Shown here: one piece after another, positions 1 through 64,000 of the stretch
Position numbering within the stretch: position 1 is the stretch's first letter
Layout: every line of letters starts with the position of its first letter
NCBI RefSeq assembly: GCF_000427425.1
Contig: NZ_KE386495.1
Coordinates: 1,105,072-1,169,071, forward strand
Length of the DNA stretch: 64,000 bases
Reading direction: 5' to 3'
Source of the DNA: Caldanaerobius polysaccharolyticus DSM 13641
Lineage (GTDB): Bacteria > Bacillota > Thermoanaerobacteria > Thermoanaerobacterales > Caldanaerobiaceae
The notes under the pieces: generated by a model
Database searches by the model: none
Told to the model about the DNA's origin: nothing
Seen by the model: only the letters and a program-made list of their open reading frames with translations
Position numbers and translations under genes: made by a program

Positions 1-131
1 CAATAGAATTTGACGGCAACGGTACACCCAAAGGGGTTTACGGAGCCGGCTGCACTTTGAAGCTTTTGTATAAAGACAGGATAGCTGTTTTAACCATAAG
101 GCCTGTGACGGGAAGGGTGATGGTAAAATAA
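1..131 (+). CDS. GspH/FimT-like minor pseudopilin, C-terminal end (5' truncated by window)
   Basis: Only the last 42 codons are present; the open frame starts at base 3 and ends with TAA at 129-131. The residues include a FDGNGTPKG stretch and end in RPVTGRVMVK, the typical C-terminal beta-strand pattern of GspH/FimT minor pseudopilins, which help initiate type IV pilus or type II secretion pseudopilus assembly at the membrane. It is followed without a gap by three more prepilin-like genes, so it belongs to a minor-pilin operon whose start lies outside the window. The N-terminal leader and hydrophobic helix cannot be checked. Confidence 0.6.
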   Translation, partial: IEFDGNGTPKGVYGAGCTLKLLYKDRIAVLTIRPVTGRVMVK

Positions 132-475
132 ATCAGAAGGGCAATGTCCTCATAGATGTATTGTTGTCCATATTTTTAGTGGGTATATTCAGCGCTTCTC
201 TTCTGTATTTATACCAGGATATTAGAAAAAATGTAGCGGATTCAGAGTTGCGAACAGAGATGGCTTATATAGCTCAAACCGTAGTAGAATCGTATAAATC
301 CCACAAAGCCCCTGATTTATCGCCATACAATGATCTTTACGATGTGATTGTCGACGAACTTGTGCCACCTGATTTGCCTGAGGATTTAAGGGCCATAGAA
401 GTAGTGGTACGGCTAAAGTCAGATAGTTCCCGCTATTTTAGGTTGGTTACTTACGTCAGGAAGTGGGAGCAGTGA
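128..475 (+). CDS. Prepilin-like protein (PilV/GspI type), possible AUA start
   Basis: A short prepilin leader is followed by the hydrophobic stretch NVLIDVLLSIFLVGIF, resembling the G|FTLIE class III signal but with Asp instead of Glu at mature position 5. The first standard start codon, TTG at 161, lies after the cleavage glycine and would remove the signal. The frame stays open upstream, and the only sensible start is ATA at 128-130, which overlaps the previous stop as ATAA and has GGAAGGG 10 nt before it. The product, about 115 aa, is probably a minor pilin inserted in the membrane. Family is inferred from the signal and neighbours; the start is uncertain. Confidence 0.6.
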   Translation: MNQKGNVLIDVLLSIFLVGIFSASLLYLYQDIRKNVADSELRTEMAYIAQTVVESYKSHKAPDLSPYNDLYDVIVDELVPPDLPEDLRAIEVVVRLKSDSSRYFRLVTYVRKWEQ

Positions 476-924
476 ATAGAGGTTTTACTCTTATAGAACT
501 GGTATTATCTCTTGCCTTGCTTTCGATGGCTTTAATGCTGGTATTTTACATTTTCTCTTTTTCTTATTATAATTACGTGCGGTTTAATGAGGAGATAGAG
601 GCTCAACAAAATTTGCGGTATGCTATGCACAGGATAATAAGCGAGATCAAAAGGGTTAACGATGCAGACAAGGTATTGGTGAAAGACGGAGGGAAAAAAA
701 TCGTCTTGCTGAAATATGATAATAATACACCTGAGGTGGATATTTATTATGTACCTCATGAAAAGGTTATTAATATGCATTCTAGAGCTAATGGAGTTGA
801 ATTAGCTCATGGCGTAGAGGATTTTCATGTTAATTTGGATGGAGATAAACTTGTGATGTACATTAAGGTCAGAAATAAAGTGTTGTCATCCACAATAAAA
901 TTAATGTATAATAATGGTGATTGA
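472..924 (+). CDS. Prepilin-like protein (PilW/GspJ type)
   Basis: The 150-aa product begins MNRG|FTLIELVLSLALL, a canonical prepilin peptidase site with Glu at mature position 5, followed by a roughly 20-residue hydrophobic helix and then a soluble domain with an amphipathic segment (QQNLRYAMHRIISEIKRV) typical of PilW/GspJ minor pilins. GTG at 472 overlaps the upstream stop (GTGA) and has AGGA about 9 nt before it; GTG at 463 is in frame but has no ribosome site. It probably forms part of the tip complex of a type IV pilus or competence pseudopilus. The next gene overlaps by 4 nt, indicating translational coupling. Confidence 0.75.
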   Translation: MNRGFTLIELVLSLALLSMALMLVFYIFSFSYYNYVRFNEEIEAQQNLRYAMHRIISEIKRVNDADKVLVKDGGKKIVLLKYDNNTPEVDIYYVPHEKVINMHSRANGVELAHGVEDFHVNLDGDKLVMYIKVRNKVLSSTIKLMYNNGD

Positions 925-1466
925 CTGTGGAACGGGGATGGGTTACAATTGCAGCGATTTTAGTTATGGCGGTAGCATTGCTTTATGTTACCGCGTTAAG
1001 TGCTATGTCTTCTCAGGAGTATACCATGGCGCTTTACAGCGCCCAAGAAATGATTGCCACATACGCTGCGGAATCAGGTATGGAAGTTATGAGGTCCGCT
1101 ATGAACCAGGCTGTAGATTTATTAAACAGCATGGTACAGGCAATAAAGAGCGAGCGGGAAGTTCAAGGCCGCGTATTGACGAAACCGGAAGTTTATAGCA
1201 TTGTCCTTGGCTATATGAGTAATTGGTGTGAGGAAATACCCCGGGATTGGATTTATATATACAGTTATTCAGGTAAATACAAAGTGGAGAGATTGGAGTA
1301 CTATGATTATAATCCTGATGTGGGTTTACCTCACATTCTGTTTTTACAGGTAAAAGGGATGTACAATAAGAGCAACTCCGTTTATAACGGCATTATCCAG
1401 CTAAATGTAGAGGATGGTTCTCTTGCGGTCAGGGCTAAAATCTTTAGGTGGGGCAAGGTGTATTGA
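921..1466 (+). CDS. PilX-like minor pilus protein
   Basis: A 181-aa protein starting at TTG 921 (overlapping the previous stop) or GTG 927. After a short basic N-terminus ending in RG there is a hydrophobic helix (WVTIAAILVMAVALLYVTAL) without the usual Glu5, then a predicted soluble domain. This is the pattern of PilX/GspK-like proteins that close minor-pilin operons (pilV-pilW-pilX). No catalytic motif is visible. It probably assembles with the three preceding products. The stop precedes the aroK start by only 1 nt, so the shikimate kinase gene may be co-transcribed. Confidence 0.6.
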   Translation: MTVERGWVTIAAILVMAVALLYVTALSAMSSQEYTMALYSAQEMIATYAAESGMEVMRSAMNQAVDLLNSMVQAIKSEREVQGRVLTKPEVYSIVLGYMSNWCEEIPRDWIYIYSYSGKYKVERLEYYDYNPDVGLPHILFLQVKGMYNKSNSVYNGIIQLNVEDGSLAVRAKIFRWGKVY

Positions 1467-1467
1467 T

Positions 1468-1986
1468 TTGAACGCGATTTTAATTGGTTTTATGGGATGT
1501 GGCAAGACCACGACAGGTCGTATTCTCTCTTCCATGTTGAAATGGCGGTTTATCGATACTGATGACCTTGTGGTTAGAAAGACGGGGATGAGCATCCCTG
1601 AAATATTTGAGAAATTTGGTGAAGGCCATTTTAGGCGTATAGAAAGCCAGGTTATTCGGGATATTTCCAAAGTTGACAGGTGTGTCATATCGCTGGGCGG
1701 TGGAGCTGTTCTGAACGAGGACAACATTGGCTGCCTGAAAAAAAACGGCGCGGTGTTCTACCTTATGGGATCTCCTGAAACTATTATGGCTCATATCGGA
1801 AACAGCAAAGAAAGACCGCTGCTCAATACCAGCAATCCTTATGAGACCGTCAAAGAGCTGCTGAGCAAAAGGCATCATTTGTATGAAAAGAACTGCGATT
1901 TTTGTATATCAATAGATGGCAAGGATTCAAAGATTGTGGCAGAGGAGATCAGAAGAACCCTTGTCAAAGTGGAAAGGAGAAAATGA
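1468..1986 (+). CDS. aroK: Shikimate kinase
   Basis: Phosphorylates shikimate with ATP in the aromatic amino-acid pathway (cytosol). The 172-aa product has the P-loop GFMGCGKT at residues 7-14, the DTDD shikimate/Mg site at 30-33, FRRIE near 55-59, the GGGA loop near 77-80 and the lid motif ERPLL near 115-119, all diagnostic. TTG at 1468 is preferred because it follows AAGGTG by 7 nt, gives the family's usual length and puts the P-loop at its normal place; upstream in-frame starts would lengthen the N-terminus into the pilus gene. The 3' end overlaps the next ATG (ATGA). Confidence 0.95.
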   Translation: MNAILIGFMGCGKTTTGRILSSMLKWRFIDTDDLVVRKTGMSIPEIFEKFGEGHFRRIESQVIRDISKVDRCVISLGGGAVLNEDNIGCLKKNGAVFYLMGSPETIMAHIGNSKERPLLNTSNPYETVKELLSKRHHLYEKNCDFCISIDGKDSKIVAEEIRRTLVKVERRK

Positions 1987-2849
1987 TGACTATAAAATTT
2001 GGGCCATCGGGAAATTCCGATATTTTTTACCAGCAAGGACATAAATCCTCTCTGGAAATGCCTGCATGGTTGCGGGATATGGGGCTTGACGCCTATGAAT
2101 ACTCTTTTGGGAGGGGAATAAGGATAAAAGAAGCCACGGCGAGGGCATTAGGTGAAAACGCTAGGGTTCAGCAAATAACCATTTCAGTTCATGCGCCTTA
2201 TTACATCAATCTAGCTACACCCGATCAGGACAAAAGGCGAAATTCCATAAATTATATAATCAACAGCGTTATTGCGGCCGATTGGATGGGTGCTAACCGC
2301 GTGGTGGTCCACCCAGGGGTGCCGGGTAAGAAGGACAGAAGAGAGGCGATTGAAATGGCCAAAAAAGTCCTGGCGGAAGCCTTAGAGGAAATTGATAAGC
2401 TTGGGCTTGGCCATATATCGCTGTGCCCTGAGACCATGGGTAAAAAAAATCAGCTGGGGACCGTGGATGAAATTATAGAGTTGTGTTCTTTAGATAAAAG
2501 ACTTATTCCTACGATAGATTTTGGGCACATACATGCCAGAGGGGAAGGTGCGATTAAAGGCAAGGAGGATTACGCCAGGATATTGGATGCGTTGGAATCC
2601 TCTTTAAAGGATGAAAGGGCATCGTCTTTCCACGTGCATTTTAGCAGGATTGAATTTACCAGTGGAGGGGAAAGCAGGCACTGGAATCTCAAAGATGTCC
2701 AGTACGGACCTGAGTTTGAACCGCTAGCAGAACTGCTGGTGGAGCGCAAGCTGCAACCTACTGTCATATGTGAATCTAAAGGTATGATGGCAGAGGACGC
2801 CTTGCAGCTTAAAAGAATTTATTTAAACAAATTGAGTCAGAGGGGTTAA
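1983..2849 (+). CDS. Endonuclease-IV-like TIM-barrel protein (AP endonuclease family 2)
   Basis: A 288-aa protein with the Xylose-isomerase/AP-endonuclease-2 fold. The likely metal ligands are present in order: His70 (SVHAP), His110 (VVHPG), Glu150 (CPETMG), Asp179 and His182 (IDFGHIHA), His217/219 (HVHF), His233 and Glu264 (CESKG). This matches the trinuclear zinc site of endonuclease IV, which nicks DNA 5' of abasic sites. Overall similarity looks closer to the shorter Nfo-like group in Clostridia than to E. coli Nfo, so in vivo substrate is inferred. The start is ATG 1983 (overlapping the aroK stop) or 1986, after AAAGGAG. Confidence 0.8.
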   Translation: MMTIKFGPSGNSDIFYQQGHKSSLEMPAWLRDMGLDAYEYSFGRGIRIKEATARALGENARVQQITISVHAPYYINLATPDQDKRRNSINYIINSVIAADWMGANRVVVHPGVPGKKDRREAIEMAKKVLAEALEEIDKLGLGHISLCPETMGKKNQLGTVDEIIELCSLDKRLIPTIDFGHIHARGEGAIKGKEDYARILDALESSLKDERASSFHVHFSRIEFTSGGESRHWNLKDVQYGPEFEPLAELLVERKLQPTVICESKGMMAEDALQLKRIYLNKLSQRG

Positions 2850-2850
2850 A

Positions 2851-3972
2851 ATGTACAGCGAAAGATATAAAAAAATAGTGGTTAAGGTCGGCACCAGTTC
2901 GTTGACCCACGAAAACGGAAAGCTGGACATCGAGACCATTGAGAAATTGGTGAGGCAAATAGCAGACATCAGAAATGCCGGCATTGATATCTCCCTTGTC
3001 ACATCGGGAGCTGTAGGAGCTGGGATGACAAGGCTTCACCTTAATCAAAAGCCCAGGTCTATCCCTGAAAAACAAGCGGTGGCAGCAGTGGGACAGGGTA
3101 TACTTATGCACATATACGAAAAGCTATTTAGTGAGTATGGCTTGAGCGTTGCACAGATATTGCTGACCCGCGACGATCTGGGGGTGAGAAAAAGGTGCAT
3201 AAACTTTATAAATACCATGTCAAAGCTTTTTGAGTACGGGGTTATACCCATAATCAATGAAAACGATACAGTGGCAGTTGAAGAATTGAGGCTGCGATTT
3301 GGCGACAACGACACCTTGTCGGCCATGGTAGCAAGCCTTATAGGGGCTGATTTGCTGGTCATTTTGTCGGATATAGAGGGGCTTTACGATAAAGACCCTC
3401 ATCTGCACAGTGACGCTAAACTCATACCGATAGTTGAAAGTATAACCGATGAGATGCGCTCGGCAGCTGGCGAAAGCGTAAGCGGTTATGGTACCGGTGG
3501 TATGCGAACTAAATTGAGAGCTGCTCGTATAGCTACTGCCTCTGGAGTGGAGACGATAATAGCCAATAGCCGTAAGGACTTTGTTTTAAACAGCATTGCC
3601 AAAGGAGAACTGGTAGGTACGCTTTTTAAGGCTTCCAAGCGCAAACTGAATACCAAAGGTATATGGATTGCTTTTAGTTCTGTTAGCAACGGAAAGTTAA
3701 TTGTGGACAGAGGTGCAGAGGAAGCTATAGTAAATTGGGGGAAAAGCCTTCTGGCGTGTGGCATAAAAGAAGTAGAAGGGGATTTTAATGAGGGAGATAC
3801 GGTATCGGTATACAATGAGGATGGAGATGAAATAGCTAGAGGTATAGTGAAATTTTCGGCATCTGAGGTAAGAAAGATCATGGGGTACACTTCGGATAGA
3901 ATAAAAGAGATTTTAGGCAGAAAGAACTGCGACGAAGTGATACACAGGGATAATATGGTAATAACCTGTTGA
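2851..3972 (+). CDS. proB: Glutamate 5-kinase
   Basis: First step of proline synthesis: ATP-dependent phosphorylation of L-glutamate to gamma-glutamyl phosphate. The 373-aa product has an amino-acid kinase domain (VVKVGTSSLT near 10-19, TSGAVGAG near 51-58, INENDTVAV near 133-141) and a C-terminal PUA domain from about residue 277 (GKLIVDRGAEEAI). This two-domain form is usually feedback-inhibited by proline. It starts one base after the preceding stop with GAGGGG upstream and is followed 6 nt later by proA, the standard proBA pair. Confidence 0.97.
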   Translation: MYSERYKKIVVKVGTSSLTHENGKLDIETIEKLVRQIADIRNAGIDISLVTSGAVGAGMTRLHLNQKPRSIPEKQAVAAVGQGILMHIYEKLFSEYGLSVAQILLTRDDLGVRKRCINFINTMSKLFEYGVIPIINENDTVAVEELRLRFGDNDTLSAMVASLIGADLLVILSDIEGLYDKDPHLHSDAKLIPIVESITDEMRSAAGESVSGYGTGGMRTKLRAARIATASGVETIIANSRKDFVLNSIAKGELVGTLFKASKRKLNTKGIWIAFSSVSNGKLIVDRGAEEAIVNWGKSLLACGIKEVEGDFNEGDTVSVYNEDGDEIARGIVKFSASEVRKIMGYTSDRIKEILGRKNCDEVIHRDNMVITC

Positions 3973-3978
3973 GGAGGG

Positions 3979-5235
3979 ATGGCTGTGTTTGAAGAATTGC
4001 GAGAAAAATGCGCCATGGCAAAAGAAGCATCTAGAAAGATGGGGGCTTTGCCTTCGGATAAAAAAAATGAAGTGCTTTTGAAGATGGCACAATCATTGAT
4101 AGACAACATGGATTCTATATTGGAAGCCAATGGCCGCGATGTAGAGAGAGCCAAGCAAAAAAGGCTTTCCAGCGCGCTTATAGACAGGTTAACTTTGAAT
4201 AGTAAAAGGGTACAGGACATGGCAGATGGTTTAAAGGAATTAATTAATTTAAGCGACCCCGTAGGGGAGATAGACGGCATGTGGAAGAGGCCCAATGGGT
4301 TGACAATAGGTAGGATAAGGGTTCCTTTAGGTGTAGTGGGTATAATTTACGAGGCCCGTCCCAATGTCACGGTAGATGCTGCCGGCCTGTGCATTAAAGC
4401 GGGCAATTGTGTGGTTTTAAGAGGTGGTTCTGAGGCCATTGAATCCAACAAGGTAATTGTGGACATAATCTCTAAAGCGGCGTACAGTGCCGGCGCTCCT
4501 CAAGGGTGTGTACAGCTCATAGAGAATACTGAGAGAGAAGTTGTCAATCAATTTATGAAGATGAATGAATATCTGGACGTGCTCATACCCAGAGGAGGAG
4601 CGGGGTTGATAAAGACCGTTGTGCAAAACGCCACGGTACCTGTAATTGAAACTGGCGTGGGCAATTGCCATACGTATGTGGACGATGAAGCGGATTTAAA
4701 GATGGCAGAAGAGATAGCATTTAATGCAAAAGTTCAGCGGCCTGGTGTGTGCAATGCCATGGAGACATTGCTGGTCAATGAAAAGATCGCCAAGGAATTC
4801 TTGCCGCCTATGGTGGAACGGTTTAAAAGGGCAGGCGTAGAAATTCGCGGTTGTGAAAAAACAAGGGCGATTTGTCCCGATGTGGTATCAGCTACAGAGG
4901 AAGATTGGGCTACAGAATACCTGGACCTCATACTGGCGGTTAAGGTCGTAAGGGATATTGATGAAGCCATAGAGCACATATATAAATATGGGACCAAGCA
5001 TTCTGAGGCGATAGTGACACAGAATTATAGTAAAGCGAAAAAGTTTTTAGAGCAGGTGGACGCGGCGGCGGTTTACGTCAATGCTTCCACGAGGTTTACA
5101 GACGGTAATCAGTTTGGCTTTGGCGCTGAAATAGGTATAAGCACGCAAAAACTTCACGCAAGAGGGCCTATGGGCTTAAAAGAACTGACCACTTACAAGT
5201 ACATTGTACTGGGTACAGGTCAAATAAGAAGGTGA
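3979..5235 (+). CDS. proA: Gamma-glutamyl phosphate reductase
   Basis: NADPH-dependent reduction of glutamyl-5-phosphate to glutamate semialdehyde, second step of proline synthesis. A 418-aa aldehyde-dehydrogenase-fold protein with the catalytic Cys258 in RPGVCNAMET, the GVVGIIYEARPNVT segment near 118-131 and the substrate loop IETGVGNCH near 223-231, all typical of ProA. Full length. It follows proB by 6 nt with GAGGAGGG as ribosome site. No proC is visible nearby, so the last step is encoded elsewhere. Confidence 0.97.
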   Translation: MAVFEELREKCAMAKEASRKMGALPSDKKNEVLLKMAQSLIDNMDSILEANGRDVERAKQKRLSSALIDRLTLNSKRVQDMADGLKELINLSDPVGEIDGMWKRPNGLTIGRIRVPLGVVGIIYEARPNVTVDAAGLCIKAGNCVVLRGGSEAIESNKVIVDIISKAAYSAGAPQGCVQLIENTEREVVNQFMKMNEYLDVLIPRGGAGLIKTVVQNATVPVIETGVGNCHTYVDDEADLKMAEEIAFNAKVQRPGVCNAMETLLVNEKIAKEFLPPMVERFKRAGVEIRGCEKTRAICPDVVSATEEDWATEYLDLILAVKVVRDIDEAIEHIYKYGTKHSEAIVTQNYSKAKKFLEQVDAAAVYVNASTRFTDGNQFGFGAEIGISTQKLHARGPMGLKELTTYKYIVLGTGQIRR

Positions 5236-5238
5236 TAC

Positions 5239-5267
5239 TGGCCAAAATCGGCTTAATGTGGTATACT
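5239..5267 (+). promoter_or_regulatory. Candidate sigma-A promoter for aroQ
   Basis: TGGCCA (5239-5244), a 17-nt spacer and TATACT (5262-5267) lie in the 63-nt gap between proA and aroQ. The -35 matches only four of six consensus bases, so this is a moderate-strength guess; it would make aroQ-pepQ-efp independent of proBA. Confidence 0.35.
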
Positions 5268-5298
5268 TCAAATGCGGTAGATTTTTTGAAAATGGGGT

Positions 5299-5757
5299 AT
5301 GTATATGAGGCGAGTACAGGTTATACACGGTCCTAATCTGAACTTTACGGGTATAAGGGAAAAAAGCGTCTACGGCAGTGAGGGCCTTGAGGACATTAAT
5401 CAGAAAATTACAGCTTATGGGGAAAAATTAGGTATTGCCGTTGACATCGCCCAATCCAACAGTGAAGGTAATATCGTGGATATAATTCAAAGCTGTTACA
5501 ACAGGATGGACGGCATCATAATCAATGCAGGGGCTTATACCCATTACAGCTACGCTATAAGAGATGCTATAAAGTCTGTGGATATTCCATGTATTGAGGT
5601 TCACATGTCCAACGTATACTCCAGGGAGGAATTCAGGCACAAATCGGTTTTGTCTCCTGTATGCGTGGGGCAAATAGCGGGGTTTGGAGCGTACAGCTAC
5701 ATACTGGCGCTGCAGTATTTTGGATTGAAATGGAGTGATGAAAACGGAAAGAATTAA
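5299..5757 (+). CDS. aroQ: Type II 3-dehydroquinate dehydratase
   Basis: Dehydrates 3-dehydroquinate to 3-dehydroshikimate in the shikimate pathway. The 152-aa product has IHGPNLN at the N-terminus, the active-site tyrosine region (SVYGS), QSNSEGNIVDII, the catalytic histidine loop NAGAYTHYS and EVHMSN...REEFRHKS, all hallmarks of the dodecameric type II enzyme. ATG 5299 and ATG 5305 are both possible; GGGG at 5294-5297 suits 5305 better. Together with aroK at 1468 it shows scattered aromatic-pathway genes in one region. It overlaps pepQ by about 20 nt. Confidence 0.95.
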   Translation: MYMRRVQVIHGPNLNFTGIREKSVYGSEGLEDINQKITAYGEKLGIAVDIAQSNSEGNIVDIIQSCYNRMDGIIINAGAYTHYSYAIRDAIKSVDIPCIEVHMSNVYSREEFRHKSVLSPVCVGQIAGFGAYSYILALQYFGLKWSDENGKN

Positions 5758-6808
5758 AAAATTGCGTGAAAAAATAAAAAAGGAAGGTTTGGAAGCAGCT
5801 TTAATTTTAAAGCCTGTAAATATAAGGTATTTAACGGGCTTTACAGGGGATGCGGGCTTTGTAATTTTAAATGGATCCCAGGCGGTCCTCTATACTGATT
5901 TCAGGTACATCGAGCAGGCACAGAAAGAAGTCATCCATGGAATTAAAATTGAGGAACACGGTTATCCATTGGATGACTTTATGGCGGAGCAAGTCGCAAA
6001 TCTGGGATCATCAAAAGTGGGCATAGAGGAAAAATATATGTCGGTAAATCTGTACCACAAATTAAAGGAGAGATTTAAAGGAGATTTTAGGGGTATAGAT
6101 GACTATATAAGCGACATGAGGGCTAAGAAAGATGAAGGCGAATTGGCGTCGATAAAAAAAGCTCAGGAGATAGCAGATAGAGCCTTTGAGCATATATGCG
6201 GCTTGATAAAGCCAGGAGTCAAAGAGAGGGATATTGCCGCAGAGCTGGAGTACTTCATAAAGAAAAACGGCGCTTCAGGTATGTCCTTTTCCACAATAGT
6301 GGTAAGCGGTGCAAATGGCTCGTTACCCCACGGTCAGCCTACGGATAAAGAAATAAAAAGAGGGGAGTTTGTTACACTGGATTTTGGATGCGTTGTTGAG
6401 GGCTATTGTTCTGATATGACAAGGACAGTAGCTGTTGGAGATGTGGACAGTGAGATGAAAAAGGTGTACGAGACGGTACTCGCTGCCCAGACAGCTGCTA
6501 TTGACAGGATTAAGCCAAATATGGCTTTAAGGGATGCTGATGCGATAGCCAGGGACGTAATTAAGGAAGCGGGTTATGGCACTTACTTTGGCCACAGCCT
6601 GGGACATGGCGTGGGTTTGGAAATTCACGAAGAGCCAAGCATGGGGCCACGATCCGAAGGTTTGTTGTTGCCTGGCATGGTAGTGACCGTAGAACCTGGC
6701 GTATACATACCCGGTAGGTTTGGAGTAAGAATAGAGGATATGGTGTTTATAGAGAAAAAAGGGATAACAGATATAACTAAATCAGATAAAAAACTTACGA
6801 TATTATAA
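5738..6808 (+). CDS. pepQ: Xaa-Pro aminopeptidase / dipeptidase (M24B)
   Basis: A 356-aa metallopeptidase that releases N-terminal residues linked to proline. It has an N-terminal creatinase-like domain (about 1-130) and a C-terminal pita-bread domain with the five metal ligands: Asp in LDFGCV, Asp in CSDMTRT, His in GHSLGHGVG, Glu in VTVEPG and Glu in VRIEDM. Length and order match the short family found directly upstream of efp in many Firmicutes. ATG 5738 is chosen over GTG 5735. The gene is embedded in aroQ-pepQ-efp, a widely conserved linkage. Confidence 0.93.
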   Translation: MKTERIKKLREKIKKEGLEAALILKPVNIRYLTGFTGDAGFVILNGSQAVLYTDFRYIEQAQKEVIHGIKIEEHGYPLDDFMAEQVANLGSSKVGIEEKYMSVNLYHKLKERFKGDFRGIDDYISDMRAKKDEGELASIKKAQEIADRAFEHICGLIKPGVKERDIAAELEYFIKKNGASGMSFSTIVVSGANGSLPHGQPTDKEIKRGEFVTLDFGCVVEGYCSDMTRTVAVGDVDSEMKKVYETVLAAQTAAIDRIKPNMALRDADAIARDVIKEAGYGTYFGHSLGHGVGLEIHEEPSMGPRSEGLLLPGMVVTVEPGVYIPGRFGVRIEDMVFIEKKGITDITKSDKKLTIL

Positions 6809-6827
6809 AACGCGGAGGGATTAACGT

Positions 6828-7385
6828 ATGATATCAGCAGGCGATTTTAAAAAAGGAGTTACGATAGAGTTAGACGGGCAAATTTACACGGTGGTGGATT
6901 TCCAGCACGTAAAGCCGGGTAAAGGCGCGGCGTTTGTCAGGACAAGGATAAAAAACGTTGTGACAGGTGCTGTCATAGAGAGAACCTTTAACCCTACTGA
7001 GAAGGTGGAAGAGGCCCATATAGAGAGAAAGGATATGCAGTACCTTTACAATGATGGTACTTTTTACTATTTCATGGATACCGAGACCTACGAGCAGCTT
7101 CCTTTGAGCAGAGACGTGGTGGAGGACGCTATGAAATTTTTAAAAGAGAATATGATAGCCACGGTTAAATCCTATAAGGGTAAGGTTTTTTCAGTAGAAC
7201 CTCCTACTTTTGTAGAGCTGGAAGTTGTGGAAACAGAACCGGGTTTCAAAGGGGATACAGCTACAGGTGGCTCTAAGCCGGCTAAAGTGGAAACAGGTGC
7301 AGTTATACAGGTTCCTCTGTTTGTGGATGTAGGCGATGTGATAAAGATCGACACCAGGACAGGAGAGTACATCGAACGGGTATAG
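6828..7385 (+). CDS. efp: Translation elongation factor P
   Basis: EF-P enters the ribosomal E site and relieves stalling at consecutive prolines. The 185-aa product has the KOW-like N-terminal domain with the tip lysine Lys32 in PGKGAAF, followed by two OB domains; the signature [18 protein letters not shown] lies near 140-160. ATG 6828 has GCGGAGGG upstream. It is adjacent to pepQ, the usual pairing in Firmicutes. Whether Lys32 is modified cannot be judged from this window. Confidence 0.98.
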
Positions 7386-7433
7386 GATCGCCTGTAGATG
7401 CCGATAATAAATCTGAGAAAAGGAGGGTTTGAT

Positions 7434-7832
7434 GTGAGTTACTTGAACGAAAGGGTCTCGTACCTGCGGGGGCTGGCAGAAGGTCTCGGCATGGAAGGGA
7501 CGAAGGAAGAAAAGATCATAAATGCCATTATTGATACGTTGGAAGAGTTCGCTGATGCTTACAACGAGCTGGAAAACAGTTACTCTGATTTAAAGGATTA
7601 CGTGGATAGCATTGATGACGATCTGGCAGATGTAGAAAACGAGCTTTTTGATGACGATGAGGATTACGTGGAGGTAGAATGCCCCAATTGCCATGAGACT
7701 GTGTACGTAGATGACGATATCTTTGAGGACGATGATGGGGAGATCGTATGTCCCAATTGTAACGAAACTATATACGTAAAGGACTTGGAAGAAACACAAG
7801 ACGACGATTATGGAGAGGATAGTAAAAAGTGA
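7434..7832 (+). CDS. Acidic zinc-ribbon protein (CD1247-like N-terminal domain)
   Basis: A 132-aa, strongly acidic protein. The N-terminal half is helical (SYLNERVSYLRGLAEGLGM, then DTLEEFADAYNELENSYSDL, probably coiled coil); the C-terminal half has two CPNC knuckles (CPNCHET and CPNCNET) spaced about 26 residues apart and surrounded by Asp/Glu, a probable zinc ribbon. This arrangement recurs in Clostridia downstream of efp and upstream of spoIIIAA, and its function is unknown. GTG 7434 is chosen because AAAGGAGGG lies 6-7 nt upstream; ATG 7398 has no ribosome site. A strong terminator follows. Confidence 0.75.
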   Translation: MSYLNERVSYLRGLAEGLGMEGTKEEKIINAIIDTLEEFADAYNELENSYSDLKDYVDSIDDDLADVENELFDDDEDYVEVECPNCHETVYVDDDIFEDDDGEIVCPNCNETIYVKDLEETQDDDYGEDSKK

Positions 7833-7844
7833 TATATCGGTTAA

Positions 7845-7877
7845 GAGAGAATCCTAAAAAGGGTTCTCTTTTTTTAT
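7845..7877 (+). terminator. Rho-independent terminator
   Basis: AGAGAATCC (7846-7854) pairs with GGGTTCTCT (7861-7869) with one G-U, followed by seven T. It separates the aroQ-efp group from the sporulation-specific spoIIIA operon. Confidence 0.85.
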
Positions 7878-7878
7878 G

Positions 7879-7907
7879 TCATAAAAGGTACGAGGGGATA
7901 ATATAAA
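7879..7907 (+). promoter_or_regulatory. Candidate sigma-E promoter for spoIIIA
   Basis: TCATAAA (7879-7885), 14-nt spacer, AATATAAA (7900-7907) resembles the B. subtilis sigma-E consensus (KMATATT-14-CATACAMT; about 5/7 and 6/8 matches). The start of transcription would be near 7914. spoIIIA is sigma-E dependent in B. subtilis, which supports the call; the match alone is modest. Confidence 0.4.
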
Positions 7908-7930
7908 TTTTAGTGAAAGGAGGACAAGTT

Positions 7931-8884
7931 GTGTGGGAGGAAATCATGGCTTCACTTCCCAGAAATATAAGAGAGATATTGTTGAGGATATATGGAGTAG
8001 ATCTGGAAGATATAGAAGAGATAAGGCTTAGGGAAGGCAGGCCCATTTCTGTTTGCGCCGGTAACCGTATATATCACCTGGATAGCTCAGGTCATGTGGT
8101 AAGCGCTCAAGAGGCATACATAGTAGAGCGCAAAGATATAGAAACAATTGTTCAACTTATATCAAACTATTCTATATACGCCTTTGAAGACGAACTTAAA
8201 AACGGCTTTATAACTATAAGAGGAGGGCATCGCGTAGGCTTAACGGGAAAAGTGATTATGGATGGAGGCCAAATAAAAACGCAAAAATATATATCGTGTG
8301 TCAATGTGCGGATTACAAAAGAATTTCGCGGTATAGCTGAAAATCTTATGCGTTATATAATGGCATCAGGCCGGATAAAGAACACGTTAATCGTATCTCC
8401 GCCGCGATGTGGCAAAACCACTTTGCTGAGAGATATAGGAAGGAATATCAGCTGGATGGGGTTTAATGTGGGGATTGTAGATGAGAGATCAGAGATCGCC
8501 GGTTGCCACAACGGCGTGCCTCAAAGAGATGTGGGACCAAACACGGATGTCTTAGATGGATGTCCCAAAGACGTGGGTATAATGCTGATGATCAGGGCTA
8601 TGTCTCCTGCGGTCATAATCACAGATGAGATAGGAGGAGATGGTGACATAAAGGCTATATGTGAATGCTTAAAGGCAGGGGTATCTATAATTACATCGGT
8701 ACACGGCTATGGTGTAGATGATGTGAAAAGTAGACCTGCTTTAAGAGGTGTATTTGAAAACGCGCTTTTTGATAGATACATCATCCTTTCTTCGAGGTTA
8801 GGAACAGGTACGCTGGAGGGTATATTTGACGGTAAAGGCGATCCCATTTACGTAGGGCCGAGGAGGTTGGAGGTGAAAAAGTGA
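7931..8884 (+). CDS. spoIIIAA: Stage III sporulation protein AA (ATPase)
   Basis: Secretion-type ATPase of the SpoIIIA-SpoIIQ channel between mother cell and forespore. The 317-aa product has a Walker A motif (SPPRCGKTTLLRD near 156-168), a Walker B motif (AVIITDEIGG) and the family segment DERSEIAG. GTG 7931 follows AAAGGAGG by about 7 nt; an in-frame GTG at 7913 sits before that site and is rejected. First gene of an eight-gene operon in the usual AA-AH order with overlaps or short gaps. It acts in the mother cell after engulfment. Confidence 0.96.
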   Translation: MWEEIMASLPRNIREILLRIYGVDLEDIEEIRLREGRPISVCAGNRIYHLDSSGHVVSAQEAYIVERKDIETIVQLISNYSIYAFEDELKNGFITIRGGHRVGLTGKVIMDGGQIKTQKYISCVNVRITKEFRGIAENLMRYIMASGRIKNTLIVSPPRCGKTTLLRDIGRNISWMGFNVGIVDERSEIAGCHNGVPQRDVGPNTDVLDGCPKDVGIMLMIRAMSPAVIITDEIGGDGDIKAICECLKAGVSIITSVHGYGVDDVKSRPALRGVFENALFDRYIILSSRLGTGTLEGIFDGKGDPIYVGPRRLEVKK

Positions 8885-9396
8885 TACTAAAGCTGATAGG
8901 AAGTATAATCGTCTTATTTTCCACTACTCTTATGGGAATGGTGCTAGCTCGAAATTACAAGCTAAGACTGTCATCGCTTAAAGATATACACAGATGCCTT
9001 GAATACTTAATGTCCCAGATAGTTTACGTCCATACGCCTTTGCCTGAAGCCTTTGTTAACACCGCTGCAATAGCCAGCAAAGATGTTGCTCCTATTTTTA
9101 GAGGTGTTGTGGCCGTACTGGAAAACGAGGAAAACTGCTCTATAGGACAGGCTTTTATAAGGGCTTTGGACGAGGCAAATCTGCCTTTGGACAGAGAAGA
9201 TATTAAGATAATAGAACATCTGGCCAACAATCTGGGTTGCACTGACGTAGAAAACCAGGTAAGGTCTTTTAAACTGGCTTTAAGCGAGATTTCAAGACAG
9301 GAAGAGGTGGCTTTAAAGTTAAAGGAAAAAAATGAAAAGGTGTTTAAAGAAATAGGTTTTTTAAGTGGAGCTATTATCGTCATATTGCTGATATAA
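8881..9396 (+). CDS. spoIIIAB: Stage III sporulation protein AB
   Basis: A 171-aa membrane protein with a transmembrane helix at each end (residues about 1-22 and 152-171) and a helical cytosolic segment between, resembling GspF-like parts of secretion systems. It overlaps spoIIIAA by 4 nt (GTGA). Motifs LRDIHRCLEYL-like and LPLDREDI... LGCTDVENQ are typical of the family. It is a component of the SpoIIIA-SpoIIQ feeding-tube channel. Confidence 0.95.
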   Translation: MILKLIGSIIVLFSTTLMGMVLARNYKLRLSSLKDIHRCLEYLMSQIVYVHTPLPEAFVNTAAIASKDVAPIFRGVVAVLENEENCSIGQAFIRALDEANLPLDREDIKIIEHLANNLGCTDVENQVRSFKLALSEISRQEEVALKLKEKNEKVFKEIGFLSGAIIVILLI

Positions 9397-9432
9397 GCTA
9401 CACGCGTAGATAAAGGTAAAGGGGTGTTCCAT

Positions 9433-9630
9433 GTGAACATAGACTTAATATTTAAAATAGCTGCTATAGGCATACTGGTTTCTGTGCTAAACATGATATT
9501 GACTCATTCGGGGCGTGAGGAACAGGCGATGATGGTGACGCTGGCCGGTATAGTGGTAGTGCTTATGATGGTAATATCCCTCATAAACCAGTTGTTTACC
9601 ACGGTAAAAAGCATCTTTAATTTATACTGA
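9433..9630 (+). CDS. spoIIIAC: Stage III sporulation protein AC
   Basis: A 65-aa protein with two transmembrane helices, matching the usual length of SpoIIIAC. It has the family pattern IDLIFKIAAIGILVSVLN and a central GREEQA turn. GTG 9433 is chosen because AAAGGGG lies 8 nt upstream; GTG 9424 lies inside that ribosome site. It forms part of the membrane base of the SpoIIIA channel. Confidence 0.93.
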   Translation: MNIDLIFKIAAIGILVSVLNMILTHSGREEQAMMVTLAGIVVVLMMVISLINQLFTTVKSIFNLY

Positions 9631-9645
9631 TCAGGGGATTCTGAG

Positions 9646-10032
9646 ATGAATATCGTACAGATTGTCATGTTAGGGCTTGTAGCCGCGTTGTTATCTATTA
9701 TATTAAAAGATCAAAAACCTGAGCTGTCCATGATGATAGCTCTGGTGACTGGGGTAATAATATTCATATTCGCCGTGGATAAGCTGTTGCCGGTTTTTGA
9801 CGTATTAAAAAGCTTATCCGAGAAAGCGCACGTGGACAGGCTGTATCTGGGTATCATACTGAAAATAGTAGGTATTGCTTATATCACAGAATTTACCGCT
9901 CAAATATTAAAAGATGCTGATGAAAACAGTATAGCATCACGGGTGGAATTTGGAGGGAAGGTGCTTATCCTTCTCCAGGCCTTGCCTGTGGTTACAGCGC
10001 TGGTGGATATAGTTTTGAAGATCATGGGATGA
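9646..10032 (+). CDS. spoIIIAD: Stage III sporulation protein AD
   Basis: A 128-aa integral membrane protein with three to four predicted helices and the family motif FTAQILKDADENSIASRVEFGGK near the third helix. Size and position between AC and AE match the conserved spoIIIA operon. ATG 9646 has GGGG upstream. It is a membrane component of the mother cell-forespore channel. Confidence 0.93.
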   Translation: MNIVQIVMLGLVAALLSIILKDQKPELSMMIALVTGVIIFIFAVDKLLPVFDVLKSLSEKAHVDRLYLGIILKIVGIAYITEFTAQILKDADENSIASRVEFGGKVLILLQALPVVTALVDIVLKIMG

Positions 10033-10042
10033 AGGTGAAAGC

Positions 10043-11215
10043 GTGAGGAGAAAAATAGCTATCATAGGGCTTATATTTTTTTATGTTTTAATCGCTATAT
10101 GCGAGATTAGGCCTGCTTATGCTGCCGATGTGCAGAATGATATAATAGAACAACAAGAAAGCGCTTTAAATGTAGACAGCGTGCAGCAGATACTGAATGA
10201 AATAAACAGCGTGAATAGCGATATGCCTAGATTAAATATCAAGGAATTAATATACGATGTTATAAACGGCAAAAATATTATTGATATAAACCAAGTACTA
10301 AGCGGTGGAATTAAGATGGTGTTTAGAGAGATATCTTTAAATGCAAAGCTTCTGGCTCAGATTATCGCTTTAAGCGTTATATGCGCTTTGCTTGTAAACC
10401 TCCAACACAGTTTTGATGGGGAAGCCATAGGTCAAATTGCTTTTTTAGCTACTTATATGGTCATCATAATATTGCTTTTAAATAGCTTTAAGGCCTCTAT
10501 GGATGTGGGTAAAAAAGCCATCGATCAAATGGTAAATTTTATGCAAGCTCTTATGCCAACCCTTTTTGCGGCTATGGTGTCCTCAGGCTCTACCGTGTCG
10601 GTTGCCGCTTTCAGCCCTATAATAGCTTTTTCTGTGGAAGGGATCAGCGCTATTATAAGAGATTATATTATGCCGCTTATATACTGGGTATCTGTCCTAT
10701 CCCTTGTCAGTAATTTAAACACAAAGGTACAGATTGACAGGTGCATAAGTTTTATGAAAAATATTATAACCACGGTAATTGTGCTGTTGCCCCTTATGTT
10801 AGTAGGTGTACTGACTGTGGAAGGCGTGACATCGCCTTTTGTAGATAATGCGGCTATAAAGACGGCAAAATTCGCTACGGATAAGTTTATTCCAGTGGTA
10901 GGGGGGGTCATATCGGATACCGTTGATGCTATCCTCAGGTATATGGTTATCTTAAAAAACAGCATAGGCGTGGTGGGGATGCTTGCCGTAGTGTTTATTG
11001 CCATTTACCCTTTGGTAAAGATGTTCGCGTTGCTTGTCATACTTAAAATTTCAGCAGCTTTTATACAGCCTATCACTGATGATAAAGTGGTAAAAGGTTT
11101 AGAAGGAGTAGCCGGTTCTTTAGTGCTTATGATAAGCTGCGTCGTGGTTGTAGCGGTGATGTTCTTTATATCCCTGGCTATTTTGCTGGCTGCTACCAGT
11201 TTTTTAAGGGTGTGA
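10043..11215 (+). CDS. spoIIIAE: Stage III sporulation protein AE
   Basis: A 390-aa polytopic membrane protein. It opens with a signal-like helix (IAIIGLIFFYVLIAICE, cleavage probably after AYA), then an extracytoplasmic segment to about residue 95 and some six to eight transmembrane helices. Conserved stretches such as VSSGSTVSVAAFSPII are typical of SpoIIIAE. GTG 10043 follows GAAGGTGA. It is the largest membrane subunit of the SpoIIIA complex. Confidence 0.95.
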   Translation: MRRKIAIIGLIFFYVLIAICEIRPAYAADVQNDIIEQQESALNVDSVQQILNEINSVNSDMPRLNIKELIYDVINGKNIIDINQVLSGGIKMVFREISLNAKLLAQIIALSVICALLVNLQHSFDGEAIGQIAFLATYMVIIILLLNSFKASMDVGKKAIDQMVNFMQALMPTLFAAMVSSGSTVSVAAFSPIIAFSVEGISAIIRDYIMPLIYWVSVLSLVSNLNTKVQIDRCISFMKNIITTVIVLLPLMLVGVLTVEGVTSPFVDNAAIKTAKFATDKFIPVVGGVISDTVDAILRYMVILKNSIGVVGMLAVVFIAIYPLVKMFALLVILKISAAFIQPITDDKVVKGLEGVAGSLVLMISCVVVVAVMFFISLAILLAATSFLRV

Positions 11216-11221
11216 TTTATT

Positions 11222-11731
11222 ATGGAGTTTTTAAAGTCGTGGATCACAGGTATTATTATGTTGGTGATCTTTATTACAGTGGTGGACTTGCTCCTCCCTG
11301 ATAATAAATACAAAAAGTACATAGACCTGACAGTGGGGATGATAGTTATGATTTCCATAATTGAACCTGTATTGGGATTTGTGATGTCTCAAAAAGGGTT
11401 TAATATTCAATTGGCGCAAGGGCCTAAAACAGGTTTTTATTATGATGTGTCTGATATCCAGAAAAAACAGGAGGAAATCATAATAAAGGCATACAAAGAC
11501 AATCTGGCCAGACAAATATCCGATTACATCAGAGATAAGTACGGGCTTAACGCAAAAGCAATAGAATTGTCAGTAGGGAGCAAACAGAGTATGTACTCTA
11601 TAAACCGAATAAGTATCGTTTTTGACCGGTGGGCCTTCCACGGCAGCGGTGATAAAGTGCGTGACATTAAAAACGATATTTCATTAGTATATAATTTGCC
11701 GGTAGAGAATATAAGTATATTGGAAAATTAA
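11222..11731 (+). CDS. spoIIIAF: Stage III sporulation protein AF
   Basis: A 169-aa protein with two N-terminal transmembrane helices (about 8-25 and 36-53) and a soluble C-terminal domain facing the intermembrane space that resembles the ring-building domain of SpoIIIAG/AH. The N-terminus (FLKSWITGIIMLVIF...LLPDNKYKKYIDLTVGMIV) is highly typical. It starts 6 nt after spoIIIAE. Confidence 0.95.
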   Translation: MEFLKSWITGIIMLVIFITVVDLLLPDNKYKKYIDLTVGMIVMISIIEPVLGFVMSQKGFNIQLAQGPKTGFYYDVSDIQKKQEEIIIKAYKDNLARQISDYIRDKYGLNAKAIELSVGSKQSMYSINRISIVFDRWAFHGSGDKVRDIKNDISLVYNLPVENISILEN

Positions 11732-11754
11732 ACAAGAGATAAGAGGTGGTGTAT

Positions 11755-12321
11755 TTGAATGGATTACTGAGGTTTATGAAATACGATAGAAAAATGGAAA
11801 ATCTGATTGTGTTTGCTTTGATAGGCGTGATACTGATTATAGCTGGTAGTTTTTTTACTAGAGGGGAAAGTGGCGGTAAGAATGCGACGAAAACAGATTT
11901 GAATAAAACAGCTAGCCTGAATTCAGGATATGAAGATGAGTTAGAAAAAAAATTGGAGGATATGCTGTCTAATGTAAAAGGGGTAAAAGAGGTTAAGGTT
12001 ATGGTAATGCTGGCATCGGATAAAGGAACTATGGTACCGGCCGTGGACAACAGCGAGTCCAAGAGGATTACCGAAGAAAAGGATAGCCAGGGTGGAAGCC
12101 GCACCATAACGGAATACTCCAGCGACAAAAAGACTGTCACTGTTAATACCTCGTCAGGAAATCAGCCTGTGGTATTGAGCGAAACCGCGCCAGAAGTTAA
12201 GGGGGTGTTGGTAGTCGTAAATGGACCAGATGATTCCGATTTTTTGTATAAACTCTCCAGCATGGTGCAGGTGGCCCTGGGTATACCTGCATATAAAGTA
12301 ATGGTAGTGGCGGGTAAATAA
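11755..12321 (+). CDS. spoIIIAG: Stage III sporulation protein AG
   Basis: A 188-aa single-pass protein: one transmembrane helix at about residues 17-35, a low-complexity linker, then a ring-building domain (YEDELEKKLEDMLSNVKGVKEVKVMVML) homologous to FliF/YscJ. In B. subtilis SpoIIIAG forms a large oligomeric ring in the intermembrane space. TTG 11755 is favoured because AGAGGTGG lies just upstream; GTG 11746 and 11749 are inside that site. Full length for the family. Confidence 0.93.
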   Translation: MNGLLRFMKYDRKMENLIVFALIGVILIIAGSFFTRGESGGKNATKTDLNKTASLNSGYEDELEKKLEDMLSNVKGVKEVKVMVMLASDKGTMVPAVDNSESKRITEEKDSQGGSRTITEYSSDKKTVTVNTSSGNQPVVLSETAPEVKGVLVVVNGPDDSDFLYKLSSMVQVALGIPAYKVMVVAGK

Positions 12322-12364
12322 TATAATTATGTATGAGAAATTAAAAAAATTGGAGGGATCATTT

Positions 12365-12907
12365 ATGAAAAGCAAACGCACGATAGCGTTAATCGCTCTG
12401 GTAGTATTGCTGGCCATAGCGGTAATCATGGATTACCAGTACGGCAAAAACAACTCCATGACCAATACCGCAGGGAAAGATAAGAGCGTGACGCAAATGC
12501 TCAACGAGACTAATACCTCTGCCGGTGTGACGGATAAGGCCGCTACATCTAGTGCAGATGTGTTTACCGATTACCGGCAGGACAGGGAGAGGACCAGAAG
12601 CGAGAGCATAGCTAATTTAAAGGAAATCGTGGACAACGAAAAGACGTCTAAAGAAAACAGGGATAAGGCCCAGGCGGAGATCATAAAGTTGACAGAGCAG
12701 GCCAATAAAGAAATGACCATAGAGAACTTGATTAAAGCTAAAGGATTTAAAGACGTGTTGGTATTTGTAGATGATAAATCAGTAAACGTGCTGGTAGATT
12801 CCAGCCAGCAGCTTACGGCTGCCAGTGTTGCCCAGATACAGGATATTGTCACCCGCGAAACGGGGTTATCTGTGGATCAAATACATATAATCAAGCGCAA
12901 AAGTTGA
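12365..12907 (+). CDS. spoIIIAH: Stage III sporulation protein AH
   Basis: A 180-aa single-pass protein with a transmembrane helix near residues 5-22 and a C-terminal YscJ/FliF-like domain (about 85-180) that in B. subtilis contacts forespore SpoIIQ. ATG 12365 has GGAGGG 8 nt upstream; an earlier in-frame ATG at 12329 lacks one. Last gene of spoIIIA; no terminator hairpin is obvious before the next promoter, so read-through into asp23 is possible. Confidence 0.95.
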   Translation: MKSKRTIALIALVVLLAIAVIMDYQYGKNNSMTNTAGKDKSVTQMLNETNTSAGVTDKAATSSADVFTDYRQDRERTRSESIANLKEIVDNEKTSKENRDKAQAEIIKLTEQANKEMTIENLIKAKGFKDVLVFVDDKSVNVLVDSSQQLTAASVAQIQDIVTRETGLSVDQIHIIKRKS

Positions 12908-12915
12908 ACTAATAT

Positions 12916-12944
12916 TTGCTAATTGAGAGGAGAGTTGATATAAT
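12916..12944 (+). promoter_or_regulatory. Sigma-A promoter for asp23-amaP-nusB-folD-xseAB-ispA
   Basis: TTGCTA (12916-12921), 17-nt spacer and TATAAT (12939-12944) with an extended TGA before it. A (TA)n run follows the -10. This is one of the best vegetative promoters in the window and separates the housekeeping genes from spoIIIA. Confidence 0.75.
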
Positions 12945-12971
12945 ATATATATATATAAACAAAAGGAGGGC

Positions 12972-13376
12972 ATGAAAATGGAGGAAATGGTACCAGAGCA
13001 TACCAGTGAATACGGTACGATAAAAATAGCTGATGAAGTAGTCAGCGTGATCGCCGGGCTGGCAGCTACCGAGATTGAAGGCGTGGCTGGAATGAGCGGG
13101 GGAGTCGTAAATGGCATTACAGAGATGCTGGGCAAGAAGAATTTTTCTAAAGGTGTAAAAGTAGAGGTAGGAGAAAAAGAAACCAGCGTGGATTTGTACA
13201 TCATCGTAGAGTACGGCGTGAGGATACCCGATGTGGCGTGGAAGGTTCAGGAGAACGTTAAGAAAGCCTTAGAGTCCATGACAGGTTTGAAAGTGGTAGA
13301 GGTTAACATTCACGTGCAGGGCATCAACATGGACAACAGGAGCGCAAAGTCAGACGAATACGCTGGTTCAAAATAG
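12972..13376 (+). CDS. Asp23/Gls24 family envelope stress protein
   Basis: A 134-aa soluble protein of the Asp23/Gls24 family (YIKIADEVV-like start, IAGLAATEIEGVAGM, then VEVGEKETSVDLYIIVEYG). In staphylococci Asp23 is anchored to the membrane by AmaP, and a gene with AmaP features follows here. ATG 12972 has AAAGGAGGG upstream. It is the first gene behind a strong promoter and linked to nusB, an arrangement found in many Firmicutes. Exact role is unknown; cell-envelope homeostasis is the usual inference. Confidence 0.92.
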   Translation: MKMEEMVPEHTSEYGTIKIADEVVSVIAGLAATEIEGVAGMSGGVVNGITEMLGKKNFSKGVKVEVGEKETSVDLYIIVEYGVRIPDVAWKVQENVKKALESMTGLKVVEVNIHVQGINMDNRSAKSDEYAGSK

Positions 13377-13378
13377 AA

Positions 13379-13409
13379 TTAACCCTCTGATTGATCAGAG
13401 GGTTAATTT
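13379..13409 (+). terminator. Perfect hairpin between asp23 and amaP (weak or leaky terminator)
   Basis: TTAACCCTCTGAT (13379-13391) pairs perfectly with ATCAGAGGGTTAA (13394-13406), followed by only a short T tract. It probably stops part of the transcripts after asp23, so that Asp23 is made in excess over the downstream genes, or it protects a 3' end. Confidence 0.55.
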
Positions 13410-13441
13410 GAATGTGGTTATATGGAAGGGAAGGTTGTGAT

Positions 13442-13951
13442 TTGAAGTTAGTATCAAAAGTTTTGTCGGTAATTTACATAGTCAGCATATTAATTATAGC
13501 TTTAGGCGTTTTGTTGATTCCTCAAGGCAGGTTAGTGGATTGGATTAGATTTGATTATAAGTACGTTGTAGTGGGAAGCGCAGTTTATTTGCTGGTCAGC
13601 CTTTTTTTGCTTTTAATGAGCGCGTCTGGTAAAGACGTGGAATCGGTGGTTATGCTGACGGAGCATGGGGAAATAGCTTTGTCGATAGTTACTCTGGAAA
13701 ACTTGGCTAAAAGTGTGATAAATGAATTGAAAGATGTAAAAGAGGCAAAAGTTAAGGCGCATATTGTCAAAAACCAGGTGGTGTATTATATTAGTATCAT
13801 AGTGGCCAGAGATGTGGTCATTCCAGAGTTGTCGGAGAAGTTACAAAAACAGGTTATAGAATTCGTAGAGCGAAATTCAGGCATTAAAGTAGCAGCCATT
13901 AAGGTAAAAGTAGAAAATGTAGCGGCTTTTTTGAGGCACAAAGTGGAATGA
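13442..13951 (+). CDS. amaP: AmaP-like membrane anchor for Asp23
   Basis: A 169-aa protein with two N-terminal transmembrane helices (about 8-25 and 43-62) and a C-terminal domain resembling Asp23 (ESVVMLTEHGEIALSIVTLENLAKSVI). In Staphylococcus aureus AmaP tethers Asp23 to the membrane. TTG 13442 follows GGGAAGG; GTG/ATG-like codons further upstream fall in the hairpin region. It lies between asp23 and nusB, the conserved order. Confidence 0.85.
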   Translation: MKLVSKVLSVIYIVSILIIALGVLLIPQGRLVDWIRFDYKYVVVGSAVYLLVSLFLLLMSASGKDVESVVMLTEHGEIALSIVTLENLAKSVINELKDVKEAKVKAHIVKNQVVYYISIIVARDVVIPELSEKLQKQVIEFVERNSGIKVAAIKVKVENVAAFLRHKVE

Positions 13952-13962
13952 GGAGATGAGGT

Positions 13963-14355
13963 ATGACACGTAAGAACGCTAGGGAAATGATATTGAAGTT
14001 ACTTTACGAGCTGGATTTAAGAGAAACCACGGCAGAGGACGTATTGAGCAAAGTGAAGGATTGCGGTGAGGAAGAGGAATACATAAAGGAGACCGTAAAA
14101 GGCGTATACGAAAATAAGCAACGGCTAGATGAAATAATAAATCGATATGCGAAGGATTGGAATACCGATCGCATGAACAAAGTAGATCTGGCCATATTAA
14201 GGTATTCAATTTACGAAATTCAGGCAGGGTCTATTCCCCCTTCGATTACTATAAATGAAGCCGTAGAGCTGGCTAAGAAGTACAGCACTGAGAGATCTTC
14301 TCAATTTGTCAACGGGGTATTGGGAGGTTATGTAAGGGGAGAAGGAGGATTGTGA
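13963..14355 (+). CDS. nusB: Transcription antitermination factor NusB
   Basis: A 130-aa all-helical RNA-binding protein with the N-terminal RKNAREMILKLLYELDLRE and C-terminal INEAVELAKKYSTERSSQFVNGVLGG motifs that define NusB. It joins NusE (S10) on boxA of rRNA leaders during antitermination. It ends overlapping the folD ATG. Confidence 0.96.
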   Translation: MTRKNAREMILKLLYELDLRETTAEDVLSKVKDCGEEEEYIKETVKGVYENKQRLDEIINRYAKDWNTDRMNKVDLAILRYSIYEIQAGSIPPSITINEAVELAKKYSTERSSQFVNGVLGGYVRGEGGL

Positions 14356-15218
14356 TGCAGGTATTAGATGGACAAGCGCTGGCTAAAAAGATAAGGGCAT
14401 GTATTAAAGAAGAGGTGCAAAGGATTGTCCAGATGGGTAAAAGACCTCCAGGGTTGGCTGTGGTACTGGTAGGGGATGATCCTGCTTCGCAACTTTACGT
14501 CAATATGAAAGAAAAGGCGTGTAGGCAGGTGGGCATGTACTCGAAAAAGCTACTATTGCCTGCTGATATAAGCGAGGCAGAATTGCTGGACAATATCGGC
14601 GCTTTAAATGAAGACGAGAAAATAGACGGGATTTTAGTACAGCTGCCTCTTCCCAATGGATTAAATGAACATATTGTGAACGAAAATATAAATGAAGACA
14701 AAGACGTAGATGGTTTTAGTCCAGTCAACTTTGGAAAGCTGCATTTAGGTATAAAGGGTTTTGAACCGTGTACGCCTAAAGGCATCATAAGGCTATTGAA
14801 AGAGTATGGCATACAGATCCGTGGCAGGCATGCGGTGGTGGTGGGGAGGAGCAATATTGTAGGCAAGCCTGTGGCAGCTCTTTTGTTAAGAGAGAACGCC
14901 ACAGTTACTGTGTGCCATTCCAAGACGGAAAATCTGGCTGAGTATACGTCAAAGGCAGACATTCTGGTTTCTGCTGTGGGTAAACCTCATATGATAAAAA
15001 AGGACATGGTAAAAGAAGGCGCTGTGGTTATCGATGCGGGGACATCCAAAGTCGATGGCAAGTTGTACGGAGACTGTGATTACGAGGAAATGGTAGATAA
15101 GGTATCTTGGATAACTCCCGTTCCAGGCGGAGTGGGACCTATGACCATAGCCATGCTTTTGGAGAATACCTTGGAGGCATATAAGAGACATGTACTTAAA
15201 AATACTGACAGTCAGTGA
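14355..15218 (+). CDS. folD: Methylenetetrahydrofolate dehydrogenase / cyclohydrolase
   Basis: Bifunctional enzyme converting 5,10-methylene-THF to 10-formyl-THF with NADP. The 287-aa product shows the substrate motif YVNMKEKAC with the catalytic Lys, the ILVQLPLP signature near 95 and the nucleotide-binding segment VVVGRSNIVGKPVA. ATG 14355 overlaps the nusB stop with AAGGAGG 6 nt upstream. The 3' end overlaps xseA by 29 nt. In acetogenic or anaerobic Firmicutes it also serves one-carbon metabolism. Confidence 0.96.
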   Translation: MQVLDGQALAKKIRACIKEEVQRIVQMGKRPPGLAVVLVGDDPASQLYVNMKEKACRQVGMYSKKLLLPADISEAELLDNIGALNEDEKIDGILVQLPLPNGLNEHIVNENINEDKDVDGFSPVNFGKLHLGIKGFEPCTPKGIIRLLKEYGIQIRGRHAVVVGRSNIVGKPVAALLLRENATVTVCHSKTENLAEYTSKADILVSAVGKPHMIKKDMVKEGAVVIDAGTSKVDGKLYGDCDYEEMVDKVSWITPVPGGVGPMTIAMLLENTLEAYKRHVLKNTDSQ

Positions 15219-16407
15219 AGTTACAGCGTACATAAAGAGATTGATCTCTTCAGACGTTATACTGGGGAGATTGAGCGTAAAGGGCGAAATATCAAATTTT
15301 CAGATAGCATCGGGAACGGCATTTTTTACTCTTAAGGATTCGTTTAGCAGCATCAACTGCATTATGTTCAATGAAGCCTTGAAATGCCTTGCTTTTACTC
15401 CTCAGGACGGTATGCAGGTTACTGTTTCTGCTAGAGCTTATTTTTATGAAAAAGAGGGGAAATTGTATTTAAATGTATCTGACGTAAAGCTGGATGGATC
15501 AGGAGAACTGTATGTGGCATTTCAAAAGCTCAAGGAAAAACTCTACAAAAAAGGCATGTTTGACGAAAAAAACAAAAAGCCACTGCCGTTTTTTTCTAAT
15601 AAAATATGTGTCATAACTTCATTGGCTGGTTCTGTGCTGTACGACATTATAACTATATCCAAAAGAAGAAATCCTTTAATCGATCTGCTGGTATTTCCGG
15701 TGAGGGTTCAGGGTGAGATGGCTGCAGAGGAAATAGCAGAGGCTATTGACATTGTAAACCAACGGAAAGATGTAGATGTCATAATACTGGCAAGAGGTGG
15801 CGGCTCCATCGAGGAGCTCTGGGCGTTTAATGAGGAGGTAGTTGCAGAAGCTATATACAACTCTAGAATACCTGTAGTATCTGCGATAGGACACGAGACT
15901 GATTATACTATTTCGGATTTTGTGGCAGACAAAAGGGCTCCAACTCCTTCGGCAGCGGCGGAAATAGTAGTTCCATCGCTTCTTGATATAAGCGCAAGAC
16001 TTGATGGCCTTAAAAGGAGGCTTATGTTGGCTACGGGGACGATTTTAGATGCGAAAACAAAGGAATTAAATAGCGTTGTACACAACAGGATTTTTTCTCA
16101 TCCTCTGGAGGTCTTATCCGGCAGAAGAATCCAGCTCATGTATAGCACCAGGCGTTTGTTCGATTTGGCTGAAAAACAGATAAAGGTTAAAGATGCGGAG
16201 TTTAGACAATTGGCGGCTAAGCTAGAAGCTTTAAACCCTAAGGCTATCTTAAACAGAGGATATGCCATGGTGCACACGGTGGATGGGCGAAAGGTGATGT
16301 CAGCTGGCGGAATTGAAGTAGACAACGAAGTGTATCTAACCTTTTATGATGGTGAAGCATCGTGCGTTGTAAAGGAAGTGTTCTTAAATGAGCGAGAACG
16401 GGCTTAA
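15190..16407 (+). CDS. xseA: Exodeoxyribonuclease VII large subunit
   Basis: Catalytic subunit of exonuclease VII, which degrades single-stranded DNA from both ends. The 405-aa product has the N-terminal OB fold (LSVKGEISNF...AFFTLKD), the catalytic core with ARGGGSIEELWAFN and IGHETDYTISDFVAD, then a long helical region. ATG 15190 is inside the folD 3' end. Its small subunit is encoded next with a 20-nt overlap. Confidence 0.95.
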   Translation: MYLKILTVSEVTAYIKRLISSDVILGRLSVKGEISNFQIASGTAFFTLKDSFSSINCIMFNEALKCLAFTPQDGMQVTVSARAYFYEKEGKLYLNVSDVKLDGSGELYVAFQKLKEKLYKKGMFDEKNKKPLPFFSNKICVITSLAGSVLYDIITISKRRNPLIDLLVFPVRVQGEMAAEEIAEAIDIVNQRKDVDVIILARGGGSIEELWAFNEEVVAEAIYNSRIPVVSAIGHETDYTISDFVADKRAPTPSAAAEIVVPSLLDISARLDGLKRRLMLATGTILDAKTKELNSVVHNRIFSHPLEVLSGRRIQLMYSTRRLFDLAEKQIKVKDAEFRQLAAKLEALNPKAILNRGYAMVHTVDGRKVMSAGGIEVDNEVYLTFYDGEASCVVKEVFLNERERA

Positions 16408-16636
16408 TTTGAGCTTTGAGGAAGCGTTAAAGAAATTGGAGGAAATCGTAAAAAAATTAGAAGGCGGTAATTTGACTTTAGAAGATACCCTTTCCCTTTT
16501 TCAAGAAGGGATACAGCTGTCCCGGATTTGTACTGAAAAATTAAACGAGGCCAGTGGAAAGATTTCTATACTGGCCAAAGATATAGATGGAACTTTTTCT
16601 GAAAAACCATTTGGAGAGGGTAAGAATGATAGATGA
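16388..16636 (+). CDS. xseB: Exodeoxyribonuclease VII small subunit
   Basis: An 82-aa helical protein with LSFEEALKKLEEIVKKLEGG and LTLEDTLSLFQEGIQLSRIC, diagnostic for XseB, which wraps around the helical tail of XseA. It overlaps xseA at its start and ispA at its end, showing tight coupling. Confidence 0.95.
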   Translation: MSENGLNLSFEEALKKLEEIVKKLEGGNLTLEDTLSLFQEGIQLSRICTEKLNEASGKISILAKDIDGTFSEKPFGEGKNDR

Positions 16637-17504
16637 GCTGAGGAAGTATATAGATATTGTAGATAAGGCTTTAGACGGGTACCTTCCGGGCGAAAGCGTA
16701 TATCCCCAGATAATCCATCAGTCCATGAGATACAGCCTCTTTGCAGGGGGTAAACGAATACGCCCTATTTTATGTCTGAAAGCCTGCGAGATGATTAAAG
16801 GGGATTATGCCGACGCGTTGCCTATTGCATGTGCTATCGAGATGATCCATACATATTCCCTTATACACGATGACCTGCCTGCTATGGACAACGACGACTT
16901 CAGGCGAGGTAAACCTACAAATCACAAGGTATATGGAGACGCTATAGCCCTTTTAGCAGGCGATGCCCTTTTGACCCATGCTTTTGCCGTTTTAAATCGC
17001 TATGCTCTGGAGAGCGGAGAGCTTAAAACTCTCAAGGCCATAGATGTGATTGCAAGGGCTGCCGGTACCGAAGGTATGATAGGAGGGCAGGTTGTAGATA
17101 TCATCCAGCAAGGCAAAACCATTGACGAGAAGACCATGTATTACATGCACGAACACAAAACGGGTGCCTTGATAAAAGCATCTGTCCTGTCAGGTGCTAT
17201 AATGGGTGGTGCCGACGATGAACAACTAGAGGCTTTGGAGAGGTATGCGGAGTATCTGGGGTTGGCATTTCAGATTATGGATGATATTCTGGATGTGGTA
17301 GGAGACCAAAACCAGATGGGCAAGCCTGTGGGCAGTGATGCTAAGAACGGCAAGTGTACCTTTGTATCTATATACGGCTTGAGCAGGGCAACACAGTTGG
17401 TAGAGGAATATACTAAAATGGCTGTGAAAGCGTTGGAGATTTTCGGCGAAAAGTCGGCGTTTTTTCGCGATTTTGTCGTATTCCTTTCGAAAAGAAGAGC
17501 GTAG
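16626..17504 (+). CDS. ispA: Farnesyl / geranylgeranyl diphosphate synthase
   Basis: Chain-elongating prenyltransferase that condenses isopentenyl diphosphate onto allylic diphosphates. The 292-aa product has the first Asp-rich motif HDDLPAMDNDD near 85-95 and the second DDILD near 220, plus GGKRIRP near the N-terminus. ATG 16626 follows GGAGAGGG and is preferred over an upstream in-frame ATG inside xseB. It is followed by OLE RNA and dxs, so two isoprenoid genes flank the RNA. Confidence 0.95.
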   Translation: MIDELRKYIDIVDKALDGYLPGESVYPQIIHQSMRYSLFAGGKRIRPILCLKACEMIKGDYADALPIACAIEMIHTYSLIHDDLPAMDNDDFRRGKPTNHKVYGDAIALLAGDALLTHAFAVLNRYALESGELKTLKAIDVIARAAGTEGMIGGQVVDIIQQGKTIDEKTMYYMHEHKTGALIKASVLSGAIMGGADDEQLEALERYAEYLGLAFQIMDDILDVVGDQNQMGKPVGSDAKNGKCTFVSIYGLSRATQLVEEYTKMAVKALEIFGEKSAFFRDFVVFLSKRRA

Positions 17505-17560
17505 CTTGATAATGGTCGTGAAAGCTCTTTCATAATTCTGCGTTCTCATCCGGGCAAAGT

Positions 17561-17589
17561 TTGATTGGGTTTAGTTCCTGTGATATAAT
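17561..17589 (+). promoter_or_regulatory. Promoter of OLE RNA
   Basis: TTGATT (17561-17566), 17-nt spacer and TATAAT (17584-17589) preceded by TG (extended -10). Initiation near 17596 coincides with the expected 5' end of OLE RNA. Confidence 0.72.
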
Positions 17590-17595
17590 TTAGAC

Positions 17596-18203
17596 AACAT
17601 GTTCTCATGTGAAGTGGAAGTGGCGCAGTATTCTAGTCAGCTCTGCCAATCCTGAAGACGGGCCTAAAAATCCGTCAAGGGCATATCGATGAAGCTCCTT
17701 GTGCTGGCTGCCAACGCCCAGTTGGGAGCTGGTGCTGGGAGATAGGAAATGGGGCGATCCACAAAGGCATGTGGGCGATGACCCTGTTTCCGTGGAGGCC
17801 TAAGTGCGTGATGCATTGGGCGTCACGGCTTAGTGTTGAACCTGTTTCGCGGTGTAAAAGCTGTGAGCAGTGTAGCCTGCCTTGAGTAGAAAGGGTAGAG
17901 ATGGGGTTCGAATTTTACCTCGACGGCCTAAGGGTAAAATTTTTGCCCATCGAAACCCTTTTTGCAAAAGAGGCTAGGGATTGGGTCAGGCTGTGGAGGA
18001 AAGCTCCTAGACTGTACCGAACAGGTGGCATGTCAGAGATTACAGTGTAGTCTTAGTGGCAATCCAGTCCTATCACTGGCGACATGATAGAAATGGGTTT
18101 AAAGGGAAACCGCCTTTTTGGCGACAAAGAGGTACCCATTTGGGAAATCCTACTGGACCTAAGCTGCAAAATTTATCTGGCATGTTGCCACTTCCACGCT
18201 TAT
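17596..18203 (+). ncRNA. ole: OLE RNA (ornate large extremophilic RNA)
   Basis: About 600 nt without a convincing reading frame between ispA and dxs. The ends pair: GTGGAAGTGGC (17614-17624) is the exact complement of GCCACTTCCAC (18187-18197), closing the whole region. Several internal hairpins are visible, e.g. GGGTAAAATTTTTGCCC around 17932-17949 and the ACATG-TTCT-CATGT hairpin at 17598-17610. Length, GC-rich purine-rich loops and the gene order folD-xseA-xseB-ispA-OLE-membrane protein-dxs-tlyA match the locus where OLE RNA was first described in Firmicutes. OLE RNA is known to associate with the cell membrane through OapA and is linked to Mg, cold and alcohol stress in Bacillus halodurans. 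The exact ends are inferred from the promoter and the terminal pairing. Confidence 0.92.
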
Positions 18204-18244
18204 ACATACCTTGATTTTAATGCTTGATGTGAGGAGTGTATGCT

Positions 18245-18823
18245 TTGGCTAACAGTAAAAAGCCAAAGGTAAACATAAAGTGGACCTTTACGGCTGTAAT
18301 TATAAGCTTTGTGACAGCTATGGGTTTAGGATCTGTGTCTGAGGTTTTACTCAGTGAAGCAGGCTTGCTCATGGCTTTTATTTTATTGCTAGTTGTGATT
18401 TTTTTAGGCGTCGTATTTGATATCATAGGGATAGCTGCGGCAGCAGCCGATGAAAAACCTTTTCATTCAATGGCCTCAAATAAGGTGGCAGGAGCGAGGC
18501 ATGCGATAAAACTGATACGAAATGCCGGGGTGGTCTCTAACTTTTGCAATGATATAATGGGAGATATATGCAACATCCTGAGCGGTACTATTCTGGGTAT
18601 AATACTTCTTAAGCTGTCCGGGAAAGTAAATGTGGATAGGGCCATTATGAGCGCTCTTTTGAGTAGTATTGTGGCGGCCACTACAATTGGGCTGAAAGCA
18701 GCGGAAAAAAATATTGCTGTAAACCAGAGTAATGATATAATATTGTTGGTTGGTAAATTTCTATATTGGTTATCGCGCTATCTTAAAATAGAATTATTTA
18801 AAAATAAGAAAAATAAGAAGTAA
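18245..18823 (+). CDS. oapA: OLE-associated membrane protein (OapA)
   Basis: A 192-aa membrane protein with about four transmembrane helices (around 17-37, 40-68, 115-135 and 145-165). The central cytosolic segment [23 protein letters not shown] with [16 protein letters not shown] is typical of OapA, a distant relative of DUF21/CNNM-type proteins, and the C-terminus is very lysine-rich, suited to RNA contact. It starts 42 nt after OLE RNA. TTG 18245 is chosen since GAGGAG lies 8 nt upstream; GTG 18236 overlaps that site. In B. halodurans OapA is required for membrane localisation of OLE RNA. Confidence 0.88.
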
Positions 18824-18836
18824 AGAGGTCGTATTA

Positions 18837-20721
18837 ATGCTGGAAAAAATCAATACACCTGAGGATTTAAAAAAACTCAGCGATGCGGAGTTAGTGCAAC
18901 TGGCTGATGAGATAAGGGATTTTTTGATCAAGAGCATATCAGTGACAGGAGGGCATTTAGCGTCAAACCTGGGAGTGGTGGAGCTTACCATTGCCATTCA
19001 CTCGGTCTTTAATGCACCTGTCGATAAGATAATATGGGATGTGGGGCATCAGTCGTATGTGCACAAGATCCTCACAGGAAGACGGGATAAATTTGCATCT
19101 TTGCGTCAAATAGGCGGTTTAAGTGGATACCCTAAGATCGCTGAGAGCCTGTACGATTGCTTTGGAACAGGACATAGTTCCACATCGATATCTGCGGCTT
19201 TGGGTATGGCGAGAGCTAGAAATTTAAAAGGGGAGAATTACTACGTAGTAGCTGTAATAGGCGATGGGGCTTTAACGGGCGGTATGGCTTTTGAAGCCCT
19301 TAACGACGCAGGACGTACCAAGACGCAGTTGATGGTCATATTGAACGATAACGAGATGTCTATATCCCGCAATGTAGGCAGTTTATCTATGTATTTGAGT
19401 AAATTGCGGACGGATCCGGCTTATTTTAAGATGAAGTCGGATATAGAAAAGGTATTAAATAGGATACCTGAGATAGGCCCTATGTTGTCAACTACCCTTA
19501 ACAGGTTTAAAAACAGCGTGAAGTCGCTATTGGTGCCCGGAATGATTTTTGAAAACCTCGGCTTTACGTATTTTGGACCTATAGATGGTCACGACATCTC
19601 GGCTCTAAGAGAGGTTTTAAACGCCGCGAAGATGGTGAAAAGCCCTGTATTGGTGCATGTTATCACCAAAAAAGGGAAAGGACTATAAAAAGGCAGAAAA
19701 CGACCCTGAGCATTACCATGGAATAGAGCCTTTTGATATAGAATCGGGCAACTGCAAAATAATAGCAGAAGGCAAGACGTATTCTCAGGTGTTTGGAGAG
19801 ACTCTGGTAGATCTTGCTAGAAAGGACAAACGAATTGTGGCAATAACCGCAGCTATGCCTTACGGCACAGGTTTGAGCAGGTTTAAAATCGAATTTCCCG
19901 ATAGATTCTTCGATGTGGGTATAGCAGAACAGCACGCTGTTACGTTGGCTGGTGGAATGGCGGCGGCTGGCCTTAAGCCGGTATTTGCTGTCTATTCTAC
20001 TTTCTTACAGAGGGGATACGATCAGATAATACACGATATATGCCTTCAAAGGTTGCCAGTGGTTTTTGCTGTGGATAGAGCTGGAGTGGTGGGAGAGGAC
20101 GGGGAAACTCACAACGGTGTATTTGATCTGTCTTACTTTAGCCATATCCCCAATCTCACCGTGTTATCCCCTAAAGATGGTGCAGAATTATCGGCTATGT
20201 TAAAATACGCTCTGGCATTAGACGCACCTGTGGCTATAAGGTATCCCCGGGGCTATTGCCATGGCGTAATAGAAGGAAAGGAGGAGTTTGACGGGCGATC
20301 TGAGATACTGCATAAAGGCCACGACGTAACCATTGTAGCTGAAGGTCGAATGGTTGGCATTTCGGCGAAAGCTGTAAAACTCTTGAAACAGAAAGGCATT
20401 GAAGCTGAGTTGATCAACGCTCGCGTTATTAAGCCTCTAGATAGAGATACTATAATATCCTCGGTTTTGAAAACAGGAAAGCTGGTCACAGTAGAGGACA
20501 ATGTAAGGATAGGAGGTATGGGAAGCAACATATTGCAGCTGATGAGCGATAGTTGCCTTTATGGTATACCTACCAAGATAATAGGCTGGCCTGATGAGTT
20601 TATATGCCATGGGAGTGTGGATGATGTTTTTAAACATTACGGCATGGATGCACAATCCATAGCCAATTCTATTTGGGAATTTATAAGCAGGAGACCTTAC
20701 TATGGGGAAAATGAGGCTTGA
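18837..20721 (+). pseudogene. dxs: 1-deoxy-D-xylulose-5-phosphate synthase, interrupted by a +1 frameshift
   Basis: First enzyme of the MEP isoprenoid pathway (pyruvate + glyceraldehyde 3-phosphate, TPP-dependent). The first part (18837-19688) holds the TPP motif GDGALTGG...LND and ends abruptly in [10 protein letters not shown]. The second part resumes in the next frame near 19684 as [17 protein letters not shown] and runs to 20721 with the transketolase pyrimidine and C-terminal domains (GIAEQHAVTLAGG). Removing one base, either an A from the A6 run at 19668-19673 or the C at 19683, restores a normal protein of about 627 aa. Every other feature is intact and the gene is essential unless a mevalonate route exists, so a sequencing error or very recent mutation is likely. 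Confidence 0.92.
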
Positions 20722-21496
20722 TCTTGTGCTGGTTTACCAGGGATTTTATGAGTCCAGAGAAAGAGCTCGATACAATATAAAAGCTGGAAATGTATATGTA
20801 AACGGCGTTGTATGCGATAAACCTGGGGAAAAAGTAGATGATGGTGCCAACATAATGATAAAAGGGGATGTTATTCCATACGTGAGCAGAGGTGGCATTA
20901 AGCTTGAAAGAGCCCTTAAGGTGTTTGGCGTTTCGGTGGCGGGCAAGGTTGCTATGGACATCGGCGCTTCTACCGGCGGTTTTACCCATTGCCTGTTAAA
21001 AAATGGAGCGAGAAAGGTTTACGCTATTGACGCCGGTCGTGGTCAATTGGACGGCAAACTGAGGGATGATGAGCGGGTTGTCTGTATGGAGGGCGTCAAC
21101 GCCAGGTATTTAAAAAAAGGGGATATTCCAGAGACAATAGATATAGTGACTATTGATGTATCGTTTATATCTGTGAAAAAGATAATCCCGGTAATTTCTG
21201 ATTTCATTGTGAACGGCGATATAATATCCCTGGTAAAGCCCCAATTTGAGGCAGGGCCGTATTTGGTGGGTAAAAGAGGGGTAATAAAAGATGCGAAAAT
21301 TCACGAGGATGTGCTTAAAAGCGTAATTGAGGAGGCGTTAGCCAATCGATTGACATTGGCAAATGTGACGTATTCGCCTATAAAGGGCTCTCAAGGCAAC
21401 ATAGAGTTTTTTATTCACCTTAAAAAAGGTGAGGGTTCTGTAGATGTCGATAAAATGGTAAAAGATGTGGTCAGAGATGCTCACGCTAATCTATAG
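20702..21496 (+). CDS. tlyA: TlyA family rRNA 2'-O-methyltransferase / hemolysin A
   Basis: A 264-aa protein with an N-terminal S4 RNA-binding domain (MRLDLVLVYQGFYESRERAR) and an FtsJ-like SAM-dependent methyltransferase domain (DIGASTGGFTHCLL near 82-95; catalytic-type K-D-K-E residues plausible at SRGGIKLERAL, IDVSFIS, KPQFE). Orthologues (YqxC) methylate ribosomal RNA riboses. It overlaps the dxs end by 20 nt and sits in the conserved dxs-tlyA-nadK-argR-recN order. Confidence 0.93.
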   Translation: MGKMRLDLVLVYQGFYESRERARYNIKAGNVYVNGVVCDKPGEKVDDGANIMIKGDVIPYVSRGGIKLERALKVFGVSVAGKVAMDIGASTGGFTHCLLKNGARKVYAIDAGRGQLDGKLRDDERVVCMEGVNARYLKKGDIPETIDIVTIDVSFISVKKIIPVISDFIVNGDIISLVKPQFEAGPYLVGKRGVIKDAKIHEDVLKSVIEEALANRLTLANVTYSPIKGSQGNIEFFIHLKKGEGSVDVDKMVKDVVRDAHANL

Positions 21497-21510
21497 TTAG
21501 GAAGGTGCAG

Positions 21511-22326
21511 ATGAAAAGGGTAGGGATTGTGGCAAATAGCCAAAAAGACAAAGACGGCAAGATAACAATGTCGTGCATAAACTGGTTGCAAAAGGAAGGC
21601 TGTCTTGTAATAACAGCCGACGACGAAAGTCTCTATTTAAAATCCGATTTCATCGTAGTTCTCGGTGGAGATGGTACCATTCTCAACGTAGCGAGAAAGG
21701 CATCGGTATTTGAGAAACCTATTTTAGGTATAAATATGGGGCGTCTGGGCTTTCTTGCAGAGGTAGAGCTAAAGGACATGTATAGGTCGCTAAAAATGGC
21801 TATTGAAGGCAATTATACCATTGACAGCAGGATGATGCTGGAGTGCAAGCTGATGCGAAAAGGTCGCATATTGCAGGAGTACCATTCCCTTAACGACGTG
21901 GTGATTACAAGGGGCGCTTTTTCCAGAGTTATACGTTTAAAAACTTACGTAGACGGAGAGTTCGTCAACACCTATTCAGCTGATGGTTTAATAATATCCA
22001 GCCCCACTGGTTCAACGGCTTATTCTCTGTCAGCAGGTGGGCCTATTGTAAGACCTGATGTACCGCTGATCATCGTAACGCCTATATGCCCTCATTCTTT
22101 ACACAACAGGTCTATAATAGTGTCTGCTGATTCGCGGATAGACGTAGACATTTTGGACAGCAATTTGGATATTATGCTTACAATAGATGGACAAATTGGT
22201 TACAAGTTGACAAAAGGAGATGTGGTGACCATTAATAGGTCAAAATACCAGAGCAAGCTTATAAGGATAGAAAAAAGGCCATTTTTTGAGGTGTTGAGAA
22301 GCAAATTGTCTGAGAGAAACCAGTAA
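21511..22326 (+). CDS. nadK: NAD kinase
   Basis: Phosphorylates NAD to NADP. The 271-aa product has GGDGTIL near 50-56, NMGRLGFLAE near 75, the NDVVI segment near 130, SPTGSTAYSLSAGGP near 165-180 and PICPHSLHNRS, all diagnostic. ATG 21511 follows AGGAAGGTG. Part of the tlyA-nadK-argR-recN run. Confidence 0.97.
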   Translation: MKRVGIVANSQKDKDGKITMSCINWLQKEGCLVITADDESLYLKSDFIVVLGGDGTILNVARKASVFEKPILGINMGRLGFLAEVELKDMYRSLKMAIEGNYTIDSRMMLECKLMRKGRILQEYHSLNDVVITRGAFSRVIRLKTYVDGEFVNTYSADGLIISSPTGSTAYSLSAGGPIVRPDVPLIIVTPICPHSLHNRSIIVSADSRIDVDILDSNLDIMLTIDGQIGYKLTKGDVVTINRSKYQSKLIRIEKRPFFEVLRSKLSERNQ

Positions 22327-22349
22327 TAGCTTTGGGAGGAAATGTGTAG

Positions 22350-22799
22350 ATGAAGTTAACTAGGCATGCTAAAATACTTGAGTTGATTGAGAAAAAGCCT
22401 ATTGAGACCCAAGATGAGCTTGTTGAAGAGTTGAGAAAAAGCGGTTTTAATGTGACCCAGGCTACTATATCTAGGGACATTAAAGATCTCAGATTGGTAA
22501 AGGTTATGGATAACAATGGCAAATACCGGTATGCTTCGCTTAATAAAACAGAAGAGGATGTAAGTAATAAGTTGTTTACCCTGCTTTCCCAGTCGCTGGT
22601 ATCTGTTGACTATGCGGGAAACATCGTCGTTCTAAAGACTTTATCTGGTACTGCTATGGCAGCTGCTGCGGCGATAGATGCTTTGAATTTTAAAGATATC
22701 GTGGGCACATTAGCTGGAGATGACACGATATTTGTGTTGGTAAGAGATTCTCAAAACGTAAGCGAAATCCTGGCCAGGTTTAAAAGCCTTATAAAGTAA
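22350..22799 (+). CDS. argR: Arginine repressor ArgR/AhrC
   Basis: A 149-aa regulator with an N-terminal winged helix ([43 protein letters not shown] split motifs, about 3-70) and a C-terminal hexamerisation/arginine-binding domain with [13 protein letters not shown] and [12 protein letters not shown]. It represses arginine synthesis and activates catabolism when arginine is high. Its placement upstream of recN is conserved in Firmicutes. Confidence 0.97.
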
Positions 22800-22815
22800 T
22801 GTAAAGGTGATGTCC

Positions 22816-24513
22816 ATGCTCGTTTCCCTTTCAATTAAAAATTTTGCGTTGATCGACAATATAGAAGTGTACTTTGACAGAGGTTTAAATATAATAACAG
22901 GTGAATCAGGTGCTGGTAAATCCATAATTATCGAAGCCTTGAGCCTAGTGCTAGGGGGCAGAGCGGATAAGGAAATGATAAGGGCAGGTTGCGAAAAGGC
23001 AGAGGTTGAAGCTGTGTTTGAGATAAGAAAAGATAGCGAGATCGGCGATGAATTAAGGAGCATGGGATTGCTTGAGGGGGAAGATGATCTAATAATATTG
23101 TGCAGAGAACTTGCGTCCAATGGACGAAGTGTGTGTAGGATAAACCACAAAACTGTTAATGTTTCTATTTTGAAGCGCATTGCCCACAGACTTGTGGATA
23201 TCCACGGTCAAAATGAGTACCAGGTGTTATTTGACGAATCGACTTATCAAGGGCTTCTGGATTCATTTGGAGGAGAACCGCTGAAGGCGTTAAAGGAAGA
23301 AGTAAGTAAGGTCTACCGAACATACGTGCAGATAGATCGGGAAATAGAGAAGTTAAAAGACGAGGGCAATAATCCGTTGGAAGAGGAGTTTATAAGGTAT
23401 CAGTTAAATGAAATCGCCGCTGCCAATTTAAAAGAAGGAGAAGAGGAAGAGCTTTTAAAGGCGAGAAAAATCATGAATAACGCTGAAAAGATATACGAAG
23501 CTCTTTTTAACGTTTACTCCTTATTATACGACAATAAAAACGGCCTGAGCATTTTAGAAGGTTTGGGAGAAGCTATAGAAAAATTAGAGGATATATCTCA
23601 GTACGATGGGGATATACAGGGTATAATAAAATACTTAAACGATTCGTATTATCAAATACAAGACGTGTGTGAATGCGTGCGGAAATACATGGAAAACCTG
23701 AACTTTGATCCTGAAAAATTAAATGAAGTAGAGGAAAGGCTTCACATCCTCTCTGATTTAAAGCGCAAATATGGCAGGAGCGTAGAGCAGCTGATTGAAT
23801 ACCGATCAGAATTGCAGTCAAAAATAAACAGAATTGAAAACAATATTCAAATATTGGAACAAATGCAGCGGCAGAGATCAGAGATATATGAAGAGCTGTT
23901 ACGGCGATGTTCAGATCTGTCCAGGATGAGGGAAAAAGTGGCGAGCCAGATGGAAAAGGCAGTGTCTGCCGAGTTGGACCAGTTGGGCATAAAAGGTGTG
24001 ATATTTAAAGTGCGCATAAACCCGAGGGAATTGTCGGAGAATGGTGTAGATGGCGTTGAATTTATGATAAGCACCAATCCCGGCGAACCTTTAAAACCGC
24101 TGGCTAAAGTTGTGTCGGGCGGAGAGATGTCCAGAATAATGCTGGCGTTTAAGAAGGTATTTGCTGAGGCAGATGGTATAGACACCCTTATTTTTGACGA
24201 GATAGATACCGGGATAAGTGGGCAGACCGTTCAGGTTGTGGCGGAAAAGATTTTAGAGCTGTCTTTAAAGAGACAGGTTATTTGTATTACCCATATGCCG
24301 CAAATAGCCAGTATGGCTGATACTCACTATTACATTCAAAAGGCCGTAGAAAAAGGGAGAACGCACATAAAGGTGGAAAAATTAGATGATAAAGGGCGAA
24401 TCAGAGAGATTTCTAGGATAATAAGCGGCGATAATATCACGCCTCTTGCGCTTTCCCATTCAAAAGAGATGATAGCTAACGCGATTAAATTGAAGGAAAA
24501 AATAGCTCAATGA
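22816..24513 (+). CDS. recN: DNA repair protein RecN
   Basis: SMC-like ATPase acting early in double-strand-break repair. The 565-aa product starts LVSLSIKNFALID, has Walker A GESGAGKSIIIEAL near 31-44, a long coiled-coil middle, the signature VSGGEMSRIMLAFK near 434 and Walker B LIFDEIDTGISG near 455. ATG 22816 is chosen by comparison with the usual N-terminus; ATG 22810 is also in frame. A short terminator-like hairpin follows. Confidence 0.96.
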   Translation: MLVSLSIKNFALIDNIEVYFDRGLNIITGESGAGKSIIIEALSLVLGGRADKEMIRAGCEKAEVEAVFEIRKDSEIGDELRSMGLLEGEDDLIILCRELASNGRSVCRINHKTVNVSILKRIAHRLVDIHGQNEYQVLFDESTYQGLLDSFGGEPLKALKEEVSKVYRTYVQIDREIEKLKDEGNNPLEEEFIRYQLNEIAAANLKEGEEEELLKARKIMNNAEKIYEALFNVYSLLYDNKNGLSILEGLGEAIEKLEDISQYDGDIQGIIKYLNDSYYQIQDVCECVRKYMENLNFDPEKLNEVEERLHILSDLKRKYGRSVEQLIEYRSELQSKINRIENNIQILEQMQRQRSEIYEELLRRCSDLSRMREKVASQMEKAVSAELDQLGIKGVIFKVRINPRELSENGVDGVEFMISTNPGEPLKPLAKVVSGGEMSRIMLAFKKVFAEADGIDTLIFDEIDTGISGQTVQVVAEKILELSLKRQVICITHMPQIASMADTHYYIQKAVEKGRTHIKVEKLDDKGRIREISRIISGDNITPLALSHSKEMIANAIKLKEKIAQ

Positions 24514-24523
24514 GCTCTTTTTT
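24504..24523 (+). terminator. Short terminator after recN
   Basis: AGCTC (24504-24508) pairs with GAGCT (24512-24516) over a 3-nt loop, followed by a T run. The stem is only 5 bp, so read-through into spoIVB is expected. Confidence 0.5.
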
Positions 24524-24528
24524 TATAA

Positions 24529-24558
24529 GTATAAATACCACTCCGGAGGGACATTTTA
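24529..24558 (+). promoter_or_regulatory. Candidate sigma-G/F promoter for spoIVB
   Basis: GTATA (24529-24533), 18-nt spacer and CATTTTA (24552-24558) match the forespore consensus gyATA-N17/18-CATnnTA. Transcription would begin near 24565. spoIVB is transcribed by sigma-G (and sigma-F) in B. subtilis. Confidence 0.52.
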
Positions 24559-24591
24559 TATTTGTAAGCCTATGAGGAGAGTGGTATTTAT
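24531..24591 (+). promoter_or_regulatory. Inverted repeat spanning the spoIVB promoter and start codon (read-through silencing hairpin)
   Basis: ATAAATACCACTC (24531-24543) is the exact complement of GAGTGGTATTTAT (24579-24591), 13 bp. The 3' arm covers the first two bases of the ATG at 24590 and the spacer after GAGGAG. The 5' arm lies between the -35 and -10 of the forespore promoter, so only longer transcripts from recN contain both arms. Function is inferred. Confidence 0.55.
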
Positions 24592-25861
24592 GCGTTTTAG
24601 AAAAATTGCCTGTACCGTTATAATTATTTTTATATTGGCAATAAACAATTCGCCGCTAATAAAAAACTTTGTGCAATTACCTGTTCATCAGATAGTATTC
24701 AAGGGAGAGGAATTTAAGTTAAACATAGGTTTTCCCATTTCTGTAAATATAAGAGCCAATAAAGATGGCATTATAAAAATAAATGATTTGTCAGAGAGAT
24801 ATAAGTATGTGCCTTTTTTATCTCGCTTTAGCGTAAAGGCAGAAGATGTCGGAAAGGCTATAATGAACTTTAAGCTGCTGGGCTTAATCCCTGTTAAAAA
24901 CGTGACGCTAGATGTGGTGCCCAGAAAGTACGTGATCGCTGGGGGAGAGTCTATAGGCGTGAGGATTAATACAAAAGGGGTTATTGTGGTGGGTTTTTCA
25001 GACATCACTGATCCTACGGGGAAAGCGCGCTGCCCTGGTAAAGAAGCAGGGGTGAGAGTGGGTGATACCCTTTTGAAGATAGACAACCAGGATATAAAAG
25101 ACAGCGATAGCATTGTAGACCTCTTAAGCAAAAAAGAAGGTAAAACATTATCGCTGCAAGTTCAGAGGGACCAGCGTGTGATACAATTAAAGGTAAACCC
25201 TGTAAAGTCAAGGGATGATGGCGAGTACAAATTAGGGCTGTGGGTAAGGGATCACACTTCTGGAATAGGAACTCTTACTTTTATAGATCCGGAAAACAAT
25301 AGATTTGGGGCTTTGGGACATCCTATAACGGATGTAGATACAGGACAGATGCTTTCTATAAGCGATGGAGATATTATGCGCGCTCATATTACATCCGTCA
25401 AACAAGGATACAAAAGTAGGCCAGGGGAGATTAAAGGCATATTTGTCGAAGGCGAAGATACCATAGGCAAAATAGAAAAAAATACTAAATACGGCATTTA
25501 TGGAACATTGTACGCCAGTCCATCGATTAAAAGATTGTATCCTATAGGGTATCAATCACAGGTAAAACCAGGTCCGGCCAAGATATTGACTACTATTGAA
25601 GGGGATAAGGTGGGGGAGTACGATATACAGATTCAAAAAGTAGTAAAACAGGATCAGCCTAATCCCAAGAGTATGATCATAAAAATAACCGATCCGTATT
25701 TGTTAAAGCGCACAGGAGGTATTGTTCAAGGGATGAGCGGAAGCCCTATAATCCAGGATAACCGGCTTGTAGGCGCAGTTACCCATGTTTTTATAAATGA
25801 CCCTACGAGGGGTTACGGTATTTATATTGAGTGGATGATTAGGGAGGCTGATAGAAAATAA
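24590..25861 (+). CDS. spoIVB: Stage IV sporulation protein B (signalling serine protease)
   Basis: Forespore-secreted S55 peptidase that triggers pro-sigma-K processing by cleaving SpoIVFA. The 423-aa product has an N-terminal membrane/signal helix, a PDZ domain near 105-200 (KEAGVRVGDTLLKIDNQDI), and the protease domain with the catalytic His in FGALGHPITD, Asp in ITDPYLL and Ser in QGMSGSPIIQ. ATG 24590 fits the GAGGAG site; ATG 24572 would lie only a few bases from the predicted transcript start. Conserved recN-spoIVB-spo0A order. Confidence 0.95.
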   Translation: MRFRKIACTVIIIFILAINNSPLIKNFVQLPVHQIVFKGEEFKLNIGFPISVNIRANKDGIIKINDLSERYKYVPFLSRFSVKAEDVGKAIMNFKLLGLIPVKNVTLDVVPRKYVIAGGESIGVRINTKGVIVVGFSDITDPTGKARCPGKEAGVRVGDTLLKIDNQDIKDSDSIVDLLSKKEGKTLSLQVQRDQRVIQLKVNPVKSRDDGEYKLGLWVRDHTSGIGTLTFIDPENNRFGALGHPITDVDTGQMLSISDGDIMRAHITSVKQGYKSRPGEIKGIFVEGEDTIGKIEKNTKYGIYGTLYASPSIKRLYPIGYQSQVKPGPAKILTTIEGDKVGEYDIQIQKVVKQDQPNPKSMIIKITDPYLLKRTGGIVQGMSGSPIIQDNRLVGAVTHVFINDPTRGYGIYIEWMIREADRK

Positions 25862-25876
25862 TTTATGGTAAAATAA

Positions 25877-25903
25877 GGAGGATTTTTGACTTTTATGTAG
25901 AAT
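25877..25903 (+). promoter_or_regulatory. Sigma-H promoter of spo0A
   Basis: GGAGGATTT (25877-25885), 11-nt spacer and GTAGAAT (25897-25903) fully match the sigma-H consensus RnAGGAwWW-11/12-RnnGAAT. This corresponds to the stationary-phase Ps promoter of spo0A. The same design precedes spoIIAA. Confidence 0.78.
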
Positions 25904-25941
25904 AATTGAAAAAGTAAAAATTGGTTTGAGGGAGGATTAAA

Positions 25942-26730
25942 TTGATCAGGTTATTGATAGTAGACGATAATAAGGAATTTTGTTCTATTTTAGCTGATTA
26001 CTTTAACAACGTAGAAGACGTAGACGTGGTGGGCATAGCCAATGATGGAAATCAAGCCATCAAATTGATCAAAGAACATAACCCCGATATTGTTTTGCTG
26101 GATATAATAATGCCATATTTAGATGGACTGGGGGTACTAGAATCGTTAAAGACCCTTAAATTGGCCAAATCGCCAAAGATCATAGTGCTCTCGGCAGTAG
26201 GTCAAGAAAGGATAACGCAAATGGCTATAAACTTAAATGTAGACTATTATATCCTCAAGCCTTTTGACCTTAATACGCTTTACAAGAGGATAAAAGAGAT
26301 TTTTATGTTGCCTCTTGACGGCCCGGTAAAAAGCCAATCGGATGGATTTAAATCTGATATCGATCAAATACGGTTGGAAGCCCAGATTACGGAGATCATC
26401 AATGAGATAGGGATACCTGCTCATATAAAAGGCTATTTGTATATAAGAGATGCTATATGTATGGTGGTAAATGACATGGATATGATAGGTGCTATAACTA
26501 AAAAACTATACCCGCGGATCGCGCTCAAATACAATACAACGCCCAGCAGGGTTGAAAGGGCGATAAGGCACGCAATAGAAGTAGCCTGGAACCATGGAAA
26601 ATTGGAGACTTTAAATGAGATTTTTGGCCGCACGATAGACGAGTACAAAGGCAAACCGACTAACTCTCAATTTATAGCGTTGCTTGCTGATAGGATGAGA
26701 CTTCAGCTCAGCATGAATAAAGCGGGGTGA
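25942..26730 (+). CDS. spo0A: Sporulation master regulator Spo0A
   Basis: Response regulator that commits the cell to sporulation. The 262-aa product has a receiver domain with acidic pocket Asp8-Asp9, phosphoacceptor Asp54 (LLDIIMP) and Lys106 (ILKPF), and a C-terminal DNA-binding domain with the recognition region [24 protein letters not shown] 25942 has GGGAGG 7 nt upstream. It is driven by a sigma-H promoter and presumably also by weak vegetative transcription from upstream. Confidence 0.98.
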
Positions 26731-26762
26731 TGGTGTTAAAATAAGCTCAGGAGGTGTTAAAA

Positions 26763-27686
26763 ATTCGTAAGAGATTGTTTTCTTTAGCCTTGTTGGTGTT
26801 TCTCCTGAGCGGTCTGGTATCCTGTACTACGGCTAAGAAAAAGCCTATTGTACCACAGAGGTACAAGCCGGAGCCCACCATATCTGTTTATATAGCCAAT
26901 GAAAACAGGGTAGAAAACATGAAGATTGAGGATTACATCCTGGGGGTTGTAGGAGGAGAGGTTAAAAATTACTGGCCGCAGCAGGTTTTAGAGGCCCAAG
27001 CTATTATAGCGCGGACGTTTACGTTAAAGAAGATGTCACAGGGTAAAACTTCCCACAATACTGATGCCAGTACAGATCCCAAGGAATTTCAGGCATACAA
27101 TCCTGCCAATATCAACGATAATATCAGAAAGGCTGTAAGAGCAACAAGGGGGGAGGTCATAACCTATAAGGGAAATTATATCAACGCGTATTTTCATTCT
27201 TATTCAGGTGGTAGGACTGCAACGGCGAAAGAAGGGTTGAATTTTACAAAGGAGCCAACACCTTACCTGACGGTGGTAAAAGACTACCCAGCAGCGGACA
27301 AAAGCGTGGTAAGCTGGAAAAATAGCTTTAGCAGGCAGGAGTTGATAAACGCATTGCAAACCTTGGGTTATAAAGTGAGCGAGATCAGTTCCTTTGAAAT
27401 AGCTAAAAAAGGACCTTCAGGAAGAGCGGAGCTTTTTAAGATAGGCAATGTGACAGTAAGTGGTCCCCAGCTGCGAATGGCGCTTAACCCGGATAAGTTT
27501 AGGTCAACTCTTATAACCGATATAAAACCTACAAGCGATGGTTTCGTCGTATCCGGCAAGGGATGGGGACATGGAGTAGGGATGTCGCAGTGGGGTGCCA
27601 ATACTATGGCGAAAAGAGGAGTATCTGCCGAAGATATAATAAAATATTACTTTAAAGGTATTGAGATAAAAAAGTTGTGGAAATAG
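26763..27686 (+). CDS. SpoIID/LytB-domain lipoprotein, possible AUU start
   Basis: A protein of about 307 aa with a lipoprotein signal (LLVFLLSGLVSC, lipobox L-V-S-C) and a SpoIID/LytB domain: MKIEDYILGVVGGEV, AQAIIARTFTLKK, YFHSYSGGRTATAKE and the C-terminal GKGWGHGVGMSQWGAN. SpoIID-family lytic transglycosylases cut denuded glycan strands during engulfment; a general wall role is also possible, so I do not assign spoIID itself. The ribosome site AGGAGG (26749-26754) best fits ATT at 26763; the in-frame GTG at 26754 lies in that site. A strong terminator follows. Confidence 0.82.
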   Translation: MRKRLFSLALLVFLLSGLVSCTTAKKKPIVPQRYKPEPTISVYIANENRVENMKIEDYILGVVGGEVKNYWPQQVLEAQAIIARTFTLKKMSQGKTSHNTDASTDPKEFQAYNPANINDNIRKAVRATRGEVITYKGNYINAYFHSYSGGRTATAKEGLNFTKEPTPYLTVVKDYPAADKSVVSWKNSFSRQELINALQTLGYKVSEISSFEIAKKGPSGRAELFKIGNVTVSGPQLRMALNPDKFRSTLITDIKPTSDGFVVSGKGWGHGVGMSQWGANTMAKRGVSAEDIIKYYFKGIEIKKLWK

Positions 27687-27710
27687 AACCATTATATGGT
27701 TCTATTTTTT
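27681..27710 (+). terminator. Rho-independent terminator
   Basis: AAATAGAACCA (27681-27691) and TGGTTCTATTT (27697-27707) form an 11-bp stem with a 5-nt loop and a T tract. Confidence 0.88.
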
Positions 27711-27718
27711 AATTGTTA

Positions 27719-27747
27719 TTTTATCGACTTTTTATTTGTGGTATAAT
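27719..27747 (+). promoter_or_regulatory. Extended -10 promoter for the steA-like operon
   Basis: TGGTATAAT (27739-27747) is a good extended -10; the -35 at 17-nt spacing (TTTTAT, 27719-27724) is poor. Confidence 0.48.
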
Positions 27748-27784
27748 TTAATTGATTATTAACTATGGAGGAAATAAAATTAAT

Positions 27785-28906
27785 ATGTATATAAAAGCAA
27801 AAGCCCAATTAGACAAAAAGACGAAAAATCTAGTCAAAAGGATAAGACCAGGGGAAATAGCTATAATAGACCATTGCGATTTGGATGAAGTGGCTGCAGA
27901 GTCTTTAGTGAATGCAAAAGTGAAGGCCGTTGTAAACGCCAGCAGGTTTATATCAGGCAAATACCCCAATCAAGGACCTCAGATACTGTTTAAAGCAGGG
28001 ATTTACATGTTGGACGACGTGGGCCCTGGTATATTTAATGCGGTAAAAAACGGAGATGAGATTGAAATTATTGACAATGAAGTGCACCGTAACGGCAACG
28101 TGATTGCCAAAGGGATGGTTCTTACAGGCGATGTGATAAGCTATATGCAACAGGAGGCCCAAAGGAATCTGGAAGAAGAACTGGACAAATTCATAGAGAA
28201 CACGCTGGAATACGCCAAAAAGGAAAAGTATTTTATAACCGAGAATTTACCCATGCCTGCCATCAAGACGCGCATACGAAACAGGCACGTGTTGGTAGTA
28301 GTAAGGGGAAAGGAATACAAAGAGGATTTGATGACAATAAGAGCGTATATTCAGGAAGTAAAACCCGTTTTAATTGGAGTAGATGGCGGAGCTGATGCAT
28401 TGCTGGAGTTTGGTTTTAAGCCTGACATCGTGGTGGGAGATATGGACAGTATAAGCGACAGAGGGCTATTGTCGGCTAGGGAAATAGTGGTCCACGCTTA
28501 TCCTGATGGCAGGGCACCGGGGCTTAAGAGGGTAAAGAGCCTGGGTTTAGAAGCTCATGTATTTGCGGCTCCAGGTACCAGCGAAGATATCGCCATGTTA
28601 CTGGCTTTTGAAAAGGGCGCAGATTTAATAGTGGCGGTGGGAAGCCATTCCAGCATGATTGATTTTTTAGAAAAAGGCAGAAAGGGTATGGCCAGTACTT
28701 TTTTGGTAAGATTGAAAATAGGCTCGAAACTGGTGGACGCCAAAGGTGTTAACAAATTATACAGGGGCAATTTAAAATTGAGTTATATAATAGGGCTTTT
28801 ACTTTCGGCTTTATTCCCCATAGTTATAGTGAGTATGGTATCTGCGCCTATGAAGCAGCTGCTGAGAATTATAGCTTTGAGAGTTAAATTGATTTTTGGC
28901 CTTTAG
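27785..28906 (+). CDS. steA: SteA-like putative cytokinetic ring protein
   Basis: A 373-aa protein with an N-terminal domain (PGEIAIIDHCDLDEVAAESLV), a thiamin-pyrophosphokinase-like middle (VLIGVDGGADALLEFGFKPDIVVGDMDS) and a C-terminal transmembrane helix (ISYIIGLLLSALFPIVIVSMV). This is the SteA architecture; in Corynebacterium SteA acts with SteB at the division septum. The catalytic role of the TPK fold is probably lost. ATG 27785 is used; GGAGG lies 13 nt upstream and would suit ATT at 27779 better. A SteB/MctB-like gene follows. Confidence 0.8.
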   Translation: MYIKAKAQLDKKTKNLVKRIRPGEIAIIDHCDLDEVAAESLVNAKVKAVVNASRFISGKYPNQGPQILFKAGIYMLDDVGPGIFNAVKNGDEIEIIDNEVHRNGNVIAKGMVLTGDVISYMQQEAQRNLEEELDKFIENTLEYAKKEKYFITENLPMPAIKTRIRNRHVLVVVRGKEYKEDLMTIRAYIQEVKPVLIGVDGGADALLEFGFKPDIVVGDMDSISDRGLLSAREIVVHAYPDGRAPGLKRVKSLGLEAHVFAAPGTSEDIAMLLAFEKGADLIVAVGSHSSMIDFLEKGRKGMASTFLVRLKIGSKLVDAKGVNKLYRGNLKLSYIIGLLLSALFPIVIVSMVSAPMKQLLRIIALRVKLIFGL

Positions 28907-28916
28907 GAGGGTTTAA

Positions 28917-29810
28917 ATGTTTATAAACTTGAAGTATTACGTCATAACCATTGCGGCAATTTTTATAGCTCTTGGCATCGGGATTTATATCGGATTTATG
29001 CTAGACGGACAGGATATATTTGTACATCAGCAGGATTCCCTGATCAACGAGCTAGAGAAGAGATTTAACCAATTTTCTGTTGAAAACAATAATCTCAAAA
29101 ACCAGATAAAAGACCTCAATGCCCGTTTAAAAAACGACGATTTGTATATAAACACCGTGTACCCAAGCCTGATCGATGGGAAGTTAAAAGATTTGAATGT
29201 GGCTATAATTGAAACCAATAGCGACTATATATACAGCGGCGTAAAAAATGTCATAAAAAGCGCCGGCGGAAACGTGATCAGTGAAGTAGACGTATATCCT
29301 TATGTGCTTTTAAACGATGACGTAAAAAAACAACAAATCGTCAATTACGCGGCCGTTAAAGGGGAGAATATATCCCAAGATAAAGTGGTGCAATACGTAT
29401 TAGAGAAAATCAGCCAGGCCCTTACCAAAAAGCCTGATATAAACGCGATGAGTTTTTTAAAAAATGAAGGCGTAATAGATTTTTCGGGGAACTTTGATGT
29501 TCCTCCTGATTACGTGATAATTTGCGGCGGCAGTTTGCAGAAAACTAATTATCCAGATATAATAGATATCCCTCTGATCAAGTTGTTGAGACAACAAAAT
29601 GTACCCATCGTCGGTGTAGAGAGGTCAGATGTGGCATTTTCCTATATAGACTATTACAAAAAAGTAAGGCTTTCTACAGTGGACAGCGTGGATTTGGTCT
29701 ACGGCAAGACGGCTTTGGTTTTTGCTATAAAAGGAGAACCGGGTAATTACGGCATAAAAAAATCAGCGACTTCAGGGTTGTTGCCTGATATACCGACAAC
29801 GGCAAAGTAG
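28917..29810 (+). CDS. MctB/SteB-like single-pass membrane protein
   Basis: A 297-aa protein with one N-terminal transmembrane helix (YYVITIAAIFIALGIGIYIGF) followed by a coiled coil (about 38-75) and an extracytoplasmic domain. The pattern 'FINLKYYVITIAAIF-LALGIGI' with coiled coil is typical of the MctB (copper transport outer-membrane) family, PF11382, which includes SteB. Being adjacent to a SteA-like gene, a division-septum role is more plausible here than copper transport. Function is inferred from context. Confidence 0.75.
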   Translation: MFINLKYYVITIAAIFIALGIGIYIGFMLDGQDIFVHQQDSLINELEKRFNQFSVENNNLKNQIKDLNARLKNDDLYINTVYPSLIDGKLKDLNVAIIETNSDYIYSGVKNVIKSAGGNVISEVDVYPYVLLNDDVKKQQIVNYAAVKGENISQDKVVQYVLEKISQALTKKPDINAMSFLKNEGVIDFSGNFDVPPDYVIICGGSLQKTNYPDIIDIPLIKLLRQQNVPIVGVERSDVAFSYIDYYKKVRLSTVDSVDLVYGKTALVFAIKGEPGNYGIKKSATSGLLPDIPTTAK

Positions 29811-29818
29811 GTGAGAAA

Positions 29819-30493
29819 GTGGATGTAAGTGTTTTAATACCTGCTTACAATGAAGAAAAGCGCATAGCGGATACTATTAAGGGCGTAAAAAGCGCGATTG
29901 ATTGCGAGTTAATAGTGATAAACGACGGATCTTCGGATGGTACTTCTGATGTCGCCAAAAACGAAGGCGTAAAGGTAGTAGATATGGTGTATAATAGGGG
30001 CAAAGGTAAAGCTTTAGAGGAAGGGATAAAGCACGCCAGAGGCGATGTCATAGTATTGCTTGACGCAGATCTAAGGGCGAGTGCCGCGGAGGTTATAAAA
30101 CTTATTGAGCCCATCGCAAAGGGAGAAGCAGATGTGGTCATTGCCCGATTCCCTGCTAGCACTAAAAGAGGAGGATTTGGGCTGGTAAAGGCATTATCCA
30201 GGTATGGGGTAAGGATTCTAACAGGTCAATACGTACACAGCGTGTTATCAGGTCAGAGGGCTTTTAAAAGGGATGTGATAAAGGATATATTGCCGTTTTC
30301 CCCTGGATTTGGTATAGAGGTCGGCATGACCATAGATGTTCTTCGCAGAGGATATCGGATAAAAGAGGTGGAAGTTAATATGTTCCACAATGAAACTTCA
30401 AGGGATTTAAAAGGCTTTTTGCACAGAGGAAGGCAGTTTAAAGATATACTCATAACGCTGCTTAAAAAGGCGAAAGGGTCGTGGCGCAAATGA
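29819..30493 (+). CDS. Glycosyltransferase family 2
   Basis: A 224-aa GT-A glycosyltransferase: N-terminal VSVLIPAYNEEKRIADTI, NDGSSDGTSD near 38-47 and the metal-binding DADLRAS near 83-89 (DxD). No membrane helices, so it probably transfers a sugar from a nucleotide donor to a lipid carrier at the cytosolic face, as in DPM1/DolP-type enzymes. It overlaps the next gene by 13 nt; together they suggest a two-step lipid-linked sugar pathway. Confidence 0.85.
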   Translation: MDVSVLIPAYNEEKRIADTIKGVKSAIDCELIVINDGSSDGTSDVAKNEGVKVVDMVYNRGKGKALEEGIKHARGDVIVLLDADLRASAAEVIKLIEPIAKGEADVVIARFPASTKRGGFGLVKALSRYGVRILTGQYVHSVLSGQRAFKRDVIKDILPFSPGFGIEVGMTIDVLRRGYRIKEVEVNMFHNETSRDLKGFLHRGRQFKDILITLLKKAKGSWRK

Positions 30494-31290
30494 TTTTTTT
30501 TGTTGTGTTGGCGGCAAGTATGCTGATGTCCTATTTTTTTGTGCCTTTGGTAGAGAAAATGCTGGTGGAGCTGAAGTGTACCTGCCCTAATTACAAAGGC
30601 GTAAATATACCTACAGCTATGGGGATTGCGGCAATTCCTGTGATCGTATTGTTACAAGCCATTTTGTACCTTTTTTTAAAAGATGTTAGGATTATAGCTA
30701 TAACGTTAAGCGCTGTTTTTATGGCATTGGTAGGTCTGCTGGATGACTTGGTGGGACAAAAAGATGTAAAAGGTTTTAAAGGGCACATCAGGGAGCTTTT
30801 GGGCGGCCGTCTGACAACAGGTGGGTTAAAAGCTATAGTAGGGTTTTTTACAGCGTTTTTTGTATCTGCGATTTTCTCCAGTACATATACAGACATTCTG
30901 CTGAACACAGTGCTTATATCGTTGTTTACCAATACCCTGAACTTATTGGATTTGAGGCCGGGAAGAGCCATCAAGTTTTTTGCGCTGGTATTTATAATAG
31001 AGAGCGTGTTTGCGTATAGGTACGCAGGGTTGCTGCTTCCTATTGTAGGTTTTATCTTGGTTTATTTTCCGTTAGATATAAAAGCCCGTGGGATGCTGGG
31101 AGATACAGGATCCAATTTGCTGGGGGCGGCATTGGGTGCGTTTACGGCGGTTTCTTTAAATTTCAATATAAGATTGGGGATTACGCTGTTACTGATTTTA
31201 ATTCACGTGATAGCAGAAAAGTATTCTATAACCAGGTTAATCGAAAAAAGTCGTGTGTTAAAATTTTTTGATGAACTGGGCCGGCGATAG
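30481..31290 (+). CDS. Glycosyltransferase family 4 (MraY/WecA-like phosphoglycosyl transferase)
   Basis: A 269-aa polytopic membrane protein (about eight helices) with the family's LLDDLVG motif, NTLNLLDLRPGRA (replacing the usual NxxNLxDGLDGLA) and ARGMLGDTGSN. These enzymes move a sugar-1-phosphate from a UDP-sugar to undecaprenyl phosphate. It is shorter than MraY (about 320 aa) and belongs to a divergent group seen next to steA/steB genes. The altered DGLDG motif makes the substrate uncertain. Confidence 0.78.
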   Translation: MAQMIFFVVLAASMLMSYFFVPLVEKMLVELKCTCPNYKGVNIPTAMGIAAIPVIVLLQAILYLFLKDVRIIAITLSAVFMALVGLLDDLVGQKDVKGFKGHIRELLGGRLTTGGLKAIVGFFTAFFVSAIFSSTYTDILLNTVLISLFTNTLNLLDLRPGRAIKFFALVFIIESVFAYRYAGLLLPIVGFILVYFPLDIKARGMLGDTGSNLLGAALGAFTAVSLNFNIRLGITLLLILIHVIAEKYSITRLIEKSRVLKFFDELGRR

Positions 31291-31295
31291 GTCTA

Positions 31296-31348
31296 TTTAG
31301 ATCCCCCTTAGCTGTAAAATAATATAGGAATCTTTAAGGGGGCTTAAA
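31296..31348 (+). promoter_or_regulatory. RBS-sequestering hairpin before the L,D-transpeptidase gene
   Basis: CCCCCTTA (31303-31310) pairs with TAAGGGGG (31335-31342), which is the ribosome site of the gene starting at 31350; TTTA (31296-31299) and TAAA (31345-31348) extend the stem. A weak promoter (TTTAGA 31296-31301, 16 nt, AATAAT 31318-31323) would again put the 5' arm in the promoter spacer. An 8-bp stem is not significant alone; its position is. Confidence 0.35.
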
Positions 31349-31349
31349 G

Positions 31350-32051
31350 ATGAAGGCGTTTAGTAAATGGGCGATTCCACTGGTGCTTTTAATTGCCATC
31401 GCTTTTTATGCTACAGGCTTTATCTCTATTTTTAATAACCGTGCAAAGGTAGAGTCTTCTAAAGACAATAGCTATATGATACTCATAGATATAGATGAAT
31501 TCACCCTTTATCTGATAGACGCCCGATCTAACAGAATTGTAAAGAGTTATCCCATTGCCGTAGGAAAGCCAGAAACCCCTTCTCCTGTGGGCTCGTTTAA
31601 AATAGTGCACAAAGATAGCTGGGGAGGAGGGTTTGGAACACGCTGGATGGGATTAAATGTGCCTTTCGGGCAATACGGGATACACGGGACAAATAAGCCT
31701 GGTTCAATAGGTTGGGCTGCATCCCATGGCTGTTTCAGGATGAGGAATGCCGATGTAGAAGATCTTTACTCTCGCGTGGATTTGGGCACGGTAGTGGTTA
31801 TAGTCGGTGGTCCCTATGGTCCCCTAGGGCACGGTTATAAGGAATTTGGACCCGGCGATAGGAATTCGGCAATAATGCAAGTGCAGATAAGGCTTAAGCG
31901 ATTAGGGTATTATAAAGGGCCCATTGATGGAATATACGAAGATGATTTGAAAGAGGCTTTATTGAGATTTAAAAAGGATAAGAAAATACCCTATAACCAC
32001 TTTATTGATGAGGATACATATAAGGCTTTAAATATAATCCCGTACGAATGA
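31350..32051 (+). CDS. L,D-transpeptidase with peptidoglycan-binding domain
   Basis: A 233-aa secreted or membrane-anchored wall enzyme: N-terminal transmembrane helix (about 7-28), YkuD domain (about 42-150) with the catalytic HGTN...SHGCFRM signature (catalytic Cys in SHGCFRM), and a PG_binding_1 repeat (NSAIMQVQIRLKRLGYYKGPIDG) at about 170-230. It makes 3-3 cross-links or a related modification in peptidoglycan and may act on the spore cortex or vegetative wall. AAGGGGG lies 7 nt before ATG 31350 but is predicted to be paired. Confidence 0.92.
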   Translation: MKAFSKWAIPLVLLIAIAFYATGFISIFNNRAKVESSKDNSYMILIDIDEFTLYLIDARSNRIVKSYPIAVGKPETPSPVGSFKIVHKDSWGGGFGTRWMGLNVPFGQYGIHGTNKPGSIGWAASHGCFRMRNADVEDLYSRVDLGTVVVIVGGPYGPLGHGYKEFGPGDRNSAIMQVQIRLKRLGYYKGPIDGIYEDDLKEALLRFKKDKKIPYNHFIDEDTYKALNIIPYE

Positions 32052-32060
32052 GGTGGGTGG

Positions 32061-33143
32061 ATGATTAGCATAAAGTTAGGAAGGATTTTGAAAATAAATA
32101 GGGTGGATGAAACTCTATCTATATTGACGGTGGATGTAGGTGGAAGTGAGTGCAAAGCGGTTAATTACAGCAAGCTAACAGGGGATGTTATGCCTGGAGA
32201 TACGGTGATCTTAAATACCACGGCTGTAGAGTTAGGGCTGGGATCAGGTGGGTACCATTTTGTCATGGGTAATTGTAGCAGTCCCGAGAGAGATGCGGAG
32301 GGCAAAGGTCATATCATGAAGGTCCGGTATACGCCTGTGCAGGTGAAGGTGATGGCCGTGGAAGAACAGCAAAGTGAGTATCACGACGTGTTTAATAGGG
32401 TTGTTAATCTTAAGGGGATGCCTGTGATAATAGGAGAACTCCATAGCATGGTCGCTCCATCGTGTGTCGCTTTAAAGTACATAAATGAGCAGGTTAGAAT
32501 CGCATATATAATGACCGATGGAGCTGCTCTACCTTTGAACTTCAGTAATGCGGTGAGAAGATTAAAGAGTGACGGCATGCTAACCGCCACTATAACAGTG
32601 GGAAATGCTTTCGGGGGGGATTACGAAGCGATAAATATATACACAGGGCTTATAACAGCGTATGCTGTCTCTCGATCCGACATTGCTTTGGTGGCTATGG
32701 GGCCTGGTATAGCCGGAACCGGCACAAAATTTGGCTTTTCGGGTATAGAGCAAGGGCATATAATAGATGCAGTGAACACCTTGGGTGGGATACCTTATTT
32801 GATACCACGCATTCAGTTTAAAGATCCGCGTTCACGGCATAGAGGGATAAGCCATCACACCATAACCGTTTTGCGGGATGTGGCGAAGACCCGCTGCAAA
32901 GTGGTTATACCGGAGATGGAAAAGAGCAAGATGGATTACGTACTTTGGCAGATTAAAGAAAACCACATAGATAGCAAGCACGATATAATTATTCAGGATG
33001 GGTCTTTTCTAAAAGAGGCCAACAACCGCTATCGCTATACGTTTGCCACCATGGGAAGGGGGTACGAGGAAGAGCCTGACTTTTTTAATGCTTGTGCGGC
33101 TGTGGCGCTGGAAGCTGTAAAAAACATAAAGGAGGGTAAATAG
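32061..33143 (+). CDS. DUF3866 family protein
   Basis: A 360-aa soluble protein of the DUF3866 family, recognisable by ILTVDVGGSECKAVNYS, IVLNTTAVELGLGSGGYHFV-like N-terminus, and the central GPGIAGTGTKFGFSGIEQGHI. It has no known activity. It is found next to nudF and spoIIM in many Clostridia, as here (9 nt after the transpeptidase and 0 nt before nudF). I cannot infer more. Confidence 0.85.
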   Translation: MISIKLGRILKINRVDETLSILTVDVGGSECKAVNYSKLTGDVMPGDTVILNTTAVELGLGSGGYHFVMGNCSSPERDAEGKGHIMKVRYTPVQVKVMAVEEQQSEYHDVFNRVVNLKGMPVIIGELHSMVAPSCVALKYINEQVRIAYIMTDGAALPLNFSNAVRRLKSDGMLTATITVGNAFGGDYEAINIYTGLITAYAVSRSDIALVAMGPGIAGTGTKFGFSGIEQGHIIDAVNTLGGIPYLIPRIQFKDPRSRHRGISHHTITVLRDVAKTRCKVVIPEMEKSKMDYVLWQIKENHIDSKHDIIIQDGSFLKEANNRYRYTFATMGRGYEEEPDFFNACAAVALEAVKNIKEGK

Positions 33144-33671
33144 GTGTTTGAAGAAGTTACTATTAACTCAAAGTATATATACAAGGGGACAATATTGAAC
33201 CTTAGGGTAGACGAGGTCCAGCTGGAGAACGGCAGGACTTCCTCGCGGGAGATTATCGAGCACAAAGGAGCTGTAGCCATTGTGGCAGTAGACGGAGAGG
33301 ATCTTATTATGGTGAGACAGTACAGAAAAGCCGTTGAAGGTGAATTGCTGGAAATACCTGCAGGCAAGTTGGAAGATGAAGATCCTCTAGAATGCGCTAA
33401 AAGAGAATTAAAAGAGGAGACCGGTTATAGCGCTGATAGGTGGCAGTACGTGTGTGATTTTTATTCGACGCCAGGGTTTTCCAATGAAAGGATGTTTTTG
33501 TATTATGCCACGGATTTAAAAAAAGGTGAGATGAATCCCGACGACGACGAATTAATAAAGGTGGAACGGGTGAAATTGCAGGAGGCGCTTGAGATGCTTA
33601 AAAGAGGACAGTTTAAAGACGCAAAAACGATAATAGGTGTGGACTATGCCATTAGAGTGGCCGGAATATAA
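33144..33671 (+). CDS. nudF: ADP-ribose pyrophosphatase (Nudix)
   Basis: A 175-aa Nudix hydrolase with the full Nudix box GKLEDEDPLECAKRELKEETGY split around residues 74-95 (G-x5-E-x7-REL-x-EE-x-GY) and the N-terminal YKGTILNLRVDEVQLENG pattern of ADP-ribose pyrophosphatases. It cleaves ADP-ribose to AMP and ribose-5-phosphate. GTG 33144 follows GGAGGG directly after the previous stop. It overlaps the next gene by 26 nt. Confidence 0.93.
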   Translation: MFEEVTINSKYIYKGTILNLRVDEVQLENGRTSSREIIEHKGAVAIVAVDGEDLIMVRQYRKAVEGELLEIPAGKLEDEDPLECAKRELKEETGYSADRWQYVCDFYSTPGFSNERMFLYYATDLKKGEMNPDDDELIKVERVKLQEALEMLKRGQFKDAKTIIGVDYAIRVAGI

Positions 33672-34839
33672 TATCAGCGGTTACTCTGCCGATCTCCATG
33701 TGCACATAGGGAGTAGCAACGGAAAGGCCGTAAAGGTAACCGGTTCTCCCAGTCTTACGTTTAAAAATATAATAAAAGAGTGTCAAGAGAGGAAAGGCGT
33801 AGATATAGTAGGCATAGTGGATTGCCTTGCGCCTCCGGTCTTGAGTGAAATAAGCGAGTTGATACAGAAAGAGTATATCCTTGAGCTTCCCGGCGGAGGC
33901 TTGCAGTGGGATGGCATAACGATAATTCCGGGATGTGAGTTAGAAGTGGCAGCAGGCGAGGGAGTGGCTCACTGCTTATGCTTTTTTCCCGATCTGGACC
34001 GTATAATGTCCTTTGCATCGCGTATAGGCAAGTATATCAAAAACTTGAACATAAGTACCCCCAGATGCCATATGCCTTTAGCAGATCTTGTAAAGGCGAC
34101 CTTAGATGGGGGAGGCATTTTTGTCCCTGCCCATGTCTTTACGCCTTTTAAAAGCTTTTACGGCAGCTGTACCCATTCTTTAAAGAAGATATTAGCAAAG
34201 TACTTTGACGAGATTTACGCTGTGGAGCTGGGGCTAAGCGCGGATGCCGATATGGCCGATATGATAAAAGAGCTGAACACTAAGGCCTTTTTGAGCAATT
34301 CAGACGCCCATTCCTTGAACAAAATTGGCAGGGAGTTTAATGTGTTAAAAATGAATAAGCCGGATTTTAGCGAACTGGTCATGGCATTGCAAAACCGCAA
34401 TGGAAGATGTGTATTAGGCAATTTTGGCCTTAATCCTAAATTAGGAAAATACCACAGGACTTATTGTATGGATTGCCATAGCGTTGTGGAGGGCATGCCG
34501 CCTAAATATCAGTGTGACAAGTGCGGCAGCAGCCACGTGGTGATAGGCGTTTTTGACCGATTGATGGCTATTAGGGATCAGGATGTAGTTCACCCGCTTT
34601 CTCGTCCTCCTTATATTTATAATGTTCCCTTAGAATTTATTCCCGGCATTGGCAAGGTAACGCAGGAAAAGTTGCTGAGGCATTTTCGCAGCGAATTGTA
34701 TATTTTATACATGGCGACTTTTGAAGAGTTAAAGGGAGTCGCTGGGAGTAAAGCAGCAGAAAATATAATAAAGGTTAGAAACGGACTGTCAACTGTAAAA
34801 GCTGGGGGTGGAGGTATTTATGGTCATATAAGCGTATAA
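33646..34839 (+). CDS. PHP-domain endonuclease Q-like protein
   Basis: A 397-aa protein with a PHP metal-dependent phosphoesterase domain (SADLHVHIG, IVDCLAPP, IPGCELEVAAGEGVAHCLCFF, PAHVFTPFKSFYG, SNSDAHSL), a zinc ribbon (CMDCHSV...CDKCGSSH at about 285-310) and a C-terminal helix-hairpin-helix region (EFIPGIGKVTQEKLL). This combination is that of EndoQ, which nicks DNA 5' of deaminated bases and abasic sites. ATG 33646 is used. Fits a repair-rich genome living at high temperature, which is inference. Confidence 0.85.
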   Translation: MPLEWPEYNISGYSADLHVHIGSSNGKAVKVTGSPSLTFKNIIKECQERKGVDIVGIVDCLAPPVLSEISELIQKEYILELPGGGLQWDGITIIPGCELEVAAGEGVAHCLCFFPDLDRIMSFASRIGKYIKNLNISTPRCHMPLADLVKATLDGGGIFVPAHVFTPFKSFYGSCTHSLKKILAKYFDEIYAVELGLSADADMADMIKELNTKAFLSNSDAHSLNKIGREFNVLKMNKPDFSELVMALQNRNGRCVLGNFGLNPKLGKYHRTYCMDCHSVVEGMPPKYQCDKCGSSHVVIGVFDRLMAIRDQDVVHPLSRPPYIYNVPLEFIPGIGKVTQEKLLRHFRSELYILYMATFEELKGVAGSKAAENIIKVRNGLSTVKAGGGGIYGHISV

Positions 34840-34852
34840 GCCGGCATATATT
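34824..34852 (+). promoter_or_regulatory. Sigma-E promoter of spoIIM
   Basis: TCATATA (34824-34830), 14-nt spacer and CATATATT (34845-34852) match the sigma-E consensus at 6/7 and 7/8 positions. spoIIM is sigma-E controlled in B. subtilis. A short hairpin (AATATAG/CTATATT, 34853-34870) follows at the predicted start of transcription. Confidence 0.6.
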
Positions 34853-34887
34853 AATATAGAGCCCTATATTCCGGGAGGATGAGAGGA

Positions 34888-35505
34888 TTGCCTAAAAAAC
34901 TAGGGAACGAAATTAGAAACAGTGTGAGAAGGCATAGTGTTTTATATGTTATATGTGTAATTTGCTTGGCTATTGGCATTGCGACAGGCAGTTTTTCCAT
35001 AAAAGCTCTGGATGAGGGCCAAAAGAAAGACCTGATCCAGTATTTCAATAGTTTTATGCAGGCTTTTAAAGCTCAAAACATGGACAGCCATCAGATATTG
35101 AAGATCTCTTTGCAAAATAACCTCATTATGTCTCTCGTATTCTGGGTATCAGGTGCGACGATATTAGGTGTTCCTATTATAATAATATTGCTTCTTTTTA
35201 AAGGTTTTTTAATAGGTTACACGGTGGGTTTTTTAATAGAGGGTTTGTATTTAAAAGGCATTGCCATTTCCAGCGTTGCTGTATTTCCACAGAACGTTTT
35301 TATCGTTCCCGGCTTTATCATGTTGAGCGTAAATGGAATTCTGTTTTCTTCTCGCATTGTAAAAAATAAAAGGGCGCATTTTAGCAGGTATAGAGAAGGT
35401 TTTGCTCGCTATACTATAACCTCTATGCTCATCATAGGGTTTATAGTTATAGGTTCTTTTGTAGAGGCTTATTTGGTTCCACTGCTCGTAAAGTTTGCTC
35501 TTTGA
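34888..35505 (+). CDS. spoIIM: Stage II sporulation protein M
   Basis: A 205-aa membrane protein with about five helices; the N-terminus (RRHSVLYVICVICLAIGIATGSFSIKAL) and GFLIGYTVGFLIEG-like middle are typical of SpoIIM, which with SpoIID and SpoIIP removes septal peptidoglycan to start engulfment. TTG 34888 has GGGAGG 9 nt upstream; ATG 34879 is immediately adjacent to that site and is less likely. It has its own sigma-E-type promoter. Confidence 0.93.
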   Translation: MPKKLGNEIRNSVRRHSVLYVICVICLAIGIATGSFSIKALDEGQKKDLIQYFNSFMQAFKAQNMDSHQILKISLQNNLIMSLVFWVSGATILGVPIIIILLLFKGFLIGYTVGFLIEGLYLKGIAISSVAVFPQNVFIVPGFIMLSVNGILFSSRIVKNKRAHFSRYREGFARYTITSMLIIGFIVIGSFVEAYLVPLLVKFAL

Positions 35506-35585
35506 AATATTTAGGGATATTATAAATAAATTTGAATCGCAAGGGCAATATAATTATTGAAAGATAAAAGTTAGGAGGAAGTTCA

Positions 35586-36737
35586 ATGAAGTTCAGGAAG
35601 ATTGTATTCACAATTGCCCTTGTGGGAATGCTGTTTTTCAACCTTTTGCAACCTGCTTTTGCTCAACAAGACGTGCCTGACTTTAAGTTAACCTCTAAAG
35701 CCGCTGTTTTAATGGATGCAGCTAGCGGCAAGGTTCTGTACGAATACAACGCTCATAAGAGATTGCCTCCGGCCAGCATTACTAAGATAATGAGCATGTT
35801 GCTTTTCATGGAAGCGATTGATTCCGGTAGAATAAAGGTCACCGATATGGTGACTGCCAGCGAACGGGCCAGTAGCATGGGTGGATCTCAAGTTTACCTT
35901 GCCCCTGGTGAGGAGATGTCTGTAGACGACTTGATGAAGGCTATAGCTATAGCATCGGGCAATGATGCCACAGTGGCGTTGGCAGAGTACATCGCGGGTA
36001 CCGAAGAGATGTTTGTAAAAATGATGAATAAAAAGGCAAAGGAGCTGGGGCTTAAGGATACCCATTTTGTAAACAGCACAGGGCTTCCGGCCAAAGATCA
36101 TTATACGAGTGCGTACGATGTGGCTGTTATATCCAGAGAGCTGATTACAAAGCACCCTGGGGTTTTAAAGTGGACAAAGATATACTTGGATACTTTAAGA
36201 AAAGGTGAGTTTGGCCTTGCCAATACGAACAAACTGGTTCGGTTTTACAGGGGAGCTGATGGGATAAAAACGGGTTCTACCAACGAAGCGGGGTTTTGCC
36301 TAGCGGCTACTGCTTTGCGCGACGGGATGAGGTTGATATCCGTTGTATTTGGAGCCCCTGATTCCAAGCGGAGATTTGACGAGGCTTCAAGGTTGTTGGA
36401 CTATGGATTCGCCAGCTATAAGTCTTATCAGGTAGCAGGTAAAGGACAGGTTATACGGCGGTTAAAGGTGGAAAAAGGGCTTGCCAGTGAAATCCAAGCG
36501 GTGGCGTCCGATGATTTGAGCGTACTTATCAGAAAAGGTGAAGATGAAAGCATAAAAAAGAAAATAGTGCTACCTCAAAAGGTTGTAGCGCCGGTAAAAA
36601 AAGGGCAGAAATTGGGTGAAATAATCGTGTACAAGAGCGGCGTGGAGGTTTCAAGATTGCCTATAATAGCCGGCCAATCAGTGAAGAAAGCGGGCGTTGT
36701 GGACTATTATATCCGCATACTAAATAAGTGGTTGTAA
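35586..36737 (+). CDS. dacF: D-alanyl-D-alanine carboxypeptidase (DacF)
   Basis: Low-molecular-weight penicillin-binding protein trimming stem peptides, in B. subtilis produced in the forespore to tune cortex cross-linking. The 383-aa product has a signal peptide (cleavage after AFA), the SxxK motif S64-I-T-K67, the SGN motif at 124-126 and KTG in DGIKTGSTNEAG near 228, then the PBP5 C-terminal domain and an amphipathic tail. ATG 35586 has AGGAGG. It lies directly upstream of spoIIAA, the conserved order in Bacillus and Clostridia. Confidence 0.95.
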   Translation: MKFRKIVFTIALVGMLFFNLLQPAFAQQDVPDFKLTSKAAVLMDAASGKVLYEYNAHKRLPPASITKIMSMLLFMEAIDSGRIKVTDMVTASERASSMGGSQVYLAPGEEMSVDDLMKAIAIASGNDATVALAEYIAGTEEMFVKMMNKKAKELGLKDTHFVNSTGLPAKDHYTSAYDVAVISRELITKHPGVLKWTKIYLDTLRKGEFGLANTNKLVRFYRGADGIKTGSTNEAGFCLAATALRDGMRLISVVFGAPDSKRRFDEASRLLDYGFASYKSYQVAGKGQVIRRLKVEKGLASEIQAVASDDLSVLIRKGEDESIKKKIVLPQKVVAPVKKGQKLGEIIVYKSGVEVSRLPIIAGQSVKKAGVVDYYIRILNKWL

Positions 36738-36767
36738 AAAATCTCTCATTGTAATGAGAGATTTTTT
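36736..36767 (+). terminator. Rho-independent terminator after dacF
   Basis: AAAAAATCTCTCATT (36736-36750) and AATGAGAGATTTTTT (36753-36767) form a 15-bp perfect stem that ends in T6; the stem is also a terminator on the other strand. Confidence 0.9.
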
Positions 36768-36776
36768 ACATTAATA

Positions 36777-36803
36777 GCAGGAAAATACATATCGGCGTAG
36801 AAT
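36777..36803 (+). promoter_or_regulatory. Sigma-H promoter of spoIIAA-spoIIAB-sigF
   Basis: GCAGGAAAA (36777-36785), 11-nt spacer and GTAGAAT (36797-36803) fully match sigma-H. The -10 and spacer length are the same as at spo0A. spoIIA is a classic sigma-H operon. I see no clear 0A box. Confidence 0.82.
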
Positions 36804-36829
36804 ATTATTCATGAGGAGGGAAGCGTGTA

Positions 36830-37147
36830 ATGGTACTGAATTTTGATGAACGAGATAATGTGCTACTTGTGTCACTAAATGGCGAACTGGACCACCACAC
36901 ATCAGAGGTCTTCAAAGAGAAATTTGATGAAAATGTAAAAGGCAAAAAATATAATGAGGTGATATTGGATTTAAAAAATCTGAGCTTTATGGATAGCTCT
37001 GGGATCGGAGCTTTGATAGGAAGGTATAAATTGTTGAAGTCGCAGGGAGTGGGTTTGTCTGTAGCTAATCTAAGTCCGCAGGTGAGAAAGGTTTTTAGCA
37101 TCTCTGGCCTTTTAAAAGTTATAAAAGACAAGGGGGAACTCAAATGA
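36830..37147 (+). CDS. spoIIAA: Anti-sigma-F factor antagonist SpoIIAA
   Basis: A 105-aa STAS protein. The phosphorylation site lies in [14 protein letters not shown] (Ser56/Ser57). Unphosphorylated SpoIIAA displaces sigma-F from SpoIIAB in the forespore. First gene of the three-gene operon behind a sigma-H promoter; it overlaps spoIIAB by 4 nt. Confidence 0.97.
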
Positions 37148-37575
37148 GCGTAAAAAACGAGATGAAGATAGAATTTATGAGCAAATCTCAAAATGAGGCT
37201 TTTGCTCGAATAGTTATTGCTGCGTTTGTGTCTCAGCTGGATCCTACTATTGAAGAACTTGCTGACATCAAAACAGCGGTTTCAGAAGCTGTTACTAATT
37301 CTATAATACACGGCTATGAGGGGAAGAGCGGTTATATTAAAATGAACGCGAGGCTGTTGGACGATGACACGGTAGAGATAGAGGTTATAGATGAGGGAAA
37401 GGGAATAGAAAACGTGGAAGAAGCGAGGAAGCCGCTTTTTACTACAAAGCCAGAACTGGAACGTTCGGGTATGGGATTTACCATTATGGAGACATTTATG
37501 GATAGCCTTGATGTGTATTCTGAGCTAGGCAAGGGGACCAAAGTGGTTATGACTAAGAGGATCAAGAGGAGTTGA
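37144..37575 (+). CDS. spoIIAB: Anti-sigma-F factor / serine kinase SpoIIAB
   Basis: A 143-aa GHKL-type kinase with the N box [15 protein letters not shown], the G1 box DEGKGIENV and the G2 box RSGMGFTIM. It binds sigma-F and phosphorylates SpoIIAA. Length and operon position fit exactly. Confidence 0.97.
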
Positions 37576-37579
37576 TAGG

Positions 37580-38338
37580 ATGTCCGACAGTTCCTCGGTG
37601 ATGCCCGATGATGTCTTAAGGGAATATTTAAAAAAAGCCCAGAACGGCGATGAGAAGGCTCAAGAAGTAATTGTCAACAATAATATGGCGCTGGTGTGGA
37701 GCATTGTAAAGAGGTTTTTGAACAGAGGTTACGAAGCAGAGGATTTAGTTCAAATCGGTTGTGTAGGGCTTATAAAAGCTATAAAAAAGTTTGACTGCAG
37801 TTATAACGTAAAATTTTCTACATATGCTGTTCCTATAATTATGGGAGAAATAAAGCGCTTTTTAAGGGATGACGGAATGATAAAGGTCAGCCGTTCTTTA
37901 AAGGAGACGTCTACAAAAGTAAAGTACGTAAGGGATAGTTTAACAAAAAAACTTAACAGAGAGCCTACTGTAAACGAGATAGCGGATGAATTAAGACTTC
38001 CTGTGGACGATGTTATCATGGCTATAGATTCTAGCTCATCAGTGGATTACTTATACGATTACGTGAACGAGGATGAGTCCAAGGTGTTAATGGACACGCT
38101 GGTCAGCAATGACCGGGTTGATGAAAGTATCGTGGAGAGAATAGCCTTGAAAGACGTGCTGAACTCTCTAGATGAATACGAGAAAAATTTGATTATAATG
38201 AGGTATTTTCAGGAAAAAACGCAGGTGGAAATTGCGGCTGCATTGGGGATTTCTCAGGTACAGGTTTCACGATTAGAAAAAAAGATTTTATCTAAATTGA
38301 GGAAAGAACTTAGCGCTAATTCTGACTATTTTGTATAA
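37580..38338 (+). CDS. sigF: Forespore sigma factor F
   Basis: A 252-aa sigma-70 family factor with region 2 (VWSIVKRFLNRGYEAEDLVQIGC and STYAVPIIMGEIKRFLRDD), region 3 and region 4 (EKTQVEIAAALGISQVQVSRLEKKIL). It directs early forespore transcription. It starts 4 nt after spoIIAB. Its stop codon overlaps the -35 of the next promoter. Confidence 0.97.
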   Translation: MSDSSSVMPDDVLREYLKKAQNGDEKAQEVIVNNNMALVWSIVKRFLNRGYEAEDLVQIGCVGLIKAIKKFDCSYNVKFSTYAVPIIMGEIKRFLRDDGMIKVSRSLKETSTKVKYVRDSLTKKLNREPTVNEIADELRLPVDDVIMAIDSSSSVDYLYDYVNEDESKVLMDTLVSNDRVDESIVERIALKDVLNSLDEYEKNLIIMRYFQEKTQVEIAAALGISQVQVSRLEKKILSKLRKELSANSDYFV

Positions 38339-38362
38339 AAAACGGTTGAACGCCCCATAATA
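38333..38362 (+). promoter_or_regulatory. Candidate sigma-G/F promoter for the 49-codon gene
   Basis: GTATA (38333-38337, overlapping the sigF stop), 18-nt spacer and CATAATA (38356-38362) match the forespore consensus; the same geometry is found at spoIVB. Start of transcription near 38369. Confidence 0.55.
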
Positions 38363-38380
38363 AACCCAGAGGTGATCGGT

Positions 38381-38530
38381 ATGAAAAATTTTAATTGGAA
38401 ATCTCTTGTTATAATTTTATTGATAGCATTAATAGGCACTACTACCTGGCTGTATTACACCAATAAATCTGCGGATAAAATTCCTGAAAAAGCTAGGCTG
38501 GTAATGGCAGAGGATTATCGAAGGTGTTAA
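38381..38530 (+). CDS. Small membrane protein of 49 aa, forespore-expressed candidate
   Basis: ATG 38381 follows AGAGGTGATC and opens a 49-codon frame: a short basic N-terminus (MKNFNWK), one transmembrane helix (SLVIILLIALIGTTTWLYY) and a short charged tail (IPEKARLVMAEDYRRC). It lies between a forespore-type promoter and a terminator whose stem overlaps the 3' end, so it is probably a single-gene transcript. The product is not recognised. Position between sigF and the spoVA genes is where B. subtilis has spoVAA/spoVAB, but it does not resemble either. Confidence 0.62.
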   Translation: MKNFNWKSLVIILLIALIGTTTWLYYTNKSADKIPEKARLVMAEDYRRC

Positions 38531-38555
38531 GTGTCGATAGTCCTCTTTTATTTTT
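38509..38555 (+). terminator. Terminator overlapping the end of the 49-codon gene
   Basis: AGAGGATTATCGA (38509-38521) pairs with TCGATAGTCCTCT (38534-38546), 13 bp with one G-U, followed by a T-rich tract. Confidence 0.72.
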
Positions 38556-38632
38556 CAAATATCACCTGCGAATAGTTTTTGCCGCTAGGGCAAAACATAT
38601 AGATGTAATGCATTATAAGGGAGGTATTGAAA
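38553..38632 (+). promoter_or_regulatory. Leader structures before the dodecin gene
   Basis: Two elements: an inverted repeat TTTTGCC/GGCAAAA (38577-38583 and 38589-38595), and an imperfect long-range pairing of 38553-38567 with 38618-38632, which contains the ribosome site AAGGGAGG and the A of the start codon. A candidate forespore -10 (CATATAG, 38596-38602) lies between the arms but its -35 (GAATA, 38570-38574) is spaced too far (21 nt). Confidence 0.25.
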
Positions 38633-38844
38633 TGGCTGTGGTTAACGTGCTTAACATCGTGGGCGATTCAACCATCAGTTGGGATGATGCTATACACAAG
38701 GCGGTTCAGGAAGCGTCAAAAACCGTAAAGAACATCTCAGGCATTGAAATAAAAAACCAGACGGCAAATGTCAAAGACGGCAAAATAGTGGAGTATAAGG
38801 CCAATATAGAAATAGCGTACAGGGTTGATGGCAATAACCTGTAA
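38632..38844 (+). CDS. Dodecin family protein
   Basis: A 70-aa protein with the dodecin fold pattern: VNVLNIVGDSTISWDDAIHKAVQEASKTVKNISGIEI then the strand KIVEYKANIEIAYRVD. Dodecins form 12-mers that store flavin or CoA. ATG 38632 follows AAGGGAGG by 7 nt; in-frame codons further upstream fall in a leader with hairpins and are rejected. Here it lies immediately upstream of spoVAC with only a weak hairpin between, so it may be co-expressed with the spore DPA-uptake genes. Confidence 0.88.
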   Translation: MAVVNVLNIVGDSTISWDDAIHKAVQEASKTVKNISGIEIKNQTANVKDGKIVEYKANIEIAYRVDGNNL

Positions 38845-38848
38845 CTGA

Positions 38849-38885
38849 GAGCACCTCACAGGTGCTCATTGTTGTTCAGTTTTTC
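38849..38885 (+). other. Short hairpin between dodecin and spoVAC
   Basis: GAGCACCT (38849-38856) pairs with AGGTGCTC (38860-38867); the T tract is weak. GCACCTC of the same 5' arm could instead pair with the spoVAC ribosome site GAGGTGC (38888-38894), so two exclusive folds are possible. Confidence 0.35.
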
Positions 38886-38903
38886 TGGAGGTGCATTTTT
38901 GCG

Positions 38904-39359
38904 ATGGACAGGACGCAACAGGTTGTAGATCAGAAAGAATACCAGAAGCTTGTTAACCAAAAAGAACCTAAGCCCACTTTATTGAAAAATATAGTGTGGG
39001 CGTTTATCGTGGGCGGTTTGATATGTGTTCTTGGGCAGGTCTTTTTAAACTATTTTGTGTCTAAAGGGATAAGCCCTAAAGAAGCGGGTACACCTGTAGC
39101 GATAATTATGGTGTTTTTAGGCGCTTTTTTTACAGGCCTTGGATGGTATGACCTGCTGGGGAAAGTAGCAGGAGCCGGATCTGTTGTTCCTATAACAGGC
39201 TTTGCTAATTCAGTAGTCTCTCCTGCTATGGAGTTTAGAAGAGAGGGTCTAGTGATGGGAGTGGGAGCCAAGATGTTTTTGATTGCAGGGCCTGTTATCG
39301 TATTTGGCGTCATAACATCGGCAGCGGTGGGATTGATATATTATCTTTTTGCTAGGTAA
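38904..39359 (+). CDS. spoVAC: Stage V sporulation protein AC
   Basis: A 151-aa membrane protein with about four helices and the SpoVAC motif KVAGAGSVVPITGFANSVVSPAMEFRREG. SpoVAC forms a mechanosensitive channel for dipicolinic acid transport in the spore inner membrane. ATG 38904 has GGAGGTG about 12 nt upstream. First of spoVAC-D-E(b), the minimal spoVA set of Clostridia. Confidence 0.95.
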   Translation: MDRTQQVVDQKEYQKLVNQKEPKPTLLKNIVWAFIVGGLICVLGQVFLNYFVSKGISPKEAGTPVAIIMVFLGAFFTGLGWYDLLGKVAGAGSVVPITGFANSVVSPAMEFRREGLVMGVGAKMFLIAGPVIVFGVITSAAVGLIYYLFAR

Positions 39360-39378
39360 GCAATAAGAGGTGATGCAA

Positions 39379-40392
39379 ATGGCTGTAAAGAAGATAGGAA
39401 GGCAGACGGTTAAGTTACAAAATCCGCCTTCTGTGCTAGCGTACGCATCGGTAGTCGGCCCAAAAGAAGGAGAAGGACCACTTAAGGAATATTTTGATCA
39501 AATACTGCAGGACGATTACGTAGGTGAGAACAGTTGGGAAAAAGCTGAATGCAAGATATTACAGCAGGCTATAATGTTGGCAATGCAAAAAGCAAAAATC
39601 ACAGTGGGAGATGTGGATTATCTCCTTGCCGGGGATCTTTTAAATCAGATCATATCCTCTAGTTTTACCGCAAGACAGTACCAAATTCCCTATATAGGTT
39701 TGTATGGGGCGTGTTCTACTATGAGCGAATCGCTGAGCCTTGGAGCGTTGCTCATAGATGGAGGATTTGCGGATTACGTGATCGCAGCTACATCCAGTCA
39801 CTTTTCCTCGGCAGAAAGGCAGTACAGATTTCCACTGGAATTAGGCACCCAAAGACCGCTGACAGCCCAATGGACAGTTACAGGAGCAGGAGCCACTGTG
39901 CTTTGTTCTACAGGCGATGGGCCTTATATAACGTATGTCACTACTGGAAGGGTAATGGATTTAGGTATAAAGGATGCCAATAATATGGGAGCTGCGATGG
40001 CTCCGGCCGCTGTGGATACTATTAAAGCACATTTTAGTGACACCGGATTTGGACCGAAGGATTATGATTTGATTATAACGGGGGATCTAGCCAAGGTAGG
40101 TAAGGAATTGACGCTGGAGCTTTTAAAAAAGGACGGTATAGATATAAGCGAAATCTATACGGATTGCGGAATTGAGATATACGACTGTGAAAAGCAAGAT
40201 ACCCATGCAGGCGGCAGTGGCTGCGGGTGCTCGGCAGCGGTTCTCAATGGTTACATTTTTACTGAAATGAAAAAGGGTACGTTCAAGAGGGTTCTATTTA
40301 TGGCTACTGGAGCACTGCTTTCTCCTACCAGCAGTCAGCAGGGGGAATCTATACCGGGAATCGCTCATGCCGTGACAATTGAGATGGGGTGA
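39379..40392 (+). CDS. spoVAD: Stage V sporulation protein AD
   Basis: A 337-aa cytosolic thiolase-fold protein (YIGLYGACSTMSESLSLGALLID near the centre and GGSGCGCSAAVLNGY near the C-terminus). SpoVAD binds dipicolinic acid and lacks thiolase chemistry. ATG 39379 follows AGAGGTGATG; two more in-frame starts exist just upstream. It overlaps spoVAE only slightly. Confidence 0.95.
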   Translation: MAVKKIGRQTVKLQNPPSVLAYASVVGPKEGEGPLKEYFDQILQDDYVGENSWEKAECKILQQAIMLAMQKAKITVGDVDYLLAGDLLNQIISSSFTARQYQIPYIGLYGACSTMSESLSLGALLIDGGFADYVIAATSSHFSSAERQYRFPLELGTQRPLTAQWTVTGAGATVLCSTGDGPYITYVTTGRVMDLGIKDANNMGAAMAPAAVDTIKAHFSDTGFGPKDYDLIITGDLAKVGKELTLELLKKDGIDISEIYTDCGIEIYDCEKQDTHAGGSGCGCSAAVLNGYIFTEMKKGTFKRVLFMATGALLSPTSSQQGESIPGIAHAVTIEMG

Positions 40393-40399
40393 GGTAAAA

Positions 40400-40756
40400 G
40401 TGAGTTATCTTAAAGCTTTTATTGTAGGCGGCATTATATGCGCCATAGCTCAAATACTTATAGATAAAACTAAATTGACGTCTGCGAGGGTACTGGTCAT
40501 GTACGTAGTGACAGGGGCAATCCTGAGCGGATTGGGTATTTACCAAAAACTAGTAGATTTCGCAGGGGCAGGCGCTACGATTCCCTTGACTGGCTTTGGG
40601 CATTCTCTCGTACAGGGCACATTAAAGGCCGTCAAAGAGCAGGGTATAATAGGGATATTTACAGGCGGATTTCAAGCCGGTGCTGGTGGCTTGGGTGCTG
40701 CTGTGGTTTTCGGGTATCTTTTTGGTATTTTGTTTAAACCAAAGACAAAGCCTTGA
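40400..40756 (+). CDS. spoVAE: Stage V sporulation protein AE (SpoVAEb type)
   Basis: A 118-aa membrane protein with about four helices, similar to SpoVAC (LVDFAGAGATIPLTGFGHSLVQGTLKAVKE). Part of the DPA channel complex. GTG 40400 follows GGGGTGAGGT. Its stop overlaps the -35 of the next promoter. Confidence 0.93.
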   Translation: MSYLKAFIVGGIICAIAQILIDKTKLTSARVLVMYVVTGAILSGLGIYQKLVDFAGAGATIPLTGFGHSLVQGTLKAVKEQGIIGIFTGGFQAGAGGLGAAVVFGYLFGILFKPKTKP

Positions 40757-40781
40757 TTTATAGGAGTGTAGATTGTATAAT
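40753..40781 (+). promoter_or_regulatory. Sigma-A promoter for the M50-scpA-scpB operon
   Basis: TTGATT (40753-40758), 17-nt spacer, TATAAT (40776-40781). Confidence 0.68.
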
Positions 40782-40814
40782 AAATAGTACTTAAAGACAA
40801 GGTGAGGGAATTTT

Positions 40815-41417
40815 GTGGATATTTTAGTATATTTATACCGAATACCTGCGCTTTTGCTGGCGATGTCGTTTCATGAATACGCTCATGGGTTGGTTTCGTA
40901 CAAGTTGGGCGACCCCACTCCAAAAGTCCAGGGGCGCCTCACATTAAATCCCCTGGCCCATATCGATCCAGTGGGTTTTCTTGCCCTGTGGATTGTCGGT
41001 TTTGGATGGGCTAAACCTGTGATGATAAATCCCATATACTATAAAGACGCGAAAAAGGGTGAACTCCTCACAGCGGCAGCAGGGCCTCTTTCCAATGTCA
41101 TTATGGCTTTTGTAAGCCTTTTGTTGATAAACATAGGAGGGTATAATGTAGCTATTTTAGGCCCTATTTTATACCAGCTATACATTTACAATGTGGTGCT
41201 GGCTGTTTTTAATATCATCCCGGTTCCTCCTCTTGACGGCTCAAAAGTGTTGTACTCTTTGCTGCCTTATAGGTATTCTTATGCCTTTACACAATATGAG
41301 AACGTGGGTCAAATAATTTTATTGATCTTGCTGTTTACAGGGATGATCTCAAGGATAATGAATCCATTGGTTAATCTTCTTGATCTCTGGTTAAGGTCTA
41401 TTATAACGGCGATATGA
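40815..41417 (+). CDS. Site-2 protease family protein (M50)
   Basis: A 200-aa membrane zinc metalloprotease of the short M50 type (YwhC-like), with the active-site HEYAH in the first helix and NIIPVPPLDGSKVL carrying the third ligand. About five helices. The substrate is unknown; such proteins are widely encoded directly upstream of scpAB. GTG 40815 has AAGGTGAGG upstream. It overlaps the scpA region by a few bases. Confidence 0.9.
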   Translation: MDILVYLYRIPALLLAMSFHEYAHGLVSYKLGDPTPKVQGRLTLNPLAHIDPVGFLALWIVGFGWAKPVMINPIYYKDAKKGELLTAAAGPLSNVIMAFVSLLLINIGGYNVAILGPILYQLYIYNVVLAVFNIIPVPPLDGSKVLYSLLPYRYSYAFTQYENVGQIILLILLFTGMISRIMNPLVNLLDLWLRSIITAI

Positions 41418-41428
41418 AGGTGTTGGAA

Positions 41429-42181
41429 GTGAATTATATAGTCAAATTAGATGACTTTGAAGGGCCACTGGATCTGCTGGTATATTTGATAGAGAAATCA
41501 AAGGTTGATATCGCCCATATTTCAATTAACAGCATAGCAGATCAGTACCTTGAGTACATAAAGAATATGGATTCCATAAATATGGATGTGGCTAGCGACT
41601 TTTTAGTTATGGCATCTACGCTTTTGAAGTTAAAGTCAGAGAGCCTCCTTCCCAAGAGGCAAATCCAAGATAAACAGTTGAGCATTGATGAAACAGATCC
41701 TCAGGAAATCTTACGGCAAAGGTTAGTGGAGTATAAAAAGTATAAAGCCCGTGCTCAAAAGCTGGCCGGCAATTATGAAGCCCAGAGGTCTTTTTATAGA
41801 AATAGTCCTGTTTTGATGAATGATTTTCAAATGATTAGATTTAAACTAAAGGAAATCCCTTTAAAAAAGCTTACAGGCGCTTATGCAAAGCTCGTTAGAG
41901 AAAAACAAAACAGCGCGATTCAGCGGAGGATAGCGCATAATCACATAAAAGCTATGAAACCTATAAATATTGAGGAAAAGATAGAGTTTTTAAAGCGGAT
42001 TATATGCATAAGAAAGACCATAACGTTTTATTATCTAATGGATATATCCCGTGAGAGAAGTGAGATTATCGCTTACTTTTTGGCTGTGTTGGAGATGCTC
42101 AGACTGAGACAGATATATGCTTTCCAAAAGAAAAACTTCGGCGATATCGTTTTGAAGGGTGTGGTTGAAGGTGACAGATGA
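41429..42181 (+). CDS. scpA: Segregation and condensation protein A
   Basis: A 250-aa kleisin of the SMC-ScpAB complex, with the N-terminal YIVKLDDFEGPLDLLVYLIEK signature, an acidic linker and the C-terminal winged helix (YFLAVLEMLRLRQIYAFQ). It bridges SMC heads and organises the chromosome. GTG 41429 is favoured (AAGGTG upstream); ATG 41414 is in frame. Confidence 0.96.
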   Translation: MNYIVKLDDFEGPLDLLVYLIEKSKVDIAHISINSIADQYLEYIKNMDSINMDVASDFLVMASTLLKLKSESLLPKRQIQDKQLSIDETDPQEILRQRLVEYKKYKARAQKLAGNYEAQRSFYRNSPVLMNDFQMIRFKLKEIPLKKLTGAYAKLVREKQNSAIQRRIAHNHIKAMKPINIEEKIEFLKRIICIRKTITFYYLMDISRERSEIIAYFLAVLEMLRLRQIYAFQKKNFGDIVLKGVVEGDR

Positions 42182-42677
42182 GGAAATAAAAGGAGCGATA
42201 GAGGCGATTTTGTTTTTGTCAGGCTCTAAAGTAAGGAAGGAGGAACTGACCAATTATTTTTCAATAGACGAGAAGCACCTGGAGTCCATCGTAGAAAGTA
42301 TAAATGAAGAAGCTGAGGTAAACAAACGGGGCATCATTATATCAAAGGTAGACGATGGCTATCAAATGGGCACAAGTCCGCGGGTTCACGATTGTGTAGC
42401 GGACTTCTTTAGCATAGAGCGGGAATTGGATTTGTCCCAGGCTGCACTGGAGGTGCTGGCGATCGTAGCTTATAACCAACCTGTGACAAGGCAACAGATA
42501 GAGGAGATAAGGGGAGTGCGCAGCGACAAAGCTATTGCTACGCTGTTGGAAAGGGGGCTTATTGCGGAAGTGGATAGGCTTGATTCCATAGGCCATCCTA
42601 TAGTGTATGGTACCACTGACGAATTTTTAAGGTGTTTTAATTTAAAAAGCATTGAGGATTTAAAAGCATTAGAATAA
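42171..42677 (+). CDS. scpB: Segregation and condensation protein B
   Basis: A 168-aa protein with two winged-helix domains (EIKGAIEAILFLSGSKV; QAALEVLAIVAYNQPVTRQQIEEIRGV). Dimers bind ScpA. GTG 42171 overlaps scpA by 11 nt. The stop codon overlaps the -35 of a forespore-type promoter. Confidence 0.96.
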   Translation: MTDEEIKGAIEAILFLSGSKVRKEELTNYFSIDEKHLESIVESINEEAEVNKRGIIISKVDDGYQMGTSPRVHDCVADFFSIERELDLSQAALEVLAIVAYNQPVTRQQIEEIRGVRSDKAIATLLERGLIAEVDRLDSIGHPIVYGTTDEFLRCFNLKSIEDLKALE

Positions 42678-42701
42678 TTATACAAAATAAAGTCCATACT
42701 T
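42672..42701 (+). promoter_or_regulatory. Candidate sigma-G/F promoter for ytfI-ytfJ-dacB
   Basis: GAATA (42672-42676), 18-nt spacer and CATACTT (42695-42701) match TGAATA-17/18-CATACTA with one mismatch in the -10. Transcription would start near 42708, only a few bases before the ribosome site. Confidence 0.52.
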
Positions 42702-42729
42702 TCTTTATGAAAGGAGGACTTTATTTTGT
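42682..42729 (+). promoter_or_regulatory. Perfect 14-bp hairpin hiding the ytfI start (read-through silencing hairpin)
   Basis: ACAAAATAAAGTCC (42682-42695) is the exact complement of GGACTTTATTTTGT (42716-42729). The 3' arm contains the end of the ribosome site and the whole TTG start (42726-42728); an inner stem CTTTC/GAAAG (42699-42703 and 42709-42713) pairs the rest of the AAAGGAGG. The 5' arm lies in the promoter spacer, so RNA from the forespore promoter lacks it. A weak terminator role of the same stem is an alternative. Confidence 0.62.
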
Positions 42730-43409
42730 ATGTTCTCGTGGTTTTATTGGTACTCATTGCCATCATTTTTGCACCTTTAAGGTTTAACCTGACGCTGATG
42801 AGATTAGGAGACGATGATTTAGTAAAGATCTCCATAGACGTGTATTACATAAAGGTGCTAAGGGTTGAAATAGACTATGTGGATCTATTGGCCCAAAAAG
42901 ATCATAAGGGCTTAAGGTATAATATCATTTTAAGATACGTGTTCCCTATTTTACTCAACAAAAGCGATAAAAAGCAATTTAGCTATGATAAAATAAGGAA
43001 GATAATAAAAGACATAGTTGCTTTTAGATTTAAATACCGCAGAGGTATAGATTACATATTAGAGAATGTAACGGTGAAAAAATTTGAGCTATCAGCCTCT
43101 GTAGGGCTTCGCGATGCCGCTATGACTGCTATTGTCACAGGAGCCCTGTATGCCCTTATAAATTCTTTTCTGGCTTGTGCTTCCTCGTACATCAAGTTTA
43201 CAGATATGCCTTTGATTTCTATTAAACCGGACTTTGGGCGTTTAAACTTTGAATTGTCCATCACGAGTATAATTGCGACGAGATTAGCTCAAATTATTAT
43301 CGGAAGCTTTTTGATATTATTAGGAGGTATGAGCTATGAGCGAACATCCAATGGATGGTTTGATGAAGACGACCATGGAAAGCTTAAAGGATATAGTAGA
43401 TGTCAATAA
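42726..43409 (+). CDS. ytfI: DUF2953 family protein (YtfI-like)
   Basis: A 227-aa protein with an N-terminal transmembrane helix (VLVVLLVLIAIIFAPL) and a DUF2953 domain containing a second hydrophobic segment near 135-155 and one near 190-205. It is linked to ytfJ in sporulating Firmicutes and probably acts in spores; its activity is unknown. TTG 42726 follows AAAGGAGG by 8 nt. It overlaps ytfJ by 74 nt. Confidence 0.83.
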   Translation: MYVLVVLLVLIAIIFAPLRFNLTLMRLGDDDLVKISIDVYYIKVLRVEIDYVDLLAQKDHKGLRYNIILRYVFPILLNKSDKKQFSYDKIRKIIKDIVAFRFKYRRGIDYILENVTVKKFELSASVGLRDAAMTAIVTGALYALINSFLACASSYIKFTDMPLISIKPDFGRLNFELSITSIIATRLAQIIIGSFLILLGGMSYERTSNGWFDEDDHGKLKGYSRCQ

Positions 43410-43782
43410 AATAGTGGGAGATCCCGTGGAAACCCCTGATGGATCAGTAATAATACCTGTGTCAAAATTAAGCTTTGGCTACGCTGCAGGGGGCGGTGAG
43501 TATGAGATCAAGAAAAAGAAAGAACCTAAAGATAGCCCAGAGCAAGAGGGATCTGATAAAGGCAGTGCTTCCAAGCCTTTTGCTGGGGGTAGTGGTGCAG
43601 GGGTCACCATTAGACCTGTGGCATTCCTGGTGGTAGGTCAAGGTCAGATAAAATTATTGCCCGTTGATACCAATGTAACGTTAGATAAAGTTATCGACTT
43701 GATACCTGAATTAATGGATGATGTACAGAGCTTTTTGAAATCTAAAAACAATACTGCGGCTTCCCCTGGTGTTTCTCAATAG
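43336..43782 (+). CDS. ytfJ: GerW family sporulation protein (YtfJ-like)
   Basis: A 148-aa protein of the GerW/YtfJ family: N-terminal LMKTTMESLKDIVDVNKIVGDPVETPDG, VIIPVSKLSFGYAAGGGEY, a variable Gly/Ser/Lys linker, and ITVRPVAFLVV-like core. In B. subtilis YtfJ is a forespore protein needed for normal germination. ATG 43336 has TAGGAGG and lies in the end of ytfI. Confidence 0.92.
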   Translation: MSEHPMDGLMKTTMESLKDIVDVNKIVGDPVETPDGSVIIPVSKLSFGYAAGGGEYEIKKKKEPKDSPEQEGSDKGSASKPFAGGSGAGVTIRPVAFLVVGQGQIKLLPVDTNVTLDKVIDLIPELMDDVQSFLKSKNNTAASPGVSQ

Positions 43783-43791
43783 GGTGATTTG

Positions 43792-44915
43792 ATGAAAAGG
43801 CTAGGATTTATTTTTGCTCTAATTGCCTTATTTCAGGTGTTTTTTAATTGTGGCCCAGTACAAGCAGTTCAGACTCCCCCTGAGATAAGCGCAAAAGCGG
43901 CGGTGGTAATGGAGGCCAGTACAAGGAGGATACTATATGCAAAAAACGAGGATTTAAGACTCCCTATGGCTAGCACCACCAAGATAATGACTGCTATACT
44001 GGCTGTTGAAAAAGGTAGGTTGGACGATACCGTCAGTGTATCTCATAAGGCTGTATACGTGGAAGGCTCTAAAATTTATTTAAAGCCAGGGGAAAAATAA
44101 AACTGGAAGACCTGATATATGGGGTGATGCTGGAATCGGGAAATGATGCGGCCATTGCTGTGGCAGAGCATATAGGAGGAAGTTTGGATAATTTTGTGCA
44201 CATGATGAATGCCAAGGCCTTGAGCATAGGGGCATATGATACCCATTTCAACAATCCCCACGGCCTGGATTCGGGCATCGAAGATCATTTTACCACTGCT
44301 AAAGATCTAGCGTTGATAACGGCGTATGCATTAAGAAACCCGATTTTTTCTAAGATCGTATCAACTAAAACTAAGACGATATCATCTAGTGGCGTTGAAA
44401 AAAGATATTTTTCCAACCATAATAAGATGTTATGGATATATCCAGGCGCTGATGGGGTAAAGACAGGCTATACCAGGAAAGCAGGCAGGTGCCTTGTTAC
44501 ATCTGCTACTAGGGACGGCATGCAATTGATCGTAGTCACTCTCAACGACCCCAACGATTGGAAAGATACAGAAAACCTTTTAAACTACGGATTTGAAAAT
44601 TTTAAATACAGAAAGATTGTATCTAAAGGCGATGTGTTAAAGGTCTTACCTGTATACAATGGCAGACAACAGCGCATATCATTAACAGCTTCATCGGATG
44701 TTTATTTGCCTGTTGGAGACAATGAGTTCTCTACTCTCAAAATTAAGTTTATGGTACCTGCTTATTTTTACGCGCCTATATATAAGGGGACGAAATTAGG
44801 ATATGCAGCTATATATGTAGGGGAAAAGAGGATAGCATTGGTAGATCTTTTGGCTTCTGAGTCCATAGATGAGGATAAATCGAATCTTATAGGTATTTTA
44901 AAGAGCATAATCTAG
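43792..44915 (+). pseudogene. dacB: D-alanyl-D-alanine carboxypeptidase (DacB type), interrupted by a one-base deletion
   Basis: The first part (43792-44100) has a signal peptide and the SxxK motif in ASTTKIMTA, and ends in YLKPGEK. The second part (from 44101, other frame) continues as LEDLIYGVMLESGNDAAIAVAE (SGN motif) and DGVKTGYTRKAG (KTG motif) to a PBP5-like C-terminal domain. Inserting one A in the A5 run at 44093-44097 restores GEKIKLEDLIYG and a full product of about 374 aa. Either a homopolymer sequencing error or a real mutation. It follows ytfJ, as the spore-cortex carboxypeptidase gene often does in Clostridia. Confidence 0.9.
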
Positions 44916-44935
44916 TCCTTATCAGGGCTTTTTTT
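44914..44935 (+). terminator. Terminator after dacB
   Basis: AGTCCT (44914-44919) and AGGGCT (44924-44929) form a 6-bp stem (one G-U) with a 4-nt loop and a T7 tract. Confidence 0.72.
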
Positions 44936-44938
44936 GTA

Positions 44939-44965
44939 ACAAAAAGTCAACGCATTCATAACATA
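44939..44965 (+). promoter_or_regulatory. Candidate sigma-K promoter for the redox pair
   Basis: AC (44939-44940), 16-nt spacer and CATAACATA (44957-44965) match the sigma-K pattern AC-N16/17-CATAnnnTA. Transcription would begin near 44972. The -35 is too short to be decisive. Confidence 0.38.
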
Positions 44966-45000
44966 GTAATTAGAGGTGCTCATGGAGGTGAATGCGTTGA
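44947..45000 (+). promoter_or_regulatory. Perfect 12-bp hairpin hiding the start of the redox gene (read-through silencing hairpin)
   Basis: TCAACGCATTCA (44947-44958) is the exact complement of TGAATGCGTTGA (44989-45000), which includes the TTG start at 44997-44999; the ribosome site GGAGG (44984-44988) lies beside it in the loop. The 5' arm is inside the candidate promoter spacer, as at spoIVB and ytfI. Confidence 0.55.
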
Positions 45001-45959
45001 AACGCCTTGAATGTGTGGATGCAGGCACTGAACATTGTCCTTGCTATTTAGCAGAAATAGGCGAATGCCTTACGTGTTCTCACTTACAAGGAAAAGACTT
45101 TTGCGATTGTAACTGGAGAGGAGTGTGTATATACCAAGAATACGCTTGGAATAGATATAAAATCAGGGACAGGAGAATTACATACGTGTCTGATGTAATT
45201 TCTGTTGTCCCGGTTTGTGACATCGCTTTTATTATGGAATTAAGCGTAAATAGCACATTGTCGAGGGAACTCTCTCAACCGGGTTCCTACATTTTTGTGA
45301 GGCCTGAAGGCATGCTTGCGTATTTCGACACTCCTATTTCTGTAATGGATTCCGATCCAGGGAAAAACTCAGTTAAAATCGCTGTTCAGATCCTCGGCCC
45401 CAAGACAAAGGTTTTAAACAGAGATTTAAAGAAAGTGGTTATTAGGGGGCCGTACAGGAATGGTCTTTTTGGGTTAAAGTATATAAAGTCCTTGAAAGAT
45501 CAAAAAGCCCTTGTAATTTTAAGGGGTATTGCCCAGGCGCCAGGCGTTCTCTTGATAAAAAAGTTGGCTCAACAGCACAACGATATTACGGTCATTGTAG
45601 ATCCGGGTAAAATCGAGAAAGATATTGTATCTGATATAATAAATCCTTACTGCAGCAGAATATACAACGTGGACCTTTTATCCTTTCCAGGACAACAGCT
45701 CTTGCGAAATTTAATTTCAGATCAAGACTTGCGCCTTGTATACAGCGGTGGGTCTGACGAACAACATCTTAATGTATTGAACTATATCGATGTCTACAAT
45801 CCCAAGGTGATGTTAGCGGTGTCAAATAATCAGACCTTGTGCTGCGGCGAAGGTATATGCGGCAGCTGTGGAGTGGTATTAGAAGGGACCGTTGTTAAGA
45901 CGTGTAAGGTGCAGGTAGATCCAAGAAAGCTGGTGGAGAGGGGTGTTTTAAATGGTTAA
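44997..45959 (+). CDS. Iron-sulfur flavoprotein-like reductase with N-terminal Cys cluster and PyrK-like C-terminus
   Basis: A 320-aa protein in three parts. The first 45 residues carry eight Cys (C6, C14-P-C16, C24-x2-C27, C36-x-C38, C44), a probable metal or Fe-S site. The middle (about 50-240) resembles the ferredoxin-reductase/dihydroorotate-dehydrogenase electron-transfer fold. The C-terminus CCGEGICGSCGVVLEG...KTC is the [2Fe-2S] motif of PyrK-type subunits. TTG 44997 fits the GGAGG site; ATG 44982 is also possible. It probably passes electrons to or from the FAD protein encoded next (8-nt overlap). Substrate unknown. Confidence 0.72.
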   Translation: MKRLECVDAGTEHCPCYLAEIGECLTCSHLQGKDFCDCNWRGVCIYQEYAWNRYKIRDRRITYVSDVISVVPVCDIAFIMELSVNSTLSRELSQPGSYIFVRPEGMLAYFDTPISVMDSDPGKNSVKIAVQILGPKTKVLNRDLKKVVIRGPYRNGLFGLKYIKSLKDQKALVILRGIAQAPGVLLIKKLAQQHNDITVIVDPGKIEKDIVSDIINPYCSRIYNVDLLSFPGQQLLRNLISDQDLRLVYSGGSDEQHLNVLNYIDVYNPKVMLAVSNNQTLCCGEGICGSCGVVLEGTVVKTCKVQVDPRKLVERGVLNG

Positions 45960-47232
45960 AGTTGTGGTAATTGGAGGAGGTTGGGCAGGTTGCGCCGCTG
46001 CTCTGACAGCTAGAAAAGCGGGAGCCGACGTCGTTTTGTTAGAGAAAACCGATATGCTTACCGGACTAGGTTTGGTAGGAGGTATAATGAGGAACAACGG
46101 AAGGTACACAGGGGCCGAAGAGATAAAAGCTCTGGGCGCTGAGGAGTTGATTGATATAACGGATTCGGCGGCGAGGCACGTAAACGTGAATTTTCCCGGC
46201 CACCAGCATGCCAGCCTGTACGATATCACGAAAGTAGAGCCTATGGTCAGAAAAATGTTAATAGAAAAGGGCGTAGATATCCGCCTTATGACCAGAGCTG
46301 TAGATGTGGATATGGAAGGTAGAAGCATAAAGGCCATCGTGTTAGAAGATGAATCCACCGTAGAAGGTGATGTCTTTATTGAGACCACGGGGTCTACGGG
46401 TCCTATGGGCAATTGTTTAAAATACGGTAACGGATGCTCTATGTGCATACTGAGGTGTCCTTCTTTTGGACCGCGGGTAAGTATAAGTTACAGAGCAGGA
46501 GTAGAGGATATATTGGGGATGAGGGGTGATGAGGTATACGGGGCCTTTAGCGGTTCGTGCAAGTTAAATAAAGATTCGCTGAGCGAGGAGATCAGAGAAA
46601 AATTGGATAAAGATGGGGTTGTGGTACTCCCCGTGCCCAGAGAAGACGTCAACATGGGCAAATTGGATCTTAAAGTTTGCCAGCAATACGCTCTGCCGGA
46701 ATACGCGCAAAACGTGGTATTGCTTGATACAGGTCATGCAAAACTCATGACACCTTTTTACCCATTAGAAAAACTCAGAAAAATTCCAGGATTAGAAAGG
46801 GCACGTTATGAGGATCCTTATTCAGGAGGCAAAGGCAATTCAATAAGGTACCTATCCATGGCGCCCAGGAACAATTGTATGAAGGTTATAGGAGTGGACA
46901 ATCTGCTGTGCGCAGGGGAAAAATCCGGGCTTTTTGTTGGCCATACTGAGGCTATGGCCACAGGTAGCTTGGCCGGTCATAACAGCGTCAGGCTAGCAAT
47001 GGGGATGCCTCTGTTGGAATTACCGCGAAATACGGCTATAGGCGATCTAATAGCCTTTGCCAATGAGAGCATAAAGACCCGTGAAGGTTTAAAAATGCGT
47101 TACACCTTTGCTGGATCGGTGTTCTTTGAGAGAATGAAGGAAAGGGGATTATACACTATCGACGTAGAGGAGATCAGAAGGCGTATAAAAAGAGTAGGAT
47201 TGCTTGATATATATAAGGAAAAATTGGTATAA
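45952..47232 (+). CDS. FAD-dependent oxidoreductase (GidA/TrmFO-like fold)
   Basis: A 426-aa flavoprotein with the Rossmann motif VVIGGGWAGCAAALTARKAG at 4-23 and the acidic end of beta-2 (VVLLEK), then a conserved GLGLVGGIMRNNGRY segment and, near the C-terminus, NLLCAGEKSGLFVGHTEAMATG, the typical FAD-site Gly motif of GidA/FAD_oxidored families. Two Cys-rich stretches (CLKYGNGCSMCILRC around 155-165) could hold a metal centre. It overlaps the PyrK-like gene by 8 nt and is clearly its partner. The reaction is not identifiable. Confidence 0.72.
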   Translation: MVKVVVIGGGWAGCAAALTARKAGADVVLLEKTDMLTGLGLVGGIMRNNGRYTGAEEIKALGAEELIDITDSAARHVNVNFPGHQHASLYDITKVEPMVRKMLIEKGVDIRLMTRAVDVDMEGRSIKAIVLEDESTVEGDVFIETTGSTGPMGNCLKYGNGCSMCILRCPSFGPRVSISYRAGVEDILGMRGDEVYGAFSGSCKLNKDSLSEEIREKLDKDGVVVLPVPREDVNMGKLDLKVCQQYALPEYAQNVVLLDTGHAKLMTPFYPLEKLRKIPGLERARYEDPYSGGKGNSIRYLSMAPRNNCMKVIGVDNLLCAGEKSGLFVGHTEAMATGSLAGHNSVRLAMGMPLLELPRNTAIGDLIAFANESIKTREGLKMRYTFAGSVFFERMKERGLYTIDVEEIRRRIKRVGLLDIYKEKLV

Positions 47233-47272
47233 TTAATTCCGAAAAAGGATTATATTGCAGAAGAGGTTGATC

Positions 47273-47986
47273 ATGATAGAAAGATTACAAAAGTACATGG
47301 CAAGATCAGGAGTTGCATCCAGAAGGAAATGCGAAGAGCTTATAAAGTCAGGACATGTAAGCGTAAATGGCCGCGTGGTAACAGATATGGGGGTGAAGGT
47401 AGATCCTGACGTGGACGTAGTCCAGGTCGACGGCAGGGTAATAAAGCCTTCTGGTAAGAAAGTTTATATTATGTTAAACAAACCTGTTGGATATATAACG
47501 TCGGTAAAGGACCAGTTTGGAAGACCTACTGTGATAGACCTGGTAGATTACACACAGGAGAGAATTTATCCTGTAGGGAGGCTGGATTACGACACGTCAG
47601 GTCTGTTGATTTTGACCAATGATGGAGAGCTTGCGTATAAGCTTACCCACCCCAAACACGAAGTCCCCAAAACATATCTAGCGGTCTTGAAGGGCGTACC
47701 TGATGAAGGGGACTTGGAAAAATTTAGGTCTGGACTTAGAATCGAAAACTACGTTACATCTCCTGCGGAGATAAAAGTCCTGGATGTTTTCAAAAATAGC
47801 TGTCAGGTGGAGATAAAAATACATGAAGGTAAGAATAGGCAAGTAAGGAAGATGTGTGAATCTATTGGACATCCTGTTGTTTCCCTTGAGCGGACGGCCA
47901 TAGGAGAAATTTCATTAGGAGATTTGAAACAAGGCCAGTGGAGGTTTTTGTCCAGCGAAGAGATTGAATATCTGTGCAAATTATAG
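47273..47986 (+). CDS. rluB: 23S rRNA pseudouridine synthase (RluB family)
   Basis: A 237-aa protein with an N-terminal S4 domain (ERLQKYMARSGVASRRKCEELI) and a pseudouridine synthase domain with catalytic Asp in GRLDYDTSGLLILTNDG and the KTYLAVLKG and EGKNRQVRKMC motifs. It isomerises a uridine in 23S rRNA (U2605 in E. coli). ATG 47273 follows AGAAGAGG. In Firmicutes it normally follows scpB, here displaced by about 4.6 kb. Confidence 0.94.
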   Translation: MIERLQKYMARSGVASRRKCEELIKSGHVSVNGRVVTDMGVKVDPDVDVVQVDGRVIKPSGKKVYIMLNKPVGYITSVKDQFGRPTVIDLVDYTQERIYPVGRLDYDTSGLLILTNDGELAYKLTHPKHEVPKTYLAVLKGVPDEGDLEKFRSGLRIENYVTSPAEIKVLDVFKNSCQVEIKIHEGKNRQVRKMCESIGHPVVSLERTAIGEISLGDLKQGQWRFLSSEEIEYLCKL

Positions 47987-48003
47987 TAAAGAGCCTTTTT
48001 TTT

Positions 48004-48012
48004 TGCTATAAT
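48004..48012 (+). promoter_or_regulatory. Extended -10 promoter for speE-speB
   Basis: TGCTATAAT (48004-48012) follows a T-run (47996-48004) after rluB; no good -35 is seen at 17 nt. Confidence 0.42.
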
Positions 48013-48070
48013 AGATTAAGTAATGAAATTGAGATAATAAACAAAGGATAGGTACAAGGAGAGAGGTTAT

Positions 48071-48898
48071 ATGGAACTGTGGTTTTCAGAAAGTCAAACG
48101 AAAGATCAAAAGATTTCAGTGAGGGTTCTAGAGACGCTTTATTCGGCAAGATCTGATTATCAAGAAGTAGCTGTTTATAAAACAGCTCAATACGGGACTT
48201 TGCTGGCGCTGGATGATATAATACAGACCACAGAGAAAGACGAATTCGTGTACCATGAAATGATAACCCATGTAGCGCTGAATACCCACGCCAACCCTGA
48301 AAGAGTTTTGGTAATTGGAGGTGGCGATGGGGGTGCCATAAGAGAGGTGCTAAAGCACAAGTCGGTAAAAAAAGCCACCCTAGCAGAAATTGACAGAATG
48401 GTTGTGGAGGTTAGCAAAAGGTTTTTGCCGGCTATAAGCTGCGCGTTGGACGACGAAAGAGCAGATGTGCAGATATGCGACGGCATTAAGTACATTCAGG
48501 AGCACAAAAACGAATTTGACGTAATCATCGTGGACTCTACCGATCCTATTGGTCCGGCTGTGGGTCTGTTTTCAGGTCAGTTTTATAAAATGGTATATGA
48601 TGCGTTAAAAGATGACGGAATTTTTGTGGCGCAAACCGAATCCCCTTTTTACAATACGGCATTGATCAAAAATATACATAATGACTTAAAAAATCTGTTT
48701 CCCATCGTAAGGCTTTACCTGGCTACCGTACCTACATATCCTGGTGGATTGTGGACTTTTACTTTGGGTTCAAAAAAGTACGATCCGCTACAGGTGGAGC
48801 ATTTTGATGAGATGGAGACCAAGTATTATTCCCCAGAAATACACAGGAGCGCCTTTGTGTTACCCAATTTTGTAAAACAATTGGTTGATGAGAGGTAA
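48071..48898 (+). CDS. speE: Spermidine synthase (polyamine aminopropyltransferase)
   Basis: Transfers aminopropyl from decarboxylated SAM to putrescine. The 275-aa product has the SAM-binding motif [16 protein letters not shown], the [15 protein letters not shown] acidic site and [10 protein letters not shown] with the catalytic Asp. ATG 48071 follows GGAGAGAGG. It overlaps or abuts speB; speD, which supplies decarboxylated SAM, lies at 57023. Confidence 0.96.
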
Positions 48899-48903
48899 TG
48901 ATA

Positions 48904-49773
48904 ATGAAAAGATTTCCTTTTGATCTCGTATCCAGTGGTAAATTCATAGGCAGTATTGACGATTATGAAGAGTGCGAGATAGCTATAATAGGTGTGCCTT
49001 TTGACTACACTGTAAGCTTTAAGCCTGGCTCAAGGTTTGGCGCTCAGAGAATACGGGAAATGTCTTACGGGCTGGAAGAGTACAGCGTGTATACGGATAA
49101 GTACCTTCACGATAAAAAATACTGCGATTGCGGGGATTTGGTCTTGCCTTTTGGCAATGTGGAAAAGAGTATGGACATAATTAGAGAGGCTGCTAGGGAG
49201 GTATTTGAAGACGGGAAAAAGCCTCTATTTATTGGAGGCGAACATCTTATGAGCGTTCCAGTGATAGAAGAAGCTTATAAGAAATACGGAGATGAGATGC
49301 TGGTATTACATTTTGATGCCCATGCGGATTTAAGAGAAGAGTTTTTTGGTGAAAAGTATTCCCATGCCAACGTCTTAAGGTTAGTTGAAAAATATGTGAG
49401 TCCTTCAAATATATACCATTTTGGAATTCGGTCTGGAATAAGAGAAGAGTTTGAATACGCCAGGGAATGCTCTCACATGTTTTTATTTGACGTGTACCAG
49501 CCTTTAAAGAGCGTATTAGGCGACTTGAAAAAAAGGCCGATCTATATTACCTTAGATATAGATGTGGTAGATCCTGCCTTTGCTCCAGGAACAGGTACCC
49601 CCGAACCTGGTGGTGTAGATTCTCGAGAGATGTTCAAGGCCATACATTTGCTTAAAGAATGTGACGTAATCGGTTTTGACTTGGTAGAAGTTTCTCCTAT
49701 TAACGATTGTTCTGATATTACGTCCATCCTGGCTGCAAAGATCATACGGGAGGCCATCTTATCGTTTATGTAG
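48904..49773 (+). CDS. speB: Agmatinase
   Basis: Hydrolyses agmatine to putrescine and urea with a binuclear Mn centre. The 289-aa product shows the ureohydrolase ligands in GGEHLMS, HFDAHADLR and TLDIDVVDPAFAPGTGTPEPGG. ATG 48904 fits GAGAGG (8 nt); ATG 48898 overlaps the speE stop. speE-speB is a standard spermidine operon; an arginine decarboxylase gene is not in the window. Confidence 0.93.
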   Translation: MKRFPFDLVSSGKFIGSIDDYEECEIAIIGVPFDYTVSFKPGSRFGAQRIREMSYGLEEYSVYTDKYLHDKKYCDCGDLVLPFGNVEKSMDIIREAAREVFEDGKKPLFIGGEHLMSVPVIEEAYKKYGDEMLVLHFDAHADLREEFFGEKYSHANVLRLVEKYVSPSNIYHFGIRSGIREEFEYARECSHMFLFDVYQPLKSVLGDLKKRPIYITLDIDVVDPAFAPGTGTPEPGGVDSREMFKAIHLLKECDVIGFDLVEVSPINDCSDITSILAAKIIREAILSFM

Positions 49774-49785
49774 GGAGGGATTTTA

Positions 49786-51177
49786 ATGGCCAGAGTTATG
49801 ATAACAGAGACGGTGTTGAGGGATGCGCACCAATCGCTTCTGGCTACGAGGATGACAACGGATGAAATGCTTCCAGTTGCAGAGATGTTGGACAAGGTCG
49901 GTTACTTTTCGCTGGAGATGTGGGGAGGAGCCACCTTTGATGCGTGTATGAGGTTTTTAAATGAGGATCCGTGGGAGAGGTTGAGAAAGCTTAGGGATAG
50001 AATAAAAAATACTAAATTGCAGATGCTGCTAAGGGGGCAAAACCTTTTAGGTTACAGGCATTACCCAGATGACGTGGTAGAAGCTTTTGTGGCAAAGGCC
50101 ATTGACAACGGCATTGATATAATAAGGATATTTGACGCTTTAAACGACTTGAGAAATTTAGAAGTTGCTGTAAAAGCCACTAAGAAAAACAATGGACATG
50201 CTCAAGGCACTGTGGTTTACACGTTAAGCCCCGTTCATAACATAGATACGTATGTAGACATGGCTAAAAAACTGGAAGACATGGGGTGCGACTCTATATG
50301 TATAAAAGATATGGCAGGGCTTCTCACTCCTTACACCGCCTATGAACTGGTAAAGAGGATGAAAGAGGTTGTAAACTTACCCATTCAACTTCACAGCCAT
50401 TATACCACTGGTGTGGCAGACATGACGTATTTAAAGGCAATTGAAGCAGGTGTTGACGTGGTTGATACAGCTATCTCTCCTCTCGCTTTGGGAACTTCTC
50501 AGCCGGCTACCGAGCCCCTGGTAGCTACACTTCAGGGTACGCCTTACGATACGGGGTTAGATTTAGATCTATTAAATAAAATAGCTGAGTATTTTAAAAA
50601 GGTGAGGGAAGATCACATTAAAAGAGGCGCTATAATGACCACAGAGGTGGATACCAGGGCGTTTAAATACCAGATACCTGGGGGTATGATTTCCAATCTC
50701 GTTTCACAGCTCAAACAGCAGAATGCTTTAGATAAGTACGAAGAAGTTTTAAAAGAAGTGCCAAGGGTTAGAGAAGATTTAGGGTATCCGCCGTTGGTTA
50801 CCCCTACTAGCCAAATGGTAGGAACTCAGGCTACGATAAATATCCTTACCGGTGAGAGGTACAAGGTGGTGCCTAAAGAGATAAAGGATTACGTCAGAGG
50901 ACTGTACGGGAGACCACCTGTGCCTGTATCTGACGAGATAAAGAAAAAGATAATAGGAGACGAAGAGGTAATAACGGTAAGGCCTGCTGATTTACTAAAA
51001 CCGCAGATGGAAGAGTTTAAAAAGGAAGTGGCTGCTTATCTGGAACAGGAAGAAGATGTGCTTTCTTATGCCATGTTTCCGCAGGTAGCGTTGAATTTCT
51101 TTAAGCAAAGGCAGGCGAAAAAATACGGGATTGACCATGAGCTGGTGGATTTTCAAGAAAAGGTATATCCTGCGTGA
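49786..51177 (+). CDS. Biotin-dependent carboxyltransferase subunit (oxaloacetate decarboxylase alpha / pyruvate carboxylase B type)
   Basis: A 463-aa DRE-TIM barrel carboxyltransferase: ETVLRDAHQSLLATRM at 8-23, the catalytic carbamylated-Lys region CIKDMAGLLTPY and the HxH metal ligands in QLHSHYTTG, then the C-terminal helical domain. It ends without the AMKM biotinyl domain, so biotin must be on another protein. It could form pyruvate carboxylase B, oxaloacetate decarboxylase alpha or a transcarboxylase 5S subunit; partners are not in the window. A terminator follows. Confidence 0.87.
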   Translation: MARVMITETVLRDAHQSLLATRMTTDEMLPVAEMLDKVGYFSLEMWGGATFDACMRFLNEDPWERLRKLRDRIKNTKLQMLLRGQNLLGYRHYPDDVVEAFVAKAIDNGIDIIRIFDALNDLRNLEVAVKATKKNNGHAQGTVVYTLSPVHNIDTYVDMAKKLEDMGCDSICIKDMAGLLTPYTAYELVKRMKEVVNLPIQLHSHYTTGVADMTYLKAIEAGVDVVDTAISPLALGTSQPATEPLVATLQGTPYDTGLDLDLLNKIAEYFKKVREDHIKRGAIMTTEVDTRAFKYQIPGGMISNLVSQLKQQNALDKYEEVLKEVPRVREDLGYPPLVTPTSQMVGTQATINILTGERYKVVPKEIKDYVRGLYGRPPVPVSDEIKKKIIGDEEVITVRPADLLKPQMEEFKKEVAAYLEQEEDVLSYAMFPQVALNFFKQRQAKKYGIDHELVDFQEKVYPA

Positions 51178-51185
51178 GGGTGGTG

Positions 51186-51222
51186 GAGTGTTAATGTCCT
51201 TTTGCATTAACACTCTTTGTTT
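51186..51222 (+). terminator. Rho-independent terminator
   Basis: GAGTGTTAATG (51186-51196) pairs with CATTAACACTC (51205-51215), followed by a T-rich tract. Confidence 0.85.
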
Positions 51223-51253
51223 ATAAAATATTATGATGTCGGAGGCGAATCTA

Positions 51254-51436
51254 ATGTATCCATCAAAAGGAGAAAAAAGCGGCAAGCTGGAGCTTATTGC
51301 TGAAAAAAGATTTCCATATAACGGCGAATTGTATAAGGTCATCGACTTTTTAAATAAAGTTTTGAAGCACCATAATATCATTTTTGGGATTTCTTTGGAT
51401 GGCGATGAGTTGATTGTTTCTATTTACGAAACTTAA
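51254..51436 (+). CDS. YpmA-like small protein (DUF4264)
   Basis: A 60-aa protein resembling B. subtilis YpmA: the core ELYKVIDFLNKVLKHHNIIFGISLDGDELIVSIYET aligns by eye across its last 36 residues. Function unknown. ATG 51254 has GGAGG 8 nt upstream; earlier in-frame ATGs at 51233/51236 lie before that site. It stands alone between a terminator and the promoter of the rpiR-like gene. Confidence 0.72.
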   Translation: MYPSKGEKSGKLELIAEKRFPYNGELYKVIDFLNKVLKHHNIIFGISLDGDELIVSIYET

Positions 51437-51452
51437 AATTATATGCTATAAT
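51424..51452 (+). promoter_or_regulatory. Promoter of the RpiR-family regulator gene
   Basis: Extended -10 TGCTATAAT (51444-51452) with a weak -35 (TTACGA, 51424-51429) 17 nt upstream. Confidence 0.45.
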
Positions 51453-51494
51453 CATTTTTGTATGAGCTAAATTTTACAAAAAAGGTGGTAAGGT

Positions 51495-52370
51495 GTGAAT
51501 ACGGATTTGATAGACAGAATAAAGCAACACCTCCCTGAGTTCAGCAAAAGTCAAAAGCTAATTGCGGAGTACATCCTCAATCATTATGATAAAGCTGCGT
51601 TTATGACGGCGTCTAGATTGGGCAAAAAGATCAATGTAAGCGAATCTACGGTAGTGAGGTTTGCAAACGCCATCGGTTTTGATGGGTATCCTGAATTGCA
51701 GAAATCCCTTCAGGATCTGGTTAAGATGAAGCTCACGACGCTTCAAAGGTTGGAGTTGGCTCAGGATTACAATAAAAACAATAACATTGTGGAGTTTGTA
51801 TTAAAGTCTGATCTGGAAAATATAAAGTCTACTATGGAAGCCCTGGACATAGACGTTTTTAATAAGGTCATCGACAGTTTATTTGAAGCCAGAAGGATAT
51901 ATATAATAGGATTGCGCAGCTCTACGGCTTTAGCTGAGTTTTTGGGCTTTTACCTTAATTTAATATTGGACAACGTAAGGGTAGTATCTTATGGCGTTAG
52001 CGATATCTTTGAGCAATTATTAAGGGTAGGAGAAAGTGACGTAGTCATAGGAATAGGGTTTCCTAGGTATTCTCGCAGGACTATTGATGCGCTCAAATAC
52101 GCCAAAGAAAAAAATGCTAAGGTCATCGCTATTACAGATAGCAATCTGTCGCCTTTGACTGAATGCGCTGATTGTGTGTTGATAGCAAAGAGCAACATCG
52201 CTTCATTTGTGGACTCGCTGGTGGCACCGTTGAGCCTTATAAACGCTTTAATAGTAAGCGTTGGGCTAAGGGAAAAGAGCACAATAACCACTTATTTTGA
52301 TCACCTTGAGAAAATATGGGATAAATACGGCGTGTATTCGGATAAGGCAGAAGGGTCGAAAGATGAGTAA
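51495..52370 (+). CDS. RpiR/MurR family transcriptional regulator
   Basis: A 291-aa regulator with an N-terminal RpiR helix-turn-helix (SKSQKLIAEYILNHYDKAAFM then RLGKKINVSESTVVRFANAIGFDGYPELQ) and a C-terminal SIS domain (RRIYIIGLRSSTALAEFLGF, VVIGIGFPRYSRRTIDALKYAKEKNAKVIAITD). The effector is probably a phosphosugar. No sugar catabolic operon is adjacent, so its targets are unknown. GTG 51495 follows AAAGGTGG. It overlaps the next gene by 8 nt. Confidence 0.9.
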   Translation: MNTDLIDRIKQHLPEFSKSQKLIAEYILNHYDKAAFMTASRLGKKINVSESTVVRFANAIGFDGYPELQKSLQDLVKMKLTTLQRLELAQDYNKNNNIVEFVLKSDLENIKSTMEALDIDVFNKVIDSLFEARRIYIIGLRSSTALAEFLGFYLNLILDNVRVVSYGVSDIFEQLLRVGESDVVIGIGFPRYSRRTIDALKYAKEKNAKVIAITDSNLSPLTECADCVLIAKSNIASFVDSLVAPLSLINALIVSVGLREKSTITTYFDHLEKIWDKYGVYSDKAEGSKDE

Positions 52371-52974
52371 ATTATACCTTATAAGGCATGGGGAAACGGA
52401 GTGGAACTTGCACAATAGGACTCAGGGCTGTGTGGACGTACCTTTAAACGAAAATGGGAAACTTCAAGCGATAAAGCTGGCACGGAGGATGAGTTCATGC
52501 CGTGTGGATAGAATATATTCCAGCAACCTGAGCAGAGCGGTACAGACGGCTAATTACATCTCTCAAGTGGTAAAAAAGGACGTAGTCGTGATGGAGGAAT
52601 TTAGAGAGATAAATTTCGGTTTGTGGGAAGGGCTTACCTTTGAGGAAATTAAAAGGAGATTTCCAGAGGAGCACAGGATGTGGAGAGAAAGCCCTCATCG
52701 CGCGAGGATACCTGGAGGCGAAATGCTTCACAGTGTACTTCATAGGGTGATGTCTGGTTTAAAAAAGATCTTAAAGGACTGTGAAGATGATCAAAACATA
52801 GTAATAGTAAGTCACGGAGGACCTATTAAATTGATGGTGTTGGGATTGTTAGAAATAGATATTTCTAAATACAATAAATTTAGACAGCATAACACAGCAG
52901 TCAATGTCCTTGAGGTAAATAAAGATGGAAAGGCTGTGCTCACCTTGTACAACGACACCTGTCATTTATTTTAG
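52363..52974 (+). CDS. Histidine phosphatase family protein (phosphoglycerate mutase-like)
   Basis: A 203-aa phosphatase with the catalytic RHG motif (YLIRHGETEWNLHNRTQG), the second histidine in IVIVSHGGPIKLMV and Glu in REINFGLWEG. The family includes alpha-ribazole phosphatase, GpmB-like and PhoE-type enzymes; substrate cannot be decided. ATG 52363 follows AGAAGGG. Context with an RpiR-type regulator suggests a sugar phosphate, which is weak inference. Confidence 0.85.
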   Translation: MSKLYLIRHGETEWNLHNRTQGCVDVPLNENGKLQAIKLARRMSSCRVDRIYSSNLSRAVQTANYISQVVKKDVVVMEEFREINFGLWEGLTFEEIKRRFPEEHRMWRESPHRARIPGGEMLHSVLHRVMSGLKKILKDCEDDQNIVIVSHGGPIKLMVLGLLEIDISKYNKFRQHNTAVNVLEVNKDGKAVLTLYNDTCHLF

Positions 52975-52977
52975 CGA

Positions 52978-53032
52978 ATGATGTATGATATTTGAGATAT
53001 TACATAAATATATCTTAAATATCATACGTCGT
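52978..53032 (+). repeat. Long imperfect palindrome (23-bp stem)
   Basis: 52978-53000 pairs with 53010-53032 through 23 bp (several G-U), with an 18-bp core starting GTATGATATT at 52983. The loop is 9 nt. No T tract follows, so it is not a normal terminator. It lies just upstream of the ribosome site of the gene at 53047. Confidence 0.7.
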
Positions 53033-53046
53033 GGTGGAGGATATAT

Positions 53047-53463
53047 ATGAAGTTGATGGACAAAACAGAAGTGGTTTTGACCTTTGTGGCTGTGATTTTA
53101 TTTTGTTCCATCGTATGGGTCAACAGCGGCGAGGTAGGTACCAGGTGGGGATCAGGGAGCGTGGCAAAGTTTGAGAAGAGTAGTAGCGTAGAGATCACAA
53201 AAAAAAGTGGATGGATAAAAATAAAATCCGAAAAAAAGGGCGTGAGGGTAAAAGTTTACCGCAACGGCCTGGAAATAGCATCTTTTGGCGATGATATTTT
53301 TTTATTGCCTGTTGAAAGTGGAGATGTGGTGGAACTGGAACCATCCAAAGATACTGTCGTAGAGGTAGTGGATACGAGTGAAAATGTTCAGTATCCTAAA
53401 AAAATGTTTAGAAAAAATCTCGGCAAAAGAATAAATGTGTTAAGCCGTATTAAAATGAGGTGA
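53047..53463 (+). CDS. Membrane-anchored hypothetical protein
   Basis: A 138-aa protein with one N-terminal transmembrane helix (VVLTFVAVILFCSIVWV, about 9-25) and a positively charged extracytoplasmic or cytosolic domain rich in Lys/Val with beta-strand periodicity (WIKIKSEKKGVRVKVYRNGLEIASFGDDIFLLPVESG split). Not recognised. ATG 53047 has GGTGGAGG 6 nt upstream. It precedes the aroH-cmk gene by 6 nt and is probably co-transcribed with it. Confidence 0.65.
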   Translation: MKLMDKTEVVLTFVAVILFCSIVWVNSGEVGTRWGSGSVAKFEKSSSVEITKKSGWIKIKSEKKGVRVKVYRNGLEIASFGDDIFLLPVESGDVVELEPSKDTVVEVVDTSENVQYPKKMFRKNLGKRINVLSRIKMR

Positions 53464-53469
53464 CATCGC

Positions 53470-54462
53470 ATGTTTTTGTACTCGATAAGAGGAGCGATAA
53501 GCGTAGACGAAAATAAGAAGGATTGTATAATAGAAGCTACAAAGTCGCTTTTAAGTGAGATCATCAGCGCCAACCAGTTGGATCCATCACACGTCCTAGA
53601 TATTTTATTTTCGGTTACAAAAGATCTTGACGATGCGTATCCAGCACCTGCTGTGAGAATGTTGGGATATGATGTACCGGTAATGTGTCTACAGGAAGCA
53701 GATATAAAGCAGAGCTTGAAGAAATGCATAAGGGTGCTGGTTCGTATTCAAAGCATGGAGCCCAAGGAAATCAAACATGTTTATTTAAAAAAGGCTAAGG
53801 TATTAAGGCCTGATATATCTGGTCTAAAAATAGCTATAGATGGTCCAGCAGGTGCAGGTAAAAGCACTGTGGCAAAAGAACTGGCAAAAAGGCTTAACAT
53901 CATGTATGTAGATACAGGAGCGATGTACAGAGCTATTACTTTAAAGCTGTTAGAAAAGGGCGTGGATTTTCACGACGTAGGTACTATAGTGGATATTTTA
54001 AGAGCTACGGAAATTCATATGGAAGGCGATAGGGTTTACCTGGATGGAAGGGATGTAACCCATGATATAAGGACTAGCACTGTGACTTCGAATGTATCTG
54101 CCGTTGCCAGTATACCTGAGGTAAGGTCTATACTGGTATCTTTGCAGAAAAAAATAGCGGAGCGCAAAAGCGTCGTAATGGAAGGAAGGGATATAGGTAC
54201 CAACGTGCTTAAAGATGCTGATTTAAAAATATATCTCACCTCTTCTGTAGAAGTGAGGGCTAAAAGGCGTTACGATGAGTTAAAGAGAAAAGGAATTGAT
54301 ATGGACTTTGACCAATTAGTCAGGCAAATAACAGAAAGGGACCAGCAGGATGCAAGTCGCGAACATTCTCCGCTTAAAAAAGCCGATGACGCTTATGTTA
54401 TAGATGCCTCAGATATGACAGTTGACGAAGTTGTGGCGCGAATCCTGGAATTATTGAGATAG
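53470..54462 (+). CDS. cmk: Chorismate mutase (AroH type) - cytidylate kinase fusion
   Basis: A 330-aa two-domain protein. Residues 1-115 form an AroH chorismate mutase: IRGAISVDENKKDCIIEAT, LFSVTKDLDDAYPAPAVR, DVPVMCLQEADI and KKCIRVLVR, retaining the active-site Arg, Glu and Tyr-type positions. Residues about 118-330 are cytidylate kinase: P-loop IDGPAGAGKST, VDTGAMYRAIT, VMEGRDIGTNV and the C-terminal RDQQDASREHSPLKKA. The join KKAKVLRPDISGLKIAIDG is continuous with no stop or start between, so this is a true fusion in this sequence. Two unrelated pathways (phenylalanine/tyrosine and CMP salvage) are joined; aroH-cmk adjacency is common in Clostridia. Confidence 0.92.
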   Translation: MFLYSIRGAISVDENKKDCIIEATKSLLSEIISANQLDPSHVLDILFSVTKDLDDAYPAPAVRMLGYDVPVMCLQEADIKQSLKKCIRVLVRIQSMEPKEIKHVYLKKAKVLRPDISGLKIAIDGPAGAGKSTVAKELAKRLNIMYVDTGAMYRAITLKLLEKGVDFHDVGTIVDILRATEIHMEGDRVYLDGRDVTHDIRTSTVTSNVSAVASIPEVRSILVSLQKKIAERKSVVMEGRDIGTNVLKDADLKIYLTSSVEVRAKRRYDELKRKGIDMDFDQLVRQITERDQQDASREHSPLKKADDAYVIDASDMTVDEVVARILELLR

Positions 54463-54486
54463 CTCTGCAGGGTAGGTGTTTACCTT

Positions 54487-55089
54487 ATGTTTTATGGGAT
54501 GGCGAAAATTATTGTAAAGTTTTTGTTTTTGATGCTTTTCAGGGTGGAAGTGCGTGGTGGTGATAACGTCCCTGAAAAAGGAGCTTTTATCCTTTGCCCT
54601 AACCACATGAGCTATTTGGATCCTCCATTGGTAGCGTGTTTTGTAAAGCGTAGAATATTTTATATGGCGAAGGAAGAGTTATTTCGCAACAAGGTTTTTG
54701 GGTGGATATTAAAAATGCTAGGAGCTTTCCCTGTAAAAAGAGGAACGGCAGATCTTATGGCCATAAAAACAGCCCTTAAAATCCTAAAGGACGGTAAAGC
54801 CTTGGGGCTTTTTGTAGAGGGAACCAGAAACAAGAGCCAGGAATTAAAAAGGGCTGAACCGGGAGTAGCGCTTTTATCCATAAAGGCGGCGTGTCCGGTA
54901 GTACCGGTGGCTATCGTTGGCAGCTACAGGTTGTTCAATAAGATCATCATAAATATAGGCAGACCTTTTTATTTAAAGAATCCTACAGGGGTTAAAAACA
55001 ATAGCGAATATTTGAGCGAAATAAGCCAGATAGTCGTGGACAAGATAAAAGCATTACAGGAGGAAGCCAATGAAGATAATGGTCGCTAA
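54487..55089 (+). CDS. plsC: 1-acyl-sn-glycerol-3-phosphate acyltransferase
   Basis: Acylates lysophosphatidic acid to phosphatidic acid at the membrane. The 200-aa product has the NHMSYLDPP acyltransferase motif (HX4D), FPVKRG, VEGTRNKS and PVVPVAIVGS. One hydrophobic N-terminal helix. It lies between cmk and ispH, a very common order in Firmicutes (cmk-plsC-ispH-rpsA). It overlaps ispH by 20 nt. Confidence 0.94.
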   Translation: MFYGMAKIIVKFLFLMLFRVEVRGGDNVPEKGAFILCPNHMSYLDPPLVACFVKRRIFYMAKEELFRNKVFGWILKMLGAFPVKRGTADLMAIKTALKILKDGKALGLFVEGTRNKSQELKRAEPGVALLSIKAACPVVPVAIVGSYRLFNKIIINIGRPFYLKNPTGVKNNSEYLSEISQIVVDKIKALQEEANEDNGR

Positions 55090-55921
55090 TTCAGCAGGAT
55101 ATTGTTTCGGGGTTAAAAGAGCTATAGAATCTATAGATAAGTTGTTAGAGCAAAGAATAGGTTGGATTTGTACGTATGGCCCTATCATACACAATCCTCA
55201 GGTGGTAGAGCATTACGAGAACATGGGGGTAAAAGTAGCCAATTCCATAGACGATATCCCTCCTGGCAGTAACGTTATAATACGTACCCATGGTATTTCC
55301 AGCAAAGAATACCGGTTAATACAGCAAAAAGGATGTAAGGTATTTGATAAGACTTGTCCGTTTGTAAAGAAGGTACAAAGAATAGTTATGGAGTACCATC
55401 AGAAAGGCTATACGATCATAATTGTTGGTGATCCCCAACACCCTGAGGTAAAAGGCGTAAACGGCTGGTGCGAGGGCACTGCTATAATATTAGATAGCGT
55501 AGAAAGAGCCAGAGAAATTCCTTGCTTGGAAAAGGGATGTGTTGTTTCCCAGACGACCATGGCTTATGAAAAATGGGAAAATATAAACCAGGTCTTACGC
55601 ACAAAGATAAAAGACATGGTAGCATTTAATACCATCTGCGATGCCACTTACCAGCGCCAGAAAGAGGCTGAGGATTTAGCCAAAAGAGTAGATGTCATGA
55701 TAGTAATAGGAGGTCTAAATAGCTCTAATACGAAAAAGCTGGCAGATCTGTGTAGAAAACACTGTGAGAGGACATATCACATTGAATCAAAAGAACAATT
55801 GCCATTAAACAAATTAGAAAAAAGTGATATAATAGGTATAACAGCCGGTGCGTCGACACCGGATTGGATTATAAACTCAATTGTAGATGAGTTGGAAAAA
55901 CAAGCGAAGGGTAGGGATTAA
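55070..55921 (+). CDS. ispH: 4-hydroxy-3-methylbut-2-enyl diphosphate reductase
   Basis: Last step of the MEP pathway, reducing HMBPP to IPP/DMAPP with a [4Fe-4S] cluster. The 283-aa product has the three cluster Cys in AGYCFGVKRAI, KTCPFVKKV and NTICDATYQRQ, and the active-site Glu in HPEVKG. ATG 55070 follows AGGAGG. Its presence with dxs and ispA shows the MEP route is used, which makes a broken dxs unlikely to be tolerated. Confidence 0.96.
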   Translation: MKIMVANSAGYCFGVKRAIESIDKLLEQRIGWICTYGPIIHNPQVVEHYENMGVKVANSIDDIPPGSNVIIRTHGISSKEYRLIQQKGCKVFDKTCPFVKKVQRIVMEYHQKGYTIIIVGDPQHPEVKGVNGWCEGTAIILDSVERAREIPCLEKGCVVSQTTMAYEKWENINQVLRTKIKDMVAFNTICDATYQRQKEAEDLAKRVDVMIVIGGLNSSNTKKLADLCRKHCERTYHIESKEQLPLNKLEKSDIIGITAGASTPDWIINSIVDELEKQAKGRD

Positions 55922-55922
55922 G

Positions 55923-56948
55923 TTGGATTACATGGACGAATATGAGAAGACATTTAAAGAAATTAAAAGAGGAGATGTGGTGGAGGGTACTGTTATTCAG
56001 GTAAATGATGAAGGTGCAGTGCTCAACATAGGTTATAAAGCTGATGCGTTTGTACCCAAAAGCGAGTTGTCGTACGACTTAGATAAGTCACCTACGGAAA
56101 TTGTCAAAGTAGGAGACAAGTTTGAGGTAGAGATTTTAAAGGTGGAAAATGAAGACGGCAATGTCCTCGCTTCTAAAAAAAGAGTTGATTCAGTAAAATT
56201 TTGGGATCAATTGAAGCAGGATTATGAGAGTCACAGTACTGTAAATGCAAAGGTGTACAAAGTGGTAAAAGGTGGCGTATTGGCTGACATTAAAGGGTTT
56301 AGCTGCTTTATACCCGCATCTCACCTGGATTTAAGGCATGTAGATAACTTGGAGGAGTTTTTGGGGAAAACTGTGGAAATTAAGATAATAGAAATAGACG
56401 AACAGAAAAGGAGAATTGTAGGTTCTAGGAGAGATTATTTAAAAGAAGTGGCGCAAGAGAGAAAAGCCAAGGCGCTGGAAAGCTTGCAGGTAGGACAGAC
56501 CGTTAAAGGCGTGGTGAGAAATCTGACGGATTATGGCGCCTTTATAGATGTAGGTGGTATAGATGGATTGCTCAGGGTCAGTGAGATATCATGGGGCAGG
56601 ATTAAGCACCCTTCAGATGTATTAAAAGTAGGCGATAAGGTAGACGTTTACGTATTGAGCGTAGACAAAGAAAAAGAGAAGATTGCTCTTAGTATTAAGA
56701 GGACGCTTCCAGACCCATGGGATAAAGCAGGAGAAAAATACCATGTGGGAGATATAAAATCAGGTAAAGTTGTGGCTGTAAATCAGTTTGGCGCTTTTGT
56801 GGAATTGGAACCGGGTATAGATGGCCTTATATACAGAACGTATTTAAAAGGCAGGGATGATTTAAAAGAGGGTGACGTGGTTAAAGTCGAAATAGTGAAC
56901 ATAGATTTAAATAAAAAGCGAATAAGGTTGGCGTTAAGTGAATTTTAA
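55923..56948 (+). CDS. rpsA: Ribosomal protein S1 homologue (four S1 domains)
   Basis: A 341-aa protein with four S1 RNA-binding repeats at about 18-85, 100-167, 190-258 and 275-341 (GTVIQVNDEGAVLNIGYKADAFV; GGVLADIKGFSCFIPASHL; GAFIDVGGIDGLLRVSEISWGRI; GAFVELEPGIDGLIY). Gram-positive S1 homologues have four repeats and are not always ribosome-bound. TTG 55923 follows AGGGAT; ATG 55932 is a later alternative. In many Clostridia it is fused or adjacent to ispH; here the two are separate, with TTG 2 nt after the ispH stop. Confidence 0.93.
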   Translation: MDYMDEYEKTFKEIKRGDVVEGTVIQVNDEGAVLNIGYKADAFVPKSELSYDLDKSPTEIVKVGDKFEVEILKVENEDGNVLASKKRVDSVKFWDQLKQDYESHSTVNAKVYKVVKGGVLADIKGFSCFIPASHLDLRHVDNLEEFLGKTVEIKIIEIDEQKRRIVGSRRDYLKEVAQERKAKALESLQVGQTVKGVVRNLTDYGAFIDVGGIDGLLRVSEISWGRIKHPSDVLKVGDKVDVYVLSVDKEKEKIALSIKRTLPDPWDKAGEKYHVGDIKSGKVVAVNQFGAFVELEPGIDGLIYRTYLKGRDDLKEGDVVKVEIVNIDLNKKRIRLALSEF

Positions 56949-56953
56949 AACTC

Positions 56954-56981
56954 TTGACTTTTAGATAAAATCTGATAAAAT
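56954..56981 (+). promoter_or_regulatory. Promoter of speD
   Basis: TTGACT (56954-56959), 16-nt spacer and TAAAAT (56976-56981) with an extended TGA. Short palindromes (GATAAA-A-TTTATC) overlap the -10 and might be an operator. Confidence 0.55.
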
Positions 56982-57022
56982 TTATCTTATTGAATATAAA
57001 TGAAGGAGGTAATTAATATAGA

Positions 57023-57397
57023 ATGAATGCTTTGGGCCGTCATATTTTGGCAGAGATATACGGTTGCGACGCCGAAATATTAAACGATCGAGAAAATATA
57101 GAGCGAATTATGGTTGAATCTGCATTAAGAGCTGGTGCTGAAGTGAGAGAAGTAGCTTTTCACAAGTTCAGTCCGCAGGGCGTAAGCGGTGTAGTAATAA
57201 TATCTGAATCACATCTGACGATACACACATGGCCGGAATTAGGATACGCTGCAGTTGATGTGTTCACTTGTGGCAGTGAAGTCAATCCATGGGATGCATG
57301 TAACTTCCTTACCAACAAGCTTAATGCCAAGCATATGACTGCTACAGAGGTTAAGCGAGGAATATTTGAACAGCCCGTAAAGGTTGCTAATTTATGA
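57023..57397 (+). CDS. speD: S-adenosylmethionine decarboxylase proenzyme
   Basis: Supplies decarboxylated SAM for spermidine synthase. The 124-aa product has the self-cleavage site ISESHLTIHTWPE (Ser forming the pyruvoyl group) and the Cys in DVFTCG, typical of the short bacterial SpeD. ATG 57023 is followed by GRHILAEIYGC. It has its own promoter and a strong terminator beyond it. Functionally tied to speE-speB at 48071. Confidence 0.96.
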   Translation: MNALGRHILAEIYGCDAEILNDRENIERIMVESALRAGAEVREVAFHKFSPQGVSGVVIISESHLTIHTWPELGYAAVDVFTCGSEVNPWDACNFLTNKLNAKHMTATEVKRGIFEQPVKVANL

Positions 57398-57435
57398 GTA
57401 ACCGGGTTTAATAATAGATCCAAAATTCTGAATAT

Positions 57436-57461
57436 AGTCGTGAAACTTCACGACTTTTTTG
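57436..57461 (+). terminator. Rho-independent terminator after speD
   Basis: AGTCGTGAA (57436-57444) pairs with TTCACGACT (57447-57455) and is followed by T5. Confidence 0.88.
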
Positions 57462-57487
57462 TTACAAGCTTCAAAGGGGAAATTGGT

Positions 57488-58252
57488 TTGTTATATGAGG
57501 AATTTATAAAACAGGTGTTTAAGATGACGGGGATAGACCTGTCTGCATATAAGGAAAACCAGATGAAACGCAGAATAAGTACTCTTATGTTTCGCCATGA
57601 TCTAAGCGAATACAGCGATTATTTAAGATTTATCAAGGAAAGCAAAGTGGCTTACGATGAGTTTATAGACTATATCACTATAAACGTCTCAGAATTTTTT
57701 AGAAATCCTCAGCAATGGAATGTATTGGAAAAAGATATAATCCCGCTTTTGATAAAGAAGGATTTTATCAGAGTATGGAGTGCGGCTTGTTCCAATGGGG
57801 AAGAGCCGTATTCCATCTCTATGCTTTTAAGAAAACATGTGGATCCTAAAAGATTCCGTATAATCGCCTCTGATATAGATGAAAATGCATTAAAAAAAGC
57901 GCAGGCTGGCATATATGCACCTAAAAGCCTTGAGAATGTACCTACGGAATTCATGAAATATTTTGAAGTAAAAGGGGAATGTTACACAGTTAAAGACGAA
58001 ATAAAACAAAATGTCTCCTTTTTAAAGCATGACCTTGTACTGGACGAGTACCTTAGCGGCATAGATTTACTTGTGTGCAGAAACGTGATAATTTACTTCA
58101 ACGAGGACATAAAGGAAAAGGTATTTTATAGGTTGTCAAAAGCGCTAAACAAGGGAGGTATATTGTTTTTAGGCAGCACAGAACAGATCTTTATGCCTAG
58201 GCGATTTGGACTAGAACAATATCGACCGTTTTTTTATAAAAAGGTTGAATAA
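57488..58252 (+). CDS. cheR: Chemotaxis protein methyltransferase CheR
   Basis: SAM-dependent glutamate methyltransferase acting on chemoreceptors. The 254-aa product has the N-terminal helical domain (FKMTGIDLSAYKENQMKRRI), INVSEFFRNPQQW and the SAM site VWSAACSNGEEPYSI, then FRIIASDIDENAL and LLVCRNVIIYF. TTG 57488 is chosen because AAAGGGG lies 8 nt upstream; an in-frame GTG at 57440 sits inside the upstream terminator and cannot be the start. No other chemotaxis genes are nearby. Confidence 0.92.
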   Translation: MLYEEFIKQVFKMTGIDLSAYKENQMKRRISTLMFRHDLSEYSDYLRFIKESKVAYDEFIDYITINVSEFFRNPQQWNVLEKDIIPLLIKKDFIRVWSAACSNGEEPYSISMLLRKHVDPKRFRIIASDIDENALKKAQAGIYAPKSLENVPTEFMKYFEVKGECYTVKDEIKQNVSFLKHDLVLDEYLSGIDLLVCRNVIIYFNEDIKEKVFYRLSKALNKGGILFLGSTEQIFMPRRFGLEQYRPFFYKKVE

Positions 58253-58272
58253 AACCAAGTTTTATTCAACCT
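58242..58272. terminator. Bidirectional terminator between cheR and the minus-strand gene
   Basis: AGGTTGAATAAAAC (58242-58255) pairs exactly with GTTTTATTCAACCT (58259-58272). T-rich tracts follow best on the minus strand; on the plus strand the stem includes the cheR stop. Confidence 0.78.
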
Positions 58273-58792
58273 GAACGTTTTTTGGGTTGTACATTTTTAA
58301 AAGCTTTAGCAGCTGGTCGCTGGGTTCAAACACAAGGAAGCTGCGCTTGCTGTTATGATTGAATATACCGTAATACAGCCTGTCGGTATTGGTGTATGCT
58401 CTATATACCTTATAGCTGTTTATGTTGTGAGATATTCTCTTGTAAGATTCACTGTTTACCGGTGCTATTATCTCAAATTCCTTTACATTGGTAGATAATA
58501 TGGGAACCCTTTTGCTGTTCATGATTACCTTGGCTATATCAATATCACCATTAGTAAAGGTATATTCGTATTCAACCTTCTGGTTGTTTCGCAGGACGTA
58601 TAACCCATATGTTATTGCACCAGTTAAGACCGTCCCGATAATACTGGCAATGCTCAAACGGGCAAAAATGCTAAATAAGAAGTTTAAAGACATTAGCCCG
58701 AATACAATCATGAAAAAGTAAGATATGTAGTATATGAGGTTGTTTACCGCCATGTTTTTCTTTTTGACGACTTCTTCATGAAAGTTATCCAT
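58262..58792 (-). CDS. Two-helix membrane protein (DUF6106-like)
   Basis: A 176-aa protein with two predicted transmembrane helices (about 18-42 and 48-68) and a cytosolic C-terminal domain (EYEYTFTNGDIDIAKVIMNSKRV...). Only gene on the minus strand here besides the transporter. It resembles DUF6106 proteins of Clostridia in its N-terminal IYYISYFFMIVFGLMSLNFLF. Function unknown. ATG is preceded by AAAGGAG on the minus strand. Confidence 0.72.
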   Translation of the reverse strand: MDNFHEEVVKKKNMAVNNLIYYISYFFMIVFGLMSLNFLFSIFARLSIASIIGTVLTGAITYGLYVLRNNQKVEYEYTFTNGDIDIAKVIMNSKRVPILSTNVKEFEIIAPVNSESYKRISHNINSYKVYRAYTNTDRLYYGIFNHNSKRSFLVFEPSDQLLKLLKMYNPKNVQVE

Positions 58793-58822
58793 TAGGACTA
58801 GCTCCTTTCTTTTTTTACTATT

Positions 58823-58852
58823 ATTATACCATACCTATCGTTCAAAGGCCAA
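58823..58852 (-). promoter_or_regulatory. Promoter of the minus-strand membrane protein gene
   Basis: On the minus strand: TTGGCC (complement of 58847-58852), 18-nt spacer, TATAAT (complement of 58823-58828) with extended TGG. Confidence 0.52.
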
Positions 58853-58894
58853 ACCTTTTCTTAGAATCTCTTCGCACCGTTGAGCATAAGCCGA

Positions 58895-58923
58895 TTGACT
58901 TAAACGCATAGTAGGTATATAAT
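58895..58923 (+). promoter_or_regulatory. Sigma-A promoter of pduO
   Basis: TTGACT (58895-58900), 17-nt spacer, TATAAT (58918-58923). A strong match. No cobalamin riboswitch is recognisable in the 48-nt leader. Confidence 0.77.
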
Positions 58924-58971
58924 CAAATTCAGACAGTTTGTTCAAAACGATTTCACATTTGGGTGATGGAG

Positions 58972-59931
58972 ATGAAAATTTACACAAGAACAGGTGATGA
59001 TGGCACAACATCAATCAGGGGCAATGTCAGATTGTCCAAGGATAGCGGGACAATAGAGCTGTTAGGTTCCATGGATGAAGCCAGTTGTGCCCTAGGGATA
59101 GCCAAGTTATACGCTCCTGATAGAGTTGCAGACATTATACAAGACGTTCAAAAGGAAATACAGAATATATGTTCAGGTGTAGCTGGTTTCGATACAAAGC
59201 CTCTTTGGGAAAAAATCCAGTATATAGAAGATATTATAGATCGGTTTCAGTCTGAGATACCTTTACAAAATGGTTTTATAATTCCTGGCAAGACATTAGG
59301 GTCAGCTTATATGGATTTTGCCAGGGCAGTGGTCAGAAGGGCAGAGAGAAAAGCTGTGGCAGCAAAGGCAGACGGAGTGCAGCCTGAAATGTTAAAATAT
59401 TTAAACAGATTGTCTGATTTGCTTTACGTGTTAGCTCGGTACATTGATTGCGTTTACGGTGGAAAAAGCGCCCATGAATATAATAAAGAAGGGGGAAGAG
59501 AGATTTTTTTGAATCTTGAGATTGCGTTGAAACTCATAATGATTTCACAGGCTTTGGCAAAGGAAATGGGTATTCCTATTGTATCAGCGGTAGCCGACGA
59601 GGCGGGAAATCTGTTGGCATTACAGCGCATGGATGGCGCGTTAGTGGCTAGCATTGGGATTGCGATTGACAAAGCTTATACGGCCTCTACTCTTAGAATG
59701 CCCACAGATGAAATCGGCAATTTGGCTCAACCAGATGGTCCGCTTTACGGCATTAACACCACTAATAACCAGAGGATTGTCACTTTTGCAGGAGGTTATC
59801 CGCTGAAGTACAACGGTACAGTTGTAGGCGGTATAGGTATTAGCGGTGGGACTTCCCAGCAGGATTTGCAGATAGCGAAGGCTGTGGCTTTATCTTATGA
59901 AGAGTTGATAAAAGTCGGCGATAGAAAATAA
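58972..59931 (+). CDS. pduO: PduO-type cob(I)alamin adenosyltransferase fused to a GlcG/HbpS-like domain
   Basis: A 319-aa protein. Residues 1-165 are a PduO adenosyltransferase: TRTGDDGTTSIRGNVRLSKDS, RAVVRRAERKAV and YLNRLSDLLYVLARYID, which make adenosylcobalamin from ATP and cob(I)alamin. Residues about 180-319 are a DUF336 (GlcG/HbpS) domain: ALAKEMGIPIVSAVADEAGNLLALQRMDGALVAS and GGYPLKYNGTVVGGIGISGG. This is the full-length PduO form known from propanediol-use operons, but no diol-dehydratase or microcompartment genes are present here. ATG 58972 follows GGGTG. Confidence 0.9.
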   Translation: MKIYTRTGDDGTTSIRGNVRLSKDSGTIELLGSMDEASCALGIAKLYAPDRVADIIQDVQKEIQNICSGVAGFDTKPLWEKIQYIEDIIDRFQSEIPLQNGFIIPGKTLGSAYMDFARAVVRRAERKAVAAKADGVQPEMLKYLNRLSDLLYVLARYIDCVYGGKSAHEYNKEGGREIFLNLEIALKLIMISQALAKEMGIPIVSAVADEAGNLLALQRMDGALVASIGIAIDKAYTASTLRMPTDEIGNLAQPDGPLYGINTTNNQRIVTFAGGYPLKYNGTVVGGIGISGGTSQQDLQIAKAVALSYEELIKVGDRK

Positions 59932-59937
59932 AGGATA

Positions 59938-59979
59938 AAATAAAGGATGTCGCAGACAGTCGGCATCCTTTATTTTTTT
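59938..59979. terminator. Bidirectional terminator between pduO and the transporter
   Basis: AAATAAAGGATGTCG (59938-59952) pairs with CGGCATCCTTTATTT (59961-59975), 15 bp with one G-U, followed by T5. Confidence 0.86.
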
Positions 59980-61808
59980 AACTTGAAAGGCACAACGCTG
60001 ATAACTACGTCGTATTTCAGGTGAAAATAGGTACGCAAGTACAGGCCGGTTTGATTGTGCAAAAGCCTGTGCCATAGTTTTTTTGGCTCAAACTCAGGAA
60101 TTAGCACAGTTATAAAATCATGGGGACCAATGTGATTTCGCATATGAGCTATATAGTTTGCTAATGGTCTTAGAATGGTGCGGAATGGAGAATATATTAT
60201 TTTTAACTCTATTCCTGTATTCCATTGTTCCCATTTTTTTCGTATTTCCTCTATATCCTCTTTGTTGATGCTTATATAGAGTACCGTGATGTCTGAAGAA
60301 ATCATCCTGGCGTATGCCAAAGTTTTTTCTACCATGCGGTTAACACCAGAAATGGGCATTATAACATAATTCTTTCCCAAAGGGATGTCTTTTGCTTTGC
60401 CGTAATGTTCTTTTGGAAGCCTTAGTTGTTCTCGTATATCGCTGTAGTGTCTGTAGATTTTTCTATATACGATTATCAACAACGGTATAAAGAGGACCAC
60501 CAGCCATGCACCGTAAATAAATTTGGTAATGCCTATGATAACTACTATTATAGCCGTTGTTACCGCTCCAATGGCGTTGACGACTGCCCTTATGTGCCAG
60601 TTGGTACCTTTTTCGCGTTTCCAATGTATAACCATTCCAGACTGAGAAATAGTGAATGAGATAAAAACACCTAAAGCGTACAATGCAATAAGGTGTTCGG
60701 TGTTTCCTCTAAAAGCGTATATAAACAGAGCAGATACAACGCTCAACAAAACAATACCGCCAGAGTACGCTAAGCGCTCTCCGCGAGCTGCGAGGTATCT
60801 AGGCATGTAATTGTCTTTGGCCAGCAGTGCCAGCAAGGGGGGCAAACCATTAAAAGACGTATTAGCTGCCAGATAGAGGATTAACATCGTAGCTATCTGT
60901 ATATAATAGTACATCCATCCACGCCCAAAAATCATGGAGGCCAGCTGAGAGAGCATGGTCTGGCCAGACTGCGGAAGCAAATGATAGTGTACTGTTAAAA
61001 ACGAAATACCGCCGAACATAAAACCGAGGATAAGAGCCATCAAAAATGTAGTTTTTCTAGCGTTTTCTACTTCGGGAGGTCTGAACATAGTTACACCATT
61101 GGATATGGCCTCTACTCCTGTCATTGAGCTACAACCGCTGGCAAAAGCCCTCAGTATGACAAATAATGCACCGGCATCAAAAGAAAATCTAAGAGATTCT
61201 GGCGGTATGATAGGTTGATGCCCTGTTAATGCAAGAATTACTCCTGTTATTATGAGTATGATTATACCTGCTACGAACCCGTACGTAGGAAAAACAAATA
61301 CTGTAGATGATTCGCGGATGCCGCGCAGGTTAATGAGCATAAGCACCCCGAATAGCACGAATAAATCAATCAACAGATGATATGGCTTTAAAAAAGGGAA
61401 TGCCGATGTTATAGCGTCTGTCCCTGAGGATATGCTAACTGCCACAGTCAGAGTGTAGTCAATAAACAGGGAGGCAGCTGCAATCAGCGCCATTGTTTCA
61501 TTTAAATTGTTTTTTGCTACCGAGTAAGAACCGCCGCCGCCCGGATTAGCTCTTACCACTTGCGAGTAAGAGATACTCACGATAGCTAGCAATATTAAGA
61601 TAGCCAAGGATATAGGCAATGCAAAGCCGTATAATGTAAGCCCTGCATATGTCAATATTACTATGATCTGCTCGGGTCCGTATGCCACTGATGATAGGGC
61701 ATCTGATGAAAAAATTGCAAGAGCTTTCCACACGGGTATTTTTTCTTTTGACAGCTTTTTGTTTGGTAAAGGCTCCCCGATCAAGATGTTTTTTATAACT
61801 CTAAACAT
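59970..61808 (-). CDS. APC superfamily transporter (KimA/YdaO-like)
   Basis: A 612-aa transporter with about twelve membrane helices (residues about 25-450) and a C-terminal cytosolic domain (about 455-612). It begins EPLPNKKLSKEKIPVWKALAIFSSDALSSVAYG and has the substrate motif SGCSSMTGVEAISNGV. This matches the long KUP-related APC family that includes KimA (YdaO), a K+/H+ symporter in B. subtilis. Specificity is not certain from sequence. It has a consensus promoter but no ydaO (c-di-AMP) riboswitch that I can see. Confidence 0.85.
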   Translation of the reverse strand: MFRVIKNILIGEPLPNKKLSKEKIPVWKALAIFSSDALSSVAYGPEQIIVILTYAGLTLYGFALPISLAILILLAIVSISYSQVVRANPGGGGSYSVAKNNLNETMALIAAASLFIDYTLTVAVSISSGTDAITSAFPFLKPYHLLIDLFVLFGVLMLINLRGIRESSTVFVFPTYGFVAGIIILIITGVILALTGHQPIIPPESLRFSFDAGALFVILRAFASGCSSMTGVEAISNGVTMFRPPEVENARKTTFLMALILGFMFGGISFLTVHYHLLPQSGQTMLSQLASMIFGRGWMYYYIQIATMLILYLAANTSFNGLPPLLALLAKDNYMPRYLAARGERLAYSGGIVLLSVVSALFIYAFRGNTEHLIALYALGVFISFTISQSGMVIHWKREKGTNWHIRAVVNAIGAVTTAIIVVIIGITKFIYGAWLVVLFIPLLIIVYRKIYRHYSDIREQLRLPKEHYGKAKDIPLGKNYVIMPISGVNRMVEKTLAYARMISSDITVLYISINKEDIEEIRKKWEQWNTGIELKIIYSPFRTILRPLANYIAHMRNHIGPHDFITVLIPEFEPKKLWHRLLHNQTGLYLRTYFHLKYDVVISVVPFKLKK

Positions 61809-61878
61809 ATTTTCCTTCCCCTTTTTAATTTTAAAGCTTCTGTAAACTTTTATAACATATCAACTATGCATAGAAGAT

Positions 61879-61907
61879 AGTATAATATCCCTTTAAAATT
61901 GTGTCAA
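61879..61907 (-). promoter_or_regulatory. Sigma-A promoter of the transporter gene
   Basis: On the minus strand: TTGACA (complement of 61902-61907), 17-nt spacer, TATACT (complement of 61879-61884). A near-consensus promoter. Confidence 0.78.
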
Positions 61908-61970
61908 GACTGACTTTGCACTGCCTTGTTATTTTAATTTTGCTCGACAGAGCACAATATTATAAGGGCT

Positions 61971-61998
61971 TTTATACTTTATGCTTAGATGATATAAT
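61971..61998 (+). promoter_or_regulatory. Promoter of the miaB operon
   Basis: TTTATA (61971-61976), 16-nt spacer and TATAAT (61993-61998) with extended TGA. Confidence 0.5.
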
Positions 61999-62051
61999 AA
62001 AATGAAGGCAAAATTCTCAGAAATCAAGTAATATATGGTGGGAGGCTATAT

Positions 62052-63041
62052 ATGGAAAACACTTTGGATATGGAGAAGATTAAAGATAGCATTAACCGCG
62101 TAAGAGATATAAATGAAGAGTATCATCGAAAAACAGGGATTAGGAAGAAGTATGTCACATACACCTTTGGTTGCCAAATGAATCAACACGATTCAGAGGT
62201 ACTAAGGGGTATGTTGGAGGATATGGGATATGAAGAGACAGAAAATGTAGATGACGCTGACGTCATCCTTTTTAACACGTGCGCTGTGAGAGAACACGCC
62301 GAGGTGAGGGCGTTTAGCAGGGTATCTCAACTGAAAGAGCTGAAACGTCGCAAACCTGATGTAATTGTGGGGATGTGCGGCTGTGTAGTTCAGGAAAAAG
62401 GCGCAGTTAACGCGATAAAAGAGAATTTTCCGTTTATTGACCTGGTTTTTGGAACCCATAATATCCATGAATTCCCATACCTTTTGCTGCAAGCCATACA
62501 GTCCGATGATCCTGTAATACAAGTATGGGATGAAAATGGACAAATAGTAGAAAATCTTCCGGTAAAACGCATCGATAGGGTAAGAGCTTTCGTAAATGTG
62601 ACCTATGGATGCAATAACTTTTGCACCTATTGTATAGTACCGTATGTAAGAGGCAGGGAACGAAGCAGGAGACCCGCGGATATAATTAGGGAGGTAAAAG
62701 AGCTGGCTGATCAGGGAATAAAAGAGGTAAATCTTTTGGGACAAAATGTAAATTCTTATGGAAGAGGCCTTGAAGAAAAAGTGACTTTTGCGGATTTGCT
62801 GAGGATGGTCAACGAGGTAGAAGGTATTGAGAGGATAAGGTTCACCACATCCCATCCCAAAGACTTGACAGATGACTTAATATACGCCATGAGGGATTGC
62901 GAAAAGGTCTGTGAGCACCTTCATCTGCCTTTTCAGGCAGGTAGCAACCGTATTTTAAAGGCTATGAACAGGATGTATACCAGGGAAAGGTATTTAGAAG
63001 GCGTTATGCTGCAAATAAGGCGCTGTACGCAGCTGTTTTAG
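62052..63041 (+). pseudogene. miaB: tRNA methylthiotransferase MiaB, 3' truncated
   Basis: Radical-SAM enzyme that adds methylthio to i6A37 of tRNAs. The MTTase domain Cys (TFGCQMN, NTCAVR, GMCGCVV) and the radical-SAM motif [15 protein letters not shown] are intact. Sequence is normal through TRERYLE near codon 316 (base about 62999), then 14 unrelated codons ([13 protein letters not shown]) and a stop. The rest of the radical-SAM domain and the TRAM domain, roughly 120-150 residues, are missing, and the DNA continues into mutL. The enzyme is almost certainly non-functional if the junction is real. Confidence 0.9.
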
Positions 63042-63946
63042 AGGCGTACAAGCAGTATATCACCACAGGCACCTATCCAGTGGTGATATTGAACGTAGAG
63101 GTAGAGCCAGAGATGATAGATGTCAATGTCCATCCTAATAAATTAGAAATAAAATTCAGCGATGAACACGCTGTATACAGTGCTGTGTACAATGCTTTAA
63201 CCAAGGCGTTAAACCCCACTCCCACTTTTACCGGTAATGTCGGCTTTAATACAAGAAGTGGAATTTTCCCTATTGCGATAGCTGAGGCGAATGTGGATGG
63301 TAAGGTGAACAATAGCGCTAGTGAATACGAAAGCCACAGTATAGACATGATTTTTGACAGTGTAGAGATCTGTAATGATTATGACATTAAATATTTAGGA
63401 CAGTACATGTCTACTTATTTGCTGGCCGTAAAAGATGGTGAATTGTACATTATAGACCAACACGCTGCCCACGAAAGGATATTGTACGAGAAGTATGTTA
63501 GAGAGTTTAAAAGCGGTAACATAAAGACTCAAAGGCTTTTGATTCCTACTATTTTGGAGTTAAAGGATGACGAAAAAAGTACGGTAATGGAGAATTTGGA
63601 TTTATTTAATACATTAGGTTATGAAATAGAAGACTTTGGAGAAAAAACAATAGCTATAAGGTCTGTACCTATATTTTTTGATCAACCCAAGGCACGTCTG
63701 TTTGTTGAGGAGTGTATAGCTTATTTATCGGATAAAAGTAATAGGACGTCTGTAGAAGAGATGCTTTTTAAAAAGGCGTGTAAAGCGGCTGTAAAAGCTA
63801 AAGACACGTTAACAGAGGAGGAAGCTATAGAGCTTATAAAATCACTGTTTAGCTGTGAAAATCCCTATAATTGTCCTCATGGACGGCCGACCATTATAAA
63901 GTTTACAAAATACGATCTTGAAAAGATGTTTAAGAGGGTCGTATAG
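62999..63946 (+). pseudogene. mutL: DNA mismatch repair protein MutL, 5' truncated
   Basis: The reading frame is MutL-like from about 62999 ([20 protein letters not shown]) through the end of the GHKL-module linker (EVEPEMIDVNVHPNKLEIKF) to the C-terminal dimerisation/endonuclease domain with DQHAAHERILYEK, FKKACKAAVKAKD and CPHGRPTI. The N-terminal ATPase (about 270 residues with the GHKL motifs) is absent. The first good start codon is GTG 63080. With the ATPase gone the protein cannot work in mismatch repair. In relatives the order is miaB-mutS-mutL-miaA; mutS is missing here. Confidence 0.9.
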
Positions 63947-63956
63947 GAGGTAGCAC

Positions 63957-64000
63957 ATGATTCCACTTATAGTAATAGTAGGGCCGACAGCGGTGGGAAA
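63957..64000 (+). CDS. miaA: tRNA dimethylallyltransferase MiaA, N-terminus (window-truncated)
   Basis: ATG 63957 follows GGAGGTAG; the fourteen visible codons encode MIPLIVIVGPTAVG with the P-loop of DMAPP:tRNA dimethylallyltransferase. It makes the i6A37 that MiaB would thiolate. Adjacent to mutL as usual. Confidence 0.88.
   Translation, partial: MIPLIVIVGPTAVG

Follow-up and report, generated by a model that had tools for sequence, protein, structure and literature searches.

An OLE RNA locus in Caldanaerobius polysaccharolyticus with a candidate EndoA cleavage hexamer at the 3' edge of the RNA

The OLE RNA gene and its surroundings

The window (the whole 64,000-nucleotide stretch of C. 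polysaccharolyticus DSM 13641 DNA analysed here) carries a full-length OLE RNA gene at positions 17604–18207 of the plus strand. The Rfam OLE model (RF01071) gave a non-truncated match over all 616 model positions, scoring 530.8 bits (E = 7.7e-153) where the gathering score is 50, and this is the sole match in the organism's own genome. A sequence-only reading of the same DNA had named OLE RNA at this place, had described about 600 nt without a frame and had proposed a covariance-model search as the check. The search exceeded the gathering score by about 480 bits, and a scan of 17549–18217 found no ORF of at least 60 aa in any frame. The RNA belongs to the full-length class rather than to variant 1 or 2, as it is 604 nt long, has P7, P8 and a long P9, and aligns to all model helices with large deletions absent. 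Both elements of the OLE dimer contact can be read from the sequence. The loop of P4 is A-rich (CCUAAAAA, 17663–17670 on the plus strand, placed by sequence and Rfam alignment) and the P9 loop contains the palindrome GGCC (17925–17928, plus strand). In the published cryo-EM structures an A-rich L4 forms dimer bridge B1 (PMC12286853, PMC12265935) and the palindromic L9 makes a kissing loop with itself, bridge B3 (PMC12286853).

Upstream of ole lies ispA, encoding farnesyl diphosphate synthase (16629–17504, plus strand; NCBIfam NF045485, 370.8 bits and above cut-off), as in most relatives. The next gene downstream is oapA, which encodes the membrane partner protein of OLE and which the sequence-only reading had correctly placed next to the RNA. 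The oapA ORF spans 18236–18823 (plus strand), with a better start at the TTG at 18245, which has AGGAG 8 nt upstream and gives a protein of 192 aa; relatives 31–84% identical to it are found in the same position directly 3' of OLE. No Pfam or NCBIfam family matched OapA above cut-off, its sole profile signal being a weak CNNM match (16.1 bits), a relationship described in the literature (PMC11332333), and a sequence search of the PDB gave no matches. TTG is the best Shine–Dalgarno-supported oapA start in L001, L011, L044, L053, L058, L064, L071 and L081, which hints at weak translation of OapA. We found no intrinsic terminator between P1, the stem that closes OLE, and oapA in the window. Beyond oapA, dxs (18837–20721, plus strand) is divided between two ORFs that match TIGR00204 residues 2–278 and 273–615 respectively. 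Compared with the sister species L101, the window has a single additional base at the split (19657–19690), after KGKG and near 19685 (GGACTATAAAA versus GGATATAAAA). This is either an assembly error or a true frameshift in an isoprenoid gene that is intact in other respects. The order ispA–ole–oapA–dxs is common among the loci examined. The earlier placing of the RNA between ispA and dxs was right as to position, but this is the usual arrangement of the phylum and not a peculiarity of the genome. Because the order is the usual one, the locus is in itself a further member of a described class whose RNA and partners are already known.

Nearly all of the nearest genomes carry one OLE (40 of 41, the window's own included), as do 188 of 250 genomes sampled across the phylum. 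A search of plasmids returned one partial match only, at NZ_AP023421.1:200851-200969, on a 504-kb Pusillibacter faecalis replicon recorded as a conjugative plasmid. In four genomes (G200, G229, G247 and G272) OLE is split into two or three partial matches, possibly through insertions in the RNA or duplications, and a match of 764 nt (G085:C40:9299-10062), some 150 nt above the usual length, suggests an expanded helix or an insertion. One record titled Pseudomonas sp. ISL-84 (L188, JAGGRA010000014.1) holds oapA together with an OLE typical of Bacillaceae and is probably misnamed.

OLE RNAs dimerise through L4 and L9, are held at the membrane by OapA and are bound by OapB, OapC and bS21. The genes for the other partners were located in the organism's own genome. 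The OapB homologue lies between map and infA; it was missed by the KOW Pfam model, found by its position and then confirmed by its best PDB match, 7k9b, ‘OLE-associated protein B’ (E = 1.5e-11). A YbxF/OapC homologue lies between rpoC and rpsL, and a bS21 gene is present. No CNNM/MpfA-type protein scored above cut-off in this genome, the best weak match being OapA itself, which agrees with the report that MpfA is avoided where OLE is present (PMC11332333).

The ole promoter and the P1 closing stem

An extended −10 promoter had been proposed in front of the RNA from the sequence alone. The candidate, TTGATT-N17-TATAAT on the plus strand (17561–17589), comprises TTGATT at 17561–17566, a 17 nt spacer with TG at 17581–17582, one base before the −10, and TATAAT at 17584–17589, and agrees with the consensus at 10 of 12 positions. 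Within the window alone such a site is at chance level (three promoter-like sites in a consensus scan against 2.9 expected), and it is comparison between genomes that bears the proposal out. The sister species retains TTTGATT and TATAAT amid flanks that have diverged. Of 123 loci whose P1 was verified, 91 contain a perfect TATAAT in the upstream 66 nt (shuffle maximum 22) and 81 a perfect TATAAT preceded by TGn (shuffle maximum 3), for the most part at a distance of 20–30 nt from the inner P1 end. These patterns strongly support a promoter of ole's own. For H. halodurans the literature describes the cluster as one polycistronic transcript (PMC12265935). The phylum-wide TGnTATAAT points to a promoter that belongs to OLE itself, and an ole promoter and a polycistronic transcript can both be true.

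The ends of the RNA pair with one another. The 5' arm (GUGGAAGUGGC, 17614–17624, plus strand) is the exact complement of the 3' arm (GCCACUUCCAC, 18187–18197, plus strand), and the two arms find each other in the unconstrained MFE fold of the window RNA. This 11-bp end pairing, noticed already in the sequence-only reading, is upheld by covariation: across 66 loci the P1 pair positions are 83% paired (shuffle maximum 68%) and there are 177 double changes (shuffle maximum 91), with arm variants such as GGCAAAGUGGU/ACCACUUUGCC in L002 and GGGAUAGGGUGAU/AUCACCCUAUCCC in L012. We take this end stem to be P1 of the published OLE model. The Rfam model draws both RNA ends as unpaired, despite the strong covariation of P1 across lineages.

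A UACAUA hexamer just 3' of P1

Five nucleotides past the 3' arm of P1 (18203–18208, plus strand) the transcript carries UACAUA, the hexamer at which EndoA (MazF) cleaves (U^ACAUA). The same word stands just 3' of P1 in 67 of 163 loci (about 40%), against a mean of 5.0 and a maximum of 11 in dinucleotide shuffles, and it is the most enriched of all 6-mers in this region, ahead of Shine–Dalgarno words. It was the commonest 6-mer in the first 66 loci too, and a named set of 66 loci, collected independently and with Bacillaceae among them, had it in 32 (shuffle mean 1.9). The rate is uneven, with 60 of the first 123 loci but only seven of the last 40 having it. Among the 60 motif sites of the first 123 loci, 52 are no more than 30 nt from where the P1 3' arm begins, most often 0–10 nt beyond the stem. 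The word is also present in H. halodurans, since the complement (TCATACATACGCAGTCGGAACG) of the reverse primer used for the OLE1-637 template (CGTTCCGACTGCGTATGTATGA) contains TACATA (PMC12054373).

The enrichment is confined to one place and to one exact word. UACAUA occurs in the upstream flank of a single locus of the 163, TACATA is depleted in the OLE body (three against 7.4 expected), and the 3' flanks of tmRNA genes in the same genomes have it in one case of 28. No one-mismatch neighbour was clearly enriched among the 163 loci, and 60 of the 64 loci with TACAT in the first 123 have the full TACATA. The MazF of B. subtilis, EndoA, cleaves U^ACAUA only if the last A is present (PMC11780869), a requirement which the 60 of 64 loci match, and the Symbiobacterium enzyme (S. 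thermophilum) prefers the same hexamer (PMC10893535).

Structure around the hexamer was also considered. In the predicted fold of the window RNA the hexamer is part of a weak hairpin formed with the beginning of oapA (unpaired probability 0.19), while across loci its openness is slightly higher than that of its surroundings (0.58 versus 0.50). Within 18198–18250 the bases that hold the hexamer can pair with the oapA start (AUACAU/GUGUAU), and a small hairpin may form over the translation start in this species. EndoA acts on U^ACAUA in single-stranded RNA, and the partial pairing predicted here speaks against a cut. A conserved pairing partner within OLE was rejected, as the complement TATGTA is depleted in the body (three against 12.8 expected), and so was pairing with the promoter TATGT in a read-through transcript (19/52 versus 21/64, p = 0.70).

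The organism's own genome contains the gene order alr, antitoxin-like gene, EndoA, the last being an orthologue of the B. subtilis enzyme (E = 6.5e-48). Over OLE genomes generally, the hexamer was present in 60 of 137 having EndoA and in one of 18 in which EndoA is weak or absent (Fisher p = 0.0015; p = 0.046 with one over-sampled family counted once), where the EndoA-type label is a Pfam score cut and not a tested specificity. This comparison includes loci added after a first count that had too few EndoA-negative genomes. The sole exception is a draft genome (L063), which has UACAUA without a good EndoA. As the OLE genomes are related to one another and some are drafts, we regard the co-occurrence as supporting rather than decisive. 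No MazF-family protein was detectable in seven OLE genomes (G262, G213, G069, G098, G151, G156 and G206), and in the two of these whose OLE loci were examined (G262 and G213) the hexamer is absent.

Formation of the OLE 3' end

Processing of OLE at its 3' end has been reported for H. halodurans (PMC11332333), and in the literature examined no enzyme has been proven to form that end. The identity, strand and position of the hexamer and its co-occurrence with EndoA suggest that EndoA separates OLE from the oapA mRNA. Transcription of the RNA would start from the extended −10 promoter of ole, some 17–20 nt upstream of P1, in addition to any read-through from the ispA operon, and the transcript would continue into oapA without a terminator. 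OLE would then fold, with P1 closing, the L4 and L9 loops dimerising, OapA holding the RNA at the membrane and OapB, OapC and bS21 bound. A cut by EndoA at the single UACAUA just past P1 would leave the P1-closed OLE body with a short tail, parted from the oapA message. We consider this whole account, with promoter, P1, partners and 3' cut by EndoA together, to be somewhat better than evenly supported. Since an antitoxin holds EndoA in unstressed B. subtilis, such a cut would tie OLE release to stress, and the ratio of OLE to OapA would be coupled to stress as well. The broader proposal that EndoA/MazF is an enzyme of OLE maturation, so that a toxin–antitoxin switch sets the amounts of free OLE and of OapA message in a Bacillota cell under stress, we put forward tentatively, at a little under even chances.

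EndoA cannot be the only route to a 3' end, because its cleavage is absent in growing wild-type B. subtilis (PMC11780869) and OLE is abundant. Nor is the motif needed everywhere, as about 59% of loci lack UACAUA and most of their genomes have EndoA. Terminator-like hairpins after OLE were found in two of 52 tight-motif loci and in 12 of 64 motif-free ones (p = 0.02), and because they are commoner where the hexamer is missing we propose two routes, with an intrinsic terminator serving in some lineages and a cut by EndoA in others; many OLE loci have neither element. One such hairpin (AGCTGATAG...CTATCAGCT), just 3' of P1, is common to L139, L152, L153, L160, L163 and L205 (Clostridia). L150 shares this hairpin, which is found in Alkaliphilus, Geosporobacter, Caloranaerobacter and relatives and is alike in both sequence and structure.

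Among other explanations of the locus and its hexamer, the one with the best claim is that RNase P or RNase Y cuts the transcript, or an exonuclease trims it back to P1, and that UACAUA is an EndoA site which, once the toxin is active, serves to cut or destabilise the oapA mRNA. Susceptibility of OLE to RNase P has been reported along with its 3' processing (PMC11332333), EndoA is inactive during growth of B. subtilis (PMC11780869) and the many loci without UACAUA fit such a scheme, but the hexamer hugs P1 and is not scattered at random in the oapA leader or frame; we give this explanation perhaps half the weight of maturation by EndoA. Use of the hexamer as an uncleaved binding site, for an RNA-binding protein or a component of the RNP, would agree with an element that acts at the RNA level (one strand only) and adjoins a protein-rich RNP. 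It appears unlikely, given that the word is identical to the EndoA hexamer down to its indispensable last A, that variants are not tolerated and that it co-occurs with EndoA.

The two remaining explanations are much weaker. The location of TACATA upstream of oapA might suggest a DNA element, either a promoter −10 or a regulator site for oapA. A DNA site was rejected on grounds of strand, the reverse complement TATGTA being found in the 3' flank of none of the 163 loci (about four expected), and furthermore TATAAT shows no enrichment in that region (12 observed, 10.5 expected), TACATA does not end in the base that a −10 requires and the arm of P1 stands where the −35 would have to be, so that we think this very improbable. 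It is scarcely credible, and the least probable of all, that the stretch is merely a structured, riboswitch-like 5' leader of an oapA–dxs operon and makes no separate RNA. Co-transcription with oapA is itself probable, since no terminator separates the two in the window, but the whole OLE model is matched, and experiments have established OLE as an RNA in its own right in H. halodurans (PMC12265935).

The role of OLE lies in stress responses. If the interpretation in terms of EndoA is true, a strict EndoA site at the 3' edge ties OLE to a stress-controlled RNase and gives chromosomal MazF in Bacillota a conserved physiological target. In the open literature, of which our coverage was incomplete so that novelty is not proven, we found neither a mention of OLE as an EndoA/MazF substrate nor any link between them, and the connection through UACAUA is new as far as we have searched.

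Compared with the Rfam RF01071 RNAs of H. halodurans, C. acetobutylicum and C. botulinum, the RNA described here is alike in its coverage of the whole model, its P1, A-rich L4 and GGCC L9, its ispA and dxs flanks and the oapA gene directly 3'. There is no essential difference; P1 is here an exact 11-bp stem and the 3' tail has UACAUA, the latter being shared with H. halodurans. All four protein genes of the OLE RNP complex (OapA, OapB, OapC and bS21) are in the genome. The resemblance to the EndoA/MazF substrates of B. subtilis and S. thermophilum consists in the exact hexamer, together with an EndoA orthologue beside alr in the same genome, and the known substrates are, unlike OLE, mostly mRNAs.

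Follow-up and report, generated by a model that had tools for sequence, protein, structure and literature searches.

How does a sporulating cell keep neighbouring genes apart? It runs two programmes in two compartments, with genes that are often chromosomal neighbours, and leaky transcription would give the mother cell SpoIIQ or the forespore sigma-K. In B. subtilis, pbpI, ytfI/ytfJ, spoIIQ and spoIIR have forespore roles, and spoIID, spoIIID and sigK have mother-cell roles. The question is raised here by a stretch of 64,000 nucleotides of the Caldanaerobius polysaccharolyticus DSM 13641 genome (the whole analysed DNA, hereafter the window), for which the original prediction had described three perfect inverted repeats, each with one arm on a start codon, at genes behind sporulation-type promoters. 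All three repeats are present, with stems of 13, 16 and 12 bp; the lengths given for sites 1 and 3 were correct, whereas site 2 had been put at 14 bp. For comparison we used 24 genomes of the order, representing six genera and three families, in which G000 and G001 are two species of the window's genus. The features of the three sites are as follows.

22807-24513, plus strand: recN (Pfam SMC_N; the name recN by gene order), co-directional with and upstream of spoIVB
24529-24558, plus strand: site 1, predicted promoter of spoIVB, sigma-G type, GTATA (24529-24533), 18 nt, CATTTTA (24552-24558)
24531-24543, plus strand: site 1, 5' arm, 13 bp; still paired in G001, where two pairs have changed to G.U
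24579-24591, plus strand: site 1, 3' arm, loop of 35; covers the SD (24576-24582) and the ATG at 24590
24590-25861, plus strand: spoIVB (Peptidase_S55 and PDZ; Pfam)
42159-42677, plus strand: scpB (Pfam), upstream of the ytfI-like gene
42672-42700, plus strand: site 2, predicted promoter of the ytfI-like gene, GAATA (42672), 15 nt, GTCCATACT (42692); motif by eye
42680-42695, plus strand: site 2, 5' arm, 16 bp
42699-42713, plus strand: site 2, inner stem CTTTC/GAAAG, kept in G001 despite a loop indel
42716-42731, plus strand: site 2, 3' arm, loop of 20; covers the SD (42710-42718) and the TTG at 42726
42726-43409, plus strand: ytfI-like gene (DUF2953; Pfam, NCBIfam)
43336-43782, plus strand: ytfJ/gerW family gene, after the ytfI-like gene (NCBIfam)
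44936-44965, plus strand: site 3, predicted sigma-K/E-like promoter, GTAAC, 16 nt, CATAACATA (44957)
44947-44958, plus strand: site 3, 5' arm, 12 bp; two A-U to G.U changes in G001
44989-45000, plus strand: site 3, 3' arm, loop of 30; beside the SD (44984-44990) and over the TTG at 44997
44997-45959, plus strand: PRK05802-type sulfide/dihydroorotate-dehydrogenase-like FAD/NAD protein (NCBIfam NF004470, 397 bits, cut-off 313)

The gene at site 3, upstream of which lies a dacF-like locus, is not a proven sporulation gene, and to that extent the description of the three as sporulation genes has to be narrowed. Sequence comparison finds the spacing of the spoIVB promoter motif kept in G001. The site 2 motif has the same spacing there and, as judged by eye, is sigma-F-like, with a sigma-E reading possible; the site 3 motif is likewise kept in G001 (CATAAATTA), with a related element in other genera. 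These sigma assignments and the start points are motif-based predictions. At all three sites, and in their orthologues, the 3' arm lies on the SD and/or the start codon. The 5' arm had been placed between the -35 and the -10, which is approximately right: it overlaps the -35 at site 1 and enters the -10 at sites 2 and 3, and elsewhere it lies over the -10 or upstream of the promoter. It is thus found in, on or upstream of the sporulation promoters and start points predicted from motifs, and RNA from the gene's own promoter should therefore lack the 5' arm and hence the hairpin. This placement is weak evidence by itself, because with leaders of 10-30 nt almost every hairpin over the start has its 5' arm ahead of the transcription start.

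The repeats are, in our assessment, probably read-through silencers at these starts. RNA entering from the upstream gene would contain both arms and form a hairpin over the SD and start codon, precluding translation; RNA from the gene's own sporulation promoter would start within or past the 5' arm, form no hairpin and be translated. Synthesis of the forespore or mother-cell protein would then depend on the gene's own timed promoter alone, even where the preceding terminator is weak or missing. The co-directional genes upstream, from which such RNA might come, are recN, scpB, the dacF-like gene, spoIID, the U32 peptidase gene and a sigE-like gene, as read from gene order, with some of the names resting on gene order only. 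We infer the promoter identities, the start points, the existence of the read-through RNA and the translation block.

Could a few repeats simply have been selected from very many positions? The three sites are the window's longest repeats with 20-60 nt loops, except for a 12-bp one that a direct repeat produces at 59925. Counting stems of 12 bp or more with loops of 15-60 nt gives five, against a mean of 0.18 in block-wise dinucleotide shuffles of the window, which agrees with the original estimate that three would be unexpected by chance. We also surveyed 522 starts, those of the window and of 400 kb sampled at even spacing from the same genome, with genes called crudely. Counted were perfect stems with a 3' arm that reaches into the SD/start region, and shuffled upstream DNA served as the control. 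Start-covering stems of at least 9, 10, 11 and 12 bp were observed 13, 8, 6 and 5 times, respectively, against 4.75, 1.5, 0.42 and 0.08 in the shuffled DNA. The expected enrichment over shuffles is thus seen, in a list that extends beyond sporulation genes. The list includes all three sites of the window, together with two 9-bp cases, pbpI (a class B PBP gene behind a U32 peptidase gene, both named by similarity to the B. subtilis gene order) and spoIIQ, which is located behind spoIID. Chance draws on the roughly five random matches expected at 9 bp or more per 522 starts, because of which lone 9-bp cases prove nothing; they are credible only with orthologue support. At 12 bp or more, however, five observed against 0.08 expected, and the recurrence of the architecture in orthologues with different arms and compensatory changes, leave chance a very improbable explanation. 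A strict sigma-F/G motif scan upstream of 435 gene starts returned seven, a number too small to test for enrichment; of the genes with hairpins discussed here, only spoIVB and spoIIQ are among them.

Other members of the survey list are IS transposases, a SocA-like antitoxin gene, a compact palindrome at 13377-13408 and a few matches probably due to chance.

Across the three families, start-covering hairpins with differing arms and the same topology are predicted at spoIVB, pbpI, spoIIQ and sigG; at ytfI, spoIIR, sigK and spoIIID candidate hairpins are found in some lineages or weakly. Arm sequences at the three window sites and their orthologues are unrelated between genes, and complementarity is preserved. 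Co-variation of the arms had been proposed as a check. Over seven genes of the two sister species, 11 pairs differ and 8 of these retain pairing, two of them, both in pbpI, through substitutions in both arms (binomial p approximately 0.009 if one third of unconstrained changes are assumed to retain pairing). In f1, the spoIVB arm ATAAATRCCACTC lies in the promoter spacer, and the hairpin persists in the sister species, where two of its pairs have become G.U. The f3 version, CCCACTTTAAG/CTTAAAGTGGG, again has its 5' arm in the promoter spacer, that of g3, CTCACTTCCTTTT/AAAAGGAAGTGAG, has it upstream of the promoter with a loop of about 75 nt, and the AT-rich AATTTAATCA of g4 lies over the -10 and is not significant alone. 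The pbpI hairpin reaches p<=0.015 at 21 of 23 loci, with p 0.04 in the window species and one truncated locus being uninformative; its two double compensatory changes distinguish ACCCGATCT/AGATCGGGT in G000 from ACCCAGTCT/AGACTGGGT in G001. Within family f2, three of its nine pairs have double changes and 96% of cells are paired, and the covariation score is equalled in 3 of 500 shuffles and in none of the slid controls.

Hairpins at spoIIQ are found in f1, f3, g4 and one g3 species, and those at sigG in f1, f3 and g3, where the 5' arm directly adjoins a -10 of the GGCAATA type. Directly behind pbpI, sigK has a hairpin in f1 and one f3 genome, its 5' arm preceding a CATA-type -10; in f2 this arm would fall inside pbpI coding DNA, with p of about 0.01-0.06 in g3. 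The ytfI hairpin occurs in g2 and g4, and spoIIR is positive in f3 and mostly negative in f2 apart from candidates in g4. At spoIIID of f1, 10-11 pairs seen by eye are not significant by shuffling, and certain single cases do not reach significance of their own (spoIIQ in G000, p 0.36; ytfI in G001, p 0.25; sigG in G001, p 0.20). Beyond the order the evidence is patchy. Phylum-wide, spoIVB has p<=0.05 in 8 of 66 cases (3.3 expected) and p<=0.01 in four, a few strong cases only; outside the order pbpI is strong in 2 of 15 (L327, p 0.003; L337, p 0.013), the others being visible only by eye.

Inverted repeats placed on promoters would also be expected of DNA operators recognised by SpoVT, SpoIIID or another sporulation regulator. 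However, no arm sequence is common to the genes, nor to the genera for any one gene, while complementarity is kept; the spacing of the arms varies from 9 to about 77 nt, and the 3' arm follows the SD/start. Operators are in our view a very unlikely account of the repeats.

The silencer reading makes a prediction about folding, and we computed the cost of opening the start region at 65 C in read-through and own-promoter RNA. In the 24 cases with a hairpin the predicted cost is 3.3-13.7 kcal/mol in read-through RNA versus 0.2-5.2 in own-promoter RNA; at a spoIIQ locus without a hairpin it is 1.9 versus 0.5. For an arbitrary 25-nt leader, the genome background of this energy difference has a mean of 1.3 and a 99th percentile of 7.1, which many but not all hairpin cases exceed. 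Site 3 lies below it, with a small predicted gain (8.8 versus 4.5 and 7.4 versus 5.2 kcal/mol). An alternative is that the hairpin forms in the gene's own transcript, as an ordinary leader device such as an RNA thermometer, riboswitch or damping hairpin: promoters further upstream than predicted would put both arms into the gene's own RNA, and sigG RNA from its own promoter in B. subtilis is known to form a small hairpin at the RBS (PMC5942855). Against this, the 5' arms coincide in part with the best promoter motifs, and opening energies stay low in the predicted own transcripts. The arms are moreover gene-specific, with no common aptamer-like sequence, and no Rfam family matches at the three sites, OLE RNA being the only match in the window. 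We regard a leader device as improbable, though the strongest of the alternatives.

The relation to terminators bears on the silencer reading from another side. Hairpins and terminators are expected as alternatives, because both would stop expression by read-through. At 47 loci of four genes, a terminator is lacking at 23 of 27 strong-hairpin loci and present at 12 of 20 loci without a strong hairpin (Spearman -0.50; Fisher odds ratio 0.12, p 0.002, a value that is too small because related genomes are counted as separate), and the exchange is visible within spoIVB and spoIIQ separately. This exchange and the covariation are stronger facts than the placement of the 5' arm. That the repeats are themselves intrinsic terminators or their remnants is as unlikely as the operator account: terminators do exist in these intergenic regions, and the match at spoVAC was one, but the loops are 20-77 nt in most cases (20-35 nt at the window sites), no T-run follows the 3' arm on the SD, and true terminators lie upstream of the promoter, where they tend to replace the hairpin.

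The hairpin is also missing where a device common to all starts or all sporulation genes would have placed it. It is found at none of 23 loci of gpr, the a-priori forespore test; it is not significant in 12 of 13 genomes at spo0A, directly behind spoIVB; and of 80 gene pairs in the window and the sister region, just three reach significance in each of the two species, namely spoIVB, site 3 and spoVAC. The last of these, positive in both, was rejected as a hairpin case, being the terminator mentioned above. At sigG, the hairpin is absent in two genera of the order, and g4 has neither hairpin nor terminator. By these controls the device is selective rather than general to starts, and the original idea of a general device at sporulation genes holds as recurrence at several of them.

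Whether the pattern extends to many spore formers we consider evenly balanced. In this wider proposal, compartment-specific genes behind genes of another compartment or time may carry bespoke read-through hairpins, a translational insulation that would evolve independently for each gene and be exchanged with terminators. A single operon-like array (spoIID-spoIIQ-spoIIID; pbpI-sigK) could then serve two cells. A hairpin formed by leaked RNA only would explain how neighbours are separated without strong terminators. Mutations causing expression at the wrong time or in the wrong compartment could be predicted gene by gene, and a simple sequence signature would be available for finding sporulation promoters.

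As a mechanism this is not new: it is known for T4 gene e and has been suggested for sigG of B. subtilis. What appears to be new is that it recurs at sporulation genes located downstream of another programme's genes. The original prediction named no description of it as a general device in spore formers; the sigG proposal set out in PMC5942855 is a precedent that it missed. A literature search covering few subscription journals found only the sigG and T4 cases, and no published account for spoIVB, pbpI, spoIIQ, ytfI or sigK or of a recurrent feature.

Several known systems invite comparison. In yeast, long undecoded transcript isoforms (LUTIs) are longer, upstream-started RNAs that are not translated into protein; they work by upstream ORFs and chromatin, as deliberate regulatory transcripts. 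The likeness lies in the untranslated longer RNA, and the difference in that LUTIs have no start-site hairpin and are regulatory RNA rather than leakage. With IS10-type RBS hairpins, only RNA that enters from outside carries the complete inverted repeat, which there hides the transposase start. Transposase starts of insertion sequences in this genome also have start-covering repeats; these are selfish elements, in contrast to the host developmental genes considered here. In T4 gene e, as in soc, 49 and I-TevI, longer early transcripts hide the start, while a promoter located within the hairpin's 5' strand gives an arm-less, translated RNA; the effect is 100-fold, and related phages share this promoter position (PMC3014915). 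The likeness lies in a start hidden, here by prediction, in the longer RNA: gene e and its kin are phage genes under a late promoter, whereas the genes here are chromosomal sporulation genes with gene-specific arms that apparently guard compartment and time, and the effect in T4 was measured, whereas the block in sporulation genes is predicted from sequence. The precedent within sporulation is B. subtilis sigG, for which a hairpin of at least 20 bp was proposed to block translation of spoIIG read-through RNA and is impossible in PsigG RNA (Masuda et al. 1988, as cited in PMC5942855). It belongs to the same developmental system and follows the same logic, but it concerns one gene in one species; in the order studied here the sigG version is shorter, and spoIVB, pbpI, spoIIQ, ytfI and others have predicted hairpins of their own.

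Two further inverted repeats near gene starts are common to the window and the sister species, the other species of the genus. The longer, at 52979-53031, is a dyad of approximately 21 pairs that lies immediately 5' of the Shine-Dalgarno sequence of the gene at 53047 (138 aa) and leaves that sequence uncovered; its counterpart in the sister species (L098:2788-2840) is a perfect repeat of 17 bp, and the loop of the window dyad may contain a CATA-type -10 element. The other, at 13377-13408, sits in the gap that separates gene 13412 from an Asp23-like gene. It is a compact palindrome whose 14-bp arms enclose a loop of just 4 nt, it has no T-run, and it is also found in the sister species (L096:3168-3201).

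Upstream of spoVAC there is a terminator at 38850-38905 (GAGCACCT/AGGTGCTC), whose 5' arm could alternatively pair with the Shine-Dalgarno sequence GAGGTGC, and the sister species displays a comparable terminator/Shine-Dalgarno layout at this gene.

Elsewhere in the window, we observed a full-length OLE RNA (RF01071; 17604-18207) 3' of an ispA-like gene, a dacF-like D-Ala-D-Ala carboxypeptidase (43789-44915) that a frameshift or early stop seems to have split into one ORF at 43789-44100 and another at 44124-44915, and a direct repeat, AAAATAAAGGAT, at 59925-59976, which also makes an inverted repeat near 59970.

Outside the window, in the same genome, an 11-bp repeat (L100:520-594) covers a SocA/Panacea-like antitoxin gene at its start. 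Inverted repeats lie over the starts of ISLre2-type (L109:4625-4675) and IS30-type (L107:8970-9038) transposase genes; these are the insertion-sequence form of the proposed start-hiding hairpin device.

Follow-up and report, generated by a model that had tools for sequence, protein, structure and literature searches.

A promoter-embedded inverted repeat as a probable translational lock on spoIVB against recN read-through

In the window analysed here (the whole stretch of 64,000 nucleotides from Caldanaerobius polysaccharolyticus DSM 13641), a perfect 13-bp inverted repeat upstream of spoIVB connects the promoter of this gene with its ATG at 24590, and we judge, at a probability of roughly 80%, that it forms an RNA hairpin serving as a translational lock against mRNA that reads through from recN. 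RNA polymerase continuing from recN would copy both arms of the hairpin, the start codon and its spacer to the Shine-Dalgarno (SD) sequence would be caught in a stem of 13-15 bp, and ribosomes would be unable to start. A polymerase carrying sigmaF or sigmaG would initiate at the promoter overlapping the 5′ arm, and its RNA, beginning at ~24565 without that arm, would be translated. Since only RNA from the forespore promoter would escape the stem, translation of spoIVB would be tied to this promoter. One short stretch would then be both a promoter and half of a translation lock, with the RNA translated only if started in the right compartment. Developmental genes often stand behind housekeeping genes, and how silence is kept there is rarely asked. 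What the sequences show is the repeat, a conserved promoter motif and its place, a difference in predicted accessibility, an architecture kept in relatives, and an exchange with terminators; where exactly the native RNA begins, how much read-through occurs, which sigma factor acts, and what the lock does to translation are inferred.

All features described here lie on the forward strand unless stated otherwise. The spoIVB gene (24590..25861; TIGR02860, 500.5 bits vs a curated cut-off of 305.25) starts 76 nt downstream of the co-directional recN (22807..24513; TIGR00634, 549 bits, over cut-off), the presumed source of read-through. No strong terminator is present at the end of recN, only a weak terminator-like hairpin (24504..24524) with a 5-bp stem (24504-24508/24512-24516, -4.2 kcal/mol) followed by T7, which is absent from the genus relative (L004). 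The 5′ arm of the repeat, ATAAATACCACTC (24531..24543, extending to 24529), overlaps the -35 element and the promoter spacer, while its exact reverse complement GAGTGGTATTTAT (24579..24591, extending to 24593) makes up the 3′ arm, and the pairing is prolonged to GTATAAATACCACTC/GAGTGGTATTTATGC. These arms are included in the longest inverted repeat of the window, an imperfect one (24518-24543/24579-24604, 26 nt, 81%) that starts in the T-run just after the recN stop. The SD AGGAG (24575..24579, at a homologous position in relatives) lies mostly just within the hairpin loop; the stem proper takes in the SD-to-ATG spacer and the ATG, and the extended 3′ arm (24579-24593) covers the SD end, the spacer, and the ATG. 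Start codons were assigned from SD sequences and alignment. The loop also contains an in-frame ATG (24572), but the homologous starts of relatives align with 24590; were translation to begin at 24572 instead, it would be less tightly locked.

The promoter is an exact match to the sigmaF/sigmaG pattern (GNATA, 15 nt, GGNNANNNT) and is conserved through the order. Its -35 element GTATA (24529..24533) is kept with the 15-nt spacing at almost every spoIVB locus in the order, the -10 element GGACATTTTA (24549..24558) is likewise conserved in relatives, and the two stand 14-16 nt apart (nearly always 15) in all order relatives listed; in most Clostridium loci the promoter takes the form GCATA...GGGNAANTTA. 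Used as a genome-wide finder, the sigmaF/G pattern was not enriched (43 matches vs 77 in the reversed control), and promoter calls therefore lean on position and conservation. By its sequence this appears to be a good promoter of the sigmaF/sigmaG type, presumably used by one of these factors; in Bacillus subtilis, both sigmaF and sigmaG control spoIVB (Gomez and Cutting 1996, as cited in PMC12251134). Spacing places the predicted start of the native RNA at 24565, ~7 nt past the -10 element. An earlier note on this DNA, made from the sequence alone, had given the positions of the 13-bp repeat and its pairing with the ATG exactly, and its -35 element stands as well, while its -10 element (24552-24558) is better read as the longer one given above; the weak 5-bp recN terminator that it described is real yet slight.

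Predicted folding separates the two RNAs. Read-through RNA folds at -37.5 kcal/mol vs -24.8 ± 3.4 for shuffles (z -3.7; 0/200), whereas RNA from 24565 is unremarkable against its shuffles (z -0.3). Scored for pairing of start sites with upstream sequence, against a background of 419 SD-bearing ORFs in 464 kb of the same genome (the window plus 20 spaced stretches), spoIVB reaches 33.7 and ranks second of the 419 (mean 17.0, sd 3.6). At 65 °C the predicted cost of opening the spoIVB start site is 8.9 kcal/mol in read-through RNA vs 2.7 in native RNA, and trimming the read-through RNA lowers the cost by 6.2 kcal/mol, a difference that ranks fifth of 419 genes. As the RNA 5′ end is shifted from 24528 to 24544, the cost falls from ~10 to ~3 kcal/mol (65 °C), so that RNAs begun at 24544 or later are predicted to have an open start site, including the native one, which lacks the 5′ arm; the identical drop is predicted at 37 and 55 °C. 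The hairpin is not an intrinsic terminator, in which a compact G+C-rich stem would run straight into a T-run: it is A+T-rich, has a 35-nt loop, and is followed by GCGTTTTAG within coding sequence, and Rfam covariance models gave no family match to it (a sub-threshold antisense match only, E 0.26).

Relatives were compared across six genera in three families of the order, where the number of loci should not be taken for a number of events. The pairing is strong in g1, f2, and g5, takes the form of a weak stem over the -10 element in g3, and is absent in g6. Within the genus, no pair of the 15-bp stem is lost in the relative G001, whose two arm changes both yield G-U (one of them making the start codon GTG) and whose loop has changed as well. 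Genus g5 (ten genomes) has a stem of its own, TCTCACTTCCTTTT/AAAAGGAAGTGAGA (14 bp), with a 5′ arm of unrelated sequence upstream of the -35 element, and family f2 places its 5′ arm within the promoter spacer, opposite a different 12-bp partner that is shifted upstream. Stem scores in g5 and f2 were reached by 0/100 shuffles, that of f2 depending on a wider 3′ window, and swapping arm partners between clades reduces pairing (permutation fraction ~0.03). With too few species per stem type at spoIVB for a covariation test, the comparison suggests conservation through pairing kept by wobble and through replaced arms. The g3 arms over the -10 element (AATTTAATCA/TGATTAAATT) were considered as a lock and set aside, since the pairing there is weak and several members have it in reduced form or not at all. 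No convincing hairpin of this kind was found at the Clostridium, Tissierellia, and Caloramator spoIVB loci (L033-L112).

The same comparison bears on two other explanations of the repeat. As a dyad overlapping the -35 element, it could be an operator in the DNA at which a regulator acts on the spoIVB promoter, but 48 bp separate its arms, whose sequences vary from clade to clade and among the genes of a single genome with complementarity kept, and G-U changes are tolerated by RNA only, which makes an operator highly improbable. Alternatively, the native RNA might start further upstream and contain the hairpin, which would then tune or time translation as an RBS hairpin or thermosensor. The sigG mRNA of B. 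subtilis has such a small leader hairpin (PMC5942855), and the organism is probably thermophilic, judging by the likeness of its relatives to Thermoanaerobacter-like bacteria; in every clade with the hairpin, nevertheless, the conserved promoter is located on the 5′ arm, within it, or downstream of it, and the stem is predicted to be still blocking at 65 °C, so we regard an upstream start as very unlikely. A lock on read-through RNA fits what the earlier note had proposed, namely that a transcript from about 24565 has its start region free and that recN read-through would be silenced. Both parts are backed by predicted folding and by comparison, two of the checks suggested there: structure prediction for the read-through and native 5′ ends gave a closed and an open start site, and the upstream regions of relatives carry the pairing in the genus, in a second family, and in a large genus of a third family.

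The hairpin further appears to trade places with terminators of recN, which is directly upstream of spoIVB in nearly all loci. Among 94 recN-spoIVB loci, a stem score of at least 28 was found in 10, all of which have gaps of 74-120 nt and two of which, in f2, have a (weak) terminator; the remaining 84 all have gaps of at least 131 nt, with a clear recN terminator in 80. The association of hairpin and terminator across the 94 loci (Fisher p 2e-7) ignores relatedness, and with the relatives forming few clades it would correspond to at least two switches rather than 94 independent cases. Sister genera show both states, g3 and g6 having a terminator without a strong hairpin and g5 a hairpin without a terminator. 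Such an exchange is predicted of a device against read-through, and no rival predicts both the exchange and a fixed position of the 3′ arm. Chance complementarity at spoIVB, for which one may point to high scores elsewhere (e.g., two genes in L172), is opposed by the shuffles, the rank among 419 genes, the relatives, the partner swaps, and this 94-locus pattern, and is hardly credible.

Similar layouts occur at other genes of forespore type. In the 464-kb sample, four of the five ORFs with a close upstream sigmaF/G-type promoter have a promoter-embedded arm that pairs with the start site: ytfI after scpB, spoIVB after recN, sigG after sigE, and a VWA gene after spoIIE. The ytfI-like gene (DUF2953; 42726..43409) lies behind scpB (42159-42677) and upstream of ytfJ (43336-43782) (PF11167, PF09579, PF04079). 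Its promoter, GAATA-N15-GTCCATACT (42672..42700), holds most of the 5′ arm ATACAAAATAAAGTCC (42680..42695) in its spacer, and the 3′ arm GGACTTTATTTTGTAT (42716..42731), 100% complementary, covers the SD and start. This perfect 16-bp repeat (42680-42731) is the best start-site stem of the 419 genes (rank 1); it is conserved in the genus only, with the core of the 5′ arm kept in L192. For sigG, the layout is found in g1, f2, and g5 with differing sequences, but upstream of it in g3 and g6 there is no strong hairpin and no obvious terminator either, which are exceptions to the rule. The arm is missing from an alpha/beta SASP gene whose promoter is similar, as one would expect only of a gene that read-through does not reach.

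The VWA gene after spoIIE (L289:1-3678 and L290-L304) has the layout in all order members whose upstream region was read. In twelve relatives outside the genus, GAATA is followed after exactly 15 nt by the -10 element and the spacer between them pairs with the SD. Across seven distinct sequences of this stem, both sides have changed in 6 of 14 pairs with 91.8% of cells paired, a covariation score reached by 0/500 shuffles, while slid partners are 44-64% paired. Within the genus there is another stem, which extends into codons 2-5 and shows a double compensatory change between two species. These genes weigh on the idea that the hairpin serves recN, stabilising or processing the 3′ end of its mRNA (e.g., as a stem for RNase III or one that blocks exonucleases) and so substituting for a terminator. 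The hairpin does occur where recN is without a strong terminator, and the extended repeat starts right after the recN stop; yet the 3′ arm always lies on the downstream SD or start, including at sigG, ytfI, and the VWA gene, which have other upstream genes, and 3′-end protection needs no such position; in the genus VWA gene the stem extends even into codons 2-5. We consider a role in the recN 3′ end unlikely. Extending the lock at spoIVB to these genes, we lean, with some reserve, towards a wider reading, in which forespore promoters of the order that stand behind other genes would double as anti-Shine-Dalgarno arms, their -35/-10 spacer or flank being selected to pair with their own start site and translation depending on the promoter from which the RNA came; such a lock would arise repeatedly and be interchangeable with a terminator.

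There are precedents for parts of this arrangement. At B. subtilis sigG (spoIIIG), a large hairpin was proposed to block translation of spoIIGA-sigE read-through (Masuda et al. 1988, as cited in PMC5942855); as the citing paper describes, RNA made from the sigmaF/G promoter of sigG itself is unable to form it (PMC5942855). Like sigG there, spoIVB is a forespore gene behind another gene with a hairpin formed in read-through only; unlike it, spoIVB stands behind recN and in another order, with terminator exchange and several genes involved, and the arms are likened by description. In phage T4, a stable structure sequesters the RBS of I-TevI, -II, -III, soc, and e in long RNA and a later promoter serves the gene (PMC2988022), though these are phage genes with middle or late promoters and no developmental sigma factor. 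The IS200 transposase is protected against impinging transcription by a stem-loop occluding its ribosome binding site (PMC3196728). Unlike spoIVB, IS200 is a mobile element and also uses a terminator stem. The transposase genes of Tn10 and IS50 are likewise protected from impinging transcription. As far as sequence can tell, spoIVB appears to have the features of a read-through-silencing hairpin with an internal promoter of the sigG/T4 type, with a 3′ arm on the SD and start, a promoter at the 5′ arm, a co-directional recN without a strong terminator, and pairing in relatives. A literature search on read-through into spoIVB found nothing, and the lock at this gene, its recurrence, the use of a promoter spacer as an anti-Shine-Dalgarno arm, and the exchange with terminators are new. 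What was a single B. subtilis case (sigG) may become a general rule, and recurrence at four forespore-type genes together with terminator exchange makes insulation from read-through testable by comparison and simple reporters.

As to why spoIVB might be locked, pro-sigmaK processing in B. subtilis is triggered by SpoIVB, the signalling protease of the forespore (PMC12251134). Two BofA genes are present in the genome, as is a sigK whose N-terminus is pro-like, but an M50 search gave no SpoIVFB candidate, its only matches being an RseP-like protein and, upstream of scpA, a small M50 protein. Premature activation of sigmaK, the reason offered in the earlier note, is plausible by analogy; it is safer to speak of protection against SpoIVB made in vegetative cells or the mother cell generally.

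Several other repeats were noticed in passing. The third-ranked gene of the start-site screen (13412) was rejected for a mis-assigned start, the hairpin there lying between two genes; this is a perfect 15-bp intergenic hairpin with a 2-nt loop (13377-13408), shortly before an AmaP-like gene that probably starts with the TTG at 13444. A perfect 18-bp repeat with a 2-nt loop (36733-36770) lies upstream of spoIIA-like genes. Downstream of the ytfI region, a dacF-like frame (43793-44915) is apparently interrupted near 44100 (AAAAATAAAACTGG) and taken up again at 44124, by sequencing error or as a pseudogene, and behind it a 12-bp repeat (TCAACGCATTCA/TGAATGCGTTGA, 44947-45000) covers the TTG with which an NF004470-like FAD/NAD-binding gene starts. 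Elsewhere, TCATCAAAAAATCACTCC at a beta-lactamase-like gene (L182:15085, minus strand) pairs with the gene's own SD, perhaps the same device with a mother-cell promoter, and strong SD-sequestering stems occur at a DnaD-like gene and a solute-binding protein gene (L172:3147 and L172:10593, minus strand).
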